Below, piece after piece: positions 1 through 64,000 of a stretch of DNA of 64,000 bases. The position numbers were made by a program, and so were the translations under genes. This DNA is from Pseudooceanicola onchidii (GTDB lineage: Bacteria; Pseudomonadota; Alphaproteobacteria; Rhodobacterales; Rhodobacteraceae). Within the stretch, counting starts at the first letter, position 1; every line of letters begins with the position of its first letter. Where the stretch lies: contig NZ_SPUW01000004.1 in assembly GCF_004959925.1 (NCBI RefSeq), positions 62,001 through 126,000 on the forward strand. Direction: 5' to 3'. The notes under the pieces were generated by a model. It searched no databases and had not been told where the DNA came from. It was given only the letters and a program-made list of their open reading frames with translations.

Positions 1-2238
1 AGCATCGTGCGCGATCCGCCGTTTTCGAACATCGACCTGCTGTCGTGCCGCAACCTTCTGATCTATTTCGGAGATCAGCTGCAGAAGGCGGCGATGCCGA
101 TCTTTCACTATGCGATCAAGCCGGGGGGCATCCTGTTTCTGGGCCCCTCGGAAACCGTGGGCCGGTTCGATCATGCCTTCCAGGCGATCGACCAGTCCGC
201 GCGCGTCTTCCGCCGCAACGACAGCCGGCCGGAATACCCCCTGCACCTGCGCCATCAGGAACCCACGGCCACGACCAACCGGCGTCGGCCGCAGCACGAC
301 GAAGAACCCTCGAAGCGGCTGGAATGGGGCGATGGCGGCGCGACCGACCGGATCCTGGCGGCCTATGCCCCCGCAACCCTGCGGGTGACGGCCAGCGGCG
401 AGATCCTGAAATCCACCGGTCGGCTGGGCAAGTACCTGGATTACAGCATTGGTGGGGATTCGAACCGGTTCGCACCCTCGATCGCGCGTCCCGGCGTGCG
501 CGAGGCGATCTCGGCCATCATCCGGCAGGTCAGCCGGAACAAGAAACGCACCATATCGCGCGATCTGACCGCGCAGTCCGAATTCGGCACGCAGGACTTC
601 GACCTGATCGGAGAGCCGCTGCCGGACGGGTCCTTCCTTCTGGTCTTCCGTGAAAGCGACCGCTTCACCTTCGGCGATGACGAGGATTTCGAATCCGTCC
701 TGCCGATGGACAGCCATGTCCAAAGCCTTGAGGACGAGCTGCGGTCGACCCGCGTCCGCCTGCACACCACCGTCGAGGAACTCGAGACCGCGAACGAAGA
801 GCTGAAAAGCTCGAACGAAGAAATGATGTCGATGAACGAGGAGCTCCAGTCCACGAACGAGGAGCTTTCGACGGTCAACGACGAGTTGAAGGGCAAGGTT
901 GACGAGCTTTCGGTCGCCAATTCGGACCTGTCGAACTTCTTTGCCTCGACCGCGCTGCCGCTGGTCGTCGTGGATGCCGACATGGCGATCCGCAACTACA
1001 CGGTCGCGATCCAAAGCATCTATCCCTTCCGCAATTCCGACCGGGGCCGCCCGCTGACCGAGGTGACAAGCGCCCTGCGGCAGGACTCCGAGATGCTGGA
1101 GGCCACCCGCGAGGTGATGCGCGACGGCGAGGTCCGGCACCTGCGGGTCTGGGACCGCAACGATGAACGCATCTGGTCGCTGGTCATCACGCCCTACCGG
1201 TCCCGTGACGGTCAGCTGGACGGCGCGACGCTGGTCTTCTCGGAACTCACCGACGCGGTGCGGCTGGAAGATGCGCTTGAACAGGAAAGCGAACGCCTGC
1301 GCCTTGCCCTCGACGTGTCGAACCTGTCGGTCTGGGAATTCGACCCGGTGGCGGGGACGGTGCGCATCGACCCGACCGGCGCGGTCATTCTGGGCCTTGC
1401 GACCGAACATCCGTCGGCCGAGGACTTCTACGACTGCGTCCACGACGATGACCGCGACCGCGTGAAGCAGGCTTTCCGTGCCGCATCGGGCGACGGCGAC
1501 CAGATCGATGTGACGTTCCGCACCAGGTCGGACGATGCGACTTCTCGGTTCTGCCAGATCGTCGGCCAGCGCATGCACAGCCGGAAATCCGCCCGCGTCC
1601 TTGGCGTCGTCTTCGACGTTACGCGCGAACAGGAAGACCGCGACGTGCGCGAACTGATGCTGCGCGAGATGAACCATCGCGTGAAGAACATGTTCGCGAT
1701 CATTTCGGGCATGCTGCGGATCGTCGGTCGTTCAGCCAATTCGGTCGCGGATCTGGTCGAGGCGATGCAGCTGCGCATCACCGCGCTGGCCCGGTCGCAC
1801 GACATGACGCAACGCGCCCCCGCCGGCGAGGCGCTGACCCTGGCGGATGTCGTCGCGGCGTCGGTCGAACCCTACGACGCGCATTCCGAGATCAGTATCG
1901 ACGGCCCCGAGGTCGCGGTGGACGTCAGCGAACTGACCGCGCTGTCGCTGCTGTTGCATGAATGGGCCACCAACGCGGCCAAATACGGTGCACTTGGCGC
2001 ACGGGACGGGCGCCTTGCGGTGACCTGGGCGAAGAACGAGTCCAAGGGCATCACATTGACGTGGAACGAAGTGATGGCCCAGGACGTTGTCCGATCGGAA
2101 GAAAAAGCCGGCTTCGGGTCGACGCTTGTCCAGTTGTCCGCGATGCAACTGGATGGACGCCTCGAGACGACGATCGACGCGAACACTCGAAGGATGACCC
2201 TGGAATATGTCCCCAACTCCGAAGGATCCCGCACCTAG
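1..2238 (+). CDS. CheR methyltransferase / PAS / HWE histidine kinase fusion, 5' truncated by window edge
   Basis: The frame is open from base 1 and starts inside a CheR methyltransferase C-terminus (P-F-S-N-I-D then S-C-R-N-L-L-I-Y at codons 7-22), so the gene begins upstream. A long coiled coil rich in N-E-E-L repeats (codons ~240-303) connects to two PAS-like regions (~310-420 and ~425-545). The kinase part follows: H-box R-E-M-N-H-R-V-K-N with candidate phospho-His at codon 559, N-box H-E-W-A-T-N-A-A-K-Y, and a W-N-E motif typical of HWE kinases. Known relatives are CheB/CheR-PAS-kinase fusions acting in signalling; a CheB part could lie upstream but is not visible. It overlaps the next gene by 32 bases, which suggests a two-component pair. 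The stimulus cannot be read from sequence. Confidence 0.9.
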   Translation, partial: SIVRDPPFSNIDLLSCRNLLIYFGDQLQKAAMPIFHYAIKPGGILFLGPSETVGRFDHAFQAIDQSARVFRRNDSRPEYPLHLRHQEPTATTNRRRPQHDEEPSKRLEWGDGGATDRILAAYAPATLRVTASGEILKSTGRLGKYLDYSIGGDSNRFAPSIARPGVREAISAIIRQVSRNKKRTISRDLTAQSEFGTQDFDLIGEPLPDGSFLLVFRESDRFTFGDDEDFESVLPMDSHVQSLEDELRSTRVRLHTTVEELETANEELKSSNEEMMSMNEELQSTNEELSTVNDELKGKVDELSVANSDLSNFFASTALPLVVVDADMAIRNYTVAIQSIYPFRNSDRGRPLTEVTSALRQDSEMLEATREVMRDGEVRHLRVWDRNDERIWSLVITPYRSRDGQLDGATLVFSELTDAVRLEDALEQESERLRLALDVSNLSVWEFDPVAGTVRIDPTGAVILGLATEHPSAEDFYDCVHDDDRDRVKQAFRAASGDGDQIDVTFRTRSDDATSRFCQIVGQRMHSRKSARVLGVVFDVTREQEDRDVRELMLREMNHRVKNMFAIISGMLRIVGRSANSVADLVEAMQLRITALARSHDMTQRAPAGEALTLADVVAASVEPYDAHSEISIDGPEVAVDVSELTALSLLLHEWATNAAKYGALGARDGRLAVTWAKNESKGITLTWNEVMAQDVVRSEEKAGFGSTLVQLSAMQLDGRLETTIDANTRRMTLEYVPNSEGSRT

Positions 2239-2584
2239 ACAGACGGTTCTGCTGTGCGAGGATGAGCCGATTGTCGCGCTGGATCTGAAGTTCATGCTCG
2301 AAGACATGGGCTTCGATGTCGTCGGACCCTTCGCCGACGTGAAATCCGCCAAGCATTCCCTCGACGTCGGCGTGCCGGACATCGCGGTGCTGGACGTGAA
2401 CCTTCGCGATGGCCAGGTCTTCCCCCTTGCCGACGTGCTGATGCAGCAGGGCGTGCCACTGATCTTCCACTCGGGCCACGTCGACGACCGGGAGATCTCG
2501 CGCCGCTATCCGGGGGCGGAAACCTGCATGAAACCGGTCAATCCCGCCAAGCTGAAAGGCGCGCTGACGATGTCGGCCCCGTGA
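2207..2584 (+). CDS. Single-domain response regulator (receiver only)
   Basis: The 125-residue product is a bare receiver domain: acidic pair E18-D19, phospho-acceptor D63 in A-V-L-D-V-N, switch residue S89 and conserved K109 before P110. There is no output domain. The start lies inside the 3' end of the HWE kinase gene, so the two are translationally coupled and this is its probable phosphorylation partner, acting through protein contacts rather than DNA binding. Stand-alone receivers next to HWE kinases are common in alphaproteobacterial general stress or motility signalling, but no anti-sigma or sigma gene is present to support a specific role. The gene ends 48 bases before the convergent iclR-type gene. 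Confidence 0.9.
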   Translation: MSPTPKDPAPRQTVLLCEDEPIVALDLKFMLEDMGFDVVGPFADVKSAKHSLDVGVPDIAVLDVNLRDGQVFPLADVLMQQGVPLIFHSGHVDDREISRRYPGAETCMKPVNPAKLKGALTMSAP

Positions 2585-2632
2585 TCGGGACGTAGGGCAG
2601 GTGTCTGGTCTGCGTGACGCCTGGGCCCGCGA

Positions 2633-3490
2633 TCAGGCCCGTTGTTTGGCGAAAGAGGGCGCGCGGAACACGCCCATCATCCGGATGGAATTGGCCGCCT
2701 CGGCCATGCGCGGACCCAGGTCATTCTCGATCACGTCCTCGCGCGCCCGGAAACGCGGCAACCCGCAGCTGAGCGCCACGTAAAGCCCGTCTTCGGTTTG
2801 GCCAAGCGGGGTCGACAGTGCAACGATATTTGGCCGCCATTCGCCGTAAGCCACGCAGAACCCTTCCTCGCGGCAGCGCTGTATGGCTGCGAATGTGGGC
2901 TCTGCGTACTTGTCGAAATCTTCGGGAAAGCGCATGCGGAGTTCGGCCAGCTTGTCGTTGAGCTCCTGGCCCTCGAGCAGCGCAAGCAAAGACCTGCCGC
3001 TGGCCGAGCGCAGCAGCGGGCCGGTGATGCCGGGTTCGGGGATGTGCGGGAAAGAGGCCGGATCGCCGACCGGCTGGACTTGGACGAACCTGTCATCCGA
3101 CATCACGCAGAGCGAGACGTTGCCATTGCTCATCTCTGCGATTTCTCGCATCGGCGGGATCAGGCGGTGCCGCCAGCGCGTGGCGGCCAGAACGGGGTAG
3201 GCCAGCGACAGGATCTGCGGGGCCAGCCGGAACAGGCCCTTAGGATCGCGCCGCAGATAGCCCATGTGCACCAGCGTCTTGCACAGCCTGGACACGGTCG
3301 CCCGGTTCAGGCCCAGGCGGCGCGCGATTTCCGAATTTGACAGACGATCCTCGGTGTCACTGTAAAGCCCGAGGATCTCGAGCCCGCGCATCAGCGTGGA
3401 TGACAGGGCCTGGTCGGTCGACGTATCGATGGTCAGGTCACACTGCCCGTCATCGGCCCACTGGCTGAGGATAGTCTTGCCGTCTTTCAA
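2633..3490 (-). CDS. IclR-family transcriptional regulator (TTG start)
   Basis: The product has an N-terminal winged helix-turn-helix (about residues 25-85, with S-N-S-E-I-A-R-R-L-G-L-N-R-A-T-V-S-R) followed by the IclR effector domain, 285 residues in all. The open frame runs further upstream, but that part overlaps the CoA-transferase gene and is not IclR-like. I place the start at TTG 3490 because it forms a TTGA overlap with the CoA-transferase stop and has AAGGG six bases upstream. It is co-transcribed behind the CoA-transferase and probably controls it and the divergent acyl-CoA dehydrogenase/TRAP operon. Effector unknown; IclR proteins usually sense the pathway substrate. Confidence 0.87.
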   Translation of the reverse strand: MKDGKTILSQWADDGQCDLTIDTSTDQALSSTLMRGLEILGLYSDTEDRLSNSEIARRLGLNRATVSRLCKTLVHMGYLRRDPKGLFRLAPQILSLAYPVLAATRWRHRLIPPMREIAEMSNGNVSLCVMSDDRFVQVQPVGDPASFPHIPEPGITGPLLRSASGRSLLALLEGQELNDKLAELRMRFPEDFDKYAEPTFAAIQRCREEGFCVAYGEWRPNIVALSTPLGQTEDGLYVALSCGLPRFRAREDVIENDLGPRMAEAANSIRMMGVFRAPSFAKQRA

Positions 3491-4701
3491 AGGATGCCCT
3501 TGTCCCTGTAAGCCTCGATCTCCTGATCGCTCAGGTTCAGGACCTGTTTGTAGATGTAATCGTTGTCGGCTCCAATCGCCTTGGCGGCCCATCTGATTTT
3601 TCCCGGCGCGTTGCGGTAGCGCGGCACCAACCCCTGCATGCGGACTTGGCCGAAATCTTCGTCTTCGACCGACACGATGGCCTCGCGTGCCTTGTACTGC
3701 GGGTCTGCGAAGATCTGGTCGATGCCGTAGATGGGCGCGATGGTGCCACCCGTCTTGCGGAAGGCCTCCAGCACTTCGTCCAGCGTGTGCGCAGCGATCC
3801 AGCTGCCAAAGATCTTGTCCAGCTCGGCCACGTTCTTCACCCGTCCGGCGTTCGAGTTGAACCTGGGATCCTCGACCAGCTCGGGTCGGCCGATCGCGGA
3901 GGCGTTGTAGCCGAAGGTGCTGTTGGTCGATCCGGCAAGCGACACGTACCGCTTGTCCGCCGTCATGTAGACATCCGACGGGGCGGAGTAGGTGTTCTTG
4001 TTGCCCACGCGTTCACGTACGTCGCCCAGCTGGTCGTATTCGATGGCGAGGGACTCCAGCAGACGTAACACGGCCTCGGTCATGGCAAGGTCGATCTCCT
4101 CGCCCTCCTGACGGTCGGATCGGACCACGCGGACCAGCGCGGCGCAGATCGCGAAGGCCCCGAAGACAGCGCCGATGGAATCGGCCAGCGGATAGCCGGT
4201 GTGCATCGGCGGGCGGTCCGGATCGCCCGTGATATGGGTCAGGCCGCCCATGGCTTCGAAGATGCGGGCAAAGCCGGACTGCTTGGCCATCGGCCCGTCC
4301 TGGCCGTACCCCGAAACGCGCAGCACGACGAGCCGTGGGTTGGCTTTCCAGAGGGTGTCGATGTCGAAGCCCCACTTGGTCAGCGTGCCGGGGCGGAAGT
4401 TTTCGATCAGCACGTCGACCTCGGAGATCAGGTCGAGGAACAGCTTGCCGCCCTCGGGTGTCCGAAGGTCGAGCGTGCCGTGGCGCTTGCCGCGATTCGT
4501 GACCTTCCACCACAGCGACTTGCCCTCTTTGAACGGGGGGAAACCGCGCAGGCCGTCACCCACGCCGGGGAGTTCGAGCTTGATAACCTCCGCCCCGAAA
4601 TCTGCCAGCAATGACCCGGCCATAGGCCCTGCAATGATGGTCGCGATATCGAGAACTTTCAGCCCGGCCAGGGGGCCGGACCCGGTGTCTGTGGCGGTCA
4701 T
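3487..4701 (-). CDS. Family III CoA-transferase (CaiB/BaiF)
   Basis: This 404-residue protein opens with the family signature G-L-K-V-L-D-I-A-T-I-I-A-G-P (Rossmann-like N-terminus) and carries N-R-G-K-R near residue 70. The catalytic Asp candidate is in G-Y-P-L-A-D. Members move CoA between a donor acyl-CoA, often succinyl-CoA, and a carboxylic acid; the enzyme is cytosolic. Next to an acyl-CoA dehydrogenase and a TAXI-TRAP importer, it probably activates the imported acid. It is divergent from the dehydrogenase operon across a 93-bp gap and overlaps the downstream iclR-type gene by four bases. Substrate identity is not determinable. Confidence 0.92.
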   Translation of the reverse strand: MTATDTGSGPLAGLKVLDIATIIAGPMAGSLLADFGAEVIKLELPGVGDGLRGFPPFKEGKSLWWKVTNRGKRHGTLDLRTPEGGKLFLDLISEVDVLIENFRPGTLTKWGFDIDTLWKANPRLVVLRVSGYGQDGPMAKQSGFARIFEAMGGLTHITGDPDRPPMHTGYPLADSIGAVFGAFAICAALVRVVRSDRQEGEEIDLAMTEAVLRLLESLAIEYDQLGDVRERVGNKNTYSAPSDVYMTADKRYVSLAGSTNSTFGYNASAIGRPELVEDPRFNSNAGRVKNVAELDKIFGSWIAAHTLDEVLEAFRKTGGTIAPIYGIDQIFADPQYKAREAIVSVEDEDFGQVRMQGLVPRYRNAPGKIRWAAKAIGADNDYIYKQVLNLSDQEIEAYRDKGIL

Positions 4702-4794
4702 GGATGCTCCTAATCATGAAACTCGTTTGACATGTGTTACGATATTTGAAACAAGAGGGTCAAGAAGCGCAAATAATGAACCTTGGGAGGGGGT
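4702..4794. promoter_or_regulatory. Divergent promoter/operator region, CoA-transferase versus dehydrogenase operon
   Basis: The only gap between two divergent catabolic units. It holds TGAAAC twice in direct orientation exactly 30 bp apart (4717-4722 and 4747-4752), the first forming an AAAC-TC-GTTT inverted repeat (4719-4728). A TTGACA hexamer at 4727-4732 has no convincing -10 at 16-18 bp. The plus-strand gene has a strong GGGAGG ribosome site just before its ATG. The repeats are candidate binding sites for the IclR regulator encoded at the far end of the minus operon; this is an inference. Confidence 0.4.
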
Positions 4795-6066
4795 ATGCAC
4801 TTCGAACCCACAGACAGATCGCAAGAGATCCTGGCGCAGGTCGCCGCGTTCTTCGACACCGAGATCCTGCCGCGGCATCGCGATTGGGTCGAACAGGTGC
4901 AGCGCGGCGGAGTCGAGGCCGACTTCCTGCCCGCGCTGCGCGCCAAGGCGCGGGCGCAGGGGCTTTGGAACCTGGCGTTGCCCGAGCTGGCAGAGGATGA
5001 ACCGGGGACACGGCTGACCAACCTGGAATTCGCGCCGCTGGCCGAGATCATGGGAAAGCTTCCCTGGGGAAGCCAGGTCTTCAACTGCCAGGCGCCGGAC
5101 GTGCCGAACATGGCGATGCTGCAGGCGCTGGCGACGCCAGGGCAGAAGGCCCGGTGGCTGACGCCCTTGCTGGAGGGCACGACCCGGTCTGCCTTTGCCA
5201 TGACCGAGCCCGACGTGGCCTCTTCGGACGCGTCGAACATCGCGACCCGGATCGAGTTCGTAGGTGACCGTATCCGCGTCACGGGTCGCAAGTGGTTTGC
5301 CACGGGCGGTGCGCACCCCGACTGCTCGTTCCTGATTGTCATGGGCGTCAGCGATCCCGAGGCCGTGCGGACCGAACGTCAAAGCATGGTGATCGTGCCG
5401 ACCGATGCCCCCGGCGTCACCATCACGCGGGAACTGAGCTACCTGGGCTGGGAAGACCACGTCGCCCCGATCGCGCAGATCGACTTCGACGGGGTCGAGG
5501 TGCCGGTCGAAAACCTGCTGGGCGAACGGGGCAGGGGCTTCAAGGGCGCGCAGGTCCGGCTTGGACCGGCCCGCATCCATCACGCCATGCGCTGCATCGG
5601 GCTAGCCGAGATGCTGGTCGAGCTGATGATCGCGCGGGCCCGGGAACGGACGACCTTTGGCAGGTCGGTGATCGATTACGACACCGTGCAGCGCTGGATC
5701 GGCGAGGCGCGGGTCGACATCGACCTGAACCGGCTGGCCGTGCAGCGCTGCGCCTGGCTGCTGGACCAGGGCGGCGACGGGGCCAGCTGGCGTCCGGTGT
5801 CGATGATCAAGGTGTCGGTGCCGAACATGCTGCAAAGGATCGCGGATCACGCGCTTCAGATCTTCGGCGCAATGGGCGGCACGGCAGATGTGCCGATCCA
5901 CCACGCCTTTGCCTATGCCCGCTGGTTCCGCATCGGCGATGGCCCGGACGAGGTGCACCTGCGCCAGATCTTCCGCACCGAACCGCAGCCGGGATGGAGC
6001 ATCGCCGACAGCCCCTATGTCACCGTGCCCGCCGTGGCCCAGCCTGTCAGGAGTGCCGCGGAATGA
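4795..6066 (+). CDS. Acyl-CoA dehydrogenase, ACAD10/11-like
   Basis: A 423-residue FAD-dependent acyl-CoA dehydrogenase. It shows the flavin/substrate motif F-A-M-T-E-P-D-V-A-S-S-D (about residues 132-143) and ends with R-I-G-D-G-P-D-E-V-H, where the usual catalytic-Glu motif Y-E-G-T is replaced and Asp382 occupies that area, as in the ACAD10/11-like subgroup. It would form the alpha,beta double bond of an acyl-CoA. Start chosen at ATG 4795, directly behind GGGAGGGGG; an in-frame TTG at 4783 lies inside that ribosome site. First gene of the operon divergent from the CoA-transferase; its TGA overlaps the permease ATG (ATGA). Confidence 0.9.
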   Translation: MHFEPTDRSQEILAQVAAFFDTEILPRHRDWVEQVQRGGVEADFLPALRAKARAQGLWNLALPELAEDEPGTRLTNLEFAPLAEIMGKLPWGSQVFNCQAPDVPNMAMLQALATPGQKARWLTPLLEGTTRSAFAMTEPDVASSDASNIATRIEFVGDRIRVTGRKWFATGGAHPDCSFLIVMGVSDPEAVRTERQSMVIVPTDAPGVTITRELSYLGWEDHVAPIAQIDFDGVEVPVENLLGERGRGFKGAQVRLGPARIHHAMRCIGLAEMLVELMIARARERTTFGRSVIDYDTVQRWIGEARVDIDLNRLAVQRCAWLLDQGGDGASWRPVSMIKVSVPNMLQRIADHALQIFGAMGGTADVPIHHAFAYARWFRIGDGPDEVHLRQIFRTEPQPGWSIADSPYVTVPAVAQPVRSAAE

Positions 6067-7988
6067 GCACACGGGAGTTCGACCTGCGCAATGTCGGGCT
6101 GTTTCTGGCCGCGCTGATTTCGGTCGCGCTGGCCGGCCAGTCCGTCTGGGTGGCCTATTCGGGGCCCTGGGACATCGCCTTCGGACGCAACATGCTGATC
6201 GGTGCGGCGGTGGTCATCGTGCTGCTGTTGCGGCCCGTCTTCGGGTCGCGCGACGTGTCGGGCCTTTCGAGACTGGCCGGTACGGTTTTCGATGCGGTGC
6301 TGATCGCGGTGGTCGTGGCGGCCTGCGCCCGGTTCACCATTGTCGAGCACCTCAACGAGATCACCTTCTACATCTTCTCCGCATTCGATACATGGCTGGC
6401 GTTCGCCGGGGTCCTTGTGGTGCTGGAAGCCACGCGGCGCCTGTTCGGCCTGCCGATCGTGATCATCGCGGGGCTGATGCTGGTCTACTGCCTGTTCGGG
6501 TCGAACCTTCCGGGGTTCCTGGGCCATGCGGGGGTCGATCTGAACCGCACCATGCAGAACGTGTGGTATGGCTATCAGGGCGTCTTCGGCATGCCGACGG
6601 GCGTGGTGATCCGTGTCGTGTTGGTCTTCGTCGTCTTCGGCGTGATCCTGGAAGGCACCGGGGCCAGCGATGCGCTGATCCGGACCTCGGTCGCGCTGAC
6701 CGGGGGGACGCGCGGCGGGCCTGCGCATTCGGCGGTCGTCGCCTCGGCCCTCTTCGGGTCGATGTCGGGCAGCGTGACGGCCAATGTGGTCGGCTCGGGC
6801 ACATTCACCATTCCGATGATCAAGCGGCGCGGCTTTTCGCCCGCGATGGCGGGCGGCGTCGAGGCCGCGGCATCGACCGGGGGGCAGATCGTGCCACCGG
6901 TGATGGGGGCTGCGGCCTTCCTCATGGCCGACCTGACCGGAGAACTTTACACCACGATCGCGGTGGCCGCGCTGATCCCGGCGCTGTTCTACTACGGGTC
7001 ACTCTTCGCGGCGATTTCCGTCCAAGCGGCGGCATCGGGGATCGAGCCAATCCCGGTCGAGGACCGGGTGAAACTGACCCGTATCGACTATCTGCATGCC
7101 CTGCAGTTCGTCATCCCGATCCTCGCCATCGTGGCCGTGCTGATCATGGGCCGGTCGCCGGCCATGGCCGGCTTTGTCGCGGTGGTGCTGTCGGTCATCC
7201 TGGGCCTCTTCCGCAAGCAGAACCGCGCCAATCCGCGCGTCTACTGGGATGCGCTGGTCAAGGCGGGCAAGGCCTGTGCCTCGATCCTTGTGGCGGTGGC
7301 GTGCATCGGGGTGATCCTGGGCGTGATGAACCTGACGGGGATCGGGCTGACCTTTGCCAGCGTGATCTCATCCTATTCCGAGACCTGGCTTTTCGGATCG
7401 CTGGTGATCACCGCCTTTGCCTGCCTGGTGCTGGGCATGGGCATGCCGACGCTGCCAGCCTACCTGATCATCGTGCTGGTCCTGGGGCCCGTAATGACCA
7501 AGCTGGGCGCGGACATGCTGGCGGTGCACATGTTCGTCTTCTACTTCGGCGTGCTTTCGGCCATCACGCCGCCGGTCGCCATCGGTGCCTTCGCGGCCGC
7601 CCCGATCGCCGAGGCGAACCCGATGAAGACGGCCTTTGTCGCCGTACGGCTGGCGCTGGTTGGCTTCATCATTCCGTTCATCTTCATCTACGAGCCGTCG
7701 CTGCTGCTGATCGGAGAGTTTCACCCGGAAGCCTTCGTCCGGGTCTGCGTCGCGCTGGCCCTGGCCATCTGGCTTCTGAACACCGGGATCGTGGGCTACG
7801 CGGGCACGCGGATCGGCCTGGCGCATCGTGGCCTGCGGATCGCGCTGGCTGGGGGCCTCGTGATCCAGATCGCGACGCTGCAATACGTGCTGATCGTCGC
7901 GGCGCTGGCCCAGCTTCTGCTGCCTGGCCGCAAGCGGGCGGGCACGGCCTCACACACACCTGTCACAGAAACCAAGGGAGGAATTTGA
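6063..7988 (+). CDS. TRAP transporter fused permease (4TM/12TM, DctQM type)
   Basis: A 641-residue polytopic membrane protein: four N-terminal hydrophobic helices replace a separate DctQ subunit and are fused to the large DctM-type permease, with conserved glycine-rich stretches such as G-S-M-S-G-S-V-T-A-N-V and G-M-G-M-P-T-L-P-A-Y. This fused form is the usual partner of TAXI-type binding proteins, and a TAXI gene follows with a one-base overlap (TGATG). It should drive sodium-coupled uptake of an organic acid across the inner membrane. Placement behind the acyl-CoA dehydrogenase and opposite the CoA-transferase suggests the imported acid is their substrate. Confidence 0.95.
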   Translation: MSTREFDLRNVGLFLAALISVALAGQSVWVAYSGPWDIAFGRNMLIGAAVVIVLLLRPVFGSRDVSGLSRLAGTVFDAVLIAVVVAACARFTIVEHLNEITFYIFSAFDTWLAFAGVLVVLEATRRLFGLPIVIIAGLMLVYCLFGSNLPGFLGHAGVDLNRTMQNVWYGYQGVFGMPTGVVIRVVLVFVVFGVILEGTGASDALIRTSVALTGGTRGGPAHSAVVASALFGSMSGSVTANVVGSGTFTIPMIKRRGFSPAMAGGVEAAASTGGQIVPPVMGAAAFLMADLTGELYTTIAVAALIPALFYYGSLFAAISVQAAASGIEPIPVEDRVKLTRIDYLHALQFVIPILAIVAVLIMGRSPAMAGFVAVVLSVILGLFRKQNRANPRVYWDALVKAGKACASILVAVACIGVILGVMNLTGIGLTFASVISSYSETWLFGSLVITAFACLVLGMGMPTLPAYLIIVLVLGPVMTKLGADMLAVHMFVFYFGVLSAITPPVAIGAFAAAPIAEANPMKTAFVAVRLALVGFIIPFIFIYEPSLLLIGEFHPEAFVRVCVALALAIWLLNTGIVGYAGTRIGLAHRGLRIALAGGLVIQIATLQYVLIVAALAQLLLPGRKRAGTASHTPVTETKGGI

Positions 7989-9010
7989 TGGGACTCATGA
8001 CGTTCAGGAAAAGGGCGCTGGCGCTTGCCGCGGGGATGGCGCTGGTTGCAGGCGGGTCGCAGGCGCAAAGCTTGCGCATGGCGTCGCTTGGTCAGGCATC
8101 GCCGACCACCGTCTTTTCGATCGCGCTGAGCCAGGCGATCAAGAAGGACCACGGGTATTCCACGCAGCTGACCACCGGCGCCGTCGGCACCCGGATGATC
8201 GTCGACGCCTCGAACCAGCAGCTTGACCTGTTCATGACGGCCGTGTCGATCAACGGTTACCTGCGCGACGGCACGCGGATGTATGAAAAGCTGCCGAATG
8301 CGAAAGAGCTGTTCACCAACATCCGGTCCATCGTGAACTATCCGCTTGGCGCCTATCATGGCATCACCTGGGCGGATTCCGGGATCGAGAGCATGGCCGA
8401 CCTGAAGGGCAAGAAGGTCTATATCGGCCCGCCGTCCAGCGCCGGGCGCACCGTCATCAGCCAGGTCATCAAGGGCGTCACCGGCTATGAGGCCGACACC
8501 GATTTCGAACCGGTCAACCTGGACTGGGCTTCGGCGGAACAGGCTTTCCAGGACCGCCAGGTCGACGCCTATTTCGTGCCGACCCCGATCCCGAGCGCCG
8601 AACTTCAGCAGTTGTCCGCAATCGGTCCGTTCCGGGTTCTGGGTATTCCGGATGACAAGCTGGAGGATCCGTCGATAAAGGCGGCCGCCGCGGTTCCGGG
8701 GCGCGAGTTCGATATGCTCGAGCCAGGCACATACAAGAACCTTGTCAACGACACGCCGGTGCGGATGGTCAGTTCGATCGTCGGCCTGGGCACCAACAAG
8801 TGGATGGACGAAGAGGTCATCTACAACGTCACCAAGTCCATCTTCGAGCATCACGACGATTTCGTCGCCGCCGCGAAGTGGATGGAGGTGATCACCCCCG
8901 AGACGGCGCTGAACCAGATGAACGCTCCGCTGCATGTGGGCGCCTACCGCTACTACAAGGAAATCGGCGTCGACGTGCCCGAAGACCTGATCCCGCCCGA
9001 AGCGAAGTGA
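7988..9010 (+). CDS. TAXI-family TRAP solute-binding protein
   Basis: A 340-residue periplasmic binding protein with a Sec signal peptide (basic start K-R-A-L-A-L-A-A-G-M-A-L-V-A-G-G, cleavage near S-Q-A-Q-S at about residue 27). The mature part begins R-M-A-S-L-G-Q-A-S-P-T and shows the TAXI features I-G-P-P-S-S-A-G-R-T and the later D-A-Y-F-V-P-T. Start at ATG 7988 has GGAGG seven bases upstream. It delivers substrate to the fused permease encoded just upstream. A perfect GC-rich hairpin follows the stop codon, as after the other binding-protein genes here. Confidence 0.93.
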   Translation: MGLMTFRKRALALAAGMALVAGGSQAQSLRMASLGQASPTTVFSIALSQAIKKDHGYSTQLTTGAVGTRMIVDASNQQLDLFMTAVSINGYLRDGTRMYEKLPNAKELFTNIRSIVNYPLGAYHGITWADSGIESMADLKGKKVYIGPPSSAGRTVISQVIKGVTGYEADTDFEPVNLDWASAEQAFQDRQVDAYFVPTPIPSAELQQLSAIGPFRVLGIPDDKLEDPSIKAAAAVPGREFDMLEPGTYKNLVNDTPVRMVSSIVGLGTNKWMDEEVIYNVTKSIFEHHDDFVAAAKWMEVITPETALNQMNAPLHVGAYRYYKEIGVDVPEDLIPPEAK

Positions 9011-9020
9011 TGAACCGGGG

Positions 9021-9041
9021 CCCGCGGCGGGGCGCCGCGGG
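9021..9041 (+). terminator. Intercistronic hairpin after the TAXI gene
   Basis: CCCGCGGCG (9021-9029), loop GGG, CGCCGCGGG (9033-9041): a perfect 9-bp stem beginning 10 bases after the TAXI stop codon, with no T-run. It lies between the binding-protein gene and the next dehydrogenase, so it more likely attenuates read-through or protects the 3' end of the upstream message than fully terminates. Confidence 0.6.
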
Positions 9042-9066
9042 TCGTGATCAAGACGAAAGGCCGGCC

Positions 9067-10236
9067 ATGGAGCTGTTCTATTCCGACGCGGACCTCGCCT
9101 TCCGCGACGAGGTCCGCAGTTATCTGGACGACGCGCTGCCCGAGGATATCTCGGGCACCTTTTTCGGATACGGTCGCCATTCCTGGCACCAGATGATCCG
9201 CTGGCACAAGATCCTTGCCGACAAGGGCTGGGTCGCGCCGAACTGGCCTGAGGACCACGGCGGCACGGGCTGGAGCCCGATGCAGCAGTACATTTTCGAC
9301 AGTGAGGCGATGATGGCCGGCGCGCCGCGCCTGCGGCCCTTTGGATTGAAGATGATCGGCCCGGTGCTGATTCGGTTCGGGTCCGAGGCGCAGAAAAAGC
9401 GGTTCCTGCCGCGCATCCTGAGCGCTGACGATTACTGGTGCCAGGGCTTTTCAGAACCCGGCGCCGGGTCCGATCTGGCCGCACTGAAGACCCGCGCGGT
9501 TTGGGACGGCGACGCCTATGTCGTCAACGGTCAGAAGACATGGACCACAACGGCGCAGCATGCGGACTGGATGTTCACGCTGGTCCGTACGGACCCGGAT
9601 GCCGAGCGGCCGCAGCAGGGGATCTCGATGCTGCTGATCCCCCTCGACAGTCCCGGTGTGACGGTGCGTCCGATCATCACGATCGACGGTGATCACCATG
9701 TGAACGAGGTTTTCCTTGAAGACGTGCGCGTCCCCGCCGACCTGCTGGTCGGAGAGGAGAACAGGGGCTGGACCTATGCCAAGTACCTGCTGGGCAACGA
9801 ACGTGTCAGCATCGCGAACGTCGGGCAGTCGAAGGCCGAGCTGGCGCTGCTGAAACGGCTGGCAGCAAACCGGAAGCGGGGCAACGTCGCCCTGATCGAC
9901 GATCCGGTCTTCGGCATGAAGCTTGCGGACCTCGAGGCGGACTTCCTGGCGCAGGAGGTGACCAACCTGCGGATGCTGTCGCAGGTCCGGCCGGGTCAGG
10001 ACGTCGGTGCGCTGTCGTCCTTCCTGAAGCTGCGCGGATCCGAGATCCAGCAGCGCATACAGGAACTGGCGATGGAAGCCACCGGCGCGTTGGCCGCGCC
10101 GTGGCGCGAAGCGGACCGGCCCCGGACGGACGACTACGGCATGCATGGCTGGCTGAATTCGCGGGCCTTCACCATTTTCGGCGGATCGAGCGAGGTGATG
10201 AAGAACATCGTCGCCAAGCAGATCTTGGGATTCTGA
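9067..10236 (+). CDS. Acyl-CoA dehydrogenase, PimC-like large subunit
   Basis: A 389-residue acyl-CoA dehydrogenase with the motifs W-C-Q-G-F-S-E-P-G-A-G-S-D-L-A (residues ~125-139) and N-G-Q-K-T-W-T-T. The C-terminal position normally holding the catalytic Glu reads I-F-G-G-S-S-E-V, with Gly372 in its place. The overall pattern resembles the large subunit of pimeloyl-CoA dehydrogenase and other heteromeric dehydrogenases, and the next gene is a typical smaller partner. ATG 9067 preferred over ATG 9010, which would put the intercistronic hairpin inside the coding sequence. Probably forms an alpha-2/beta-2 enzyme oxidising a bulky or dicarboxylic acyl-CoA (inference). Confidence 0.9.
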   Translation: MELFYSDADLAFRDEVRSYLDDALPEDISGTFFGYGRHSWHQMIRWHKILADKGWVAPNWPEDHGGTGWSPMQQYIFDSEAMMAGAPRLRPFGLKMIGPVLIRFGSEAQKKRFLPRILSADDYWCQGFSEPGAGSDLAALKTRAVWDGDAYVVNGQKTWTTTAQHADWMFTLVRTDPDAERPQQGISMLLIPLDSPGVTVRPIITIDGDHHVNEVFLEDVRVPADLLVGEENRGWTYAKYLLGNERVSIANVGQSKAELALLKRLAANRKRGNVALIDDPVFGMKLADLEADFLAQEVTNLRMLSQVRPGQDVGALSSFLKLRGSEIQQRIQELAMEATGALAAPWREADRPRTDDYGMHGWLNSRAFTIFGGSSEVMKNIVAKQILGF

Positions 10237-10246
10237 GGAGATGGCC

Positions 10247-11260
10247 ATGGATTTCTCACCGACCGACGACCAACGGATGATCGCCGACAGTTTTGCCCGG
10301 GTCTTCGAGGGCGGCGGCGGACAGGCCGAGCTGGACGAGTTGGGCCTGCTGCTGGCGGCCCATCCCGAGGCGACGGGCGGCTTTGGCGCGGGCGTGGCCG
10401 ACCTTGTCCCGGCGCTTGTCGAATGCGGCCGCGCGGCGACACAGGCCCCGGTGATCGGCGCGGCCTTTCTGCCGGGGCTGGCGCTGACCCGTGCCGGGAT
10501 CTGGGCCGAAGGACCCGCATGCCTGGACCCGGAAGCCGAAGTGCGGATCGACGATGACCGGCTGACAGGCGTCCTGCCGGTGGTGCCCGGGGCGGATGTG
10601 GCGGACAGGCTGGTCATGTGCCTGCCGGACGACCGTCTGGCCGTGGTACCTTTGTCCGTGGCCGAGGTCGTGCCATTTGCTCTGGTAGACGGGCGGGGCG
10701 CCGCAGAGGTGCGGCTGGACGGGGCACGGGCCACGATCACCGACACGGTGCCGGGTCTGACCGGGGCGATTCAGGACAGTGCCGTGACGCTTTACGCCGC
10801 CGAGGCGCTTGGCGCGCTTTACGCGATCCGCGAGATGACGCAGGCCTATCTGAAAGAGCGCAGGCAGTTCGGTCGGCCGCTTGGATCCTTCCAGGCGCTG
10901 CAGCACGCGATGGTCGATCTTTATCACGACATCGAACATTTCCAGTCGCTGGTCCATCTGGCCGCACGGTGCTGCGACGGGCCAGACGTGGCGATGCGCC
11001 TGCGTTCGGTGTCGGCCTTGAAACGCTATCTGGGTGGGCGGATGCGGAGGGCCGCAGCCTCGGCCATCCAGATGCACGGCGGGATCGGCGTGACCGAGGA
11101 ATACGCGCTTGGACGCTATGTGAAACGCGTGATCGTCGCGGACCTGCTGAACGGCAGCGCGGATGACCACGGGGCCCGTCTGGCCCGGCTGATCGCGGAG
11201 GAAACCCGCGCCGCCGACCGGGCTGCGCCCGCAGACGACCTGAAGGAGAATGTCGCATGA
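10247..11260 (+). CDS. Acyl-CoA dehydrogenase, PimD-like small subunit
   Basis: A 337-residue divergent acyl-CoA dehydrogenase: weak N-terminal and middle domains, but a clear C-terminal helical domain with K-E-R-R-Q-F-G-R-P-L-G-S-F-Q-A-L-Q-H and M-H-G-G-I-G-V-T-E-E. No Y-E-G-T-type catalytic motif is present. It follows the large-subunit gene by 10 bases and is read as its heteromeric partner. Of two in-frame ATGs, the second (10247) sits at good distance from GAGGAG, while the first (10241) abuts it. Its end overlaps the hydratase start (ATGA). Confidence 0.88.
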   Translation: MDFSPTDDQRMIADSFARVFEGGGGQAELDELGLLLAAHPEATGGFGAGVADLVPALVECGRAATQAPVIGAAFLPGLALTRAGIWAEGPACLDPEAEVRIDDDRLTGVLPVVPGADVADRLVMCLPDDRLAVVPLSVAEVVPFALVDGRGAAEVRLDGARATITDTVPGLTGAIQDSAVTLYAAEALGALYAIREMTQAYLKERRQFGRPLGSFQALQHAMVDLYHDIEHFQSLVHLAARCCDGPDVAMRLRSVSALKRYLGGRMRRAAASAIQMHGGIGVTEEYALGRYVKRVIVADLLNGSADDHGARLARLIAEETRAADRAAPADDLKENVA

Positions 11261-12054
11261 GTACCCCTGCAACCGAACTGCGCGTCGAACGTGACGGCGC
11301 GGTCCTGATCCTGTCGCTGGACGGCGCGTCGTCGCGCAATTCGATCAGCCCCCCCGTCTACAAGGCGATCCAGACGCAGGTCATCACGGCGGGCGAGGAT
11401 CCCGGGGTGCGGGCGATCGTGTTGTGCGGGCTGCACGGGTTCTTCAGTTCGGGCGGAAACATCAACAACCTCAAGGAAAGCGCGAACAGCACCATGGCCG
11501 AGGTGTCGGGCAACACCGATGCGCTGAACGCCATGATACTGTCGATCCGGGCCTGTCCGACACCGGTGATCGCCGCGGTCGAGGGCGGCGCGGCCGGGGC
11601 CGGCATGTCGCTGGCGCTGGCCTGTGACATGATCGTCGCGGACGAGGGCGCGAAGTTCGTGGTCGCCTACGTCAAGGTGGGCCTCGCCCCCGACGGCGGC
11701 GTCACGCATTTCCTGAGCGAGGGCCTGCCGCGCCAGCTGGTGAGCGAGATGTGCCTGACCGGCACCCCGGTCGAGGCCGAGCGGCTGCACGCCCTTGGCG
11801 TCGTGAACGCGGTCGTCCCTGCGGGCGAGGCGATCGAGGCGGCCAAGAAGATGGCCGGAAAACTGGCCCTTGGTCCGTCGGGGGCGATGGCGCTTATCAA
11901 GTCCGAAATCGCCGCCGCGCCGCACAACGACCTGGCGACCCAGCTGGTGCTTGAGGCCAGGGGCATCAACACCGCGCGGTTCGGGGCCGAGGCCGCCGAA
12001 GGGCTGGCCGCGTTCCTGGGCAAGCGCAAACCTGACTTCGCAGGAAAGGCGTAA
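11257..12054 (+). CDS. Enoyl-CoA hydratase/isomerase family protein
   Basis: A 265-residue crotonase-fold protein with the oxyanion-hole region F-F-S-S-G-G-N-I-N-N-L (about residue 65) and G-G-A-A-G-A-G-M-S-L-A. The catalytic stretch reads V-K-V-G-L-A-P-D-G-G-V-T, closer to PaaG-type isomerases than to classical hydratases, which have Glu residues here; the exact reaction (hydration, isomerisation or hydrolysis) is open. Translationally coupled to the dehydrogenase pair upstream and three bases from the next dehydrogenase. Confidence 0.9.
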   Translation: MSTPATELRVERDGAVLILSLDGASSRNSISPPVYKAIQTQVITAGEDPGVRAIVLCGLHGFFSSGGNINNLKESANSTMAEVSGNTDALNAMILSIRACPTPVIAAVEGGAAGAGMSLALACDMIVADEGAKFVVAYVKVGLAPDGGVTHFLSEGLPRQLVSEMCLTGTPVEAERLHALGVVNAVVPAGEAIEAAKKMAGKLALGPSGAMALIKSEIAAAPHNDLATQLVLEARGINTARFGAEAAEGLAAFLGKRKPDFAGKA

Positions 12055-12057
12055 GCC

Positions 12058-13227
12058 ATGATCAGGGACAAGGCAAAACTCGACGCGCTTCTGGGCGAGG
12101 TGCATGACTGGGTCCGCAACGTGGCACATCCGAACGAGGACCGCGTGGCCGAGTTGGACGAGGTGCCCGCCGACATCGTGCAGGACATGGCGCAGCGCGG
12201 CTATTTCGGCTGGTCGATCCCCGAGGAATACGGCGGGTTGGGCCTGACGACCGAAGAGCTGGTGATGGGCGCGATGGAGCTGTCGCAATGTGCCGTCGCC
12301 TATCGCGCGCGGGTCGGCACCAACACCGGCATCGGGTCCGAGGCGCTGGTCGCCGACGGCACGGAAGAGCAGAAGCGCAAGTACCTGCCTCTGATGGCAC
12401 GGGGCGAGGCGACGGGCTGCCTTGCGCTGACCGAACCGAACGCAGGATCCGAGGCCAGCAACATCGAAACGACCGCGCGCCGCGAGGGGGATCACTATGT
12501 CCTGAACGGGATGAAGCGGTATATCACCAACGCCCCGATCGCGGATCTCTTTACCGTTTTCGCGCGGACCGAGGACGGCACCAAGGGGGCCAGGGGCGTC
12601 ACCGCCTTCATCGTGGAGCGCGGGTTCAAGGGGCTAAGCACCTCGAAGGGGTACCGGATGATGGGGCAGCGCGGCTCGCCTGTCGGCGAGGTGCATTTCG
12701 ACAACTGCATCGTGCCCGCCGAAAACATCATCGGCGGGGTCGAGGGCGTGGGCTTCAGGACCGCGATGAAGGTGCTGAACAAGCAGCGCATCCACCTTGC
12801 CGCGCTCTGCACCGGTCCGGCGATCCGGATGCTTGACATGGCCTTTGATCATGCCTCGGGACGGGAACAGTTCGGGCAGAAGGTCATCGACTTTCAACTG
12901 GTCGCCGCGCTGCTGGCCGATTGCCGGGCCGAGATCGAGGCCGCGAAGCAGCTGGTCCTCGCCACCGCCCGGTCGCGGGACGACGGCAAGGACATCGCGC
13001 TGGAGGCGTCGATCTGCAAGTACTTCGCGTCCGAGATGTGCGGCCGGGTGGCCGACCGCTGCGTGCAGGTCTTCGGTGGCGCGGGATTTGTCGCCAACCA
13101 TTCCTCGATCGAACGGTACTATCGCGACGTGCGACTGTTCCGCCTGTACGAGGGCACAAGCCAGATTCACCAGCTGAACATCGTCAAGCAGATGCAGCGC
13201 CGTGAAGCTGCGGGCGGGGGACGCTGA
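12058..13227 (+). CDS. Acyl-CoA dehydrogenase with canonical catalytic Glu
   Basis: A 389-residue dehydrogenase with A-L-T-E-P-N-A-G-S-E-A-S-N and a C-terminal L-Y-E-G-T-S-Q-I, placing the catalytic base at Glu365 as in short/medium-chain acyl-CoA dehydrogenases. It is the only one of the eight dehydrogenases in the window with this textbook motif. It makes a 2-enoyl-CoA and passes electrons to ETF. Last gene of the run that starts at 4795; a weak GGCCCGG/CCGGGCC hairpin (13305-13330) lies downstream. Confidence 0.93.
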   Translation: MIRDKAKLDALLGEVHDWVRNVAHPNEDRVAELDEVPADIVQDMAQRGYFGWSIPEEYGGLGLTTEELVMGAMELSQCAVAYRARVGTNTGIGSEALVADGTEEQKRKYLPLMARGEATGCLALTEPNAGSEASNIETTARREGDHYVLNGMKRYITNAPIADLFTVFARTEDGTKGARGVTAFIVERGFKGLSTSKGYRMMGQRGSPVGEVHFDNCIVPAENIIGGVEGVGFRTAMKVLNKQRIHLAALCTGPAIRMLDMAFDHASGREQFGQKVIDFQLVAALLADCRAEIEAAKQLVLATARSRDDGKDIALEASICKYFASEMCGRVADRCVQVFGGAGFVANHSSIERYYRDVRLFRLYEGTSQIHQLNIVKQMQRREAAGGGR

Positions 13228-13706
13228 CCGCCACGACATGGGGCTCCGGTGCGCCATGTGCGGACGGCAGATCTCCCGAAACGCTCAGGCGTCCGCCGCG
13301 CCCGGGCCCGGCTGTCCCGTGCCCCGGGCCTCCCATGATCCGTCGTAAATCGCGGCTGGTCTTCCAGCGCGCGCAGACCCGGCGCGGGGGCCCGGTCCGT
13401 CCTGTGCGGTCAGTTCCATGATCGGCACATGGACCGGCTCTGGCCTGATCTTGGTGACGGGCGCTGGCGGTTTCATCCCGTCGATGCCCGCATAGGATAA
13501 TGGTGGTCAGGCAGGGTGAGCCGTCGAGACGCATTTACGCGCCACGTCCGTCACAACCAATTGATGACGCTCATATATCCTCCAAAAATCAAAAAGAGAA
13601 GATTGCGCCACCGGCACCGCGGCGCGACCGTTTTCACATATGTGACAGTCCGCCTTTGCACCAAATAGATGTTGATCGGTGCAGGAGAGCTTCCTATCCT
13701 GCGGCT
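13228..13706. other. Intergenic region without a convincing gene
   Basis: About 480 bases separate the dehydrogenase operon from TTT system 1. A GC-rich inverted repeat GGCCCGG (13305-13311)/CCGGGCC (13324-13330) may end upstream transcription. The minus strand has a short open stretch (about 13500 to 13285) ending in I-Y-D-G-S-W, faintly like a rhodanese tail, with no recognisable upstream part; I do not call a gene. From about 13540 the sequence becomes AT-richer and probably carries the promoter for the TctC gene. Confidence 0.5.
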
Positions 13707-13725
13707 GACTGACCGGTTGGTCAGC
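13707..13725. promoter_or_regulatory. TetR-type operator, site A (upstream of TTT system 1)
   Basis: CTGACCGGTTGGTCAG at 13709-13724 is an inverted repeat with 6-bp arms around GGTT, 37 bases upstream of the TctC ATG. It matches the motif Y-TGACCG-S-N-Y-R-GTCAG found at three other places (36852, 39418, 39486), one of them directly in front of the tetR gene. Read as an operator of that TetR protein. Confidence 0.72.
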
Positions 13726-13760
13726 GGCGGTGGATGCCGCCAGTAGTGGAGGAGGAACCC

Positions 13761-14708
13761 ATGAAGAAAATCGTCGCGGCCCTGGCCGCCTGCCTTGTCG
13801 CATCTGCCGTTCAGGCCGAGGACTACCCCGCCGAAACCGTGACCATCGTCGTGCCCTATTCCGCAGGTGGCGTCACCGACAGCTATGCCCGGATGATCCA
13901 GCCCGCGCTGCAGGAAAGATGGGGCCAGACCGTCATCGTCGAGAACAAGCCGGGGTCGGGATCGATGGTCGGGGCGATGGATGTCGCCCGTGCGGATCCG
14001 GATGGGACGCGCATCCTGATGACGGCCTATGGCGTCATTTCGAACGAAGTACTGATGCCCGACATCCCGTTCGACCTGGCTGACCTGTCGCCGGTCTACA
14101 TGCTGGGCCGCGGGTCCAACATGCTGATCATGCGTCCCGACTACCCGATGGACGACATCACCGACATCGTCGCCTGGGCCAAGGAGCATCCGGGTGAGTT
14201 GAAGCTGGCGTCCTCGGGCGTGGGGGCAAGCCCGCACATCGCGGCAGAATTGCTGGCCAACGTCGCGGGCTTCGACTTCCTGCACATCCCCTACCAGGGC
14301 AGCGCGCCGTCGCGCCTTGATGTGATCGCGGGCCGGGTGGACGGCATGATGGACGGGATCTCTTCGGTGGCCTACGTCGAATCCGGTGACATCAAAGCGA
14401 TCGCCCTTGCCGCCGAGGAACGTCACCCGTCGCTGCCGGATGTTCCCACCTTCAAGGAAAAGGGCATCGACTTCGTCTTCGGGACGATCTTCGGTTTCTA
14501 CGTCCCCAAGGACACCCCGCAAGAGGTTCAGGACGAGATCTTCGCCGCCCTTGATGCCGCGCTGCATGTCCCCGAGACCGAGGCGCTGTTGAACAAGCAG
14601 GGGATGGACACCACCCGCCGGACCCAGGCCGAATTCCAGGAGATCGTGGCCAAGGAACTCGACCAGCTCAAGGAGCTTGTCGCCAAGGGCCGACTGACCC
14701 CCCAGTAA
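13761..14708 (+). CDS. tctC: TTT transporter solute-binding protein TctC/Bug family (system 1)
   Basis: A 315-residue periplasmic protein with a signal peptide (M-K-K-I-V-A-A-L-A-A-C-L-V-A-S-A-V-Q-A, cleavage before E-D). The mature N-terminus has the Bug hallmark V-P-Y-S-A-G-G-V-T-D, then V-E-N-K-P-G-S-G-S. It binds a carboxylate, often citrate or another di/tricarboxylate, for the TctAB permease encoded next. Start at ATG 13761 behind GGAGGAGG; the upstream in-frame codons are not signal-peptide-like. Under a TetR-type operator and followed by a 13-bp-stem hairpin. Confidence 0.94.
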   Translation: MKKIVAALAACLVASAVQAEDYPAETVTIVVPYSAGGVTDSYARMIQPALQERWGQTVIVENKPGSGSMVGAMDVARADPDGTRILMTAYGVISNEVLMPDIPFDLADLSPVYMLGRGSNMLIMRPDYPMDDITDIVAWAKEHPGELKLASSGVGASPHIAAELLANVAGFDFLHIPYQGSAPSRLDVIAGRVDGMMDGISSVAYVESGDIKAIALAAEERHPSLPDVPTFKEKGIDFVFGTIFGFYVPKDTPQEVQDEIFAALDAALHVPETEALLNKQGMDTTRRTQAEFQEIVAKELDQLKELVAKGRLTPQ

Positions 14709-14717
14709 CATGTGTCA

Positions 14718-14747
14718 AAACCCCGGCGCGCGATCGCGCCGGGGTTT
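14718..14747 (+). terminator. Strong hairpin between tctC and tctB
   Basis: AAACCCCGGCGCG (14718-14730), loop CGAT, CGCGCCGGGGTTT (14735-14747): a perfect 13-bp stem starting 10 bases after the tctC stop. The TTT at its base resembles an intrinsic terminator with a short tail. As tctBA follow without an obvious new promoter, it probably acts as a partial terminator giving more binding protein than permease. Confidence 0.75.
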
Positions 14748-14776
14748 CTGACTGAAAAAGGAAAAGGTTGAGGGTG

Positions 14777-15232
14777 ATGCGTTCTATTTGGTCAAAAGAT
14801 GTGGCGACGGCCGTGCTCATCATCGTGCTGGGCGTGGCCGTTCTGCTTTACGCGCAGGGGCACTACAAGTTCGGCAGTTTCAGGTCTCCGGGACCCGGCC
14901 TGTTCCCGGTCCTGGTATCCGGCGTTCTGGCGGTCGTGGGCGTCGGCCTGTTGATCCAGGCGCTGATGCAGGGGACCGCGCCCGAAGACGTCCGGTTCGC
15001 CTGGCGCCCGTTCATCCTGATCCTCGGGGCCATCGCGGTCTTTGCCGTCACGTATCCCGTGACCGGGGTCGCGCCCTCCGTCTTTCTGATGGTGATCATC
15101 AGCAGTTATTCCGACAATAAGCTGCCCCTGAAGAACAAGGTCCTGCTGGCATCGATCGTGACGGTCATCGCGGTGGTCCTGTTCACAATGATCCTCGGCG
15201 TCAGACTGCCTGTCATCGCGGGGGTCTGGTAA
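14777..15232 (+). CDS. tctB: TTT transporter small permease subunit TctB (system 1)
   Basis: A 151-residue membrane protein with four hydrophobic helices and the TctB-typical loop F-R-S-P-G-P-G-L-F-P after the first one. With TctA it forms the membrane part of a TTT carrier. ATG 14777 has GAGGG just upstream; a TTG at 14768 in frame is possible. The stop codon abuts the tctA ATG. Confidence 0.92.
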   Translation: MRSIWSKDVATAVLIIVLGVAVLLYAQGHYKFGSFRSPGPGLFPVLVSGVLAVVGVGLLIQALMQGTAPEDVRFAWRPFILILGAIAVFAVTYPVTGVAPSVFLMVIISSYSDNKLPLKNKVLLASIVTVIAVVLFTMILGVRLPVIAGVW

Positions 15233-16768
15233 ATGTCGACCATTCTTGACAATGCGATGCTGGGACTGGGCGTCGCCTTTCAGCCCTACAACCTTGCCTT
15301 CTGCTTCCTCGGGGTCTTCCTTGGAACTATCCTTGGCGTCATTCCGGGCATCGGTGTGCTGGTCTCGATCTCGCTGCTGTTCCCGATCACCTTCCATGTC
15401 GAACCAGTTGCCGCGCTGGTGCTGCTGGCAGGCATCTACTATGGCACGACCTACGGCGGGTCGACCTCGGCCATCCTGTTGAACGTGCCGGGCACGCCGT
15501 CGTCGGCGGTGGCCTGTCTGGACGGGCATCCGATGGCGCAGAAGGGCCGGGCGGCCACGGCGCTGTTCATGACCACCGTCGCGAGCTTCTTCGGCGGGTC
15601 GGTCGGGATCATCATGCTGATGGGCTTTTCGCCGGTCATTGCCGCCTCTGCCGTGCAATTCGGATCGGCAGAGTATTTCGCGCTGATGGTTCTGGGCCTG
15701 ATCGCCGCGTCGACCATCGCCTCGGGGTCGATGTTGAAGGGGATCGCGATGGTCCTGATCGGCATCCTGATGGGGCTGGTCGGATCGGACGTCTATACCG
15801 GGACCCTGCGCTTCACCTTCGGACAAATGGCGTTGTTCGAAGGCATCTCGATCATCGCGCTGGCCATGGGCATCTTCGGCGTGACCGAGGTGATCCATTC
15901 GGTTCTCAACATCAAGAAGGCGGGTGAGGCGAACCACGACCTGTCGTTCCGCGCCATGCTGCCGACCAGGCAGGAGATGCGCGACAGCTGGATGCCGATG
16001 ATCCGCGGGTCGATGATCGGGTCGTTCTTCGGTGCATTGCCCGGAACCGGTGGCCTGATCGCGGCCTACATGAGCTACGCGACGGAAAAGCGGGTCGGCA
16101 AGACAGAGACATTCGGCAAGGGCGCCATCCAAGGCGTGACGGGGCCCGAGTCGGCCAACAACGCCGCCGACCAGACCGCCTTTATTCCGACGCTGACGCT
16201 TGGCATCCCGGGCTCGCCGACCATGGCGATCATCCTGGGCGTCCTGATCATCCACGGAATCGAGCCGGGGCCTATGGTCGTGGTCAACCAGCCCGACCTT
16301 TTTTGGGGCCTGGTGATGAGCTTCTGGGTTGGCAACCTGATGCTGCTGATCCTGAACATCCCCATGGTGGGCCTGTGGGTCCGGCTGCTGCGCATTCCGT
16401 TCCACCTGATGTACCCGGCGATCCTGATGTTCATCGTGATGGGTGTCCTGACCACCTACAACGACGAGATACAGGTCTGGGTCGTGCTGATCTGCGGCGC
16501 ATTCGGCTATCTGCTGCGATACCTCGGGATGCAGGCCGCGCCGCTGATCCTGGGTTTCGTGCTGGGCCCGATGATGGAGGAGCACTTCCGGCGGACCCTG
16601 TTGCTGAACGGCGGTGACTTCACGGCCTTTGCGGGCAGCGCGATCTCTCAGGTCTGTCTCGGGGTTTCGGCGCTGTTGCTGGTCTATGGGCTTTTCGTGA
16701 CCTACCGCACACGGCTCAGGACCGTGCAGGCGCAGCGAAGCGTCTCGTCCAGAAATTCACAGGTGTGA
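15233..16768 (+). CDS. tctA: TTT transporter large permease subunit TctA (system 1)
   Basis: A 511-residue polytopic protein (about 11-12 hydrophobic segments) with the TctA motifs G-V-I-P-G-I-G (early), Y-Y-G-T-T-Y-G-G-S-T-S-A-I-L, and later G-A-L-P-G-T-G-G and T-L-G-I-P-G-S-P. It is the main translocating subunit of system 1 and starts one base after the tctB stop. It ends 102 bases before the AlkK-like ligase gene, which may share the transcript. Confidence 0.94.
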   Translation: MSTILDNAMLGLGVAFQPYNLAFCFLGVFLGTILGVIPGIGVLVSISLLFPITFHVEPVAALVLLAGIYYGTTYGGSTSAILLNVPGTPSSAVACLDGHPMAQKGRAATALFMTTVASFFGGSVGIIMLMGFSPVIAASAVQFGSAEYFALMVLGLIAASTIASGSMLKGIAMVLIGILMGLVGSDVYTGTLRFTFGQMALFEGISIIALAMGIFGVTEVIHSVLNIKKAGEANHDLSFRAMLPTRQEMRDSWMPMIRGSMIGSFFGALPGTGGLIAAYMSYATEKRVGKTETFGKGAIQGVTGPESANNAADQTAFIPTLTLGIPGSPTMAIILGVLIIHGIEPGPMVVVNQPDLFWGLVMSFWVGNLMLLILNIPMVGLWVRLLRIPFHLMYPAILMFIVMGVLTTYNDEIQVWVVLICGAFGYLLRYLGMQAAPLILGFVLGPMMEEHFRRTLLLNGGDFTAFAGSAISQVCLGVSALLLVYGLFVTYRTRLRTVQAQRSVSSRNSQV

Positions 16769-16870
16769 AGTTCGGGTTCACATAAGGGTTTTTCTTTGAC
16801 TCCTACCCCGAGGCGTGACGAAATCGACCCAGGGGCGGAGCGGAGGCTGCCCCCATAGGGAGGAGGCCAT

Positions 16871-18523
16871 ATGCTTGGTCTGATGCAGGAGCGGCCGCTT
16901 CTGATTTCAAGTTTGCTTGAACACGCGGCCTGTTATCACGCTGACAGGGAAATCGTGTCCAGGACCTGCGAAGGCCGCCTTCGCCGGGATACGTACCGTA
17001 CGCTTGCACATCGCTCGCGGCAGCTGGCCCATGCCCTGATCCGCATGGGCGTGAAACCCGGCGACCGCGTGGCATCGCTGGCCTGGAACACGCATCGCCA
17101 TCTTGAGCTGTACTACGCGGTTTCCGGCATCGGGGCGGTGTTGCACACGGTCAATCCGCGACTGTTTCCGGAACAGCTGACCTACATCATCAACCACGCC
17201 GGCGCGAAGGTCGTGATGTATGACATCACCTTTGACAAGCTGGTCGCGGATCTGCGCCCGACACTGGATCATGTAAAGACCTATGTCGCCCTGACGGATG
17301 CCGATCACATGGCCGGAATGCCAGAGGGATCGCTGTGCTACGAGGACCTGCTGGCCGCCGAGCCGACCGAATTCGACTGGCCGGTCTTCGACGAGAATAC
17401 CGCATCCGGGCTGTGCTATACCTCGGGGACGACGGGCAATCCGAAGGGCGTGCTGTATTCGCACCGCTCGACCCTGCTGCACGCGATGATGCTGTGTCAG
17501 GTCGACGGTCTGGCGCTGTCCAGCCGTGACGCGACCCTGCTGTGCGTTCCGCTGTTTCATGTGAATGCCTGGGGCGTGCCCTACGGCTCTCCTCTGTGTG
17601 GGGCCAAGCTGGTGCTGCCGGGGCCGAACCTTGACGGGAAAAGCCTCTACGAGCTGGCCAAGACCGAAGGCTGCACCTTCTCGCTTGGCGTGCCGACGGT
17701 CTGGATGGGGTTCCTGGACCATATCGAAAAGACCGGTGCCGATGCGAAGTCCGAGCTGATGATGCAGCGGCTGATCGTCGGTGGATCGGCCGCGCCCAAG
17801 TCGCTGATGCGCAAGCTGGACGATCTGGGCATCCACGCCTTCCAGGCTTGGGGGATGAGCGAGACAGGGCCGGTGGCCACGGTCGCCCATGCCCTGCCGA
17901 AACACGACGCGCTGAGCGAAGAGGCGCGGTTCGACCTGCGCTGCATGGGTGGGCGCCCGATGTTCGGGGTCGAGCTTCGGCTGATCGACGACGAGGGCAG
18001 GGTGCTGGCGCATGACGGCGACACGCCGGGCGAATTGCAGGTTCGGGGTCCCTGGGTCACCTCGGGCTATTTCGGAGGCGAGGGGACGGGTCCGGATGCC
18101 GAGGGTTGGTTTTCGACCGGGGATATCGCGACGGTGGATCCCGACGGCTTTGTGCGCATCACCGATCGGGCGAAGGACGTGATCAAGTCGGGCGGCGAAT
18201 GGATTTCCTCGATCGACCTCGAAGACGCGGCGATGCGGCATCCGCAGGTGGCGGAGGCGGCCGTCGTGGGCGTGCCGCATCCCAGGTGGCAGGAACGGCC
18301 ACTGCTGGTCGTCGTGCCCAAGGGCGACGCGCCGGACAAGGCGGCGCTGCGCGATTTCCTGACCGATTACGTGGCGCGCTGGTGGCTGCCGGACGATGTC
18401 GTGTTCGTCGACGAACTGCCGCATACGGCGACGGGGAAACTTCAGAAGATGGTGCTGCGCAAAGCCTATGCGGAATACGTGCTGCCGGACGTGGCAACGG
18501 GCAACCGGGGGGCGGCGGAATGA
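16871..18523 (+). CDS. AMP-forming acyl-CoA synthetase, AlkK-like
   Basis: A 550-residue member of the acyl-adenylate-forming superfamily. The P-loop reads [11 protein letters not shown], the hinge/A8 region G-W-F-S-T-G-D-I and [13 protein letters not shown], and the catalytic Lys is in T-G-K-L-Q-K. Its beginning ([15 protein letters not shown]) resembles medium-chain fatty acid:CoA ligase AlkK. It activates a carboxylic acid with ATP and CoA. ATG preceded by GGGAGGAGG. First gene of a tight operon with two dehydrogenases, a hydratase and LivGFHM; its TGA overlaps the next ATG. Confidence 0.92.
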
Positions 18524-19644
18524 GCGGGCTGATGCTGGACGATCCCGACGGCACGCTTGAAATGCTGCGCGACAGCGTGGCGGGCTTTGCCGAGCGCTTT
18601 GACGGACCCGAGGGCTTTCGCGCGCGCCGCGACGCCGGGCAGGACCTGGACCGGACGGTCTGGTCCGCCATGGCCGAGGCTGGATGGCTGGGTCTTCACC
18701 TGCCCGAGGAAATCGGCGGCGCCGGGCTGGGCGTGGCCGAGCAGGCCGTGCTGAGCGAGGCGCTTGGCCGGGCGCTGATTTCAGAGCCGCTGGCGCAGCT
18801 GAGTGTTTTTGCCGGTGTCCTGCTTGCGCAGGGCGACGGCGCAGAACGGGACCGGCTGGCTGACGGGCTGATCGCCGGGACCGCGATCGTCTCGCCGGCC
18901 TGGCAGGGGCGTGATGGCGCTCCGGCCCCGCTGGTGGCGCGGGTCCATGGCGAGGACACGGTGCTGACCGGCGCCCTTTGCCATGTCAGCGCGCCTGTAT
19001 CGGCGACGGATTTCGTCGTGCTTGCCGAGGCGGGCGGTGACTGGATGCTGCTGTCGGTTCCGGCCGGGGCTGGCGGGTTGAGCGTGGATGCGGCCCCGAC
19101 ATTGGACGGGGCCCAGCTGGGCCAACTGACGTTCCGGGATGTCAAGGTTCCGGGCAATGCGGTGCTGGCGCGGGGCAATTCGGCCCGTGCGGCGCTCGAG
19201 GCGGCCGTGGCGACGACCCGCTTGGCGCTGGCGGCCGAAATGGCAGGCATCGCGGCCGAAGCGATCGACCGCACCGTCGCCTATACCCGCGACCGTGTGC
19301 AGTTCGGCAAGGCGATCGCGTCCTTCCAGGTGGTGCAACATCGGCTGGTCGACATGTGGTCAGATGCGGAATTCGCCCAGGCCGCTGTGGTGAACGCGGT
19401 CGAAACGCTGGCGGACGGGCCAGGCAAGGCGGCGGATCTGGCGATCCTGGCTGCCAAGGCACGGGCCGGCGACGCGGCGGTGACCATCACCCGGCGGGCG
19501 ATCCATCTGCATGGCGCCATGGGTTTCACCGACGCCTGCGACATCGGGCTTTTCATGAAACGGGCCGTGGCCCTGAATGCAACCCTGGGCCAGCCGGAAG
19601 AGCTGCGCCTGCTATTCGTGGCGCGCGAAGGCGTCGCGGCCTGA
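18520..19644 (+). CDS. Acyl-CoA dehydrogenase, PimD-like small subunit
   Basis: A 374-residue dehydrogenase with a degenerate middle domain and a recognisable C-terminal domain (D-R-V-Q-F-G-K-A-I-A-S-F-Q-V-V-Q-H; H-L-H-G-A-M-G-F-T). The catalytic-Glu loop is absent: the corresponding part reads L-G-Q-P-E-E-L. It likely pairs with the large dehydrogenase at 20429, from which it is separated only by the hydratase gene. ATGA overlap with the ligase gene fixes the start. Confidence 0.88.
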   Translation: MSGLMLDDPDGTLEMLRDSVAGFAERFDGPEGFRARRDAGQDLDRTVWSAMAEAGWLGLHLPEEIGGAGLGVAEQAVLSEALGRALISEPLAQLSVFAGVLLAQGDGAERDRLADGLIAGTAIVSPAWQGRDGAPAPLVARVHGEDTVLTGALCHVSAPVSATDFVVLAEAGGDWMLLSVPAGAGGLSVDAAPTLDGAQLGQLTFRDVKVPGNAVLARGNSARAALEAAVATTRLALAAEMAGIAAEAIDRTVAYTRDRVQFGKAIASFQVVQHRLVDMWSDAEFAQAAVVNAVETLADGPGKAADLAILAAKARAGDAAVTITRRAIHLHGAMGFTDACDIGLFMKRAVALNATLGQPEELRLLFVAREGVAA

Positions 19645-19655
19645 AAGGACAGGAC

Positions 19656-20432
19656 ATGGAAAACAACATGATCAAATGCGAGATCAAGGATCACGTCGCG
19701 GTCATCACGCTGGATGCTCCGCCGGTGAACGCGCAGTCCAAGGACTTCATGGAAGAGCTGATCGCCTGTTTCGACGAATTGAACCACAAGAAGGGCGTGC
19801 GTTGCGTCGTCCTGACCGCCCAAGGCAAGGTGTTTTCGGCCGGCGCCGACATCAAGGGCCGTTCCAAGCAGAGTGATTGGGCCCCCGGTGACATCAACCG
19901 TCACCTGCGCCGCGCCCGCGAAGTGGGCTTTGTCATCATGGAGATGAACATCCCCGTCATCGCCGCCGTGAACGGCCCGGCGCTTGGTGCGGGCATGGGT
20001 CTGGCGATCTGTTCCGACATCATCGTGGCGTCAAAGAACGCCGTCTTCGGCCTGCCCGAGATCGACATCGGCCTGATGGGCGGCGTGCGCCACACGATGC
20101 GCGTCTTCCCGATCGGCCTGACCCGGCGCATGGTGCTGACCGGCTATCGCGTCCCGGCCGAAGAGCTGTACCGCCGTGGCCTGATCGAAGCCTGCGTCGA
20201 ACCCGAAGAGCTGCTGGACACCGCGATGGAGATGGCGAGGAACATCGCCTCGAAATCCCCGACGGCGATCAAGCTGGCCAAGCGCGCGCTGAACACGGTC
20301 GAGACCATGGGCCTGAAGGACGGCTACCGGTTCGAACAGAACCTGACCGTCGAAATGACCGGCACCGCTGACAGCAAAGAGGCCATGGCGGCCTTTCTTG
20401 AAAAGCGTCCGGCCGTTTTCCAGGACGAATGA
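19656..20432 (+). CDS. Enoyl-CoA hydratase
   Basis: A 258-residue crotonase-superfamily protein: F-S-A-G-A-D-I-K-G-R (oxyanion hole, about residue 62), N-G-P-A-L-G-A-G-M-G-L-A, and F-G-L-P-E-I-D-I-G-L-M-G-G carrying a likely catalytic Glu. It hydrates the 2-enoyl-CoA made by the flanking dehydrogenases. Closely similar in layout to the hydratase at 39536 (same length class, same E-I-x-x-G-L motif), suggesting a paralogous pair. Start behind AAAGGAC; overlaps the next gene by four bases. Confidence 0.92.
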   Translation: MENNMIKCEIKDHVAVITLDAPPVNAQSKDFMEELIACFDELNHKKGVRCVVLTAQGKVFSAGADIKGRSKQSDWAPGDINRHLRRAREVGFVIMEMNIPVIAAVNGPALGAGMGLAICSDIIVASKNAVFGLPEIDIGLMGGVRHTMRVFPIGLTRRMVLTGYRVPAEELYRRGLIEACVEPEELLDTAMEMARNIASKSPTAIKLAKRALNTVETMGLKDGYRFEQNLTVEMTGTADSKEAMAAFLEKRPAVFQDE

Positions 20433-21598
20433 CCATGGAGGCGCAGCAGGACTGGAACGCACTGAGCGACGACGCCTTCCGGGAGATCTTCCGGGAGTGG
20501 GTGGACGCGAACTGTCCGTCCGGGCTGCGCTTCATGCGCAAGCAGCGCCCTGTCTTCGACGAAGTGGCCGAGTGGTACCACCTGCTGGCTGAGAAGGGCT
20601 GGCTGTCGCCTGTCTGGCCGCAGGAATACGGCGGCATGGGCCTCGATGCGGGCAAGCACATCGTCTATGTCGAGGAATGGGCGCGCCTCGGCTGCCCGCG
20701 CATTCCCGACCATGGCATCGGCCTGACCGGGCCGCTGCTGATCCAATACGGGACGCCGGAACAGAAGGCCTTCTTCCTACCCAAGATCCTGAGCGGTGAA
20801 CACGTCTGGTGCCAGGGCTATTCGGAACCGAACGCCGGGTCGGACCTTGCGTCGCTGCGGACCTCGGCGGTGGCGGATGGCGACGGGTTCATCGTCAACG
20901 GGCAGAAGATCTGGACCACCCTGGCGCATTGCGCGAACTGGATCCTTCTGCTGACCCGGACGTCGAGCGACGGGCCGAAGCGGCAGAACGGGATCACGGT
21001 AATGCTGGTCGACATGACCACGCCCGGCGTGACCGTCCGCCCGATCCCGAACCTACGGCAGGAGACGGATTTCTGCGAGGTCTTCTTCGACAACGTGCAT
21101 GTCCCCTCCGCCAACGTGGTGGGCGAGGTGGATCAGGGCTGGGCCCTGGCCAAGGCCGTGCTGGGGCACGAGCGCATCTTCCTTGGTGCGCCGTCCCGTC
21201 CGGAATACGCGATCAGGCGGCTTGAACGGCTGGCCCGCGACCGTGGCGCCTTCGACGATGCGGGGTTCGTGGCGCGCTATGCCAAGCTGCGGCTGGATCT
21301 CTACGATCTGGGGTCTGCTTTCGAACGCTTTGCGCGGGTGTTACGGGCCGGCGGCACACTTGGCCCTGACGTGTCGGTGCTCAAGATCTTCTGTTCAGAG
21401 CTGTACCAGCGGATCACCGAAGAGATGCTGACCGTCGCGGGTGAGGATGCGCGGTACTGGGACGACCTGCCCACTGGAGAGGGCGATGTGGATGCAATGA
21501 ACCTGTATCTCGACAGCCGGGCGCCTGCGATCTTCGGCGGCTCGAACGAGATCCAGAGGGGCGTTCTTGCAAAGGGGGTGCTTGGTCTGCCGGGGTAG
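20429..21598 (+). CDS. Acyl-CoA dehydrogenase, PimC-like large subunit
   Basis: A 389-residue dehydrogenase with W-C-Q-G-Y-S-E-P-N-A-G-S-D-L-A and N-G-Q-K-I-W-T-T. The position of the usual catalytic Glu reads I-F-G-G-S-N-E-I (Gly370). The same arrangement is seen in the 9067 protein and, with A-G-T, in the 42446 protein; each has a smaller dehydrogenase nearby. It probably builds a heteromer with the 18520 product. Start at ATG 20429 (ATGA) or the ATG six bases later. Confidence 0.9.
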   Translation: MTMEAQQDWNALSDDAFREIFREWVDANCPSGLRFMRKQRPVFDEVAEWYHLLAEKGWLSPVWPQEYGGMGLDAGKHIVYVEEWARLGCPRIPDHGIGLTGPLLIQYGTPEQKAFFLPKILSGEHVWCQGYSEPNAGSDLASLRTSAVADGDGFIVNGQKIWTTLAHCANWILLLTRTSSDGPKRQNGITVMLVDMTTPGVTVRPIPNLRQETDFCEVFFDNVHVPSANVVGEVDQGWALAKAVLGHERIFLGAPSRPEYAIRRLERLARDRGAFDDAGFVARYAKLRLDLYDLGSAFERFARVLRAGGTLGPDVSVLKIFCSELYQRITEEMLTVAGEDARYWDDLPTGEGDVDAMNLYLDSRAPAIFGGSNEIQRGVLAKGVLGLPG

Positions 21599-21622
21599 AT
21601 CGAGCACGAGGGGAGGAGACGG

Positions 21623-22387
21623 ATGGCACAGAGTGAATTTGCCCTTGAGGCCAAGGGGATAGGCCGGAGGTTCGGCGACTTCTGGGCGGTCAAGGACGTG
21701 GATCTGCAGATCAGGCGCGGGTCCATCCACGCGATGATCGGGCCGAACGGGGCGGGAAAGACGACCTGCTTCAACCTGCTGACCAAGACGTTGCAGCCAT
21801 CGACCGGGCAGATCATCCTGAATGGCGAAGATATCTCGAAGTTGCGGACTTCGGACGTGGCCCGCAAGGGGATGGCGCGGTCGTTCCAGATCAGCGCCAC
21901 CTTCACCGAACTGACGGCACTGGAAAACGTCCGGGTTGCCCTGCAGTCCGGCCATGGCAGCGCCTGGCGGTTCTGGAGCCCGATCCGGTCGATCTATTCG
22001 CTGAACCAGCGCGCTGAAGAGCTGCTGGAGCAGGTCGGCTTGTCTGCCGCGCGCGACATGACATCGGCCGAGCTGTCCTACGGCAAGAAGCGCGCGCTCG
22101 AGATCGCGACCACGCTGGCGCTGGAGCCGGAGGTGATGCTGCTGGACGAACCGACGGCGGGCATGGGTCACGAGGATATCGAACCGATCACCGCGCTGAT
22201 CCGCAAGGTGTCGGCGGGACGGACCATCCTGATCGTGGAACACAACTTGTCCGTCGTGTCGGACCTGTCGGACCGGATCACGGTGCTGCAGGCTGGGCAG
22301 GTGCTGATGGAGGGCACCTATGCCGAGGTCTCCTCGGACGAACGGGTGATTGCAGCCTACATGGGGGGTGTCGACGATGCCGCTTGA
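21623..22387 (+). CDS. livG: Branched-chain amino acid-type ABC transporter ATPase LivG
   Basis: A 254-residue ABC ATPase: Walker A G-P-N-G-A-G-K-T-T, signature A-E-L-S-Y-G-K-K-R-A-L-E, Walker B V-M-L-L-D-E-P-T-A-G-M. The V-A-R-K-G-M-A-R-S-F-Q-I motif is typical of the LivG branch. It energises the LivHM permease encoded downstream. In this setting (between CoA ligase/dehydrogenase genes and an IclR gene) the cargo may be an organic or aromatic acid rather than an amino acid. GGGAGGAG precedes the ATG. Confidence 0.95.
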   Translation: MAQSEFALEAKGIGRRFGDFWAVKDVDLQIRRGSIHAMIGPNGAGKTTCFNLLTKTLQPSTGQIILNGEDISKLRTSDVARKGMARSFQISATFTELTALENVRVALQSGHGSAWRFWSPIRSIYSLNQRAEELLEQVGLSAARDMTSAELSYGKKRALEIATTLALEPEVMLLDEPTAGMGHEDIEPITALIRKVSAGRTILIVEHNLSVVSDLSDRITVLQAGQVLMEGTYAEVSSDERVIAAYMGGVDDAA

Positions 22388-23099
22388 TACGTCATCCGCA
22401 GAACCGCTGCTGAAGATCGAGAACCTGAAGGCCTGGTACGCCGAAAGCCAAGCACTGCACGGCGTCGGCTTCGAAGTCAACAAGGGAGAGCTGGTCACGC
22501 TGATCGGGCGGAACGGCGCCGGCAAGTCCACCACGCTGCGGTCGATCATGGGTATCGTGAAGAACCGCAAGGGATCGATCCGGTTCCACGGGGAAGACTT
22601 GATCGGACTGCGCACCTTCCAGATCGCGCGCAAGGGCATCGCCTGGTGCCCCGAGGAACGCGGGATCTTTGCCGACCTGTCGGTGAAAGAGAACCTGACC
22701 CTGCCGCCGCGCCTGGTGCAGGGCGGCATGACGGACGAGGACCTGCTGACCAGCTTCCCCAACCTGCGCGCCCGCGCATCTTCCGGCGGCACGCAGCTGT
22801 CGGGGGGTGAGCAGCAGATGCTGGCCATCGCGCGCATTCTGCGAAACGGCTGCCGGTTTCTGCTGCTGGACGAGCCGTCCGAGGGGCTCGCCCCGGTCGT
22901 CGTGAAGGAGATCGGCAACCAGATCCGCCGGCTGAAGGACCAAGGCTACACCATCCTGCTGGTCGAGCAGAACCTGAACTTCGCACGCGCCATTGCCGAC
23001 CGGCATGTCGTGATCGAACACGGACAGGTGGTCGATCAATTGACCAACGATGAACTCGCGGCCGATGTGGCCCGCGTGAAGACCTATTTGGGAGTGTGA
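22377..23099 (+). CDS. livF: Branched-chain amino acid-type ABC transporter ATPase LivF
   Basis: A 240-residue ABC ATPase with Walker A G-R-N-G-A-G-K-S-T-T, signature L-S-G-G-E-Q-Q-M-L-A-I-A-R and Walker B F-L-L-L-D-E-P-S-E-G-L, the last two typical of LivF. Start set at ATG 22377, inside the livG end and behind GGGGGG, giving an 11-base overlap; the frame is open further upstream but without family similarity. Confidence 0.95.
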   Translation: MPLDTSSAEPLLKIENLKAWYAESQALHGVGFEVNKGELVTLIGRNGAGKSTTLRSIMGIVKNRKGSIRFHGEDLIGLRTFQIARKGIAWCPEERGIFADLSVKENLTLPPRLVQGGMTDEDLLTSFPNLRARASSGGTQLSGGEQQMLAIARILRNGCRFLLLDEPSEGLAPVVVKEIGNQIRRLKDQGYTILLVEQNLNFARAIADRHVVIEHGQVVDQLTNDELAADVARVKTYLGV

Positions 23100-23101
23100 C
23101 C

Positions 23102-23980
23102 ATGTTCGACGGGATCACGCCGCAGCTGTTGTTCGGTCAGCTTCTGATCGGGGTCATCAACGGCTCTTTCTACGCGATGCTGGCCATGGGGCTGGCGATC
23201 ATCTTTGGCCTCATGCACGTGGTGAACTTTGCGCATGGCGCGCAGTACATGCTGGGGGCCTTCGTCGCCTGGCTGCTGCTGAACTATTTGGGCGTGCCCT
23301 ACTGGGGCGCCCTGGTCATCGCGCCGGTGGTCGTGGCCTGTTTCGGCCTGGTGATGGAGCGGTTGATATTGAAACCGATCGCCAATCTGGACCATCTGTA
23401 TTCGCTGCTGGTGACCTATGCCGCAACACTGGTGATCGAAGGGCTGATCCGGCAGCAGTATGGATCGACCGGGTTGCCCTACAATTCGCCGCTTCCGGGC
23501 GGCGTGAACCTCGGGTTCATGTTCATGCCCTGGTACCGTCTCTGGGTCGTGGTGTTTTCGGTGGTCACCTGCCTCGCCACCTGGCTTCTGATCGAACATA
23601 CCAAGCTGGGCGCCTACCTCCGCGCGGCGAACCAGTCGCCCGAGATTGTCGAAAGCTTCGGCATCAACGTGCCCCGGATGGTGACGCTGACCTATGCCTT
23701 CGGGGTCGGCCTGGCGGGTCTGTCGGGCGTGCTGGCGGCGCCGATCTACCAGGTGTCGCCCTCCATGGGATCGACCCTGATGATCACCATCTTCGCGGTG
23801 GTCGTGATCGGCGGGATGGGGTCCATCCTTGGCGCGATCCTGACCGGTTACCTGCTGGGCATCGTCGAGGGGCTGACCAAGGTGTTCTACCCCGAGGGCG
23901 CGAACCTCGTCATCTTCTTCATCATGCTCCTGGCGCTCATCTTCCGGCCGTCGGGGCTGTTCTCAGGGGGGAAAAACTGA
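23102..23980 (+). CDS. livH: Branched-chain amino acid-type ABC permease LivH
   Basis: A 292-residue inner-membrane protein with about eight hydrophobic helices and the LivH motifs G-L-A-I-I-F-G-L-M-H-V-V-N-F-A-H-G and R-A-A-N-Q-S-P-E-I-V-E-S-F-G-I-N. ATG 23102 lies eight bases behind GGGAG; a GTG at 23096 overlapping the livF stop is an alternative. It overlaps livM by one base (TGATG). Confidence 0.94.
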   Translation: MFDGITPQLLFGQLLIGVINGSFYAMLAMGLAIIFGLMHVVNFAHGAQYMLGAFVAWLLLNYLGVPYWGALVIAPVVVACFGLVMERLILKPIANLDHLYSLLVTYAATLVIEGLIRQQYGSTGLPYNSPLPGGVNLGFMFMPWYRLWVVVFSVVTCLATWLLIEHTKLGAYLRAANQSPEIVESFGINVPRMVTLTYAFGVGLAGLSGVLAAPIYQVSPSMGSTLMITIFAVVVIGGMGSILGAILTGYLLGIVEGLTKVFYPEGANLVIFFIMLLALIFRPSGLFSGGKN

Positions 23981-24909
23981 TGCGGATCGCCCTCATCCTG
24001 ATCGGAGCGGCGCTGGCGCTTGCGGCCCCGTTCTTCGTCTACCCCGTGCTGCTGATGACGATCCTGTGCTTCGTGATCTTCGCGGCCTCGTTCAACCTGC
24101 TGCTGGGCTATGTCGGGTTGCTGTGCTTCGGGCAGGCGATGTTCCTGGGCCTGTCGGCCTACATTGCCGGTCAGATCCTGAAGACCACCGGCATCTCGAT
24201 CGAACTGGCAATTATGGCCGCGGCTCTGGTCTCGGCCGCGCTTGGTGCCTTCGTGGGATTCGTCGCGGTGCGCCGGTCCGGCATCCAGTTTGCGATGATC
24301 ACCTTTGCCTTCGCGCAGTTCGTCTATTTCCTGCTGCTGCAGTCCGAGTTTACCGGCGGCGAGGACGGCATGCAGGGCATCCCGCGCACGCATCTGTTCG
24401 GCATTATCGACATCTCGGACAGCCGAACGTTCTACTACTTCGTGCTGGCGATGACGGTGTTGGCGATCTTCGTGGTCTATCGCGTGGTGCATTCGCCCTT
24501 CGGCGAGATCCTCAAGGCGATCCGGGACAACGAGCCGCGGGTGGAATCCCTGGGCTTCCGGCCCGAACGGTTCAAGATCCTCGCCATGACGATTTCGGCC
24601 GGCCTGGCCGGGTTCGCCGGCGCGCTGAAGGCCACCGTCTTCGGGTTCGCGACGCTGACGGATGTCAGCTGGACCGTGTCGGGCGAGGTCATCCTGATGA
24701 CCCTGCTGGGCGGTCTGGGCACGCTGACCGGTCCCATGGTCGGGGCGGGGATCATCATCCTGATGAACGACGAATTGGCGCAGTTCGGCGAATGGGCGCT
24801 GATCGCGCAGGGGATCATCCTGATCCTCGTCATCCTCTTCCTGAGGCGTGGCGTGGTCGGCGAGGCCGGCGCCCTGGTCCGGAGGATGAAGGCAAGGCGC
24901 GCCAAGTGA
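23980..24909 (+). CDS. livM: Branched-chain amino acid-type ABC permease LivM
   Basis: A 309-residue inner-membrane protein with the LivM motifs N-L-L-L-G-Y-V-G-L-L-C-F-G-Q-A (helix 2-3) and I-R-D-N-E-P-R-V-E-S-L-G-F. Last gene of the operon beginning at 16871. No binding-protein gene follows; the nearest candidate is at 26760, beyond the convergent iclR-type gene. Only 14 bases separate its stop from the stop of that gene. Confidence 0.94.
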   Translation: MRIALILIGAALALAAPFFVYPVLLMTILCFVIFAASFNLLLGYVGLLCFGQAMFLGLSAYIAGQILKTTGISIELAIMAAALVSAALGAFVGFVAVRRSGIQFAMITFAFAQFVYFLLLQSEFTGGEDGMQGIPRTHLFGIIDISDSRTFYYFVLAMTVLAIFVVYRVVHSPFGEILKAIRDNEPRVESLGFRPERFKILAMTISAGLAGFAGALKATVFGFATLTDVSWTVSGEVILMTLLGGLGTLTGPMVGAGIIILMNDELAQFGEWALIAQGIILILVILFLRRGVVGEAGALVRRMKARRAK

Positions 24910-24923
24910 TGCCGCGCCGTGCG

Positions 24924-25703
24924 TCAGAGTTCGATCTGCACCGGGTTATCGAAATCCGGGTCGGTGCGGATCGACCGGACGGCCTTGTGCAGCGCTGTAA
25001 GATACCGGTCCTGGTGGCGTCGAAACCTTTCCGTCACACCGCCAAGTGCCAGCGTGATCGGCTGACCCTGCACCAGAACCGGCAGCAGCATGGCCAGAGT
25101 CGCACCGCCTTCGAAGGGAAGGTCCTCGACATAACCGTACCCCTGCGTACGGATCTTGGTGATCTCGGCCTGGATGTCCGCCAGTTTCATGCGGCTCGCC
25201 GGTTCGGCGGTCGCGATGTTGGCGCGTCGCACGGTATTCTCAAGCTTTTCGGCGGGCATGGTGGACAGCAGGACGAGACCGGCGATGGACTTGGTGATCG
25301 GGCGGATCGTGCCTTCGTCGATATGAAATCGCAGGGCATGGATCGACGGCTTGGTCTGGATATATTGCAGGTAGACGTCGTTCTTCGCGCCCAGGAACAC
25401 CCCTTCGCCGGTTTCGGCGTGCAGGTCGTACATTGCATCCAGCACCTGGCCGGAGCCGAAGAGGACCTTGGGAATCCACTCGCCGAGGGTCGAAACCTTC
25501 GTGGTCGGAAAATAGACCCGGTCGCGCCGGTCGTAGTTCAGATACCCCAGCTTTACCAATGTCTTGAGCAAGACGGTGGTGCTGGAAAGCGGGTAGTCGA
25601 GCGAGGCTGCGATTTCCGACATGGAGCGTGGCTGACGGCCGATCCGGAAGTGTTCGAGGACTTCGAAGGCACGGGCCGCGGACTTGACTGTAGCATCGCT
25701 CAT
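24924..25703 (-). CDS. IclR-family transcriptional regulator
   Basis: A 259-residue regulator: helix-turn-helix (residues ~6-70, with S-M-S-E-I-A-A-S-L-D-Y-P-L-S-S-T-T-V-L-L) and an IclR effector domain. The start is ATG 25703, where family similarity begins, although no good ribosome site is visible; the open frame upstream crosses the divergent SDR gene. A perfect palindrome lies 13 bases upstream of the start, so self-control is likely. Divergent from the SDR/binding-protein/lactonase operon and convergent with the LivM gene, both probable targets. Confidence 0.9.
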   Translation of the reverse strand: MSDATVKSAARAFEVLEHFRIGRQPRSMSEIAASLDYPLSSTTVLLKTLVKLGYLNYDRRDRVYFPTTKVSTLGEWIPKVLFGSGQVLDAMYDLHAETGEGVFLGAKNDVYLQYIQTKPSIHALRFHIDEGTIRPITKSIAGLVLLSTMPAEKLENTVRRANIATAEPASRMKLADIQAEITKIRTQGYGYVEDLPFEGGATLAMLLPVLVQGQPITLALGGVTERFRRHQDRYLTALHKAVRSIRTDPDFDNPVQIEL

Positions 25704-25716
25704 GGGGGTGGCTTCG

Positions 25717-25731
25717 TTCTGAATTTCAGAA
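25717..25731. promoter_or_regulatory. Candidate IclR operator
   Basis: TTCTGAA-T-TTCAGAA is a perfect 15-bp palindrome (7-bp arms, one central base) immediately upstream of the iclR-type gene at 25703 and 213 bases before the divergent SDR gene. Size and symmetry fit an IclR dimer site. No second copy was noticed elsewhere in the window. Confidence 0.6.
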
Positions 25732-25883
25732 ATGTGAAAGTCATATCCACATACACAAAACAATGGTCTCGCACAACCGGGCGTGAGAAGCTGGAGTCCA
25801 GGAGGGGCACGAGGAAGCCCCGGGAGAAGGCGGTTCGCCGGCGACAGGCCGGACCGGGGTCGGAGGCCCCGAAGACCCGCACT

Positions 25884-25911
25884 TTGACACGAATTGGAAG
25901 CAAGATATCGC
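25884..25911 (+). promoter_or_regulatory. Possible promoter of the SDR/lactonase/BVMO operon
   Basis: TTGACA (25884-25889), 16-bp spacer, TATCGC (25906-25911). The -35 is consensus, the -10 weak. It lies 34 bases upstream of the SDR start, in the gap controlled by the adjacent IclR gene. Confidence 0.3.
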
Positions 25912-25944
25912 AGCGCATCACGCGTTTGCGAAGGGAGAGGATTT

Positions 25945-26703
25945 ATGTCTGAACGGCTGCGCGGCAAAGTGGCACTTGTGACCGGTGGCGGCATGGGTAT
26001 CGGCCGGGCCATCTGCGAAGCATACGCCCGCGAAGGTGCCGCGGTCGGCGTGTTCGACCTCAAGACCGAGATCGCAGATGACGTCGCCAGGACGATCTGC
26101 GACGCGGGCGGTCGGGCGATGCCGATTGTCGGGAACGCGGCAAAACGCACCGACATTTTCGCCGCGGCCGACGCGCTGAAGGCGGAATTCGGACCCGTCA
26201 CGCTGCTGGTCAACAACGCGATGTACAACCGGTATGGCCCGCTTGAAGCGCAGGACGAAAAGACCATCGGCCTGATGATCGACGTCGGCTTCAAGGGCGT
26301 GATCTGGGGCTACCAGGCGGTCATTCCGCAGATGCGCGAGGCCGGGGGCGGTGCGATCGTCAACATCGCCTCGCCGTCAGCCGTGATCGCGATGAAGGAT
26401 GGCATCATGTACAGCGCCATCAAGGCGGCAGTTGCAGCTGCGACCCGGTCGGGCGCTGCAGAGTTCGGACCAGACAACATCCGTGTCACCGCCATAGCCC
26501 CCGGACCCACGCAGACCGACGGTGCCATGCGCGTCGTCACCGAGGACGGGTGGGAGAGGCGGCGCGAGCGCATCCCGATCCGTCGGCTCGGCAAGCCGTC
26601 CGACATGGCGGACGCGGCCGTGTTCCTTGCCTCGGAGGAGGCGTCTTTCATCACCGGCGACATGCTCTTCGTCGACGGAGGAATAACCTACGCCTTTTCA
26701 TAG
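25945..26703 (+). CDS. Short-chain dehydrogenase/reductase
   Basis: A 252-residue classical SDR: cofactor motif T-G-G-G-M-G-I-G (residues ~13-20), N-N-A-M-Y in place of N-N-A-G, catalytic Y-S-A-I-K, and C-terminal F-I-T-G-D-M-L-F-V-D-G-G. D-L-K after strand 2 suggests NAD(H) preference. It oxidises an alcohol or reduces a ketone. As first gene of the operon containing a Baeyer-Villiger-type monooxygenase and a lactonase, it may supply the ketone substrate (inference). Start at ATG 25945 behind AAGGGAGAGG. Similar to the SDR at 44627. Confidence 0.92.
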   Translation: MSERLRGKVALVTGGGMGIGRAICEAYAREGAAVGVFDLKTEIADDVARTICDAGGRAMPIVGNAAKRTDIFAAADALKAEFGPVTLLVNNAMYNRYGPLEAQDEKTIGLMIDVGFKGVIWGYQAVIPQMREAGGGAIVNIASPSAVIAMKDGIMYSAIKAAVAAATRSGAAEFGPDNIRVTAIAPGPTQTDGAMRVVTEDGWERRRERIPIRRLGKPSDMADAAVFLASEEASFITGDMLFVDGGITYAFS

Positions 26704-26759
26704 GCGGGGCAAACAGGGCGGCCAAGAGGAGGGCCGTCCACAATATTGGGAGGTAAGAC

Positions 26760-27980
26760 ATGAACTACTTCACTAAAGGCGGGCTGTCGGCAGCCCTGCT
26801 TGCGGCCACGGCGCTGACATCCGTTCAGGCCCATGCCGAAATTTCCGATGGTGTGATCCGGATCGGCGTGATGAACGACCAGTCCGGGCCCTACGCCGAC
26901 AACTGCGGCGCGGGCTCTGTCACTTCGGTGAAAATGGCCATTGCCGATCACGGCGGGTCGGTCAACGGGATGCCGGTCGAGGTCGTCATCGCCGACGACC
27001 AGAACAAGCCCGACATCGGCGTTGCGCAGGCGCTGAAATGGGTCGAGGCCGAAGGCGTCGATGCGATCGTCGGCTGTTCGGCATCGTCCATTGCATTGGC
27101 CGTGACCGACGTCATGGCGACGCATGAAAAACCCTACATGATCGCGGGCACGGCCACGACCGAGACCACGAACTCCAAGTGCACGCCCTACAACACCAAC
27201 TGGGCCTACAATACCTACACGCTGGCCAAGGGGTCGGTGATGTCGCAGCTCGCCCAAGGGCTGGACGAGTGGTACTTCATCACCGTCGACTACACCTTCG
27301 GCAAGGCTTGGCAGGAAGACGCGACGAAGTTCATCGAAGCCAATGGCGGCAAGGTGCTTGGGTCGATCCTGCATCCGCTTGGCGCGACCGACTTCTCGTC
27401 GCAGCTGCTGCAGGCTCAGGCCTCGGGGGCCAAGGTGATCGGCATCGCCAACGCCGGCTCCGACCTGGCGAACGTGCTGAAGCAGGCCAAGGAGTTCGGT
27501 ATCGCGGAGGCGGGCCAGAAGCTTGCGCCGCTTGGCATGCAGGTCAACAACGTGCACGGCATCGGGCTTGAAACGATGCAGGGCCTGATCGCGTCGGCCC
27601 CGGCCTACTGGGACCAGAGCGACGAAACCCGCGCGTTTTCGGACAAGTGGAGCGCGGAGATGAACGGCCGCAAGCCAAACGAGTCGCAGACCGTGACCTA
27701 TTCGGCCGTGAACCACTACCTGAAGGCCATCGAGGCCGCAGGGTCGGACGCAGGTCCAGACGTGATGGCCAAGATGCGTGAGATCCCGATCGACGACCTG
27801 TTCACCAAGGCTACGATCCGTGAAGACGGCGTGATCTACCGGGACATGGTGCAGGTCCAGGTGAAGACCCCGGCGGAATCCTCGGGGGACTGGGATTACT
27901 ACAAGGTCATCGGCGACCTGCCTGCCGAAGACGTCTGGGCCCCGCTGTCCGACAGCGCGTGCCCGCTGGTCAACAAGTGA
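26760..27980 (+). CDS. ABC transporter substrate-binding protein (LivK / type I periplasmic)
   Basis: A 406-residue periplasmic protein with a signal peptide (cleavage near A-H-A-E at about residue 29). The mature part begins I-S-D-G-V-I-R-I-G-V-M-N-D-Q-S-G-P-Y, the pattern of type I (Leu/Ile/Val, amide, aromatic acid) binding proteins. It is the only such protein in the window and so the probable partner of LivGFHM at 21.6-24.9 kb, although in a separate operon. GGGAGG precedes the ATG; a perfect 12-bp hairpin follows the stop. Confidence 0.92.
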   Translation: MNYFTKGGLSAALLAATALTSVQAHAEISDGVIRIGVMNDQSGPYADNCGAGSVTSVKMAIADHGGSVNGMPVEVVIADDQNKPDIGVAQALKWVEAEGVDAIVGCSASSIALAVTDVMATHEKPYMIAGTATTETTNSKCTPYNTNWAYNTYTLAKGSVMSQLAQGLDEWYFITVDYTFGKAWQEDATKFIEANGGKVLGSILHPLGATDFSSQLLQAQASGAKVIGIANAGSDLANVLKQAKEFGIAEAGQKLAPLGMQVNNVHGIGLETMQGLIASAPAYWDQSDETRAFSDKWSAEMNGRKPNESQTVTYSAVNHYLKAIEAAGSDAGPDVMAKMREIPIDDLFTKATIREDGVIYRDMVQVQVKTPAESSGDWDYYKVIGDLPAEDVWAPLSDSACPLVNK

Positions 27981-27987
27981 TCGGCGC

Positions 27988-28015
27988 TGCGCGGCCCGGA
28001 CAACCGGGCCGCGCA
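27988..28015 (+). terminator. Intercistronic hairpin after the binding-protein gene
   Basis: TGCGCGGCCCGG (27988-27999), loop ACAA, CCGGGCCGCGCA (28004-28015): a perfect 12-bp stem starting eight bases after the stop, with no T-run. Likely a message-stability or attenuation element between the binding-protein gene and the lactonase. Confidence 0.68.
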
Positions 28016-28036
28016 CTTCCAGAAGACGGTGCTGCC

Positions 28037-28927
28037 ATGACCCTGACAATCACTGCCACCCGCGTCGCCGACACGCCCGACATGCTAGGCGAAAGCCCGG
28101 TCTGGGATGACCGTATTGGTCGGCTGTACTGGGTCGACGGCGTGCGGCGGCTGATCCGGTACCTCGATTATGCCGAGAACACGATCGGCGAGATCCAGAT
28201 GCCGTCGATGGTCGGCTGCGTCGGGCTGACCGAGGACGTGGGCCGGGTCATCACCGGGCTGCGCGACGGCATTTACCTGGCTGACGTGGCGACCGGCGCT
28301 GTCGATGCGCTGTACCGTCCCGAACCGATGGATGATCGGGTCCGCTTCAACGACGGCAAGGTCGACCGACAGGGGCGTTTTGTCTGCGGCACCATGGGCG
28401 TGCAGGCAGACCCGGTGGCAGAGCTGGTGCGGGTGACGGGCAAGGGCGTGACCGACCGTCTGGCCTCGGGCATCCGTATTTCCAATTCGATCTGTTTCAG
28501 CCCCGACGGCGAGACATTCTATTTCTCGGACAGCCTGGACCGGCAGATCCGGGCCTACCATTATTCCGCCTCCGATGACCCCCTGACCGAGCCGCGGGCG
28601 CATATCGACACGCGCGATTACCGGTCTGGACCCGATGGCGCCACGGTGGATGCCGAAGGCTTCATCTGGGTGGCGCTGGTCCACGCCGGCAAGATCGGGC
28701 GGTTCGCCCCCGATGGCAAGCTCGACCGCCTCGTGGAGGCACCGGTCGACATGCCAAGCTGCGTGTCCTTCGGAGGTCCGGAGATGACCACGCTCTACAT
28801 GACGTCCATCAAGGATTCGGGGTCAGGACGGGCCATTTCGCGGCACCCCTATGGGGGTCACCTTTTCGCACTTGAAGGTCTGGGCGTGACCGGCCTTCCC
28901 GAACCGAGGTTCAAGATTGATGGATGA
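28037..28927 (+). CDS. SMP-30/gluconolactonase/LRE-like lactonase
   Basis: A 296-residue beta-propeller protein of the SMP-30 family: L-G-E-S-P-V-W-D (metal-ligand Glu, residue ~18), V-R-F-N-D-G-K-V-D (Asn/Asp ligands) and S-G-P-D-G-A-T-V-D. Family members hydrolyse lactones with a divalent metal. Next to a BVMO-like gene, it would fit opening of the lactone product (inference). Start at ATG 28037 after the hairpin. It shares long similarity with the lactonase at 48693. Its end overlaps the synthetase gene by eight bases. Confidence 0.9.
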   Translation: MTLTITATRVADTPDMLGESPVWDDRIGRLYWVDGVRRLIRYLDYAENTIGEIQMPSMVGCVGLTEDVGRVITGLRDGIYLADVATGAVDALYRPEPMDDRVRFNDGKVDRQGRFVCGTMGVQADPVAELVRVTGKGVTDRLASGIRISNSICFSPDGETFYFSDSLDRQIRAYHYSASDDPLTEPRAHIDTRDYRSGPDGATVDAEGFIWVALVHAGKIGRFAPDGKLDRLVEAPVDMPSCVSFGGPEMTTLYMTSIKDSGSGRAISRHPYGGHLFALEGLGVTGLPEPRFKIDG

Positions 28928-31037
28928 TGTCCGCCCGGTCTCTGGCGCTTTCGCGTCGCTGATCTCACCCAGAAGCGTGGCGGTGATCGGCGCGTCGGAT
29001 GACGTCCGCCGGATCGGTGGCCGTCCGTTGCGCTACATGCGCGAGGCCGGTTTTGCGGGGGCGATCTATCCGGTCAACCCGAAACGCGACGAGGTGCAGG
29101 GGCTAAAGGCCTATGCCTCGGTCGCGGACCTGCCCGAAGTGCCGGACACGGTGATCCTGGCGTTGCCTGCGCAGGCGACCTTGAAGGCGGTCGAAGACTG
29201 CGTCGCCCGCGGCGTTCGATCGGGCGTTGTCTTCTCGGCCGGCTTTGCCGAGGCCGACGAGGTGGGGGCCGACCTGCAGGACAAGATCGCGTCGGTTGCC
29301 CGCGACGGCGGGATGCGGCTGCTTGGGCCCAACTGTCTTGGCGTGATGAACCCCGGGATTGGCTACTATGGCACCTTTTCGGTGATCCTGGACGGCGCAT
29401 TCATCCAGCCCGGGCCGGTCGGGATCGTGTCGCAAAGCGGTGCCTACGGATCCCACCTGGCGCATCTCGCACGGGAGCGTGGGCTGGGCCTGAGCCAGTT
29501 CATCACCACCGGAAACGAGATGGACATCACCTTGGCCGAGGCGCTGGAGCACGCGATCGCTCAGCCCGAAACCCGTGTGGTCATGGCCTATGCGGAAGGG
29601 ATCGCCGATGGTGACCGGTTCCGCGCGGCGCTGGACCGGGCGCGGCAAACCGGCAAGGCGATCGTCTTCATGAAGACGGGCCGGACGGATGTGGGGGCCA
29701 AGGCGGCTGCGTCTCACACGGCCTCGCTGGCCGGGTCGGACGCCGTATTCGACGCGGTCTTGCGCCAGTACGGGGTCTATCGCGCGCGCACCACGGCCGA
29801 ACAGATCGACATCGCCTATGCCGCCGCGCAGGGACGCTTTCCGACAGACAACAAGGTGGGCATCTTCACCATGTCCGGCGGCTTCGGCATCCAGCTGGCC
29901 GACGATTGCTCGGACGCGGGGCTGGACGTGGCCCCGATGCCCGACGCGGCGCAGGCCGACTTGAAGGCGCTGCTGCCCTTTTCCTCTCCGGTCAACCCGG
30001 TGGATGCGACTGCCCAGGCGGTCAGCGACTGGGAGATCCTGACTGCTTTCGTGAAGGCGATGATGGAGAAGGGCGGATACGACATGTTCTCGGCGATCCT
30101 TGGAACCGGCCCGTCCAGCCAGAGCTTTGCCAAACCGCTGCGCGACGCTCTGATGGAGGGTTTGTCGACCCGTGGCGACAGCATTCGCGGACTGACCATG
30201 TCCGCACCGCGCGACGTGGTGGCGGACTACGAAGCCGACGGGTTCCTTGTCTACGAGGACGGCGCGCAACTGGCGCGGGCCTTCGGGGCGCTGGTCAGTT
30301 TCGGCAAGTCCTTCGCCCAGGACGGTGACCGGATCGACCCGGTCGATCCGATAGACCTGCCGGAGGGACCGCTGAGCGAGGCCACGGCCAAGGCGGTGCT
30401 GCGAAGGGCCGGATTGCGCTTTGCAGACGAACGTCTGGCGACCACCCCCGGTGAAGCGGCCGAGGCAGCTTCGGGGTTCGGGTTCCCGATTGCGATGAAG
30501 ATCTGTTCCCCGGATATCGCCCACAAGACCGAAGTCGGCGGCGTCGCCCTCGGGCTCGGCTCGGCCGAGGAGGTGCGGGCGGCGGCGGAAGAGATGTTGC
30601 AGCGGGTCGCGTCAAAGGTGCCTTCGGCCCGGATCGAGGGCGTGCTGGTAGCGCCGATGATCAAGGGCGGGGTCGAAACGATTGTCGGTGTGCACGATGA
30701 TCCGACATTCGGACCGGTGGTGATGTTCGGACTTGGCGGGATCTTCGTTGAGGTTCTCAAGGATGTGACCTTCCGCGTCGCGCCCTTCAGCCTGGCCGAG
30801 GCGCACCGCATGATCCGAGAGATCCGCGGCTATCCGGTGCTGGAAGGGGTCCGGGGCGAAGCACCGGCGGACATCCAGGCGCTGGCGCAGCTCTTGTCGG
30901 ATCTGTCCCGCTTTGCGTCGGCACACCGGGACCGGATCGCGGGTGTCGACCTCAACCCCGTGCGTGTCCTTCCCGACGGGCAGGGCGTGATGGCGCTGGA
31001 CGCCCTGATGGACTTGAAACCGGAGGAGGGGGCATGA
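28920..31037 (+). CDS. ADP-forming acyl-CoA synthetase (acetate--CoA ligase family)
   Basis: A 705-residue single-chain enzyme. Order: CoA-binding Rossmann domain (residues ~10-135, S-V-A-V-I-G-A-S-D), succinyl-CoA-ligase-like domains with H266 in A-S-H-T-A-S-L-A-G as candidate phospho-His, and a C-terminal ATP-grasp domain (~480-700, [18 protein letters not shown]). It converts a carboxylate, CoA and ATP to acyl-CoA, ADP and phosphate. A paralogue of the same length and order is at 40308. Start ATG 28920, within the lactonase end. Confidence 0.93.
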
Positions 31038-31561
31038 GCGATCCCAGACTCGAAGCGCTGTTCGACAAGGAGGCGATCCGCGACTGCATCCACCGGTACT
31101 GCCGTGGCATCGACCGCGCGGACGAAGCGGCCCTGCTGTCGTCCTATTGGCCCGATGCGCACGACAGCCACGGGGCCTACGATGGCCCGGTATCGGGATT
31201 TTTCGAACAGGTGCGCGCGACCTGGGCTCGTGGCCCGCGCAACATCCACAACGTCGGCAACATCCTGATCGAGTTCATCGGGAACGGGCAAGCGGCGGTC
31301 GAGACCTATTTTATCGCCTATCAGCGCGGGACGGGGCCCGACGGCGTCGAACGTCAGGTCCTGCTGTGCGGGCGGTACTGCGATCTTTTCGAAAAGCGCA
31401 AAGATGAGTGGCGGGTGCTGAAACGGACGGTCGTCTATGACTGGGTCGATCATCAGCAGCCCCCGTCAGAGGGCGAAGCAGAACGGTTCGGTCCGCGGAC
31501 ACCGATCGGCGGTGACCATCCCGACGATCCGATCTACGCGATCTGGCCGACACGAAGCTAG
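31034..31561 (+). CDS. SnoaL/NTF2-like protein
   Basis: A 175-residue protein with the SnoaL-like start ([17 protein letters not shown]) and the cone-shaped alpha+beta pattern of the NTF2 superfamily ([20 protein letters not shown]). Such proteins act as isomerases, dehydratases or small subunits of ring-hydroxylating systems; here no large dioxygenase subunit is present, so a dehydratase or isomerase role on a pathway intermediate is more likely. ATGA overlap with the synthetase gene. Confidence 0.82.
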
Positions 31562-31589
31562 CGGTATGAGTTCACCCGGAGCGGCACAT

Positions 31590-32081
31590 ATGCAGGACGC
31601 GGTTTCCGAAGCGGAGTACAAGTACGCGATGCGTCGCGTCGTGTCGCCCGTCGCCGTGATCACCGCGAGGTCGGGCACCGCCCGCAACGGGCTGACGGCA
31701 ACCGCGATCTGTTCGGCCACGACCGAACCGCCGACAGTGGTGGTGTGCGTGAACCGCCAGGCCCGGGCTTTGCGCCTGATCGAGGAGAGCGGCACCTTCG
31801 CGGTGAACTTTCTCAGCGAACAGCAGTCAGACCTTGCCCGCACCTTCTCGACCCATGGGCTTGAGGGAGAGACCCGGCTGGGATCGGCAAGCTGGACCAC
31901 GCTGAAGACCGGTGTCCCGATCCTCGCGTCGTCGGTCAGTTCGTTCGACTGCGTGCTGGAAAAGTCGCTGACGCATGGCACGCACGAAGTCCTGTTCGGC
32001 CGCGTCGTGGCCGTCACGAGTACGGAATCCAATGCGCTGCTCTATCGCGACGGGTTCTTCCGTCGCATCGCCCCCGAGTAG
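31590..32081 (+). CDS. Flavin reductase-like (HpaC/RutF) protein
   Basis: A 163-residue flavin-reductase-domain protein: F-A-x-x-x-V-A-V-I-T pattern at the start (M-R-R-V-V-S-P-V-A-V-I-T), N-G-L-T-A-T-A-I-C-S, and F-A-V-N-F-L-S. It would supply reduced FMN/FAD to a monooxygenase. ATG 31590 has GGAG eight bases upstream; ATG 31566 is in frame but lacks a ribosome site. It sits directly before the FMO/BVMO gene, an unusual neighbour because type I BVMOs reduce their own FAD; it may instead serve the LLM oxygenase at 34.7-35.8 kb. Confidence 0.87.
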   Translation: MQDAVSEAEYKYAMRRVVSPVAVITARSGTARNGLTATAICSATTEPPTVVVCVNRQARALRLIEESGTFAVNFLSEQQSDLARTFSTHGLEGETRLGSASWTTLKTGVPILASSVSSFDCVLEKSLTHGTHEVLFGRVVAVTSTESNALLYRDGFFRRIAPE

Positions 32082-32122
32082 GGCGGGCAGGCGCAGTTCA
32101 GATCAGACCGGAGGAGCAGATC

Positions 32123-33757
32123 ATGAGCAAGACCAGTCAGGGCGCGGAACGCGTCGACGTGATTGTGGTAGGTGCGGGCTTCGGCGGCATGTACGCCGTC
32201 TACAAATTCCGCGAGGAAGGCTACAACGTCGTCGGCATCGAGGCCGGCGGCAACGTGGGTGGCGTGTGGTACTGGAACCGCTATCCGGGCGCGCGCTGCG
32301 ACCTGATGTCGGTCGACTATTCCTACGGCTTCTCGGACGAGGTGCAGCAGGAGTGGAGCTGGTCGGAACAATTCGCGGGCCAGCCCGAAATCCTGGCCTA
32401 CGCCAATTTCGTCGCCGACCGGCTGGACCTGCGCAAGGACTTCCGTTTCGACACCCGTGTCACCAGCGCGAAGTGGGACGAAGCACAGAAACTGTGGCGT
32501 TGCACGACCGATGACGGCGCGGTGCTCGAGGCACCTTTCTGCATCATGTCGACAGGCCCGCTGTCGATCCCCAAGGATCCCGACATCCCCGGTATCGACA
32601 GGTTCAAGGGGCCGATCTATCGCGCCCAGAAATGGCCGCACGAGGAGATCGACTTTACCGGCAAGCGCGTCGGCCTGATCGGCACCGGGTCCACCGGCAT
32701 CCAGATCACCCAGGAAGTCGGACGCAAGGCGGGCGAACTCTATGTCTTCCAGCGCACGCCGAGCTGGACGCTGCCGATGCGGAACCACGATCTTGACGAG
32801 GATTACCTGGCCGAGATGAAGGCGAACTATCCGGCCATGCGGCAGGCCATGAAGATGAACCCGACGGGCGGCACGCGGCCCGTGTCGACACGCCCCTTCT
32901 TTTCTTTGCCGCCGTCGCAGCGCAAAGACGTGATGGAGCACGCCTGGCAGGACGGCGGACACACGTTCCTCGCCTGTTTCTCGGATCTGCTGTCGAACCA
33001 GGCCGCCAACGATCAGGTTTCGGATTTCGTGCGCGACAAGATCGGCCAGATCGTCGAGGATCCCGAGGTCGCCGAGGCGTTGAAGCCCAAGGGCTATCCG
33101 ATCTTCGCCCGGCGTCCCTGTCTCGATACCGAGTATTACGAGACCTACAACCTGCCGACTGTGCACCTGAAGGACTGCCTGAAGGATCCGATCGTCGAGA
33201 TCACCGAAAAGGGCATCCGGACCGAGTCTGGCGAAACCGAACTGGACATGCTCATTTTCGCCACCGGCTACGACGCGCTGACCGGTGCCCTGCTGGCGTT
33301 CGAGGTGGTCGGACGGGACGGCGCGCTCTTGAAGGACAAGTGGGCCTCGGGTCCGCGGTCCTACCTGGGCATGATGGTCGACGGCTTTCCGAACATGATC
33401 GCGACCAGCGGGCCGAACGGCCCTGCCGCGCTGGCCAACCTGATCACCATCGCGGAGAACGACGTCGACTGGGCCGCGGACCTTGTCGGCCACATGAAGC
33501 GTGAAGGCCTGTGTTCGGTCGAAGTGACCGAGAAGGCGGTGGACAGCTGGATGGACGAGGTGTTCCGCCTGGCCGAGCCGTCGCTGATCCGCAAGGCCCA
33601 GACGTGGTGGGTCGGATCGAACGTCAAGGGCAAGCCGACGGGCCTGTCGATGTATATCGGCGGCTTCAACAACTATCGCGCCCACTGCCAGGCGGCAAAG
33701 GCCGCCGGCTATCCCGGCCTGACCTTCGAAAAGGAACTCGAATCCTCCCTGTCGTAA
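32123..33757 (+). CDS. Baeyer-Villiger-type flavin monooxygenase with altered fingerprint
   Basis: A 544-residue class B flavoprotein: FAD-binding G-A-G-F-G-G (residues ~17-22), N-V-G-G-V-W-Y-W-N-R-Y-P-G-A-R-C-D typical of cyclohexanone-monooxygenase-like enzymes, and a second dinucleotide motif G-T-G-S-T-G for NADPH. The BVMO fingerprint F-x-G-x-x-x-H-x-x-x-W-P is present as F161-K-G-P-I-Y-R167-A-Q-K-W-P: the histidine is Arg. Expected role is oxygen insertion next to a ketone, giving an ester or lactone, but the altered residue leaves activity uncertain. GGAGGAG precedes the ATG. Last gene of the operon, followed by a strong terminator. Confidence 0.9.
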   Translation: MSKTSQGAERVDVIVVGAGFGGMYAVYKFREEGYNVVGIEAGGNVGGVWYWNRYPGARCDLMSVDYSYGFSDEVQQEWSWSEQFAGQPEILAYANFVADRLDLRKDFRFDTRVTSAKWDEAQKLWRCTTDDGAVLEAPFCIMSTGPLSIPKDPDIPGIDRFKGPIYRAQKWPHEEIDFTGKRVGLIGTGSTGIQITQEVGRKAGELYVFQRTPSWTLPMRNHDLDEDYLAEMKANYPAMRQAMKMNPTGGTRPVSTRPFFSLPPSQRKDVMEHAWQDGGHTFLACFSDLLSNQAANDQVSDFVRDKIGQIVEDPEVAEALKPKGYPIFARRPCLDTEYYETYNLPTVHLKDCLKDPIVEITEKGIRTESGETELDMLIFATGYDALTGALLAFEVVGRDGALLKDKWASGPRSYLGMMVDGFPNMIATSGPNGPAALANLITIAENDVDWAADLVGHMKREGLCSVEVTEKAVDSWMDEVFRLAEPSLIRKAQTWWVGSNVKGKPTGLSMYIGGFNNYRAHCQAAKAAGYPGLTFEKELESSLS

Positions 33758-33769
33758 TCTGTACGACAC

Positions 33770-33803
33770 TGGCGGGCAGGCATCGTCCTGTCCGCCATTT
33801 TTT
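33770..33803 (+). terminator. Rho-independent terminator of the 25.9-33.8 kb operon
   Basis: TGGCGGGCAGG (33770-33780), loop CATCGT, CCTGTCCGCCA (33787-33797), then six T residues (33798-33803). The 11-bp stem has one G-T pair. It lies 12 bases after the monooxygenase stop. Confidence 0.88.
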
Positions 33804-33820
33804 ACGGTTCAGGACAAGAA

Positions 33821-33853
33821 ACAGCCCCGTCCCGGTAGGCCGGGCGGGGCTGT
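33821..33853 (-). terminator. Terminator of the minus-strand LLM/reductase operon
   Basis: ACAGCCCCG-T-CCCGG (33821-33835), loop TAGG, CCGGG-C-GGGGCTGT (33840-33853): a 14-bp stem with a single bulge. On the minus strand it is followed by TTTCTT, and it lies 68 bases past the stop of the reductase gene. Together with the plus-strand terminator it insulates the two convergent operons. Confidence 0.75.
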
Positions 33854-33920
33854 GACATGTGAAGGCCGGATCAGGATCGGCCTTCGCTACGTTGCGCGAA
33901 CGGGAGGGAACGCGCTTCGT

Positions 33921-34736
33921 TCATTGCAGGGTCGCAGGCGCCGCAGAAGTCGCCTTGATCACCCCGTCATAGTTCATGAGCGCCGGGCCTTCGCTGGCGT
34001 CGCTGGTCGCGATGACCTGTCCGATCAGCACGGTATGCGTGCCTGCGATCTGCGCCGAGATCGGCGTGCAGACCAGGGTCTGGTGCGAGGTCGTCAGCAC
34101 AGGCGCGCCCGTCTCTGAACTTGTCCACTGGTCGTCGAACCGGTCTGCCCCGCGCAGGCCGGTGCGCCCGGCGAAGGTCAGGGCGACGTCTTCCTGCAGC
34201 CCGCTCAGGATGTTCACGCTGAACACCGGGGCGGTGCTGATCGGGTCATGCGACGACGTCGACCGGTTGAGACAGACCAGAACCATCGGCGGTTCGGCCG
34301 AGACCGAGGTAAAAGCCGAGACGGTCATGCCCCGCCGGTCGTCCCCTTCGCCGCTGGCAACGATGCAGACGCCGCTTGCAAACTTGCGCATCGCATTGCG
34401 GAAGTCGTCGGGGCTGACGGGATGGGTTGCAGGGATCAGGTCGATATGGGCCCTGATCGCCCCTTTCGGTCCTGTCCAGCCCTTGCTTTCCGCATAGGCG
34501 CACATCTTTCCAAAGTCCTCGGTCCAGGCCGGATCCCCGGCCATGGACGACAGGGCGCGGATTGCGTCTGGTCGCACCCAGGCATGGGTCACGGCGTCCG
34601 ACGTCGGCTCGGCAACCGGGGCCAGCGCGGCGATCGCGCTGGACCTTAGCCGTTCGTCGAGGGCGATGGAGAACTGCTTGAAGTCCTCCGGTGCCTCGAG
34701 ACGCGGCGGGGTATCTTTCATCAGGACGATGCGCAT
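33921..34736 (-). CDS. Flavin reductase with N-terminal extension
   Basis: A 271-residue protein. Residues ~107-265 form a flavin-reductase-like domain (F-R-N-A-M-R-K-F-A-S-G-V-C-I-V-A-S; G-M-T-V-S-A-F-T-S-V-S; V-F-S-V-N-I-L-S). Residues 1-106 are an extra helical region with W-T-E-D-F-G-K-M-C-A-Y-A-E-S-K-G-W, absent from the compact reductase at 31590; its function is unknown to me. It starts four bases after the LLM gene stop and so forms a two-component monooxygenase with it: this protein would make reduced flavin, the LLM protein would use it. Confidence 0.87.
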   Translation of the reverse strand: MRIVLMKDTPPRLEAPEDFKQFSIALDERLRSSAIAALAPVAEPTSDAVTHAWVRPDAIRALSSMAGDPAWTEDFGKMCAYAESKGWTGPKGAIRAHIDLIPATHPVSPDDFRNAMRKFASGVCIVASGEGDDRRGMTVSAFTSVSAEPPMVLVCLNRSTSSHDPISTAPVFSVNILSGLQEDVALTFAGRTGLRGADRFDDQWTSSETGAPVLTTSHQTLVCTPISAQIAGTHTVLIGQVIATSDASEGPALMNYDGVIKATSAAPATLQ

Positions 34737-34740
34737 GGCG

Positions 34741-35817
34741 TCACGCGTTGACGGCCTTGGCCGTCACAGTTTCAGTGCCAAGCGCCTTCTTGATCGCCGG
34801 GATGATCGTGTCGCCCCAAAGCTCGATCTGCTTGAGCATGGTCTTCTGGTCGAAATCGCCCAGCTGGGTCTGAAGCGCGATGTGCTTTGGCTTGAGGATC
34901 TCGATCTCGGCCAGCATCCGGTCAATGACCTGATTCACGCTGCCCACGGGCAGGTTGGCGGCCATTTCGTCCAGGCTCATTTCCTTGTTCAGCGGCACCT
35001 CCTGCATAAGATAACCGTCATCGGTCTGTTGGCGGCGGTCCCGCAGGCTTTCCGACAGGCGGCGGGCAAACCGGGCACTGTCAAGGTAGCTTTCGATTTC
35101 TGATTTGTTGTCCGACGCATAGCCGCAGCGAAGGAAGCCAACTTTGGTGTCATCAAGGTTGGTACCGGCGGCGTCTGCAGAGTCCTGAAGCTTGTCGCGC
35201 AGGCCCCGGATCGCGTCCAGATCGCCATGCAGAACGGTGACGAACAGGTTGTGCCCTTCCTTCATCGCACGCTCGCGCACCTTGGGGTTGCCGGTGGTCA
35301 CCCAGATCGGCGGCATCGGATCCTGCACGCAGCGGACCGAGATCGAGCTGGGCGGGATGTCGAGGTACTTGCCGTGGTATTCAAAAATGTGTTCTTTCAG
35401 GGCCAGCGGGATCAGGTCCATGTATTCCTGAAACATCGGGCCGGCCTCGGCCAGGTTGGTGCCGAAGCGCTCGAATTCGAATTCCTGGTAGCCCGACCCG
35501 ATGCCAAGCTCGAGCCGACCATTCGATACCGTATCCACAAAGCCGACCTCGGCCAGGAAACGCGCAGGGTGATAGAGCGGCAGGATGCAGACGGCAGAGC
35601 CCAGCCGGATCTTCGACGTCTTGCCTGCGCAATGCGCCACCGTCATCAGCGGCGAAGGCGACAGGGAGTAGTTGTTGAAGTGGTGCTCGGCATACCAGGC
35701 GGCGTCGAAGCCTGCCTGCTCGGCAAGCACGGTCTGTTCGACCGAGTTGTCGATGACCTCTTTCGAGCTCTGCTTGTAGTTGCGCTGCTGCGCGAGTGTG
35801 AAAACACCGAACTCCAT
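34741..35817 (-). CDS. Luciferase-like (LLM) flavin-dependent monooxygenase
   Basis: A 358-residue TIM-barrel oxygenase of the bacterial luciferase family: E-F-G-V-F at the start, F-D-A-A-W-Y-A-E-H-H-F (residues ~38-48), P-L-Y-H-P-A-R-F-L-A-E and R-L-E-L-G-I-G-S-G-Y. Members use reduced FMN and oxygen on long-chain aldehydes, cyclic ketones (type II Baeyer-Villiger) or sulfonates. Start at ATG 35817 behind GGGAGGAA; the longer open frame runs through the divergent lysR gene and is rejected. Coupled to the flavin reductase downstream. Confidence 0.9.
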   Translation of the reverse strand: MEFGVFTLAQQRNYKQSSKEVIDNSVEQTVLAEQAGFDAAWYAEHHFNNYSLSPSPLMTVAHCAGKTSKIRLGSAVCILPLYHPARFLAEVGFVDTVSNGRLELGIGSGYQEFEFERFGTNLAEAGPMFQEYMDLIPLALKEHIFEYHGKYLDIPPSSISVRCVQDPMPPIWVTTGNPKVRERAMKEGHNLFVTVLHGDLDAIRGLRDKLQDSADAAGTNLDDTKVGFLRCGYASDNKSEIESYLDSARFARRLSESLRDRRQQTDDGYLMQEVPLNKEMSLDEMAANLPVGSVNQVIDRMLAEIEILKPKHIALQTQLGDFDQKTMLKQIELWGDTIIPAIKKALGTETVTAKAVNA

Positions 35818-35850
35818 TGCGATTCCTCCCTTGGTGCAACTGTCGGACCC

Positions 35851-35887
35851 AAGGTAACTTCTTTTGAAATTCGCCTTAATAAGGTAA
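35851..35887. promoter_or_regulatory. Candidate LysR-regulator binding region
   Basis: In the 105-bp gap between the LLM and lysR genes, AAGGTAA occurs twice in direct orientation 30 bp apart (35851-35857 and 35881-35887). The second is part of the perfect inverted repeat CCTTA-A-TAAGG (35874-35884). Sites one or more helical turns apart between a lysR gene and its divergent target are the classic arrangement for this family. Confidence 0.5.
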
Positions 35888-35922
35888 TATCGATCAACAC
35901 CTTTTCGTAAAATGGAAAAGCG

Positions 35923-36855
35923 ATGGACAAGCTGAGAGCGATGGAGCTTCTGGTGGCGACCGCGGAAACCGGCAGTTTTTCGGCCGCCGGCCGTCGCTTC
36001 AACTTGTCTCCAGCCAGCGTCTCCCGGCATGTGTCGGACCTGGAGGCGCATCTTGGCGTGACGCTGGTGCACCGGTCCACACGGAACCTGACCTTGGCCG
36101 AGGCAGGGGAAACCTTCGTCGCGCGCGCCGAGGGCATCCTGGCCAGCATCCGCGCCGCCGAAGCCGACACCGCGTCGCTTCAGGATGTGCCGCGTGGCGT
36201 CTTGCGGGTGCATTCCCGCACGATGTTCGGCATCGCGGTCCTGGCCAAACTGCAAAGCGACTTCGCCGCGCTTTATCCCGAGGTCACCGTGGAGCTTCAC
36301 CTGTCGGAACGGCCCGCCCGGTTGCGGGAAGACGGATTCGACCTCGACTTCCGGATTGCGCCGCCGCAGGAGGCCGGTCTGATGCGCCGTCGTCTTTTCG
36401 CCAGCGAAAGGGTCCTGATTGCGTCGCCCGAGTATCTGGCGCAGGCGCCGACGCTGACTGCGCCCTCCGACATCCGGCACCATGCCTGCCTGCCCTACAT
36501 CCTGGGACCGGACACGGCATACTGGCGGTTCATGAAAGGCGGCGAGATCGAAGAGATCGCTATTTCGGCGGCTTTTGCATCCAACAACGGCCAGGTGATC
36601 CTTGAAGCCGCAAGGCGCGGGCATGGCATCGCCCTTCTCGACGAATACACGGTGGCCGAAGACCTGAGGGAAGGTCGGCTGGTGCGCCTACTTCCGGACG
36701 TCCGCGTGACAAACGCAACATTCGAGGAAGGTATTTTCGCAACCTTCCTGGAAACCGTCCAGGTCCCCACGAAACTGCGCGTGTACCTCGATTTTGTTGC
36801 TGCCTCGTGGCAACGGTTTGCGGGGCTGACCGATAATGTTGCGCCGCGGCATTGA
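35923..36855 (+). CDS. LysR-family transcriptional regulator
   Basis: A 310-residue regulator with an N-terminal winged helix (A-M-E-L-L-V-A-T-A-E-T-G-S-F-S-A-A-G-R-R-F-N-L-S, residues ~6-30, then P-A-S-V-S-R-H-V) and a LysR substrate-binding domain (~90-295). Divergent from the LLM/reductase operon and most likely its regulator. Its stop codon TGA (36853-36855) forms the first bases of the TetR-type operator in front of the next gene. Confidence 0.93.
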   Translation: MDKLRAMELLVATAETGSFSAAGRRFNLSPASVSRHVSDLEAHLGVTLVHRSTRNLTLAEAGETFVARAEGILASIRAAEADTASLQDVPRGVLRVHSRTMFGIAVLAKLQSDFAALYPEVTVELHLSERPARLREDGFDLDFRIAPPQEAGLMRRRLFASERVLIASPEYLAQAPTLTAPSDIRHHACLPYILGPDTAYWRFMKGGEIEEIAISAAFASNNGQVILEAARRGHGIALLDEYTVAEDLREGRLVRLLPDVRVTNATFEEGIFATFLETVQVPTKLRVYLDFVAASWQRFAGLTDNVAPRH

Positions 36856-36867
36856 CCGCCCGGTCAG
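36852..36867. promoter_or_regulatory. TetR-type operator, site B (upstream of tetR)
   Basis: TTGACCGCCCGGTCAG, containing the perfect inverted repeat TGACCG-CC-CGGTCA (36853-36866) and followed by TCA. It lies 47 bases upstream of the tetR start at 36914, as expected for self-repression, and overlaps the lysR stop codon. Same motif as at 13709, 39418 and 39486. Confidence 0.75.
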
Positions 36868-36913
36868 TCACGCCGTAAGCTGTTTTGACCGTTGCGATCA
36901 AGGGCTGCTGAGC

Positions 36914-37537
36914 ATGAAGGACGATCCGAAATCCATGATATCCGGGGAAGGTGATGCACCTGCCTACAGCCCCCGCGTCCTGGAAATCCTCGAAGTCGGC
37001 GCGCGCATTTTCGCAGAAAAGGGTTTCGACGCCGCGACCATGCGGGACGTGTCCGAGGCCTCGGGCGTGTCGAAGGCGCTGCTGTACCATCATTTCGAAA
37101 GCAAGGATCAGTTCTTTGCCCAGATCGCGACGCGGTCGGCGCGGCGTCTGAACGATTTTGTCATCGAACGCATTCCCGAGCAGGGCACGGCGGCCGAAAA
37201 GGTCCGTGCGTTCATGATCGCCATGGCCGAGTTCTTCCAGGAATACAGATGGGCCTGGATCGCGGCGAGCACCGCATTCTGGAATGATCCGGACCGGCAC
37301 CGCCAGGCCGAACGCATGGAACGGCGGGCCCAATTGGAACACACGCTGCGGGACCTGATCCGCGAGGGCGTCGACAACGGCGAGTTCAACGAGATCGATC
37401 CCGCCATGACCGGCCGTCTGATCCTGTCGGGTATCAACTGGATGCACCGTTGGTACAACCCGAAGAAGGAAATGACCGCAGCGCAGATCGTGGACGCGTA
37501 CTTCGGCATCCTGCTGCAGGGCCTGGCAAAGCGCTAG
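36914..37537 (+). CDS. TetR/AcrR-family transcriptional regulator
   Basis: A 207-residue protein: N-terminal TetR helix-turn-helix (A-R-I-F-A-E-K-G-F-D-A-A-T-M-R-D-V-S...S-K-A-L-L-Y-H-H-F-E-S-K-D, residues ~24-70) and an all-helical ligand domain. I choose ATG 36914 (AAGGG nine bases upstream); an in-frame ATG at 36836 would place the operator inside the gene. The regulated genes suggested by the shared palindromes (TTT system 1, the lone tctC, the 39.5-kb operon) make an acyl-CoA or related intermediate the likely ligand, but this is inference. The stop codon shares the bases CTAG with the stop of the convergent SDR gene. Confidence 0.92.
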   Translation: MKDDPKSMISGEGDAPAYSPRVLEILEVGARIFAEKGFDAATMRDVSEASGVSKALLYHHFESKDQFFAQIATRSARRLNDFVIERIPEQGTAAEKVRAFMIAMAEFFQEYRWAWIAASTAFWNDPDRHRQAERMERRAQLEHTLRDLIREGVDNGEFNEIDPAMTGRLILSGINWMHRWYNPKKEMTAAQIVDAYFGILLQGLAKR

Positions 37538-38319
37538 TCCGCCATCCGCTTCCGAGGGATGTGGGTCATCAGCGTTCGCGTAAAGCCTCCGTCCACCAGG
37601 ATTTCCGCACCGTTCACGTAATCGGCCCGGTCACTGGCCAGGAACAGCACGGCGTCCGCGATGTCCTGCGGCGTTCCGATCCGACGGGACGGCACCACGT
37701 TCTCGCGGGCTTCCCTGTCCATGGGGTCGGCGTAGAACCGTTCGCTGAGGGGCGTCAGGATCAGCCCAGGGCTGACCATGTTGCTGCGAAGGCCCTCGGG
37801 CCCCCATTCCACGGCCTGTTGCTGGGTCAGCATCGACAAGGCCGCCTTGCCGGGCGAATAGGCGGACCCAAGCGGAACCGCGTGCGTGGCCGCGATGGAC
37901 GAGATGTTGACGATTGCGCCGGGCTGCCCGGGTGCGCGGAGCTTGCGGAACGTCTGCGCCGTCAGCAACGCCGCCGTCATGTTGACGGTCATCTGGAGGT
38001 TGAAATCCGCCTCGCTGACATCGGCCAGCGCCGATGGCAGGGACATCGCGGCAACATTCACCAGGATCGTCGGGGCGCCTGAGGTTTCGGCTGCGGCCCG
38101 GAGTGTCGGAGCGATGGACGCGGTGTCCGACAGATCAAGGGGCCGCGCGACATGGCCGGGCCCAAGGGACTCGGCCGTGCGCGCAAGGCCGTCGGCGTCG
38201 CGGTCGAATATCGCAAGCCTCACGCCTTCGGCGGCGAAGCTGCGGGCGATGGCACTGCCGATGCCGCCGGCGGCGCCGGTGACGAAGGCGATGCGGTTTT
38301 CGAGGTTCAGCCAGCTCAT
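37534..38319 (-). CDS. Short-chain dehydrogenase/reductase
   Basis: A 261-residue classical SDR: T-G-A-A-G-G-I-G (residues ~14-21), N-V-A-A where N-N-A-G is usual, catalytic Y-S-P-G-K, V-N-G-A-E-I-L-V-D-G-G near the end. F-D-R-D after strand 2 favours NAD(H). Encoded downstream of the tctC gene on the minus strand, separated by a hairpin, so probably same transcript and same TetR control. Converts a hydroxy/keto pathway intermediate; substrate unknown. Confidence 0.9.
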   Translation of the reverse strand: MSWLNLENRIAFVTGAAGGIGSAIARSFAAEGVRLAIFDRDADGLARTAESLGPGHVARPLDLSDTASIAPTLRAAAETSGAPTILVNVAAMSLPSALADVSEADFNLQMTVNMTAALLTAQTFRKLRAPGQPGAIVNISSIAATHAVPLGSAYSPGKAALSMLTQQQAVEWGPEGLRSNMVSPGLILTPLSERFYADPMDREARENVVPSRRIGTPQDIADAVLFLASDRADYVNGAEILVDGGFTRTLMTHIPRKRMAD

Positions 38320-38326
38320 GATGGTG

Positions 38327-38348
38327 CGCGCCGGGCTGCCCCGGCGCG
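38327..38348 (-). terminator. Intercistronic hairpin after tctC (minus strand)
   Basis: CGCGCCGGG (38327-38335), loop CTGC, CCCGGCGCG (38340-38348): perfect 9-bp stem between the tctC stop and the SDR start, no T-run. Same placement as the hairpins after the other binding-protein genes. Confidence 0.6.
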
Positions 38349-38365
38349 ATCCTTTGTATCAGATG

Positions 38366-39340
38366 TCATTCTAGGGTGATGTTGTTGTCCGTGACGACCT
38401 TGCCCCAGAACTCCTTGTCACTGTCCAACTGGGCCTGAAGGGCGTCCGCACCACCCACCTGGGGGGTCATCCCGACCTTGAACATCTTGTCCTGAAGGTC
38501 CTGATCCTGCATCGCGTTCTGGACCGCAGTGCTGACCTTGGAGGTCATCTCGTCCGGGGATCCGGCCGGTGCCATCACGCCGAACCAGAAGGACGACACC
38601 AGGCTCGGAAAGCCGAGTTCGGTCGTCGTCGGCAGATCGGGGAACTGCTCCATCCGCTCGGGCGTGGTCACTGCGAGGATCTTGATGTCGCCGGCCTTCT
38701 GATGTTCGAGCAGCGAAATCGGGGACGAGAAGTTCAGCTCGTTCTGGCCGCCGATCATATCGACAAGGCTTGACGGGTTGTTGCGGTAGGCGACATCGTT
38801 CATCTCGACGCCCAGTTCCTTCTTCAGGGTCAGGCCGAACAGGTGGGTCACGCTGCCGGGGCCAAGCGTCGCGTAGCGCAGCGGCTTGCCGGTCTGCTTG
38901 GCGTAATCGGCCAGACCTTCGATCGTGTCCACGCCGATCGCGGTCGGTACTGTCACCGTCAGCGGACCGCTGAGCATCGTGGCCACAGGTTCAAAGCTGT
39001 CGAACCCATAGGGCAGGTTCGGGCGCAGCAGGATGTTGAGAGAGATCGGGCCGGTTGCCCCGATCAGGTAGGTCAGACCGTCGTTTTTGGCCGCGGCGAC
39101 ATAGGATGCGCCGATGATTCCATTCGCGCCGGGCTTGTTTTCCACCAGGACGGTTTGACCGAGCTCGGTGGTCATCATGTCGGCAACCTGCCGGACGATT
39201 CCGTCGATTAGACCGCCGCCGCCATAGGGCACGACAAGGGTGATCGGTTCGTCTGATTGGGCGACTGAAGCCTGGGGTAGGCCAAGCGCGACGGTGGCGC
39301 CAACCGCAGCAATCGCGGCACGGCGAGTCAGTTTGAACAT
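38366..39340 (-). CDS. tctC: TTT solute-binding protein TctC/Bug family, without adjacent tctBA
   Basis: A 324-residue periplasmic protein with a signal peptide (basic M-F-K-L-T-R-R, hydrophobic core, cleavage near S-V-A-Q-S at about residue 28) and the Bug motif V-P-Y-G-G-G-G-L-I-D, then V-E-N-K-P-G-A-N-G. No tctB/tctA follows on its strand; the incomplete tctBA pair at 46716-48700 is the natural partner. GGAGGAGAAA precedes the ATG. Divergent from the 39.5-kb operon across a gap with two TetR-type palindromes. Confidence 0.94.
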   Translation of the reverse strand: MFKLTRRAAIAAVGATVALGLPQASVAQSDEPITLVVPYGGGGLIDGIVRQVADMMTTELGQTVLVENKPGANGIIGASYVAAAKNDGLTYLIGATGPISLNILLRPNLPYGFDSFEPVATMLSGPLTVTVPTAIGVDTIEGLADYAKQTGKPLRYATLGPGSVTHLFGLTLKKELGVEMNDVAYRNNPSSLVDMIGGQNELNFSSPISLLEHQKAGDIKILAVTTPERMEQFPDLPTTTELGFPSLVSSFWFGVMAPAGSPDEMTSKVSTAVQNAMQDQDLQDKMFKVGMTPQVGGADALQAQLDSDKEFWGKVVTDNNITLE

Positions 39341-39415
39341 AATTTCTCCTCCATTTTCAGGCTTTTAAACCCGTTCTCCGTAGGTAGCTGCCACGGATGA
39401 ATGCATAGACGCTAG

Positions 39416-39435
39416 GACTGACCGGACAGTCAGTC
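39416..39435. promoter_or_regulatory. TetR-type operator, site C1
   Basis: GACTGAC-CGGACA-GTCAGTC is a 20-bp inverted repeat with perfect 7-bp arms in the tctC/hydratase divergent gap, 76 bases upstream of the tctC start. Core CTGACCGGACAGTCAG (39418-39433) fits the shared motif. Confidence 0.72.
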
Positions 39436-39485
39436 AATCTTGAATTTCCTGTTGTCAGCCATTTTGCCGGGTGCTACCTATTGGG

Positions 39486-39501
39486 CTGACCGGCTGGTCA
39501 G
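39486..39501. promoter_or_regulatory. TetR-type operator, site C2
   Basis: CTGACC-GGCT-GGTCAG, perfect 6-bp arms, 34 bases upstream of the hydratase ATG and followed by TCA as at sites B and C1. It differs from site A in one base. Two sites in this gap would allow separate control of the two divergent operons. Confidence 0.74.
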
Positions 39502-39535
39502 TCAGGGTATGGAGAGCCCTAGCGGAGGAGAAAAC

Positions 39536-40306
39536 ATGACTTACGAAACGCTGCGATTCGATCTGGACGGCCATGTGGCTGTCGTGACGCTCGATCGCCC
39601 GCCGGTGAACGCGCTGAACCGGAAGGCGCGCGCCGAAATCATTTCTGCCTTCGATGAAATTTCCGCCCGGGATGATATCCGCTGCGCGGTGCTGACCGCG
39701 AACGGGAAGGTGTTCTGTTCCGGTGCGGACCTGAAGGATCGGCCCGATCAGGACGTTCCCGGCGACTTCCTTGAACACAACCGCATCACCCGTGAAACGG
39801 GCAATGCCATCCGCGAATGCGCCAAGCCGGTGGTCGCCGCGGTGAACGGCGCTGCACTGGGTGCGGGCCTTGGGTTGATGGCCGCCTGTGATATCTATTA
39901 CGCGTCCGAAAACGCGACCTTCGGCATGCCGGAAATCAACGTCGGCCTTGCCGGCGGCGCCTCGATGCTCAACACCCTGTTCGGCCGGTCGACCATGCGC
40001 CGGATGTTCATGACCGGGGTGCGGCTGACCGCGGCCGAACTTCTGGACCGAAGCATCATCGAGGCCGTGACGACGCAGGAAGACCTGCTGCCGACAGCCA
40101 TGGGCGTCGCGCAGGACATCGCGTCGAAAAGCCCGCTTGCGATCCGCTATGCCAAGCAGGCGCTGACCCTCGTGGAACACATGCCGCAGCGCGATGCCTA
40201 CCGGATGGAACAGAACTACACCATGGCCCTGTCCAAGACCGAGGACGCCAAGGAAGCGCGCATGGCTTTCCTTGAAAAGCGCGAACCGAAATTCACGGGG
40301 CGCTGA
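39536..40306 (+). CDS. Enoyl-CoA hydratase
   Basis: A 256-residue crotonase-fold protein: F-C-S-G-A-D-L-K-D-R (oxyanion hole), N-G-A-A-L-G-A-G-L-G-L-M, F-G-M-P-E-I-N-V-G-L-A-G-G with the likely catalytic Glu. Clear paralogue of the 19656 protein. Start ATG 39536 with GGAGGAG five bases upstream; the longer open frame includes operator C2. First gene of an operon running to 49625 that also holds a synthetase, a dehydrogenase pair, two SDRs, TctBA and a lactonase. Confidence 0.93.
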   Translation: MTYETLRFDLDGHVAVVTLDRPPVNALNRKARAEIISAFDEISARDDIRCAVLTANGKVFCSGADLKDRPDQDVPGDFLEHNRITRETGNAIRECAKPVVAAVNGAALGAGLGLMAACDIYYASENATFGMPEINVGLAGGASMLNTLFGRSTMRRMFMTGVRLTAAELLDRSIIEAVTTQEDLLPTAMGVAQDIASKSPLAIRYAKQALTLVEHMPQRDAYRMEQNYTMALSKTEDAKEARMAFLEKREPKFTGR

Positions 40307-40307
40307 G

Positions 40308-42449
40308 ATGGCTGCAGATCGGACCTTGGGCCGGGGGCTGGACAGTATTTTCCGTCCGTCCTCCATCGCCATCATCGGTGCATCCACCGACGCCCGCAAG
40401 ACGGGCGGTCGGCCGGTGCACCTGCTGAAGAAGCACGGATATCAGGGCCGGATCTTTCCGGTGAACCCCAAGGGCGGTGACATCCAGGGGTTGCCCGGCT
40501 TCACAGGCGTTTCCGAGCTTCCTGAAACCCCGGACCTGGCATTGATCGCGGTTCCGGGCGCAGGGGCCCTGCAGGCGGCCCGCGATTGTGCCGCGCGCGG
40601 CGTGCCGTCGGTGATCGTCCTGTCGGCGGGCTTCGCCGAGCAGGGGCCGGAAGGCGCGCAGCGCCAGCACGCCCTGCGGGCCCTGGCGGACGATACGGGC
40701 ATGCGGGTCCTGGGGCCGAACTGCCTGGGCACGGTCAGCGTTCCGGAAAAGGCGATCGGAACATTTTCGGTCGCCCTGGAAACCGAGATGCCAGCTGAAG
40801 GGCCGGTCGCCATCGTGTCGCAAAGCGGCAATGTCGGCAGCCTGGCGATGAAGATGCTGGGGCGCGGCGGAGCGGGGATCAGCCGGTTCCTCGCATCGGG
40901 GAACGAATGCGACGTGGATATCGCGGATGCGATCGCGTGGCTTGCGACAGATGACGCGACGCGGGTCATCCTTGTCTGCCTCGAGACCTGTCGAGATGCC
41001 GATCGGCTGACCCGGGCGCTCGATACCGCCCGCGCGTCGGGCAAACCGGTCATCGTTCTGAAGATGGGATCGTCGGACGCGGGCAAGGCCGCGGCGCTGT
41101 CGCACACGGGCGGGCTTGCCGGATCGGACAAGGTCTTTGATGCGGTTTTTGCAGAACACGGCGCGGTTCGGGTCCGTTCGTTGGAAATGCTGGTTCAGCT
41201 GGGCAGTGCCGCTGCCGCGCTTGGGGGTCGCCGTGTCAGCCCCAATGCCTCGCTCAGCATGATCGCAGCGTCGGGTGGGCTGGGGATCATGATGGCCGAC
41301 GCCGCCGAAGAATTCGGCCTGGTGCTGAACCGCACGGGTGCGGCTGCGCAGGCGAAGATCCTGGAAGTCCTGCCGCTTGCCTCGCCGGTGAACCCGGTCG
41401 ACGCCACCGCGCAGATGTCCGCCAATCCCGAAACCTTCGAGACCCTGCTGAACGCCGTGATCTCGGATGATGCGAACGAGGTAGCCTGCGTGATGATGGC
41501 GCTTGGCCTTGAGGTGCCACGCCTGCGCGACATCTACCTTTCGGCCCTTGAACGTGCGCGCGCGGCGCATCCTGATCGCGTCATCGCAGCCTGTGTCGCG
41601 GGTCCGGACGATGCGCTTCGGATCGTGAACGCCATGGGCGTGCTGACCTTCCCGACCATCGACGCCATGATGGAGGGGCTCGCGCATCTCGGCACGTTGA
41701 CCGCACAGCGCGAGGCCGACCACGTGTCGCCCCCCGAGATCGAACCGGCTGCCTTGTCGCGCGCTTCGGTACGCAATGAGGCGGGTGCAAAGGCCGCGCT
41801 TTCCGGGGCCGGGCTCGTCTTCCCCGAAGAGGTGACGGTGACGTCGGCCACAGATGCGGCGGCGGCAGCGGACCGGATGGGCGAACCCGTCGCCATGAAG
41901 ATCCTGTCCGCGGAAATCCAGCACAAGTCGGACATCGGTGGCGTCGAACTGGGCGTCACCGGCGGCGCGGCAGCCGCCGAGGCGTATGACCGCATCATGG
42001 CCGCCGCAGCGAAAAACGCGCCCGGGGCCAAGGTCGACGGCGTGCTTGTCGCGCCGATGATCACGGGGGGCACCGAACTGATCCTGGGGACAACGACCGA
42101 CCCGATCTTTGGTCCGGTCATCATGGTCGGCCTGGGCGGAATCTATGCCGAGGTCTTCCGGGATACGGCCCTGCGCACCGCCCCTGTCAGCGAGGCGGAT
42201 GCCATTGCCATGCTGCGCTCGCTCAGGTCTTTCGCCCTTCTTGACGGCGCGCGCGGCCGGCCCAAGGCTGATGTCGTGGCCGCCGCAAAGGCGATCGTCG
42301 CGCTGTCCGAATTTGCCGTGCGTCACGCTGCTGACGTTGCCGAGATTGATATCAACCCGCTCCTCGTCCGGGACGCAGGGAAGGGCGCCGTTGCCCTTGA
42401 CGCCCTGATCGTGCCGCATGCGGACCAAACTGCTGAGGCCGCAGAATGA
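40308..42449 (+). CDS. ADP-forming acyl-CoA synthetase (acetate--CoA ligase family)
   Basis: A 713-residue single-chain enzyme with the same domain order as the 28920 product: CoA-binding domain (S-I-A-I-I-G-A-S-T), ligase domains with H266 in L-S-H-T-G-G-L-A-G, and ATP-grasp (A-M-K-I-L-S-A-E-I-Q-H-K-S-D-I-G-G-V). Presence of a second copy with a separate dehydrogenase set suggests a different acid substrate. Starts one base after the hydratase stop; overlaps the next gene (ATGA). Confidence 0.93.
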   Translation: MAADRTLGRGLDSIFRPSSIAIIGASTDARKTGGRPVHLLKKHGYQGRIFPVNPKGGDIQGLPGFTGVSELPETPDLALIAVPGAGALQAARDCAARGVPSVIVLSAGFAEQGPEGAQRQHALRALADDTGMRVLGPNCLGTVSVPEKAIGTFSVALETEMPAEGPVAIVSQSGNVGSLAMKMLGRGGAGISRFLASGNECDVDIADAIAWLATDDATRVILVCLETCRDADRLTRALDTARASGKPVIVLKMGSSDAGKAAALSHTGGLAGSDKVFDAVFAEHGAVRVRSLEMLVQLGSAAAALGGRRVSPNASLSMIAASGGLGIMMADAAEEFGLVLNRTGAAAQAKILEVLPLASPVNPVDATAQMSANPETFETLLNAVISDDANEVACVMMALGLEVPRLRDIYLSALERARAAHPDRVIAACVAGPDDALRIVNAMGVLTFPTIDAMMEGLAHLGTLTAQREADHVSPPEIEPAALSRASVRNEAGAKAALSGAGLVFPEEVTVTSATDAAAAADRMGEPVAMKILSAEIQHKSDIGGVELGVTGGAAAAEAYDRIMAAAAKNAPGAKVDGVLVAPMITGGTELILGTTTDPIFGPVIMVGLGGIYAEVFRDTALRTAPVSEADAIAMLRSLRSFALLDGARGRPKADVVAAAKAIVALSEFAVRHAADVAEIDINPLLVRDAGKGAVALDALIVPHADQTAEAAE

Positions 42450-43639
42450 CCCAGACCTCCGCCCTGGCCGTCGCGCCTTCCGAAACCCGATCTGTCGGCC
42501 CGCAAGCCAGGGCCTGGCTGGATGCCAACCTGCCTGACGCCCTGCGCGAAGACATGCTGCAGGACAATAAGCCGACGGTCGCCGACCTGTGCGACTGGGA
42601 AGCGAGGCTGCACAAGGCGGGTCTTGTCGGATCGACCTGGCCCGAGGCCTATGGCGGGCGCGGCCTTGGCCTGCGTGCGCATCTCGACATCAGCCGCGAG
42701 ATCGGCCGAACCCCGATGCCGGAAAGCGTGAACTCGATCGGCAAGGAACTTGCCGGTCCGATCATCATGGCCGTGGGTCGCGAGGACCAGAAGCTGGACT
42801 ATCTGCCCGCGATTCTCGAGATGCGCGATATCTGGTGCCAGGGCTTTTCCGAGCCGAACGCCGGGTCGGATCTGGCCGGGCTGCGCACGAAGGCAGAAAA
42901 GACCGCCGATGGCTGGGTCGTGAATGGCCAGAAGATCTGGACCTCGGGCGCGTCGAAATCCAGCCGCTGCCTGCTTCTCGCCCGGACCGGATCGGTCGAG
43001 GACCGGCATCGCGGGCTGGTGTTGTTCGCATTGCGCACGGACACGCCCGGCGTGGACATCCGGGAAATCCAGTCGATCGACGGAGAGAGATCCTTCTGCG
43101 AAGTCTTCTTCAACAACGTCGTGATCCCGGAAGAGGACATGCTGGGGTCGCCGGACGAAGGCTGGGCCGCGGCAACCCGTGTGCTGTCGATAGAACGGGC
43201 CACCAACCGGATGCACCGGTCCTGGCGGTTCGAGAATCAGCTGAACCACCTGGTGTCGGCCTGTGCGGCCAATCCGGCCACCCGCAAGCTGGTCGAGGTC
43301 GACTATGCCCGGCAGCTGGCTGACGTGTCGGTGAACATCGATCTGCTGAAAGGCCACGTCGAAACGCTGGTCGGATCGCTGATCGACGGCAACGAAATCG
43401 GTCCCCGTGGATCTCTGCCCAAGCTGTTCTGGAGCGAGGCACACCAGAATTTCGCCACCCTCGCGCTTGAGATCGTGTCGCGGTTCCCGCCGGACATGTC
43501 CGATCCGCTGCGCGCCGTACGTCGCCGCATGGAGGACATCTACATGAAGGCGCGGGCCGAAACGATCTATGCCGGAACAACCGAAATTCAGCTGGGCATC
43601 ATCGCCAAGCGCATCCTGAAACTGAACCAGGGGAAGTGA
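42446..43639 (+). CDS. Acyl-CoA dehydrogenase, PimC-like large subunit
   Basis: A 397-residue dehydrogenase with W-C-Q-G-F-S-E-P-N-A-G-S-D-L-A and N-G-Q-K-I-W-T-S. The usual catalytic-Glu position reads I-Y-A-G-T-T-E-I (Ala376). Paired with the small dehydrogenase that follows two bases later, as in the other two pairs of the window; probably a heteromer with the base supplied elsewhere in the complex (inference). Confidence 0.9.
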   Translation: MTQTSALAVAPSETRSVGPQARAWLDANLPDALREDMLQDNKPTVADLCDWEARLHKAGLVGSTWPEAYGGRGLGLRAHLDISREIGRTPMPESVNSIGKELAGPIIMAVGREDQKLDYLPAILEMRDIWCQGFSEPNAGSDLAGLRTKAEKTADGWVVNGQKIWTSGASKSSRCLLLARTGSVEDRHRGLVLFALRTDTPGVDIREIQSIDGERSFCEVFFNNVVIPEEDMLGSPDEGWAAATRVLSIERATNRMHRSWRFENQLNHLVSACAANPATRKLVEVDYARQLADVSVNIDLLKGHVETLVGSLIDGNEIGPRGSLPKLFWSEAHQNFATLALEIVSRFPPDMSDPLRAVRRRMEDIYMKARAETIYAGTTEIQLGIIAKRILKLNQGK

Positions 43640-43641
43640 CG

Positions 43642-44634
43642 ATGTCCGATCTCGATTTCTCTCCCGAGGATTTCTCGGATACCGCCCGCGCAGTGATGGA
43701 AGCCTGCGCAACCGCCGCCGATCTGCCCGCCCGGATCGCCCTTCTTGCAGAGGCCGGCCTGACCGGGATCCTTGCACCCGAGGATGACGGGGGAATGGGC
43801 CTTGCACTGGACTACGCCGTGCCCGTCCTGCGCGAGGCGGGGGCCGGTTTCCTTGCCGCGCCGCTGCTGGAAACCATGCTGCTGGCCCGCGCCTTTGCCG
43901 GCCAGGATGTCGCGGCTGAAATCGCCGGGGGAAAGACCCTGGCAACCATCGCTTGGGTCGGTGAAATCTCGGGCCAGGGTGGTGTCGTCGGACGCGCGCC
44001 GCTTGGGGCCGAGGTCGCCAGTGTGCTTGTGTTCCGCACCGATGGAACTGCGGTTCTGGTCACGCTCGGAGACGGGGCCGAGGCACAGGCGGACGACAGT
44101 CTCGATCTGGAACGTCCCGAAGCCACGATCACGGTGAAGGACGTCAACGGACCGACGCTTGACGCGACGCAGGTCAAGGCACTGCTGCACGCGGCGCAGA
44201 TCCTGCGGTCGGCCCTGATCCTCGGCGCGTCCGAAGATGCGCTGAAACGGGCGGCCGACTATGCACAGGAACGGGTCCAGTTCGGCAAGCCCCTGTCGGC
44301 CTACCAGGCGGTCCAGCATCACCTCGCGCGCCAGTGCCTGGCGGTCGAGACCATCCGCAATTCGATTGCACGCAGCCTGTCCGCACATTGCGAGACCCCC
44401 GTCGCCGCGGCCCGGGCAACCTTTGTCGGGTCGTGCGACCTTGGGGCTTTCGTGGCTGAAAATGCCATCCAGGTGCACGGGGGCATGGGCTTTACCTGGG
44501 ACGTGCCGCTGCACCGTCACCTGCGGTTTGCCCGCACGCTGGCAGCCCAGGGGAAAGCGGCAGAACTGAAAGAAGACGTGATGCAGCAGCTGCTGTCGGG
44601 TCAGGACAAGGAAAAGGAGCCGGCCCATGGCTGA
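43642..44634 (+). CDS. Acyl-CoA dehydrogenase, PimD-like small subunit
   Basis: A 330-residue divergent dehydrogenase: C-terminal domain recognisable by Q-E-R-V-Q-F-G-K-P-L-S-A-Y-Q-A-V-Q-H and V-H-G-G-M-G-F-T-W; no catalytic-Glu loop. Start at ATG 43642 (AGGGGA upstream); a GTG at 43636 overlapping the previous stop is possible. Its end overlaps the SDR gene by eight bases. Confidence 0.88.
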   Translation: MSDLDFSPEDFSDTARAVMEACATAADLPARIALLAEAGLTGILAPEDDGGMGLALDYAVPVLREAGAGFLAAPLLETMLLARAFAGQDVAAEIAGGKTLATIAWVGEISGQGGVVGRAPLGAEVASVLVFRTDGTAVLVTLGDGAEAQADDSLDLERPEATITVKDVNGPTLDATQVKALLHAAQILRSALILGASEDALKRAADYAQERVQFGKPLSAYQAVQHHLARQCLAVETIRNSIARSLSAHCETPVAAARATFVGSCDLGAFVAENAIQVHGGMGFTWDVPLHRHLRFARTLAAQGKAAELKEDVMQQLLSGQDKEKEPAHG

Positions 44635-45376
44635 CAAGACCGTCGCACTTATCACCGGTGCCGGGCACGGCATCGGCAAAGCCAGCGCCAAGCTCATGGC
44701 TGCCCGCGGCTGGACCGTCGGGATCAACGACCTGAAACCCGAGTTCGTCGAAGAAACCGTGGCCGAAATCGAAGCCATGGGCGGCAAGGCGATTCCGGTC
44801 GTCCAGAACGTTGCGACCCGTGACGGGGTGCGTGAAGCCGTGGACAAGGTGATGCAAGAGGCCGGGCAGCTTGATGTTCTGGTCAACAACGCGGCCTGGG
44901 TGCGGTATCAGGCGATCCCGGATATCGCGCCGGAAACGGTCGAGAGGATGGTGCAGATCGGGTTCACCTCGATCATCTGGGGCATTCAGGCCGCGGCCGA
45001 GGTCATGGACCCGGCGCGTGGTGGCGCGATCGTCAACGTCGCCTCTGCGGCGGCCTTCCGGTCCGCGCCCCGTTCGCTGGTCTACAGCGGCATCAAGGCC
45101 GGGGTCACCGGCCTGACCCGCGCGGCATCGGCCGAACTTGGCGCAAGCAAGATCCGCGTCAACGCCGTGGCCCCGTCGGCCATTCCGACCGAAGGCACCC
45201 AGAAGCACCGCAATGCTGAGCTTGATGCAAAGCGGATCGCCGCCACGCCGCTTGGCCGCCTGGGCACCGTCGACGACATCGCGCGTGCGGTGACTTATCT
45301 TTGCGCCCCCGAAAGCGACTTCATCACCGGTCAGGTGCTGTTGGTCGACGGCGGGATCTTCAGCGCCAACCTCTGA
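44627..45376 (+). CDS. Short-chain dehydrogenase/reductase
   Basis: A 249-residue classical SDR: T-G-A-G-H-G-I-G (residues ~10-17), N-N-A-A-W, catalytic Y-S-G-I-K, F-I-T-G-Q-V-L-L-V-D-G-G. Closely similar in design to the 25945 SDR (both with N-N-A plus aromatic variant and I-K after the Tyr). Likely 3-hydroxyacyl-CoA or alcohol dehydrogenase of the operon. Confidence 0.92.
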   Translation: MADKTVALITGAGHGIGKASAKLMAARGWTVGINDLKPEFVEETVAEIEAMGGKAIPVVQNVATRDGVREAVDKVMQEAGQLDVLVNNAAWVRYQAIPDIAPETVERMVQIGFTSIIWGIQAAAEVMDPARGGAIVNVASAAAFRSAPRSLVYSGIKAGVTGLTRAASAELGASKIRVNAVAPSAIPTEGTQKHRNAELDAKRIAATPLGRLGTVDDIARAVTYLCAPESDFITGQVLLVDGGIFSANL

Positions 45377-45384
45377 GGCCGCCC

Positions 45385-46647
45385 ATGTCCGCGAACCGTT
45401 CAGATAAACACGCTCATCCCCGCCGCGCGCTTGTGACCGGCGGTGCGACGGGGATCGGCTGGGCCATCAGTCGGGCGCTGGCAGCGCAGGGCCTGACCAT
45501 CGCGCTTGCGGACATCAACATCGCTGCGGCCCGGGACCGGGTCGCGGAGCTGGGTCAGGGGCATGTCGCGCTGGATGTCGATCTGTCCGATCTGTCGGCG
45601 GCAGCGACCCTGCCGGAACGGGCGGCGCAGGCGCTTGGCGGGCTCGATGTCATCGTCAACAATGCCGGCATCACCGACACGTCGGGACGCCGAATCGGAG
45701 AGATCCCCGACACGGATTTCGACAGGCTCGTCGCGGTGAACCTGGGAAGTGTCGAAGCGATTTGCCGGGCCGGTCAGGTCGTACTGGGGCAGGGCGGCGT
45801 GACGGTCAACCTCGCCTCGGGCGCGGCTTACAGGGCCCTGCCGCTGCGCGGCGCCTACAGCGCGACGAAGGCGGGGGTCGTTGCACTGACGGAAATGATG
45901 AACAGCCGGGCGCGGCCGCTAGGACAGCGGGTCTGCGCCGTGGCGCCGGGGTATGTCCGCACCGAACTGGTTGAAAGCCTGATCGCGAACGGTCGGCTGG
46001 ATCCGGTCGTCGCGGCGTCGACCATACCGCTCGGTCGGCTTGGCACGCCCGAGGATATCGCGCAGGGCGTGGCGTTCCTTGCCTCTCCGCTAGGGGCCGT
46101 GATGGCGGGCAAATGCCTGGCCGTCGATGGTGGGACCGGTGCGTCCGGAGGCGCCACCGTGCAACCGCAGGACGCGGGATACACGGACGCTCCGGAGGGC
46201 GGCAGGCTGGTGGTGATCGGCGCGTCGTCTGACGCGGCCCGCGTCGCGGACACCCTGGATGACGCATCGCATGTCGAAACGGTCGCGGACCTCGGGACCT
46301 TCAGGTCGGCTTCGGCGGTGATCGATCTTGGTGGGTTGACAGCGATGGACACGGCATCGGCCCTCGCCCGGGCACGGGCCATCGCGGGGCAGATCGAAGA
46401 GCTTGCCCCGCCAAGGGGGTTCACACTTCTTATGTCGGTCCGCGCGACGGACCCTGTCGTCACCGCTGCGATGGACATGATGGCCCGGCTGCTGGCCATC
46501 GAATGGGGGTCACGGGGATATCGGGTCAACACGATCGGTTGGTCGGGTGACAGCCTGGACGGCCTGGCCGGGCTGGCGGCGTACCTGACGTCAGGTGCTG
46601 CGGGCTACGTGACGGGTCAGCTGATCCGCGCCGGGGCCGAAGGCTGA
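45385..46647 (+). CDS. Tandem SDR protein with degenerate second domain
   Basis: A 420-residue protein, far longer than the usual ~250. Residues ~13-250 are a full SDR: T-G-G-A-T-G-I-G, N-N-A-G, catalytic Y158-S-A-T-K162, C-terminal L-A-V-D-G-G. Residues ~270-420 look like a second, shortened SDR unit: V-V-I-G-A-S-S-D at its start, and M-D-M-M-A-R-L-L-A-I-E-W-G-S-R-G-Y-R-V-N followed by Y-V-T-G-Q near the end. Where Y-x-x-x-K should stand it has D356-P-V-V-T360, so this half is probably non-catalytic. Start ATG 45385, eight bases after the preceding stop. Confidence 0.85.
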   Translation: MSANRSDKHAHPRRALVTGGATGIGWAISRALAAQGLTIALADINIAAARDRVAELGQGHVALDVDLSDLSAAATLPERAAQALGGLDVIVNNAGITDTSGRRIGEIPDTDFDRLVAVNLGSVEAICRAGQVVLGQGGVTVNLASGAAYRALPLRGAYSATKAGVVALTEMMNSRARPLGQRVCAVAPGYVRTELVESLIANGRLDPVVAASTIPLGRLGTPEDIAQGVAFLASPLGAVMAGKCLAVDGGTGASGGATVQPQDAGYTDAPEGGRLVVIGASSDAARVADTLDDASHVETVADLGTFRSASAVIDLGGLTAMDTASALARARAIAGQIEELAPPRGFTLLMSVRATDPVVTAAMDMMARLLAIEWGSRGYRVNTIGWSGDSLDGLAGLAAYLTSGAAGYVTGQLIRAGAEG

Positions 46648-46715
46648 GGGACAGGACCTGCCGCCGCAGGCTGGACACCACACAAGCGACACAGCTGTCG
46701 GGAGGAGGATCTGAC

Positions 46716-47174
46716 ATGCAACTGCTGAAAGACAGACGAGAGGACCTGATTGCCGGCGCTGTAACCGCGGGCCTAGGGGCGTTCATCCTGGTCGAAGCCG
46801 TGGGCTATCGCCTGGGCACGGTCCGAAGCATGGGCCCGGGGTATTTTCCGATGCTGCTGGCCATGTGCATGTGCGTCCTCGGAGTCTTGCTTGTCGTTCT
46901 GTCGGAACCGTCGCCGGCGGAGGGCGAAACCGACAAGTCGCAATTTGCAGACAAGCGCGGCGTTGTCATGGTAACGGCGGCCTTCCTCGCCTTCGCAGTG
47001 CTGATCGAAAGGGCGGGGCTAGTGCCTGCCGTCGGGCTGGCCGTCTTCCTGTCCGCCTTGGCCAATAGGGCCACAAACCTGGTGACCGCCGTCATCCTTG
47101 CGGTGGTCACTGCCGGAACCTGCTGGTTGATCTTCAACCTTGCGCTTGGCCTTCAGATCAAGGCGTTCGTGTGA
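46716..47174 (+). CDS. tctB: TTT transporter small permease subunit TctB (system 2)
   Basis: A 152-residue membrane protein with four hydrophobic helices and the TctB loop S-M-G-P-G-Y-F-P after the first. GGGAGGAGG precedes the ATG. No tctC precedes it; the divergent tctC at 38366 is the likely supplier. Stop codon overlaps the tctA start. Confidence 0.92.
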   Translation: MQLLKDRREDLIAGAVTAGLGAFILVEAVGYRLGTVRSMGPGYFPMLLAMCMCVLGVLLVVLSEPSPAEGETDKSQFADKRGVVMVTAAFLAFAVLIERAGLVPAVGLAVFLSALANRATNLVTAVILAVVTAGTCWLIFNLALGLQIKAFV

Positions 47175-48700
47175 TGATGGAGCTGTTTCACAACCTCGGA
47201 ATCGGGCTTGGCGTCGCGGCGTCGATGGCGGGCCTGGGATACTGTTTCCTTGGCGTGACCCTTGGTACCCTGGTCGGCGTTCTGCCGGGGATCGGGACCA
47301 TGGCGACGCTTGCGATGCTGCTTCCCATCACCTTCCACGTGGACGCGAACTATGCGCTGATCATGCTGGCGGGCATCTATTACGGGGCGGCCTATGGCGG
47401 CTCCACGGCATCAATCCTGCTGAACCTTCCCGGAACGGCCACAAGCGCGGTCACCGGCATTGACGGATACCCGATGGCACAGAAGGGGCAGGCCGGCCTG
47501 GCGTTGTTCGTCACCGCGATCGCATCGTGCTTCGGATCGATGTTCGGGGTGGTTCTGCTGTCATTGTTCTCGGTGCCACTGGCGCGCGTCGCGCTTCAGT
47601 TCGGGCCGCAGGAATACTTTGCGCTCATGTTCCTCGGGCTGATCGCGGCATCGCTGATCGGCTCCGGCCGCTCGATCCGGTCCCTGGCCGCCGTGACGCT
47701 CGGGCTTGCGCTTGGTCTCGTCGGGCTTGACCTGAACTCTGGCGTCGCGCGGTTCACCTTCGGCATGCCTGAATTCTTCGATGGCCTGCCATTGGTCGCC
47801 ATTGCGATCGGATTGTTCGGTCTGCCCGAAATCATCGCGAACGCGGGCAGGGTGGTACGATCCTCTGCCAGCGCAAAGGACATCAGTTTCCGATCGATGC
47901 TACCGACGCGCGCGCAATGGAAACGGACGGCCATGCCGATGCTAAGGGGGTCTGCGATCGGGTCGTTCTTCGGGGCGTTGCCCGGAACCGGCGGCGTCGT
48001 GGCGACCTTCATTTCCTACGCGACCGAGAAGAAGATTTCGCGACATCCCGAGGAGTTCGGCAAGGGTGCCATCGAAGGCGTCACCGCCCCCGAAGCCGCA
48101 AACAACGCAGCGGTCCAGTCCGCCTTCATCCCGACCCTGTCACTTGGCATTCCCGGTGACCCGGTCATGGCCATCATGCTGGGCGTGATGATGATCCACG
48201 GCATTCTTCCGGGGCCAAGCGTGATCTCGGACAGCCCCGACCTGTTCTGGGGGCTGGTGGTCAGCTTCGTGATCGGCAACGTCTTCCTTTTGGTGTTGAA
48301 CCTGCCGCTGATCGGAATCTGGGTGCGGATCCTGTCGATCCCCTACAACCTGCTGTTTCCCGTCATTGTCGCCTTCGTCTGCATCGGCATCTATTCAGTC
48401 AACTACCAGGTCATGGACCTGTTCGTCCTGCTGGCTTTCGGCTTCCTCGGCTGGGGCATGAAGGCGCTGAACTTCGAAGTTGCGCCTTTGCTCCTGGGCT
48501 TCGTGCTCGGGCCCATGATGGAGGAGAACTTCCGCCGCGCGCTGGTGATCTCCAACGGAGAGGTATCGACCTTTTTGGCGCGGCCGATCTCGGGAACCAT
48601 CATGGTCGCGACGTTCCTGATCATCGGCTACTACGTCGTGCAGGGCCTGCGCAAAGTTCTAAGTCGCAAGATGGTCTCTGCGGAGAGCCACAATGTCTGA
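47174..48700 (+). CDS. tctA: TTT transporter large permease subunit TctA (system 2)
   Basis: A 508-residue polytopic protein: G-V-L-P-G-I-G, Y-Y-G-A-A-Y-G-G-S-T-A-S-I-L, G-A-L-P-G-T-G-G and S-L-G-I-P-G-D-P. Closest in layout to the system 1 TctA; the system 3 TctA is more divergent. Start at ATG 47174 or the next ATG (47177). Overlaps the lactonase gene by eight bases. Confidence 0.94.
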   Translation: MMELFHNLGIGLGVAASMAGLGYCFLGVTLGTLVGVLPGIGTMATLAMLLPITFHVDANYALIMLAGIYYGAAYGGSTASILLNLPGTATSAVTGIDGYPMAQKGQAGLALFVTAIASCFGSMFGVVLLSLFSVPLARVALQFGPQEYFALMFLGLIAASLIGSGRSIRSLAAVTLGLALGLVGLDLNSGVARFTFGMPEFFDGLPLVAIAIGLFGLPEIIANAGRVVRSSASAKDISFRSMLPTRAQWKRTAMPMLRGSAIGSFFGALPGTGGVVATFISYATEKKISRHPEEFGKGAIEGVTAPEAANNAAVQSAFIPTLSLGIPGDPVMAIMLGVMMIHGILPGPSVISDSPDLFWGLVVSFVIGNVFLLVLNLPLIGIWVRILSIPYNLLFPVIVAFVCIGIYSVNYQVMDLFVLLAFGFLGWGMKALNFEVAPLLLGFVLGPMMEENFRRALVISNGEVSTFLARPISGTIMVATFLIIGYYVVQGLRKVLSRKMVSAESHNV

Positions 48701-49625
48701 GCTCGCGCAACCTGGCCATGCCGATCAGGCGCCGATCATCCGTTTCACGCAGGTGACGCGAAAGCCTGACCTTCTGGGCGAAACACCGGTCTGGGACGCG
48801 GATCAGGACTGCCTGTGGTGGATCGACGGTGCCGCGGGGCAGGTCCGCAGGATGACGGTCACCGACAAGGATCCGCAACCCGAAAGCTTCGGGTTCAGGG
48901 GCCACGTCGGGTCCATAGCGCTGGCGGAAGACGGCTGTGTCCTGGTCGCGCTGGAACGGTCCGTTGTGCTGTTTCGCCCGGGCGAGCCGATACAGTTGGT
49001 GGTCCTCGATCTAGGTCCGCCGGCGTCACCGCTGCGGTTGAATGATGGCACGACAGACCGCCAGGGTCGCTTCATCGTTGCCGACATCTCGACCGATCGG
49101 CAGCCGACCGGGCAGGTTCATCAAATCCATCCTGACGGGCGACATCGGATTCTGCACGAAGGCATCCTGGTCGGCAACGGCGTCTGCTTCAGCCCCGAAG
49201 GCGAGACGCTGTATTTCTCGGATACGGCCGCGCGCAGGGTCTACGCCTGCGATTACGACATCAGAACCGGAGAGGCGAAAGCGCCGAGAGTTCACATCGA
49301 CACCTCTGCGCTGAACTCGGGCACCGACGGTGCGACCGTCGACCGCGACGGAAACCTTTGGGCGACACTGATCCATACCGCGCGGATCGGGTGTTTCGAT
49401 CCCCAGGGTCGCCTGATCGACAGTTTCGCCGCACCGACGGACCTGCCGTCCTGCGTGGCCTTCGGAGGACCTTCTATGGACGTGCTGTACGTTACGTCCA
49501 TCAAGGATTCGGGCACCGGGCGCGCCGTTTCCCACCATCCCCTCGGAGGTCATCTTTTCGCCGTCGAAAGGCTTGGGGCAAAGGGCCTGCCCGACAAGCG
49601 TTTCGGCCAGACCGGGGACACCTGA
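48693..49625 (+). CDS. SMP-30/gluconolactonase/LRE-like lactonase
   Basis: A 310-residue beta-propeller protein: L-G-E-T-P-V-W-D, L-R-L-N-D-G-T-T-D, G-V-C-F-S-P-E-G-E-T-L-Y-F-S-D and S-G-T-D-G-A-T-V-D, sharing metal-site motifs and many blocks with the 28037 lactonase. Last gene of the 39.5-kb operon. Its C-terminus (G-L-P-D-K-R-F) aligns with that of the paralogue, so it is complete although an IS6-type relic begins right after its stop. Confidence 0.9.
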   Translation: MSELAQPGHADQAPIIRFTQVTRKPDLLGETPVWDADQDCLWWIDGAAGQVRRMTVTDKDPQPESFGFRGHVGSIALAEDGCVLVALERSVVLFRPGEPIQLVVLDLGPPASPLRLNDGTTDRQGRFIVADISTDRQPTGQVHQIHPDGRHRILHEGILVGNGVCFSPEGETLYFSDTAARRVYACDYDIRTGEAKAPRVHIDTSALNSGTDGATVDRDGNLWATLIHTARIGCFDPQGRLIDSFAAPTDLPSCVAFGGPSMDVLYVTSIKDSGTGRAVSHHPLGGHLFAVERLGAKGLPDKRFGQTGDT

Positions 49626-49975
49626 CAGATCGGTTTGATACAGCTGCGCAACTTGTCCGTAACGACAGCTTGTGGCTGGACAAAACGGGCAATTAGCTAC
49701 TGCAAGAAACGGTTGGCCGCTTTGGCGTTTCGCCTTGGCTGCACCAGATCGTTTAGCACATCTCCGCTCCGATCCACAGCCCGCCACAGCCACAACTTTG
49801 TGTCGATGACCGGCAGGACAACTTCATCGAGATGTCGCTTATCTCCCGCAGCGGGCCGGTCAAGCTTATTGCAATCTTCGGGATTCTGACAAAATCGGTC
49901 CCCCATCTGCGCACGGTTTCCCGGCTAACCAATATACGAAGCTCGGCGAGCAGATCATCGACATCCGCCATACCC
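49626..49975 (-). pseudogene. IS6-family transposase relic (frameshift plus in-frame stop)
   Basis: On the minus strand, 49971 downward reads D-D-L-L-A-E-L-R-I-L-V-S-R-E-T-V-R-R-W, the N-terminal part of IS6-family DDE transposases. The reading then moves to another frame: R-H-L-D-E-V-V, L-W-L-W-R-A-V-D, R-R-N-A-K-A-A. A TAG (49697-49699) interrupts it before V-V-T-D-K-L-R-S, the second catalytic-Asp motif, and similarity stops at the lactonase end. No intact ends were found. This accounts for most of the 465-bp gap before the amidohydrolase. Confidence 0.82.
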
Positions 49976-50007
49976 TTGCATCAGCGGCGACGGTCTGCGG
50001 TCTGCGG

Positions 50008-50047
50008 TTGACACTTTCGGACCCGTCGGCGTAATTCTTATATAAGA
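50008..50047 (+). promoter_or_regulatory. Promoter and GntR-type operator upstream of the amidohydrolase
   Basis: TTGACA (50008-50013), 18-bp spacer, TAATTC (50032-50037), overlapped by the perfect 12-bp palindrome TCTTATATAAGA (50036-50047) and then GTTACAAGA. The same palindrome plus GTTATAAGA occurs before the tctC gene at 51958. A repressor here would block the start of transcription. Probable ligand-controlled site of the GntR/UTRA protein encoded at 51110. Confidence 0.65.
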
Positions 50048-50090
50048 GTTACAAGATATGCATCGCAACGACGATGCCAACGGAGAACCC

Positions 50091-51110
50091 ATGCCGAACA
50101 CTGTTGTCACCGATGCCCATTCCCATGTCCTGTCGTCTGAAACCGTCGCAATCCTGCAACGCGAAGTGCCTGAGCTTGCGCCGAAACTGACGCCGATCGA
50201 CGATGAGGGCGCGATCCTGGAAATGGGCGACGTGGTCCAGAATCCCTTCCCGCGGGGCGCTTGGGATCTGGAGCGGCGGCTGGCGGACATGGCGCGCATG
50301 AAGATCGACCGCCAGGTGGTCGCCGTCTGTCCGCAAACACTTCTCTACGGGTCCGATCCGGACGGCACGCTGGCCATTTCCCGCATCCAGAACGATCAGA
50401 TTTCCAAGATGTGCGCTAACGATCCCAACCGTTTCGCCGGGCTGGCCACCGCGCCGATGCAGGCGCCCGACCTTGCCGCCGCCGAGCTGACCCGCGCCAT
50501 GCGCGAAAAGGGATTGGGTGGGGCGATGATCGGCACCAACATCGGCGGCAAGAACCTGGACGACCCCGCGCTTGATCCCTTCTGGGCCGCGGCGGACAAA
50601 CTGAGCGCCTTCATCCTGGTGCATCCGATCCACGTGGCGGGCATCGACCGGCAGCGCGACTACTACATGAAGAACATCATCGGCAATCCACTGGACACCA
50701 CGATTGCGGCCGCCTGTCTTGTCTTCGGCGGGGTTATCGAGAGGTTCCCCAACATCACCTTCTTCATGTCCCATGGCGGTGGCTTCACGCCCTATCAGGC
50801 GGGTCGGTTCGTGCACGGCTGGAACGTCCGGGACGAGCCCAGGAAACGATTGAAGGGTCACCCGCAGGCGTCACTGGACAAGCTGACCTATGACACTATC
50901 CTCCACGCGCCCGAACCGCTGCGGTTCCTGCTGGACACCGTGGGCGAGGACCGGGTGTTGATGGGCACGGATTATCCGTTCGACATGGGGCAATATGACA
51001 TGGTGCCAGTTGTGGACAGTCTGGGGCTTGCCCCTGCGGTACGGGCTGCGGTCATGACCGATACGATCGAACGTTTTTTGCCCGGCGCGTTCGGAAAGGT
51101 GCCCGCGTAG
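50091..51110 (+). CDS. Amidohydrolase family 2 protein, ACMSD-like decarboxylase/hydrolase
   Basis: A 339-residue TIM-barrel metalloenzyme: metal ligands in D-A-H-S-H (residues ~8-12), V-H-P (middle), S-H-G-G-G, and G-T-D-Y-P-F near the end. This spacing fits the ACMSD/gamma-resorcylate decarboxylase branch (typical length ~335), which performs non-oxidative decarboxylation or hydrolysis of aromatic-pathway intermediates. Start at ATG 50091 (CGGAG upstream); ATG 50058 sits almost on the operator. Its stop overlaps the GntR start. Confidence 0.87.
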   Translation: MPNTVVTDAHSHVLSSETVAILQREVPELAPKLTPIDDEGAILEMGDVVQNPFPRGAWDLERRLADMARMKIDRQVVAVCPQTLLYGSDPDGTLAISRIQNDQISKMCANDPNRFAGLATAPMQAPDLAAAELTRAMREKGLGGAMIGTNIGGKNLDDPALDPFWAAADKLSAFILVHPIHVAGIDRQRDYYMKNIIGNPLDTTIAAACLVFGGVIERFPNITFFMSHGGGFTPYQAGRFVHGWNVRDEPRKRLKGHPQASLDKLTYDTILHAPEPLRFLLDTVGEDRVLMGTDYPFDMGQYDMVPVVDSLGLAPAVRAAVMTDTIERFLPGAFGKVPA

Positions 51111-51850
51111 TGGCCCGCCAGGCCGCCCGCCGGTCGCGTTCTCCGCGCGATGTACCGCTTTACGAGATGGTCGACAGCATCGTCCGCAAACGGCTGGTCG
51201 AAAACGTCTATCCCCCGGGTGCCATGCTGCCGAGCGAAATGCAGCTGGCCAAGGAACTGGGCGTAAGCCAGGGCACCGTGCGCCGGGCGCTTGACGGGCT
51301 TGTCGCCGAGGGGCTGGTCGTCCGGCGCCAGGGCCTTGGGACCTTCGTTTCCGAGATGGAAGACCGGCGGTCCCTGTTCCTGTTCTTCAACATGGTGGCC
51401 CATGACGGTCGGCAGGAAATGCCCGCCGCGCGCCTGATCGAGGCCGTCGACGGGCAGGCGACAGACATCGAAGCGCGCAAACTGGCGATTACCGTGGGCT
51501 CTCCGGTCCGGCGTCTGACGCGCCTGCGCCTGTTCCGGGAACGTCCGACGATTGTCGAACGACTTGTCGTTTCCGAGGCCGTGCTTCCCGGACTGGCCCG
51601 GCACGCGCCGCCTCCTGACCACCTGTTTCGGTACTATGAGACAGAGTATCGCGTCACCGTCGTCGAAGCGGACGAAAGCTTGCGGGCCGCGTCCGTGACA
51701 GAAGAGGAAGCGGACCTTCTCGACATGCCTGTAGGTGCTCCATTGCTTGAGATTGACCGGGTTGCGTACGCGATGAACCGGCGGCCCGTCGAATGGCGAG
51801 TCAGTCTCTGCGACACATCGGGCCACGATTACCGCATTGATCGCGGATGA
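51110..51850 (+). CDS. GntR-family regulator, HutC/UTRA type
   Basis: A 246-residue protein with a GntR winged helix (Y-E-M-V-D-S-I-V-R-K-R-L, then G-A-M-L-P-S-E-M-Q-L-A-K-E-L-G-V-S-Q-G-T-V-R-R-A-L) and a C-terminal UTRA ligand domain (~95-240). GTG start, one-base overlap with the amidohydrolase stop (TAGTG). Identical palindromes before the amidohydrolase and before tctC make it the obvious regulator of both transcripts, including its own. Confidence 0.92.
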   Translation: MARQAARRSRSPRDVPLYEMVDSIVRKRLVENVYPPGAMLPSEMQLAKELGVSQGTVRRALDGLVAEGLVVRRQGLGTFVSEMEDRRSLFLFFNMVAHDGRQEMPAARLIEAVDGQATDIEARKLAITVGSPVRRLTRLRLFRERPTIVERLVVSEAVLPGLARHAPPPDHLFRYYETEYRVTVVEADESLRAASVTEEEADLLDMPVGAPLLEIDRVAYAMNRRPVEWRVSLCDTSGHDYRIDRG

Positions 51851-51906
51851 TATTATAAGCCACTGATTTCAAGTAAACATTTTTCGTTGTTCTATAGGTC
51901 ATATAT

Positions 51907-51930
51907 CTCTTATATAAGAGTTATAAGAGA
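51907..51930. promoter_or_regulatory. GntR-type operator upstream of TTT system 3
   Basis: CTCTTATATAAGAG (51907-51920) is a perfect 14-bp palindrome, followed by TTATAAGAG, a partial repeat of its right arm. The block TCTTATATAAGAGTTA is identical to that at 50036-50051. It lies 37 bases before the tctC ATG. Confidence 0.68.
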
Positions 51931-51957
51931 GGCCGGTGACCGGCCGTGGGAGGAAAG

Positions 51958-52911
51958 ATGAAACTACATATTACAATGGCGGCAACCGCCGTCGCGGCGT
52001 TGGCCACATCCGCAGCAGTCGCGGCGGATTGCGGCAGTTTCCCCGAACGTCCGATCGAAGTCGTCGTGCCCTATGGTGCGGGTGGAGCGGTCGATGTCAG
52101 TTCGCGCACCCTGGCCGAAGCGGTCAAGGCCGTCGCGGGCTGGGACCTGCGGGTGGCGAACCGCACCGGCGCGGGCACTGTGACAGGTCAGGACTACCTG
52201 GCGTCCCAGGCGCCCACTGACGGCTATACGATCGGGGTCATGCCGCTGATGGCAGCCGTGCTGAACGATCAGGACGAACGCAATTCGCTCGAGCCCGGTT
52301 CGCTCGAAGTGGTCGAGACAATCGCCTTCGATCCGTGGCTGTTCGTGGCCAAAAAGGGTGAAACCCTGGAAAGCCTGACCGAAAAGGGCAAGGCGGGAAA
52401 ACTGCGCTACGCGTTCAGTCCGGGTTCAGAGCAGGGCCTGATGGGCGACAAGCTGCAGGCAAAGGACGGCTATGAAATGGCGCGCGTGCCTCTGTCGGGT
52501 GGCGTCAACCGGCTCGGCGGCCTGCTCAACGGGTCCGTTGATATCGCGCCCAGCTTCTATGGCGAGGCCAAGCAGTATTTCGACGGTGACGTGATGGTGC
52601 CGATCGGATTTGCAAACAACGTTCCCTACTGGGCAGACGGGTCCATTCCCGCGCTTGGTGCGGAAGGCTACGATTTCCCGACCAACGTTTGGGGGTCCTA
52701 TCGTGTGGTGCTGGTCCCCTCGGCCGTGCCGGACGACATCAAGAGCTGTATCGCCGACACCATGACCGAGGTCATGGAAAGCGAGAAGGGCAAGGAGATC
52801 TTCCTTGAAAAGACGATCCGCGTCGATCCCGTCGGTCACGAGGCCGCCAAGGCCAAGTACGGTGAGTTCGAGGCGATTGTGAAAGACCTGCTCGCGGCGG
52901 CGAAGGGCTGA
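51958..52911 (+). CDS. tctC: TTT solute-binding protein TctC/Bug family (system 3)
   Basis: A 317-residue periplasmic protein with a signal peptide (cleavage near V-A-A-D-C at about residue 23) and the Bug motif V-P-Y-G-A-G-G-A-V-D. It is more divergent than the other two: V-A-N-R-T-G-A-G-T replaces V-E-N-K-P-G. Start at ATG 51958 behind GGGAGGAAAG. One-base overlap with tctB (TGATG). Confidence 0.93.
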   Translation: MKLHITMAATAVAALATSAAVAADCGSFPERPIEVVVPYGAGGAVDVSSRTLAEAVKAVAGWDLRVANRTGAGTVTGQDYLASQAPTDGYTIGVMPLMAAVLNDQDERNSLEPGSLEVVETIAFDPWLFVAKKGETLESLTEKGKAGKLRYAFSPGSEQGLMGDKLQAKDGYEMARVPLSGGVNRLGGLLNGSVDIAPSFYGEAKQYFDGDVMVPIGFANNVPYWADGSIPALGAEGYDFPTNVWGSYRVVLVPSAVPDDIKSCIADTMTEVMESEKGKEIFLEKTIRVDPVGHEAAKAKYGEFEAIVKDLLAAAKG

Positions 52912-53447
52912 TGGCCGACCGGACGGACATACCGGACGGTGCGTCCGTCCCGTCCGCAGCCGCCCGGATCGTGAGGATTGCGGCCCATGTCGCAATCCTC
53001 GCCCTTGCCGGGGTGCTGCTGAAAGACATTCTTGCCACGGAAGGGGTGCGAAGATGGCCCGATCAGGGCTTCCCGCTTCTGGTCGTCGCGTTCGCCGCGT
53101 TGACTGCGGGGCCTGCCCTGATCCGGTCAGTCAAAATGCCGTCACCGGACTGGGGCGAAAACCTCGCCGGATCGCTCAGCCGGTCGAACAAGATGCGGCT
53201 GGGGCTGTTCGCGGCGACTTGGCTGGTCTTCGGGCTTGTCCTTCCGCTGGTCGGGTTCCTGGTCTCCGCCACGCTGGCGATGACAGTTTCGGCGGTCGCG
53301 CTTGCACGTGCGCGCCCCTGGCTGACGTTTCCCATTGCCGCGATCATCGCGGTGCTGATCTTCATCTTCTTCCAGAGGGTGCTCTATGTCGGCCTGCCAC
53401 TTGGTCCGCTGGACCGGCTGGTCATCCAGAGCATTCCGAAAGGCTGA
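52911..53447 (+). CDS. tctB: TTT transporter small permease subunit TctB (system 3)
   Basis: A 178-residue membrane protein with a ~20-residue polar start followed by four hydrophobic helices. The loop after the first helix reads R-W-P-D-Q-G-F-P-L, a variant of the usual G-P-G-x-F-P. Position between tctC and tctA secures the call. Its first codons contain the inverted repeat GGACGGAC (52921-52928)/GTCCGTCC (52943-52950). Confidence 0.88.
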   Translation: MADRTDIPDGASVPSAAARIVRIAAHVAILALAGVLLKDILATEGVRRWPDQGFPLLVVAFAALTAGPALIRSVKMPSPDWGENLAGSLSRSNKMRLGLFAATWLVFGLVLPLVGFLVSATLAMTVSAVALARARPWLTFPIAAIIAVLIFIFFQRVLYVGLPLGPLDRLVIQSIPKG

Positions 53448-53450
53448 CCT

Positions 53451-54971
53451 ATGGGCGGTTTCGAGCATCTCATTGATGGCCTGGCCGTCGCGCTGCGTCC
53501 GGATTGCCTTCTGGCGGCAGTGGGCGGCGTGATCGTCGGCATCATCTTCGGCGCCATTCCGGGCCTCAACGCAACACTCGCCATTGCGCTTTTCCTGCCC
53601 GTGACATTCCTGATGCCGCCCGACGCGGCGCTGATCCTTCTCAGCGCGCTTTACGTGGCTGGCATTTACGGGGGGTCAATATCGGCCGTGGTTCTGGGCA
53701 TTCCCGGCACTGCCGCCTCTGTCATGACAGCGGTCGAGGGCTACGGGATGGCCCGGCAGGGCCAGGCGAACCGGGCACTGCAGATTTCTGCCTTTGCGTC
53801 GGGACTGGGCGGTCTGCTCTCGGCCATCGCGCTTGTGACGATGACGCCTGCACTGGCGCGCGTGGCGCTCAGTTTTGGCCCTTCCGAATTCTCGCTGCTG
53901 ATCGTTTTCAGCCTGCTGCTTGTCATCCTGATGTCACCGCAGAACCTCTTCGCCGGATTCGGCGCGACGGCGCTTGGGCTGATGTTCGCGATGGTGGGCT
54001 ACGACCCCGTCGCCGTGGGAGAGCGCCTGACATTCGGTATCGCCGAATTGCGGGGCGGGTTGCCGCTGGTGCCTGTCCTTCTGGCCTTCTTCGCTGCGCC
54101 GCAGGTCATTCGCCTGGCCGTCGATGCGTTGCACGGCACCCGGACGGCAGTTGAGACGACCGATCACCTCAGCTTTTTCGGAACCGCTGCCGCGACGTTC
54201 CGGCACAAGTGGTCCGTCCTGCGGGCCTCGACCCTGGGGCTGGGGATCGGCATCCTGCCGGCCGTCGGGGTCGAAACCTCGCCAATCCTGGCGCATACGA
54301 TGGAAAAACGGTTCAGCAAGGATCCGAAGTTCGGCGGGGGCAGTGAACATGGGCTGATCGCGGCAGAAAGCGCCAACAACGCAACTGTGGGCGGATCGCT
54401 GATCCCACTGATCGGCCTGGGCATTCCGGGCAGCGCACCGGCTGCCGTGATGCTGGGCGCGCTGACCATGCACAACGTGGCCCCCGGCCCCCTGATCTTC
54501 ATCACCAACGGCGAAGTCATCTATGCGCTTTTCGCAGGGTTCATCGTGATCAACGTGTTGATGATGATCGTCGGCGTGCTGCTGGCCCGTCAGTTCGCAC
54601 TGACACTCAAGCTTCCCAAGGGCCTGATCGCCACATTCGTTACGGCTGCCGCGATCTTCGGAAGCTATGCCAGCGGGACCAGTCTGACCTCTGTATTCGT
54701 TCTTCTGGGTGGGACTGGCGTTGTCACCGTGATGCTTCTGGCCGGTATCCCGATCCTGCCCTGCGCACTGGCCTTCGTGCTGGGCCGGACGCTCGAAAAC
54801 CAGCTCGCCGTCTCCTTCGCTTCGATGTCCGGGATCGGCGACCTGCTGAGCCGCCCTGCCTCGGTCGTGCTGATAATCCTGACGCTTGTCGCCGTGGTCA
54901 TCCTGATGCGCATGCGACGGGCGGAACAGGCCAATTCCACCTCGGCGAACCTTGAGGAACCCGTATCATGA
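53451..54971 (+). CDS. tctA: TTT transporter large permease subunit TctA (system 3)
   Basis: A 506-residue polytopic protein: G-A-I-P-G-L-N, Y-V-A-G-I-Y-G-G-S-I-S-A-V-V-L, and L-G-I-P-G-S-A-P. Where systems 1 and 2 have G-A-L-P-G-T-G-G it reads G-I-L-P-A-V-G, a sign of a separate TctA lineage and substrate. Three bases after tctB; ATGA overlap with the aldehyde dehydrogenase gene. Confidence 0.92.
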   Translation: MGGFEHLIDGLAVALRPDCLLAAVGGVIVGIIFGAIPGLNATLAIALFLPVTFLMPPDAALILLSALYVAGIYGGSISAVVLGIPGTAASVMTAVEGYGMARQGQANRALQISAFASGLGGLLSAIALVTMTPALARVALSFGPSEFSLLIVFSLLLVILMSPQNLFAGFGATALGLMFAMVGYDPVAVGERLTFGIAELRGGLPLVPVLLAFFAAPQVIRLAVDALHGTRTAVETTDHLSFFGTAAATFRHKWSVLRASTLGLGIGILPAVGVETSPILAHTMEKRFSKDPKFGGGSEHGLIAAESANNATVGGSLIPLIGLGIPGSAPAAVMLGALTMHNVAPGPLIFITNGEVIYALFAGFIVINVLMMIVGVLLARQFALTLKLPKGLIATFVTAAAIFGSYASGTSLTSVFVLLGGTGVVTVMLLAGIPILPCALAFVLGRTLENQLAVSFASMSGIGDLLSRPASVVLIILTLVAVVILMRMRRAEQANSTSANLEEPVS

Positions 54972-56362
54972 ACACACGCACCACGCCGCCGATCCTGTCG
55001 ATCAATCCCGCGACCGGAGAGACGCTGGCCGAATTCTCGTCCGACAGCGCCTCGGTCATCGAGGCAAAGCTTGCCGCCACCGCTGCTGCACAGTCTGACT
55101 GGGCGCGGCTGACGATCGAAGAGCGCTGCGGATTGCTTGACAGGATGGCCAAGGCGTTGCGCTCCGGTGCGGCGGACTACGCATGTCTGATCACGCTGGA
55201 AATGGGCAAACCGATCGCCGAGGCCGAGGCTGAAATCGAGAAATGCGCCTGGTGCTGCGAGCATTACCGTGACCAAGCCGCGGCCTATCTGAAAGGCGAG
55301 GTCATTGCCTCGGGGGCAAGCCACTCCGAGGTCGTGTTCGATCCTCTCGGATCGGTTCTTGCGGTCATGCCCTGGAACTATCCGTTCTGGCAGTTCTTCC
55401 GCTTTGCCGCACCGGCCCTTGCTGCGGGGAATGCAACCCTGCTGAAACATGCCAGCAACGTGCCGCAATGTGCCCTGGCGATTGCCGATGTCATGGCCGC
55501 TGCCGGGGCCCCCGAGGGCTTGACGGCCACGCTCATGATAGGGTCGGGGGCTGTGCGCGGTGTTCTGGCTGATCCTCGCGTCGCAGCGGTGACCCTCACC
55601 GGATCTACCGAAGTTGGTGCGCAGGTCGCCGCCCAGGCCGGGGGTCTGCTGAAGAAACAGGTGCTTGAGCTGGGTGGTTCGGATCCGTTCATCGTTCTTG
55701 AGGATGCCGATATCGATGCCGCCGTCGCCGTTGCCGTCAAATCCCGGTTTCAGAACACGGGGCAAAGCTGCATCGCGGCCAAGCGCTTTATCGTCGTCGA
55801 TGCCATCGCCGACCGTTTCGCCGATGCATTCACCGCGGGCGCCGCGGCGCTGAAAGTCGGTGATCCCTTCGACCGCTCGAACACCCAGGGGTCGATGGCC
55901 CGCGCCAACCTGCGTGACGAACTTCACGACCAGGTTACCCGCGCCCTGACCGACGGCGCGACGCTGCGCACCGGCGGCGCGCCGCTGGACGGGCCAGGTG
56001 CCTTCTATCAGCCGACCGTTCTAGATCATGTCACCCCGGACAACCCGGTTTTTCGCGAAGAAACTTTCGGACCCGTCGCGGCCATTGTCCGCGTGCCCGA
56101 TGCGGACACCGCCGTGGCGCAGGCGAACGCGACGGAATTCGGTTTGGGGGCCGGGCTGTGGACCGCAGACCTCGACCGGGCCCGGACGCTGGCCCGCCGG
56201 ATCGAGGCAGGGGCGGTCTTTGTCAACGGCCTGGTCGCCTCGGATCCGCGGCTGCCCTTCGGTGGAATAAAACAGTCGGGCTACGGCCGCGAACTAGGCG
56301 CCTGGGGTATCCGCGAATTCACCAACACCAAGACCCTATGGGTCGGCCCTGCAAGTTCCTGA
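54968..56362 (+). CDS. NAD(P)-dependent aldehyde dehydrogenase
   Basis: A 464-residue aldehyde dehydrogenase: P-W-N-Y-P-F-W (residue ~137), T-L-T-G-S-T-E-V-G, general-base Glu in L-E-L-G-G-S-D-P, catalytic Cys in N-T-G-Q-S-C-I, and E-E-T-F-G-P-V. The L-E-L-G-G-S-D-P variant and length point to the succinate-semialdehyde dehydrogenase branch. In this operon it would oxidise a semialdehyde product of ring cleavage to a carboxylate. Confidence 0.93.
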   Translation: MNTRTTPPILSINPATGETLAEFSSDSASVIEAKLAATAAAQSDWARLTIEERCGLLDRMAKALRSGAADYACLITLEMGKPIAEAEAEIEKCAWCCEHYRDQAAAYLKGEVIASGASHSEVVFDPLGSVLAVMPWNYPFWQFFRFAAPALAAGNATLLKHASNVPQCALAIADVMAAAGAPEGLTATLMIGSGAVRGVLADPRVAAVTLTGSTEVGAQVAAQAGGLLKKQVLELGGSDPFIVLEDADIDAAVAVAVKSRFQNTGQSCIAAKRFIVVDAIADRFADAFTAGAAALKVGDPFDRSNTQGSMARANLRDELHDQVTRALTDGATLRTGGAPLDGPGAFYQPTVLDHVTPDNPVFREETFGPVAAIVRVPDADTAVAQANATEFGLGAGLWTADLDRARTLARRIEAGAVFVNGLVASDPRLPFGGIKQSGYGRELGAWGIREFTNTKTLWVGPASS

Positions 56363-56383
56363 GACGACGAAAAGGACGAACCC

Positions 56384-57454
56384 ATGGACGCCACGACGCC
56401 CCTTACGATTGCCCCCGATACGCTGCGCGCCTTCGTTCGCGACGTCTTTGTTGCCCATGGAATGCCCGAGGGGGACGCAGCGATCGTCGGCGAAGCCATG
56501 GTCGAGGCGGACCTTCATGGCAGTGACGCGCACGGCCTGTTCCGGCTGGCCCGTTACATCGACCGGCTCAAGGCCGGCGGCTTCAACCTCAATCCCGACA
56601 TCCGGGTCGACAAGCGAAAGGGCGGGCTGGCCCGGATCGACGGCGACGACGGCATGGGTCACCTGGTCGTCCGCCGCTGCACTGATGAAGCCATCTCGCT
56701 GGCCCGCGACCACGGGGTCGCCTGGGTCGGCTGCCACAATTCGAACCACGCCGGCGCGGCGGGCGTCTGGGCCATGCGGGCCGTGGCACAGGACATGATC
56801 GGCATCTACATGGCCGTCGGCAGCGCCAATCACATGGCGCCATGGGGCGGGGCGGATCTTCTTCTGTCCACGAACCCGATCGCCATCGGCGTTCCCGGCG
56901 GTGAGGGCGGGCCGGTCCTCCTCGACATGGCGACGACCAATGTGGCCTACGGCAAGGTCAAGATGGCCGCCGCCCAAGGCCGCGACATGCCCGAGGACTG
57001 GATGATCGACGCGGATGGCAACCCGCTGACCGACCCAAAGCAGTCGTCCGGCGGATCCCTTCTGCCGATCGGCGGGGCCAAAGGCTATGGGCTGGCCCTG
57101 ATGATCGGGCTTCTGGCAGGCACGCTCAACACCGCCGCCATGGGCAAGGCGGTCGTCGATTTCAACGCCGATGACGAAACACCGACCAACACCGGGCAAT
57201 CGATCCTTGTCATTGACCTCAAAGCGCTTGGCGATCCCGCGTCGTTCAAGCGGGATATCGACCGTGTGCGGTCCGAAATTCTGGGCTCGCGGTTGCGGCC
57301 AGGCTTTGACGAGATCAGGCTGCCGGGCGATCGTGCCATGCGCCTGCGGCGGGACCGGGCCGAGACCGGTGTGCCCTGTTCACCGGTTCTGCTGGAAAGC
57401 TTGCGCGGTGTCGCCAAGGATGCCGGGATTGCCGCATTGGAGGACAGAACATGA
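56384..57454 (+). CDS. Ldh2-family (malate/L-lactate/ureidoglycolate-type) oxidoreductase
   Basis: A 356-residue NAD(P)-dependent dehydrogenase of the Ldh2/YlbC family: D-L-H-G-S-D-A-H-G (residues ~46-54), catalytic His in S-N-H-A-G-A-A-G, and G-A-K-G-Y-G-L-A. Members reduce or oxidise 2-keto/2-hydroxy acids such as malate, lactate, sulfolactate or Delta1-piperideine-2-carboxylate. Four-base overlap with the cupin gene. Confidence 0.91.
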   Translation: MDATTPLTIAPDTLRAFVRDVFVAHGMPEGDAAIVGEAMVEADLHGSDAHGLFRLARYIDRLKAGGFNLNPDIRVDKRKGGLARIDGDDGMGHLVVRRCTDEAISLARDHGVAWVGCHNSNHAGAAGVWAMRAVAQDMIGIYMAVGSANHMAPWGGADLLLSTNPIAIGVPGGEGGPVLLDMATTNVAYGKVKMAAAQGRDMPEDWMIDADGNPLTDPKQSSGGSLLPIGGAKGYGLALMIGLLAGTLNTAAMGKAVVDFNADDETPTNTGQSILVIDLKALGDPASFKRDIDRVRSEILGSRLRPGFDEIRLPGDRAMRLRRDRAETGVPCSPVLLESLRGVAKDAGIAALEDRT

Positions 57455-57867
57455 CAAAGACCCCGCTTGTCTTCACCAAGGACCGGATCGGCTCCTATGA
57501 TCGCGGCAACGGTGTTGTCACACAGCTGTTCTGCTCGGGCGAACGCTGCGGGGCCGAGGTCACGACCGGGACCACGACCCTACCCGTCGGCAGATCCGTC
57601 CAGCTTCATTCGCACAACTGCGATGAACAGATCGTCATCCTGCAAGGTCATGCAGAAGCCGAATTCCGGGGTGAGCGTTTCCCGATCGGCCCGATGGAGG
57701 TGGCGTTCATCCCCAAAGGCGAGGTGCATTGCTTCCACAATGTCGGTGACGAGACGGTGGTGATGCTGTTTATCTACGCCGCGCCCGAGGTGACGCGCAC
57801 CTTCGCCGGCTCGGGCGAGACCGTGCGCCACCTGTCCGAACACGATCTCGCGCAGCCACGGTCATGA
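57451..57867 (+). CDS. Cupin-domain protein
   Basis: A 138-residue single cupin: metal-ligand set H-S-H-N-C-D-E-Q (residues ~53-60) and G-E-V-H-C-F-H-N (~93-100). No other domain. Small cupins may be dioxygenases, isomerases or sensors; in an operon with a molybdenum hydroxylase and semialdehyde dehydrogenase a catalytic role on a pathway intermediate is plausible but unproven. Coupled to the genes on both sides by ATGA overlaps. Confidence 0.88.
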   Translation: MTKTPLVFTKDRIGSYDRGNGVVTQLFCSGERCGAEVTTGTTTLPVGRSVQLHSHNCDEQIVILQGHAEAEFRGERFPIGPMEVAFIPKGEVHCFHNVGDETVVMLFIYAAPEVTRTFAGSGETVRHLSEHDLAQPRS

Positions 57868-58325
57868 GCGACGGACGTGTCAGTTTCACGCTGAACGGTG
57901 AACCGGTGGAGATCGAGGCGCCCGAGGCTGAACCCCTGCTGTGGACGCTTCGAAATCGGCTTGGATTGACCGGCGCACGGTTCGGATGTGGTGAGGGATC
58001 TTGCGGCGCCTGCGCGGTTCTGGTCGACGGCCAGATCGAGACATCGTGTTCCCTCAAGCTCTGGGCGGTCGAAGGGCGGCGCGTCGAAACGGTCGAAGGT
58101 CTGGGCGATCACCCCCTGATCGCAGCCTTCGCGGCCGAGCGGGCAGGCCAGTGCGGATATTGCTTGTCGGGTCTTGTGATGCGGGCGAAGGGGCTTCTTG
58201 ACAACACCCCGGATCCGGACCGGGCCGAGATCATCGCCGCTCTCGATGAGGGCCTGTGCAGATGCGGAGCACATCCGCGAATCCTACGCGCCGTGGCGCG
58301 GGCGGCCGAGGACTTGCGCGGATGA
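57864..58325 (+). CDS. Molybdenum hydroxylase [2Fe-2S] subunit (IorA/NicA type)
   Basis: A 153-residue two-cluster ferredoxin subunit. Plant-type [2Fe-2S] ligands lie in F-G-C-G-E-G-S-C-G-A-C-A (residues ~38-49), followed by one more Cys (S-C-S), and the second cluster in C-G-Y-C-L-S-G and C-R-C-G-A-H-P-R-I. It passes electrons from the molybdenum subunit encoded next. There is no FAD subunit gene, as in isoquinoline and nicotinate hydroxylases that use cytochrome-type acceptors. Confidence 0.93.
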   Translation: MSDGRVSFTLNGEPVEIEAPEAEPLLWTLRNRLGLTGARFGCGEGSCGACAVLVDGQIETSCSLKLWAVEGRRVETVEGLGDHPLIAAFAAERAGQCGYCLSGLVMRAKGLLDNTPDPDRAEIIAALDEGLCRCGAHPRILRAVARAAEDLRG

Positions 58326-60340
58326 CTGGGATGAAACTGTCGAAAAGCCTCGAAAACTATCCGCTGATATCGGATTGGCTCAAATTTCCCGAGCCGGGGC
58401 GTGTTTCGGTCCGGTCCGGCCGTGTCGAGATCGGTCAGGGCATCTCGCTTGCGCTACGTCGGATCGTAGCAGGGGCGCTGAACCTGCCAATGGCGCAGAT
58501 CGACCTTGTTGCTGGGGATACCCGCAGCGGCCCGGACGAGAATTATACCGCCGGCAGCATGTCGGTCGAACTGAGTGGCCTGGCCCTGCGGGCCGCGGGG
58601 CAGGCGGCGCGGGCCGTCGCGGGGCAGGGGGATTTCTGGGCCATTGCGGCCTCTGGCGGTTTCGATGTCCCGATCCGGGATAACCTGCCCGACACGCCAC
58701 AGGCGGAACCCGATCTCTTGCTGGATCTGTCGGTTGCCGCATCCGAAAGCATACGTGACCGTATCCTTGGCGGCGGCTACATTCATGACCTGCGGTTGCC
58801 CGACATCGTGCACGCAAGAGTCCTGACGCAGCCACACCCGCAGGCCAGGCTGCTTGATCTGCCGCTAGCCGAGATTGAAGCCATGCCAGGTGTGCTTGCC
58901 GTCCATCGAGACGGCAGCTTTGCCGCAATCCTCGCTGCGTCCGAGGCCGAAGTCATGAGCGCTGTCGCACGCGCCGACTCCCTTGCAGACTGGGACCAGC
59001 CCGACGGGGGCGTTCAGACAGCCGACGACCTGCTTGCAGGCACGGCACAGACCGAAGTCATGACAGATACGGGCGTTGATGCGGTGACCGGAAACCGGCG
59101 CATCACCGGTGAATTTGCACGGCCCTTCCTGACCCACGCCTCGATCGGGACATGCTGCGCAATTGCGCAGTGGCATGACGACAGGCTGAATGTCTGGAGC
59201 CATGCCCAAGGTCCGTTCCAGCTGAAAGCCGGTCTGGCGCATGCCCTGAAGCTTGCGCAAGACCAGATCGACGTGATCCATATGCCCGGTGCCGGGTGCT
59301 ATGGCCACAACGGTGCTGACGACGTCGCCTTCGAAGCCGCCCTGCTGGCGCGTGCGCGGCCGGGCGCGCCAATCCGGCTGGCGTGGCGCCGGGCCGATGA
59401 ACTGACCCGGGGGCCGCTCGCCCCGGCGATGCGCAGCCGTGCGACGATCACGCTTGGTGACGACGGGGGCATTGCCGCCTTTGACCTAGATATCGTCAGT
59501 GCCCCGCACCAGCGCCGTCCTGGCCCGGGCAAGCCCAACTTTGCGGCAGGCCCGTTGCTGGACAAGCCCGTTCTGCCCGCTCCGGCGAGCGAGCCCCCGC
59601 CGGCCAATGGCGGAGGATCTGATAGGAACGGTGTCCCGATGTACCGGTCGGGCGCGCTGCGGGTTGCCCGACGTGTGGCGTACGATATCCCGTTGCGGAC
59701 ATCGGCGATGCGCGCTCTCGGGGCCTATGCCAATGTCGCGGCCATCGAGCTTGCCATGGATGCGGCTGCCGAAGAGACCAGGCAAGATCCGGTGTCGTTC
59801 CGGCAGGCGGCGCTGGATGATCCCCGTGCTCGGGATGTCATCCGGCGGGTGGTGGATCTGTCGGGATTTGCGACGGAGACGGACGGCGACTCGGCCATGG
59901 GCCTGGGGTTCGCGCGCTACAAGAACAAGGCCGGATATTGCGCGGTCGTCCTCGAAGTCATGGCAGGCGAGAGCCTTTCCGTGCCGCGCCTCTGGGCCGT
60001 CGCGGACGTGGGAGAAGCCATCGATCCGGATGGCGTGGTGGCGCAGATCGAAGGGGGTGCGATCCAGGCACTCAGCTGGAGCCTGAAGGAAGAAGTGCCC
60101 ATAATCGGGGGTGCGCCCGCGGTTTCAGACTGGGAAAGCTATCCGATCCTGCGGTTTTCCGAGATCCCCGAGATCAAGGTCGCGCTGATCGGCGACCCGG
60201 CGTCGCCCCCACTTGGCGCAGGTGAAATTGCGCAGGGCCCGGTGGCAGCAGCACTGGCCACTGCGGTTCGACGCCTGTTCGGCCTGTCGTCGATTTCGGT
60301 GCCGTTGACGCCCGACGCCCTTGCCCGGCAAATCATCTGA
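58322..60340 (+). CDS. Molybdenum hydroxylase large subunit (IorB/NicB type)
   Basis: A 672-residue xanthine-dehydrogenase-family protein. The molybdopterin part begins at once (G-R-V-S-V-R-S-G-R-V-E-I-G-Q-G; Y-T-A-G-S-M-S-V-E), a hammerhead-like domain follows (~165-230), and the active-site Glu is in P-P-L-G-A-G-E-I-A-Q-G. This order, with the hammerhead inside, is characteristic of the isoquinoline/nicotinate type. It adds a water-derived OH to a ring carbon next to nitrogen, or oxidises an aldehyde. Shorter than many relatives (~700-780). ATGA overlap with the small subunit. Confidence 0.9.
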   Translation: MTGMKLSKSLENYPLISDWLKFPEPGRVSVRSGRVEIGQGISLALRRIVAGALNLPMAQIDLVAGDTRSGPDENYTAGSMSVELSGLALRAAGQAARAVAGQGDFWAIAASGGFDVPIRDNLPDTPQAEPDLLLDLSVAASESIRDRILGGGYIHDLRLPDIVHARVLTQPHPQARLLDLPLAEIEAMPGVLAVHRDGSFAAILAASEAEVMSAVARADSLADWDQPDGGVQTADDLLAGTAQTEVMTDTGVDAVTGNRRITGEFARPFLTHASIGTCCAIAQWHDDRLNVWSHAQGPFQLKAGLAHALKLAQDQIDVIHMPGAGCYGHNGADDVAFEAALLARARPGAPIRLAWRRADELTRGPLAPAMRSRATITLGDDGGIAAFDLDIVSAPHQRRPGPGKPNFAAGPLLDKPVLPAPASEPPPANGGGSDRNGVPMYRSGALRVARRVAYDIPLRTSAMRALGAYANVAAIELAMDAAAEETRQDPVSFRQAALDDPRARDVIRRVVDLSGFATETDGDSAMGLGFARYKNKAGYCAVVLEVMAGESLSVPRLWAVADVGEAIDPDGVVAQIEGGAIQALSWSLKEEVPIIGGAPAVSDWESYPILRFSEIPEIKVALIGDPASPPLGAGEIAQGPVAAALATAVRRLFGLSSISVPLTPDALARQII

Positions 60341-60341
60341 C

Positions 60342-61529
60342 ATGTCCGAGAGCCTTGCCGCACGGTCCGGGGCCGCATCCATCCTGCCCGTCGCCCTCGC
60401 GATGGCGACGCAGATCGCAACGATGCTGCCGGTTTTCCTGGCTGGAAGCCTGTTTCCGCTCTATCGCGATACGCTCGGGCTGTCCGCGGCCGATCTTGGG
60501 ATGACGGTCGCGCTGTTTTTCGGGTGTTCCGCCTTCGGGTCGGCCAGCCTGTCGGGTCTGTCTGACAGGTACGGGCCGTGGAGCGTTGCGCGGGCGTCGC
60601 TGGCCGCAGCCTCGGCTTTTGCCGCCCTGGCGTCCCTGGCGGGCACCGCCCTTCTGTTCACGATGTTCATCGCGTTGGCGGGGATCGCCAACGGGACAGT
60701 GCAACCCACTACCAATGTTGCCCTGACGCGGGCCGTGCCGTCTGCGCGACAGGGCTTTGCCTTCGGTCTGAAACAGGCTTCGGTTCCCCTGGCGACGATG
60801 GCTGCGGGCCTGGCCGTGCCATCGATTGCATTGGTTGCCGGCTGGCGGATCTGTTTCGGGCTGGCAGCACTTTTTTCCGTGACGGTTGTCCTGCTGTTGC
60901 CGCGCGGGGCCGAACGTCAGCGGGAAAAAAGCGGGTCGCGGGGCTTGCCCGACTGGTCGATGCCCGTCCTGATCGCTCTCGGTATCATGTCTGGCTTGGC
61001 CGCAGGGTCGGCGAATGCGATGGCGGGCTTCTACGTCACGACGCTGGAGGCCCGAGGGATCGACTACGCGACCGCGGGCTACCTTCTGGCAGGTGGCAGT
61101 ATCGTGTCGGTCGTTCTGCGTATCATCTTTGGCTGGCTGTCGGACTTGATCCGGTTTCCCCTTCTTGCCGCCGTCTCGGTTCTCATGGCGGGCGGTGCCC
61201 TGGCCTATGCGATCTTTGCGGCGACGTTCGCATTCCCAATGATCCTGCTTGCGACCGCCCTGGCATTCGGCATGGGCTGGGGCTGGGCCGGTTTGTCCAT
61301 CCTTGCCATCGTCAGGGCGAACCCGAGGGCGCCGGGCCGGGCATCAGGCGTCGTCCAATCTGCACTTTTCGTTGGCGCCGTGATCGGACCGTTTTCCTTT
61401 GGTCGGGTGGCCGACGTCTACGGGATCAGTTCAGGGTGGGTCATGCTTGCAGTGGCGACGGCCTGTGCAGCGCTGATCCCCCCCACCCTCATGCTGTTGC
61501 GTCCAGAACTGGCGTCGCCAAGGCCCTGA
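60342..61529 (+). CDS. MFS transporter
   Basis: A 395-residue membrane protein with 12 hydrophobic helices and the MFS loop 2-3 motif in variant form (G-L-S-D-R-Y-G-P-W) plus G-W-L-S-D-L-I-R in loop 8-9. Cytoplasmic central loop R-G-A-E-R-Q-R-E-K. Probably imports or exports a substrate or intermediate of the molybdenum-hydroxylase pathway. One base after the large subunit stop; a 7-bp perfect hairpin follows. Confidence 0.9.
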   Translation: MSESLAARSGAASILPVALAMATQIATMLPVFLAGSLFPLYRDTLGLSAADLGMTVALFFGCSAFGSASLSGLSDRYGPWSVARASLAAASAFAALASLAGTALLFTMFIALAGIANGTVQPTTNVALTRAVPSARQGFAFGLKQASVPLATMAAGLAVPSIALVAGWRICFGLAALFSVTVVLLLPRGAERQREKSGSRGLPDWSMPVLIALGIMSGLAAGSANAMAGFYVTTLEARGIDYATAGYLLAGGSIVSVVLRIIFGWLSDLIRFPLLAAVSVLMAGGALAYAIFAATFAFPMILLATALAFGMGWGWAGLSILAIVRANPRAPGRASGVVQSALFVGAVIGPFSFGRVADVYGISSGWVMLAVATACAALIPPTLMLLRPELASPRP

Positions 61530-61535
61530 CACCTG

Positions 61536-61553
61536 CCGCCGGTGATCCGGCGG
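61536..61553 (+). terminator. Hairpin after the MFS gene
   Basis: CCGCCGG (61536-61542), loop TGAT, CCGGCGG (61547-61553): perfect 7-bp stem six bases after the stop, no T-run. Possible end of the 50-61.5 kb transcripts. Confidence 0.5.
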
Positions 61554-61639
61554 GGACCCACCCCGCTGAGCACCAGCGTCAGGGTAGCGGCCAGCCAGAA
61601 CACCAAGCGACATGGGCAGAGAGATTCCGGCACCCGACG

Positions 61640-61945
61640 AGGGTAAAGGCGACGAAGCAAAGCTCAACCTGATTGCGGCGCAACCCGGCAGAGCTTTGGA
61701 TCATGCGGCCCACATCGGTCAAACCTCTAAAGCCGGTCGCGCGGATCCTCGATCGCGGTCTGTGCGACCAAGCCCGAGCCGACAAGAACGTCGCGTATCC
61801 CAAGCGGAGCCCCGGCCTCGTGCAGGATTTCGGCCAGCGTCAACGTCGTGATGGGCGTGACAAAGGCCGGTTTCTCAACCTCCGGGTTGCCCGTGCCAAG
61901 GCTGCGGCCAGTCCATGCGCGACGGTGTTGAGTGGCGTCTTGCGA
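61640..61945 (-). pseudogene. Decayed aldehyde dehydrogenase fragment
   Basis: Minus-strand translation gives, across shifting frames, P-L-N-T-V-A-H-G-L-A-A, then A-F-V-T-P-I-T-T-L-T-L-A-E-I-L-H-E-A-G-A-P and V-L-V-G-S-G-L-V-A-Q-T-A-I-E-D-P-R, then G-L-T-D-V-G-R-M-I. These match in order the NAD-binding and G-S-T-x-V-G-R region of aldehyde dehydrogenases. At least two frameshifts and a stop (after E-D-P-R-D-R-L) destroy it; the catalytic Cys part is missing. It was probably cut by the IS30-type relic immediately to its right. Confidence 0.65.
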
Positions 61946-61954
61946 TCATTGGCC

Positions 61955-62123
61955 TTGGCTGGGTTTCAGCGTCGCGGTGTCGGTTTCTCTGTAACTCGCG
62001 GAATACGGTCGAGCGATGTCTACCAAGCCTTCAGGCGGTGTCCGTTGCGCTCACCTTCATCAGCCGCCATCGTTCGATCTGACGTCTGTCTGCGAGGGTG
62101 AGGTGGCTAAATCTATGTTTCAT
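61955..62123 (-). pseudogene. IS30-family transposase N-terminal relic
   Basis: From ATG 62123 the minus strand reads M-K-H-R-F-S-H-L-T-L-A-D-R-R-Q-I-E-R-W-R, a stop TGA, then R-L-G-R-H-R-S-T-V-F-R-E-L-Q-R-N: the paired helix-turn-helix start of IS30-family transposases. Only about 55 codons remain before the aldehyde dehydrogenase debris begins. A ribosome site (AAAGGA) is still visible upstream of the ATG. Confidence 0.75.
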
Positions 62124-62236
62124 TCAGGATATCCTTTCAGCTTTTAACATCCTGTCACGTTCCGAAAGTCGCATTTGAGGTTAGCGCGTACCGCTCACAC
62201 CTTATGTTGCAACCAAGTAGAAATGTCGCCGGCTCT

Positions 62237-62252
62237 GCAAAGTAGAAGTGTC
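62237..62252 (+). repeat. Left inner inverted repeat of the ISNCY-like element
   Basis: GCAAAGTAGAAGTGTC, exact inverted match to 63683-63698. A related outer copy (GCAACCAAGTAGAAATGTC) lies at 62209-62227. Confidence 0.75.
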
Positions 62253-62295
62253 GTTCTTGCCGCCGTCGCAAGCGCAGCTGGGCAGGGCGGAGACC

Positions 62296-63632
62296 TCAGA
62301 TATCGGAGGCCTGCGCGGCTGCGCGGGTCTTGGCGCGGCGGGCCAGTTTGGAGTTCCAGCCCTCGGTGTTGCGTCGTCCGTTCGGGACATAGGCGTTTGC
62401 CTGCTTGCCCGCCCGGCGCCGTTTCGGCGGGGCCTTCTCCTGCTCGACCCTGATGTAGTCCAGCATGGCCCCGAGCCGCTTGTTCTCCGTCACCGCCGCG
62501 TGGGTGACCCGCTGATCCTTGTCGAACGCCGTGTAGGGCAGGGACACACCTTTCCAACGCGACCGTCCGGGAACTCGTAGCTGTCCACGTATTGGCCGGG
62601 CAGGGCACGGGTCACCTCCGTCTCGGCCAGGATGATCCGGCGCCGGTCGTAGGAGAAGGTTAGCTGGTTGCCGACATAGCGTTCGTCCCGTAGGCAGAGG
62701 ATGTCGCGCAGCCGGTCAGGCTCGACATTCAGCGGCCGATGCAGGTTGTCAGAGCGCAGCGGGGCCTTGGCGAAGCGGGCGTTGGACACGTCCATGAATG
62801 TCGGCAGGAAGGCATTGGCCGTCTCCATGTCCGAGATACCCGCCAGCCGCAGCTCCTTCACCAAACGGTCCTGCAACATCCGGATCGCCCGCTCGACCCG
62901 ACCCTTGGCCTGGGAGGAGTTGGCGCAGAGGATCTCCGCGTTCAGCTCGTTCAGCGCCCGACCGAACTGGGTCATCCCATGGCCGGACTTCGCACCTTGC
63001 TTCGCCACCCGGAAGACGGAGTGCTTGTCGGAGTAGAAAGCGACCGGGCGGCCATGGTCGGCCAGGTAATGATCCAGCGCTTCGAAACAGCTGAACGTGC
63101 TCTCGGACGGCACGAAGCGCAGGTGCATCAACCGACTGGTCGCATCGTCGATGAAGACGAGCAGCGTGCAAGGTGGTCCGCGATCTTCGAACCAACGATG
63201 GTCCGAGCCGTCGATTTGCACCAGTTCGCCGAGGCATTCCCGGCGCAGGCGCGGCTGATGTAACGCCTTGCGCTACTTGCGCGGCAGCCAGAGACCCGCG
63301 TCCTGCATCCATTTGCGCAGCGTCTCGCGTGAGACCTTCAAGCCGTGATCCTCCTCAAGCTTCTCGGCGGCAAAGGTCGGGCCGAAGTCGGTGTACTGTT
63401 CCCGGACGATCTCCACTGCGAACGTCCGGATAGCCGGGTCGATCCGGTTGTTGGACACGCGACCGCGCGCTTTATGACGGATCGCCGCCGGGCCGTCATC
63501 CCGGAACACGCCCAGCAAACGTTGTACCTGTCTACGGCTCAGTCCAAGCACAGTCGCAGCCGCAACTGTCGTCATCCGACCCTGCGTCACCTGGCTCAAA
63601 ACTTCGATCCGGTTCAACTCGCGCTCGCTCAT
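62296..63632 (-). pseudogene. ISNCY-family transposase, one nonsense codon and one frameshift
   Basis: Reads from ATG 63632: M-S-E-R-E-L-N-R-I-E-V-L-S-Q-V helix-turn-helix region, R-H-K-A-R-G-R, then W-L-P-R-K followed by TAG (63273-63275). The same frame continues with Q-I-D-G-S-D-H-R-W-F-E-D-R-G, F-I-D-D-A-T-S-R and S-S-Q-A-K-G-R-V-E-R-A, the DDE core (D, D, E all present). Near 62550 a small deletion shifts frame; the tail S-L-P-Y-T-A-F-D-K-D-Q-R-V-T-H continues to the stop at 62296. Family assignment from remembered conserved blocks. Not expected to make active transposase. Confidence 0.82.
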
Positions 63633-63682
63633 TGCAATCCATCCCACGGCCACGCTCCATTCCTGCACTGACAGGGAAGTGT

Positions 63683-63698
63683 GACACTTCTACTTTGC
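63683..63698 (-). repeat. Right inner inverted repeat of the ISNCY-like element
   Basis: GACACTTCTACTTTGC on the plus strand, the exact reverse complement of 62237-62252. Related outer copy GACATTCTAACTTTGC at 63707-63722. Confidence 0.75.
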
Positions 63699-63754
63699 TC
63701 ATGTGGGACATTCTAACTTTGCATGTAGGCTCAAGGTCGGTTGCGACAGCTCCG

Positions 63755-64000
63755 CTATCTCAGCTTCATCGTTTCGTCCCTGAAGGCTTCCATCGGGGTT
63801 CTCCATCCCAAGCACTTCCTCGGGGTTCCGTTGAGGCGGTCGCAAATCGCCTTCATATTGCGATTTGAGAGCGCCGCCACGGGCGTGTCCCGTGGCAGGT
63901 AGCGCCGGGCCCGCTTGTTCAGGTTTTCGACTGACCCTTTCTGCCAGGGCGCCTGGGGATCACAGAACCAGACCTCGGTGCCGATCCCGGGCTTGAGCTT
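63755..64000 (-). CDS. IS30-family transposase C-terminus, truncated by window edge
   Basis: An 81-codon open frame entering from the right edge: W-F-C-D-P-Q-A-P-W-Q-K-G-S-V-E-N (with the third catalytic acidic residue Glu25 of this fragment), R-A-R-R-Y-L-P-R and L-N-G-T-P-R-K-C-L-G-W, the canonical IS30 C-terminus, ending in TAG. Intact as far as visible. It is not the other half of the relic at 61955-62123: on the minus strand the C-terminus would come before the N-terminus. Confidence 0.88.
   Translation of the reverse strand, partial: KLKPGIGTEVWFCDPQAPWQKGSVENLNKRARRYLPRDTPVAALSNRNMKAICDRLNGTPRKCLGWRTPMEAFRDETMKLR

Follow-up and report, generated by a model that had tools for sequence, protein, structure and literature searches.

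The four operator-like palindromes found in the window (the whole stretch of DNA analysed, 64,000 nucleotides) are very probably docking sites of one neighbouring repressor, as predicted from their sequence and surroundings. The proposed regulator, the TetR protein encoded at 36914-37537, most likely represses its own gene together with a regulon for carboxylate uptake and β-oxidation, and would be released by an acyl-CoA. The first-pass annotation had suggested that one TetR links the four promoters. Three observations support this suggestion: the sites and their gaps are conserved, motif abundance tracks the TetR cluster, and the motif agrees with the consensus measured for the nearest characterised homologue. 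The arrangement has good support, although it is of a familiar kind, and makes a catabolic island of about 36 kb that lacked annotation into a single testable regulon, with a named regulator and a likely class for it.

Position and rarity of the four sites

The 16-mers that the first-pass annotation had reported are present at 13709, 36852, 39418 and 39486. Their gaps had also been read correctly: site A precedes TTT system 1, site B precedes tetR, and sites C and D lie as a pair between tctC2 and the hydratase operon (Table 1). The distances to the start codons are 36 bp (site A to tctC1), 46 bp (B to tetR), 77 bp (C to tctC2) and 34 bp (D to ech). All four sites are noncoding, except that site B contains the lysR stop codon (36853-36855).

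Table 1 Features of the island and the operator-like sites (window coordinates).
Feature	Position	Strand	Remarks
Site A	13705..13724	+	16-mer 13709-13724 with abutting TGAC; 20-mer CTGACTGACCGGTTGGTCAG
tctC1, TTT substrate-binding protein	13761..14711	+	PF03401
tctB1	14768..15232	+	Named by place in the TTT operon; no NCBIfam match
tctA1	15233..16768	+	Named by place and by 84-88% identical proteins in relatives' TTT1 set; no NCBIfam match
Acyl-CoA ligase, ACAD small subunit-like, enoyl-CoA hydratase, ACAD large subunit-like	16871..21598	+	Possible further targets
lysR	35923..36855		Stop codon within site B
Site B	36852..36870	+	16-mer 36852-36867 with abutting GTCA; overlaps lysR stop codon
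tetR, 207 aa	36914..37537	+	PF00440 and PF17932; proposed regulator, PfmR-like
SDR oxidoreductase	37534..38319	-	Downstream of tctC2
tctC2, TTT substrate-binding protein	38366..39340	-	PF03401
Site C	39418..39437	-	16-mer 39418-39433 with abutting GTCA
Site D	39486..39504	+	16-mer 39486-39501 with abutting GTCA
ech, enoyl-CoA hydratase family	39536..40306	+	NF005073, above cut-off
Acyl-CoA synthetase, NDP-forming type	40308..42449	+	Below family cut-offs
Acyl-CoA dehydrogenase pair	42446..44634	+	PimC-large-like and IpdE2-like, both below family cut-offs
Two SDR proteins	44627..46647	+	
tctB2 and tctA2	46716..48700	+	PF07331 and PF01970
SMP-30/gluconolactonase family protein	48693..49625	+	Final gene of the run

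With up to two mismatches, the window contains 17 matches to the motif (palindromes counted on both strands), compared with a mean of 2.1 and a maximum of 9 in shuffled sequence. The genome-wide scan proposed as a check found exact TGACCGSNYRGTCA at four places in 3.67 Mb, all of them sites A-D, one of which matches on both strands. Since this pattern was derived from the same four sites, looser patterns weigh more. Allowing one mismatch makes TGACCGSNYRGTCA unspecific in the organism's own genome (96 strand matches versus 48 for the reversed control). Exact TGACYRNNYRGTCA occurs there at seven places, four of them in the window (reversed control, 1), and CTGACYRNNYRGTCAG at three places, all in the window (control, 0); site B fails the latter because its first base is T. 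A position matrix was trained on 50 distinct sites, chosen with TGACYRNNYRGTCA, from 35 loci of relatives, the window excluded. It gave the four sites the top four ranks in the window (27.2, 23.4, 21.9 and 17.1 in order of rank), and the fifth score (9.8) belongs to site A read in a shifted register. Among 29 other 3-kb pieces of the same genome, two scored as high as site B (L012, 17.5; L009, 16.7).

The other three TGACYRNNYRGTCA places in the genome were rejected as regulon sites. C1:508607 is inside ORFs, C1:300862 precedes an ORF resembling uvrB by eye, and C3:686557 lies in the likely promoter of another gene, beside a different TetR-like ORF; it is a putative RutR-class site.

Conservation in related genomes

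Comparison of the same gaps in related genomes, also proposed at the outset, showed that TetR relatives of 41-79% identity mostly have such sites there. They are found in Rhodobacteraceae, Phyllobacteriaceae and Bradyrhizobium, and the listing of relatives' sites covers 13 distinct genomes. Loci of TetR relatives with at least 41% identity hold 53 sites in 638 kb, with at least one site in 32 of 35 loci. The count for loci of remote TetRs is 0 in 823 kb (49 loci, including 32 loci, 557 kb, above 60% GC). By hand count, the 16-mer occurs at 11 sites in the five family genomes with the TetR and at 44 sites in the 193 without a close TetR, where it is near chance level.

Both sites of the tctC2/ech gap are kept in place between diverged flanks in 13 taxa, which were chosen for having two exact sites, and 15 of 23 Bradyrhizobium loci have only one exact site in this gap. 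The ech orthologues of the relatives were found through a paralogue (shown as ech19, ~50%). TGACC-N4-GGTC is kept in the tetR gap in 10 of the 11 taxa compared by eye, and no site was found in this gap in Aquamicrobium (TetR 45%). A palindrome of this kind precedes the TTT1 genes in all five genomes with a close TTT1, window included; it lies in the same gap as site A in Albibacillus and P. nanhaiensis and takes a variant form in two Sulfitobacter-type genomes. No exact site accompanies the Oceanicola TTT, whose TctC and TctA are 57% and 75% identical to those of TTT1.

Two held-out plasmids with TetRs of 70% and 58% identity contain two and three exact sites, respectively, in the expected gaps. 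The held-out Roseomonas (TetR 50%) has one exact site, rejected as a promoter site for its position between two converging gene ends, and just a 2-mismatch match before tetR. A TetR of 40% identity comes with 1-mismatch sites only, and those of 39% and 34% lack exact sites. No clear target could be assigned to three remote sites in relatives (Zhengella C74, Gemmobacter C2 and Oceanicola C34:162863). The window offers a case where a motif reading made from sequence only stands up to comparative data.

The TetR protein and its characterised relatives

The protein belongs to the TetR family by PF00440 (63.8 bits, cut-off 24) and PF17932 (78.9 bits, cut-off 26.4). Among the NCBIfam equivalogs, 21 families matched it, none above cut-off (best, ScbR family, 61.8 bits versus 150). 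The best PDB match is 3vpr, with which it is homologous over its full length (35% identity over 182 aa, E 2e-36). From its aligned sequence, which matches the pTT27 gene, 3vpr can be identified as TTHB023/PfmR of Thermus thermophilus HB8; the site coordinates in the paper lie just upstream of that gene. The two proteins share a near-identical stretch (SKALLYHHF versus SKAALYHHF) at the probable recognition helix.

The measured PfmR consensus is CTGACCGATCGGTCAG, with a KD of 2.1 nM (PMC7022988). Judged by sequence, 64 distinct sites match it, the four in the window and the rest in relatives. The consensus is identical to in-cluster sites in Bradyrhizobium (G300, G301), Gemmobacter and G137, and to an Oceanicola site 22 kb from tetR, whereas the natural Thermus sites read TACCGACCGGTYGG (PMC7022988). 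PfmR binds its own promoter, and site B likewise stands before tetR; among the PfmR targets are acyl-CoA dehydrogenase, ligase and SDR-like genes (PMC7022988, Table 5). Unlike the window, the Thermus regulon as listed there is without a TTT transporter, and the Thermus regulator gene is the first of an operon that also contains its targets (PMC7022988), whereas tetR here is apart from them. We consider it highly probable that the TetR is a PfmR-type repressor at four promoters, controlling a CoA-thioester-induced uptake and β-oxidation-like regulon.

Other known regulators were compared. The consensus of SbtR/TTHA0167 of T. thermophilus, compared by motif, is TGACYRNNYRGTCA and of the same class, and a second, slower complex was reported for SbtR (PMC4948773). 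Compared by description, FadP of Burkholderiales is likewise a TetR repressor of β-oxidation genes, whose deletion gave better growth on adipate (PMC12543098); it is described as unique to betaproteobacteria (PMC5343134). Actinobacterial KstR2, represented among the solved relatives of the TetR by 4w97 and 4w1u, scores lower (64 bits versus 114). KstR2 controls a local regulon of CoA-thioester catabolism, as proposed here, and its operator probably differs from that of the window. Among the matches listed from the open-licence PMC literature, no paper dealt with this regulon.

A new addition to the first-pass reading is a third TGAC half-site, which abuts the core in all four window sites. It abuts 31 of the 64 distinct sites, compared with 0-1 at other offsets. 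Tentatively, the operator may be a three-half-site element (TGACTGACC...GGTCAG or its mirror) with two overlapping registers 4 bp apart, either of which could be occupied. It might be conserved from the Thermus PfmR sites to alphaproteobacteria. As the uptake step of the pathway changed, the same operator might also have moved from one class of transporter to another (TTT here, TAXI-type TRAP in Oceanicola). We regard this extension as possible rather than probable.

Alternative regulators and the proposed mechanism

Binding by the TetR with some sites shared by another TetR of the same class is unlikely. Several TetRs recognise motifs of this class, SbtR and TTHB023 have sites in common in Thermus (PMC7022988), and the rejected place C3:686557 adjoins such an ORF. 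Against it, the seven other TetR relatives in the genome at E <= 0.001 are all weak (best 1.3e-7), and only three other TGACYRNNYRGTCA places exist.

Binding of the sites by the adjacent LysR instead of the TetR appears improbable. Site B lies between lysR and tetR, and LysR (E <= 1e-70) occurs in five of 198 family genomes, the same five that have the TetR, as well as in 10 of 10 further genomes examined. Because both genes occur together, co-occurrence could not separate them. However, LysR is 6.6 kb (G137) and 13.4 kb (Gemmobacter) from the TetR in two relatives, where a site is still found between the TetR and the hydratase. In the window, lysR is divergent from a luciferase-like monooxygenase pair, and such a divergent neighbour is a usual LysR target place. 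The Roseomonas plasmid has the TetR and a site with no annotated LysR within 24.6 kb, which counts little for a site away from a promoter. The homologue of the TetR has this 16-mer as its measured consensus (PMC7022988), which favours the TetR as the regulator.

In the mechanism that we infer, a homodimeric TetR would bind CTGACCGnnCGGTCAG-like operators at four promoters and control its own gene (site B), tctC2-SDR (C), tctCBA1 (A) and, from site D, the divergent run of ech, synthetase, ACAD pair, SDRs, tctBA2 and lactonase (the predicted 10-kb hydratase operon). Promoter-like hexamers were chosen by a simple score and are weak matches (7-8 of 12). TTGATC-N17-TATCCT and TTGTCA-N17-TACCTA are directly upstream of sites A and D, respectively. 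TTGACC in site B is a -35-like hexamer of tetR. At site C, GTCA and the next base, complement TTGACT, form a -35-like hexamer for tctC2, followed by N17 and TAGCGT. The site A pair was not among the promoters listed by a scan of 13500-17000. The operators at B and C would overlap the -35-like hexamer and spacer, and those at A and D would follow the -10-like hexamer directly. In each of these positions a bound repressor would block RNA polymerase.

Activation by the bound regulator seems very improbable. Sequence carries no direction of control and the hexamers are weak, but the position of sites A and D is a blocking one, and in the Thermus mutant two of the four target genes in Table 4 of PMC7022988 were up and the other two unchanged. 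Chance, or conservation for another reason, has a negligible probability: the motif is short, unspecific with one mismatch and near chance level as single sites across the family, but strict-motif rarity, locus counts, gap conservation, matrix ranks and the held-out plasmid sites all oppose it.

Under TetR repression, the inducer would most likely be a CoA thioester from a cluster synthetase. Release of the TetR would then permit uptake and β-oxidation-like breakdown of an organic acid, perhaps dicarboxylic, cyclic or branched. The releasing acyl-CoA is a likely pathway intermediate and offers a route to the substrate, and two TTT transporters would be tied to one pathway. Family scores for PimC/PimD-like, IpdE2-like and ligase proteins stay under the curated cut-offs, with a broad fatty-acid CoA ligase subfamily as the one exception, and we therefore name no pathway. 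The genes at 16871..21598 may have their own promoter in a 102-nt gap. The Oceanicola orthologue of the enoyl-CoA hydratase among them (19641-20432) carries its own site, and the regulon may thus extend past the genes first listed.

Sites in the window and the genome

The four 16-mers reported in the first-pass annotation before tctC1, tetR, tctC2 and ech (sites A–D) are all exactly at the claimed positions. As described there, they precede TTT1 (tctC1-tctB1-tctA1) and tetR and form a pair in the tctC2/ech gap. The downstream start codons are 34–77 bp away. All are noncoding except for an overlap at site B, which contains the lysR stop codon. A scan of the 3.67 Mb genome, in which the window spans C4:62001–126000, for the strict motif TGACCGSNYRGTCA found exact matches only at sites A–D. 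The one-mismatch form was unspecific (96 strand matches vs 48 for the reversed control). TGACYRNNYRGTCA occurs at seven places in the genome, four of them in the window (reversed control, 1), and CTGACYRNNYRGTCAG at three, all in the window (control, 0). With a position matrix trained on 50 distinct sites of relatives, the window being excluded and the training sites chosen with the same pattern, sites A–D rank 1–4 within the window with a clear gap to the next match; two other places in the genome (L012 and L009) match site B in score. Separately, TTTGACCGATTGGTCAAA was seen beside another TetR-like ORF, in what is probably the promoter of the neighbouring gene, and looks like a RutR-class site.

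Coordinates of the features (window numbering unless a contig or locus is named).
Feature	Position	Remark
Site A	13709	before tctC1
Site B	36852	before tetR; lysR stop codon 36853–36855
Site C	39418	before tctC2
Site D	39486	before ech
TTT1	13761–16768	
lysR	35923–36855	
tetR	36914–37537	207 aa
Inverted repeat, GC-rich, then TTT	14712–14767	tctC1-tctB1 gap; by eye
Third TTT set	51110–54971	TctC-, TctB-, TctA-like at 51946, 52911, 53451
ACAD-hydratase runs	8800–13227, 18490–21598, 39536–44634	ACADs paired with enoyl-CoA hydratase in each
Hydratase with Oceanicola orthologue	19641–20432	
TTTGACCGATTGGTCAAA	C3:686557 (L155 1501–1514)	
P. nanhaiensis TTT1 locus	L140 9346–10041	operator and start, short stub, then tctB1
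Pseudosulfitobacter TTT1 locus	L163 14551–15338	annotated: short TctC- and TctA-like pieces only
Zhengella TetR copies	L142 10326–10892, 19517–19999	65–66% to window TetR

Conservation in related genomes

Two exact sites 67–84 bp apart are found in the tctC2/ech gap of the window, Oceanicola, P. nanhaiensis, Albibacillus, Sulfitobacter, genome G153, Zhengella, a Phyllobacteriaceae MAG, Aquamicrobium and 8 of 23 Bradyrhizobium loci; the remaining 15 carry a single one. In an alignment of 13 taxa picked because both sites are present, the mean identity of the core columns is 0.89–0.90, partly by construction; the 40-bp flanks have diverged to 0.45–0.52 and the sites hold position. GTCAA 3' of site C, which lies beyond the selection pattern, shows 0.92–1.0 identity. 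TGACC-N4-GGTC is kept in the tetR upstream gap of 10 of the 11 taxa printed and is absent from that of Aquamicrobium. All five genomes with a close TTT1, including the window, have a site upstream of it: Albibacillus, P. nanhaiensis (about 119 kb from tetR) and, as the variant CTGACTAACCGGTTAGTCAG, one Sulfitobacter and one Pseudosulfitobacter. The nearest TTT of Oceanicola (TctC 57%, TctA 75%) has no exact site; one exact site each accompanies its TAXI-type TRAP transporter and its orthologue (88%) of a window hydratase. In relatives the three gaps mostly keep their sites.

The locus sample comprised the 80 best of 96 loci around TetR relatives, together with pieces from four family genomes. 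Around TetRs of at least 41% identity (35 loci, 638 kb) there are 53 occurrences of TGAC[CT][GA]N2[CT][AG]GTCA, vs 0 in 823 kb around remote TetRs (49 loci, some AT-rich, 32 of them, 557 kb, above 60% GC). At least one site is present at 32 of the 35 loci; two of the three siteless loci are 3.6-kb pieces of genomes also represented by longer loci. Hand counts over 198 family genomes give 11 occurrences of the 16-mer pattern in the 5 that have TetR and 44, spread over 39 genomes, among the 193 without it (0.23 per genome vs 0.22 expected for equal base frequencies and a 3.67 Mb genome; reversed pattern, 30 by hand count in these 193).

Among plasmid records left out of the matrix, that of Pseudosulfitobacter (TetR 70%) has a pair of exact sites in the tctC2/ech gap plus a one-mismatch site before tetR, and that of Sulfitobacter W027 (58%) has such an exact pair too, with a third exact site before tetR. 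On the Roseomonas plasmid (50%) the one exact site lies where tetR and an isomerase gene converge, between their ends; before tetR there is a two-mismatch match at best, and no LysR is annotated in 24.6 kb. Two one-mismatch sites precede the hydratase in Sulfitobacter W074 (40%), Variovorax (39%) has a single intragenic one-mismatch match, and Comamonas (34%) has no site. Therefore, the TetR-site pairing fades from about 50% identity down.

The cluster is plasmid-borne in Pseudosulfitobacter and Sulfitobacter W027. In Albibacillus it wraps the ends of the 422-kb contig C28 (L143, L145; monooxygenase at the start, lysR near the end), which may therefore be a circular replicon. Zhengella has two TetR copies in a single cluster, separated by about 9 kb. 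In P. nanhaiensis and Pseudosulfitobacter TTT1 appears to be undergoing decay, with an operator retained in both, as a variant in the latter.

The putative binding protein

LysR is present in the same 5 of 198 family genomes as TetR and in 10 of 10 further genomes searched, and therefore 16-mer abundance cannot separate the two. TetR is favoured as the putative binder because in G137 and Gemmobacter the site lies between tetR and the hydratase with LysR 6.6 and 13.4 kb away, and because the measured consensus of its closest solved relative is a 16-mer present in several relatives' clusters. That relative, 3vpr (114 bits), has the sequence of TTHB023 (PfmR) on pTT27. Table 1 of PMC7022988 gives its consensus as CTGACCGATCGGTCAG with a KD of 2.1 nM, rising to 4.6–279 nM on single changes. 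Exact CTGACCGATCGGTCAG is found in the clusters of Bradyrhizobium (G300, G301), Gemmobacter and G137, and in Oceanicola 22 kb from tetR. The likeness extends to the proposed targets, as acyl-CoA dehydrogenase, ligase and reductase genes are reportedly under PfmR control (PMC7022988). The conserved gaps and this consensus support the main proposal that one TetR would control all four promoters, a local PfmR-like regulon with predicted operators; such regulons are a known type, of which this would be a fresh example.

At all four sites TGAC or GTCA abuts the 14-base core, so that the extended element reads TGACTGAC...GTCA or the mirror image of this. An exact third half-site abuts 31 of 64 distinct sites (39 loci; not an independent set, as it includes close Bradyrhizobium strains), with counts of 0 or 1 at offsets 1–7. 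Natural TTHB023 sites such as TTTACCGACCGGTTGG have a similar extended form, and 4 of the 7 tabled bind with a KD of 0.3–1 nM, tighter than the SELEX consensus (PMC7022988). The TTHB023 -153 site agrees with site A at 15 of 20 bases. The third half-site possibly represents a second dimer or an alternative register.

Candidate promoters and proposed targets

Candidate promoter hexamers at sites A–D are weak (7–8 of 12 matches). Operators B and C overlie the candidate -35 and spacer, the extra half-site of C doubling as a -35-like TTGACT, and A and D lie directly downstream of the candidate -10; TetR acting as a repressor would fit both placements. The proposed targets would be two TTT carriers, of which one has its genes split over operon C and operon D, together with SDRs, an NDP-forming synthetase, an ACAD pair, the hydratase and a lactonase-like protein. 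The regulon may also take in the AMP-forming ligase/ACAD/hydratase/ACAD run that follows TTT1; the 102-nt gap in front of this run has room for a separate promoter. TetRs that sense CoA thioesters are known, and by analogy the inducer would be an acyl-CoA. Our weakly held guess for the pathway substrate is a dicarboxylic or cyclic acid, because the ACADs score towards PimC/PimD- and IpdE2-like subunits, with every score under its cut-off, and because pimelate-like dicarboxylates are described as being handled by some of the TTT binding proteins (PMC8102459).

The inverted repeat in the tctC1-tctB1 gap, which the terminator scan did not list, is perhaps a partial terminator yielding more binding protein than permease. 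The third TTT set follows genes for a GntR regulator and an amidohydrolase and has no exact site of the 16-mer motif. The three ACAD-hydratase runs suggest a duplicated catabolic module.
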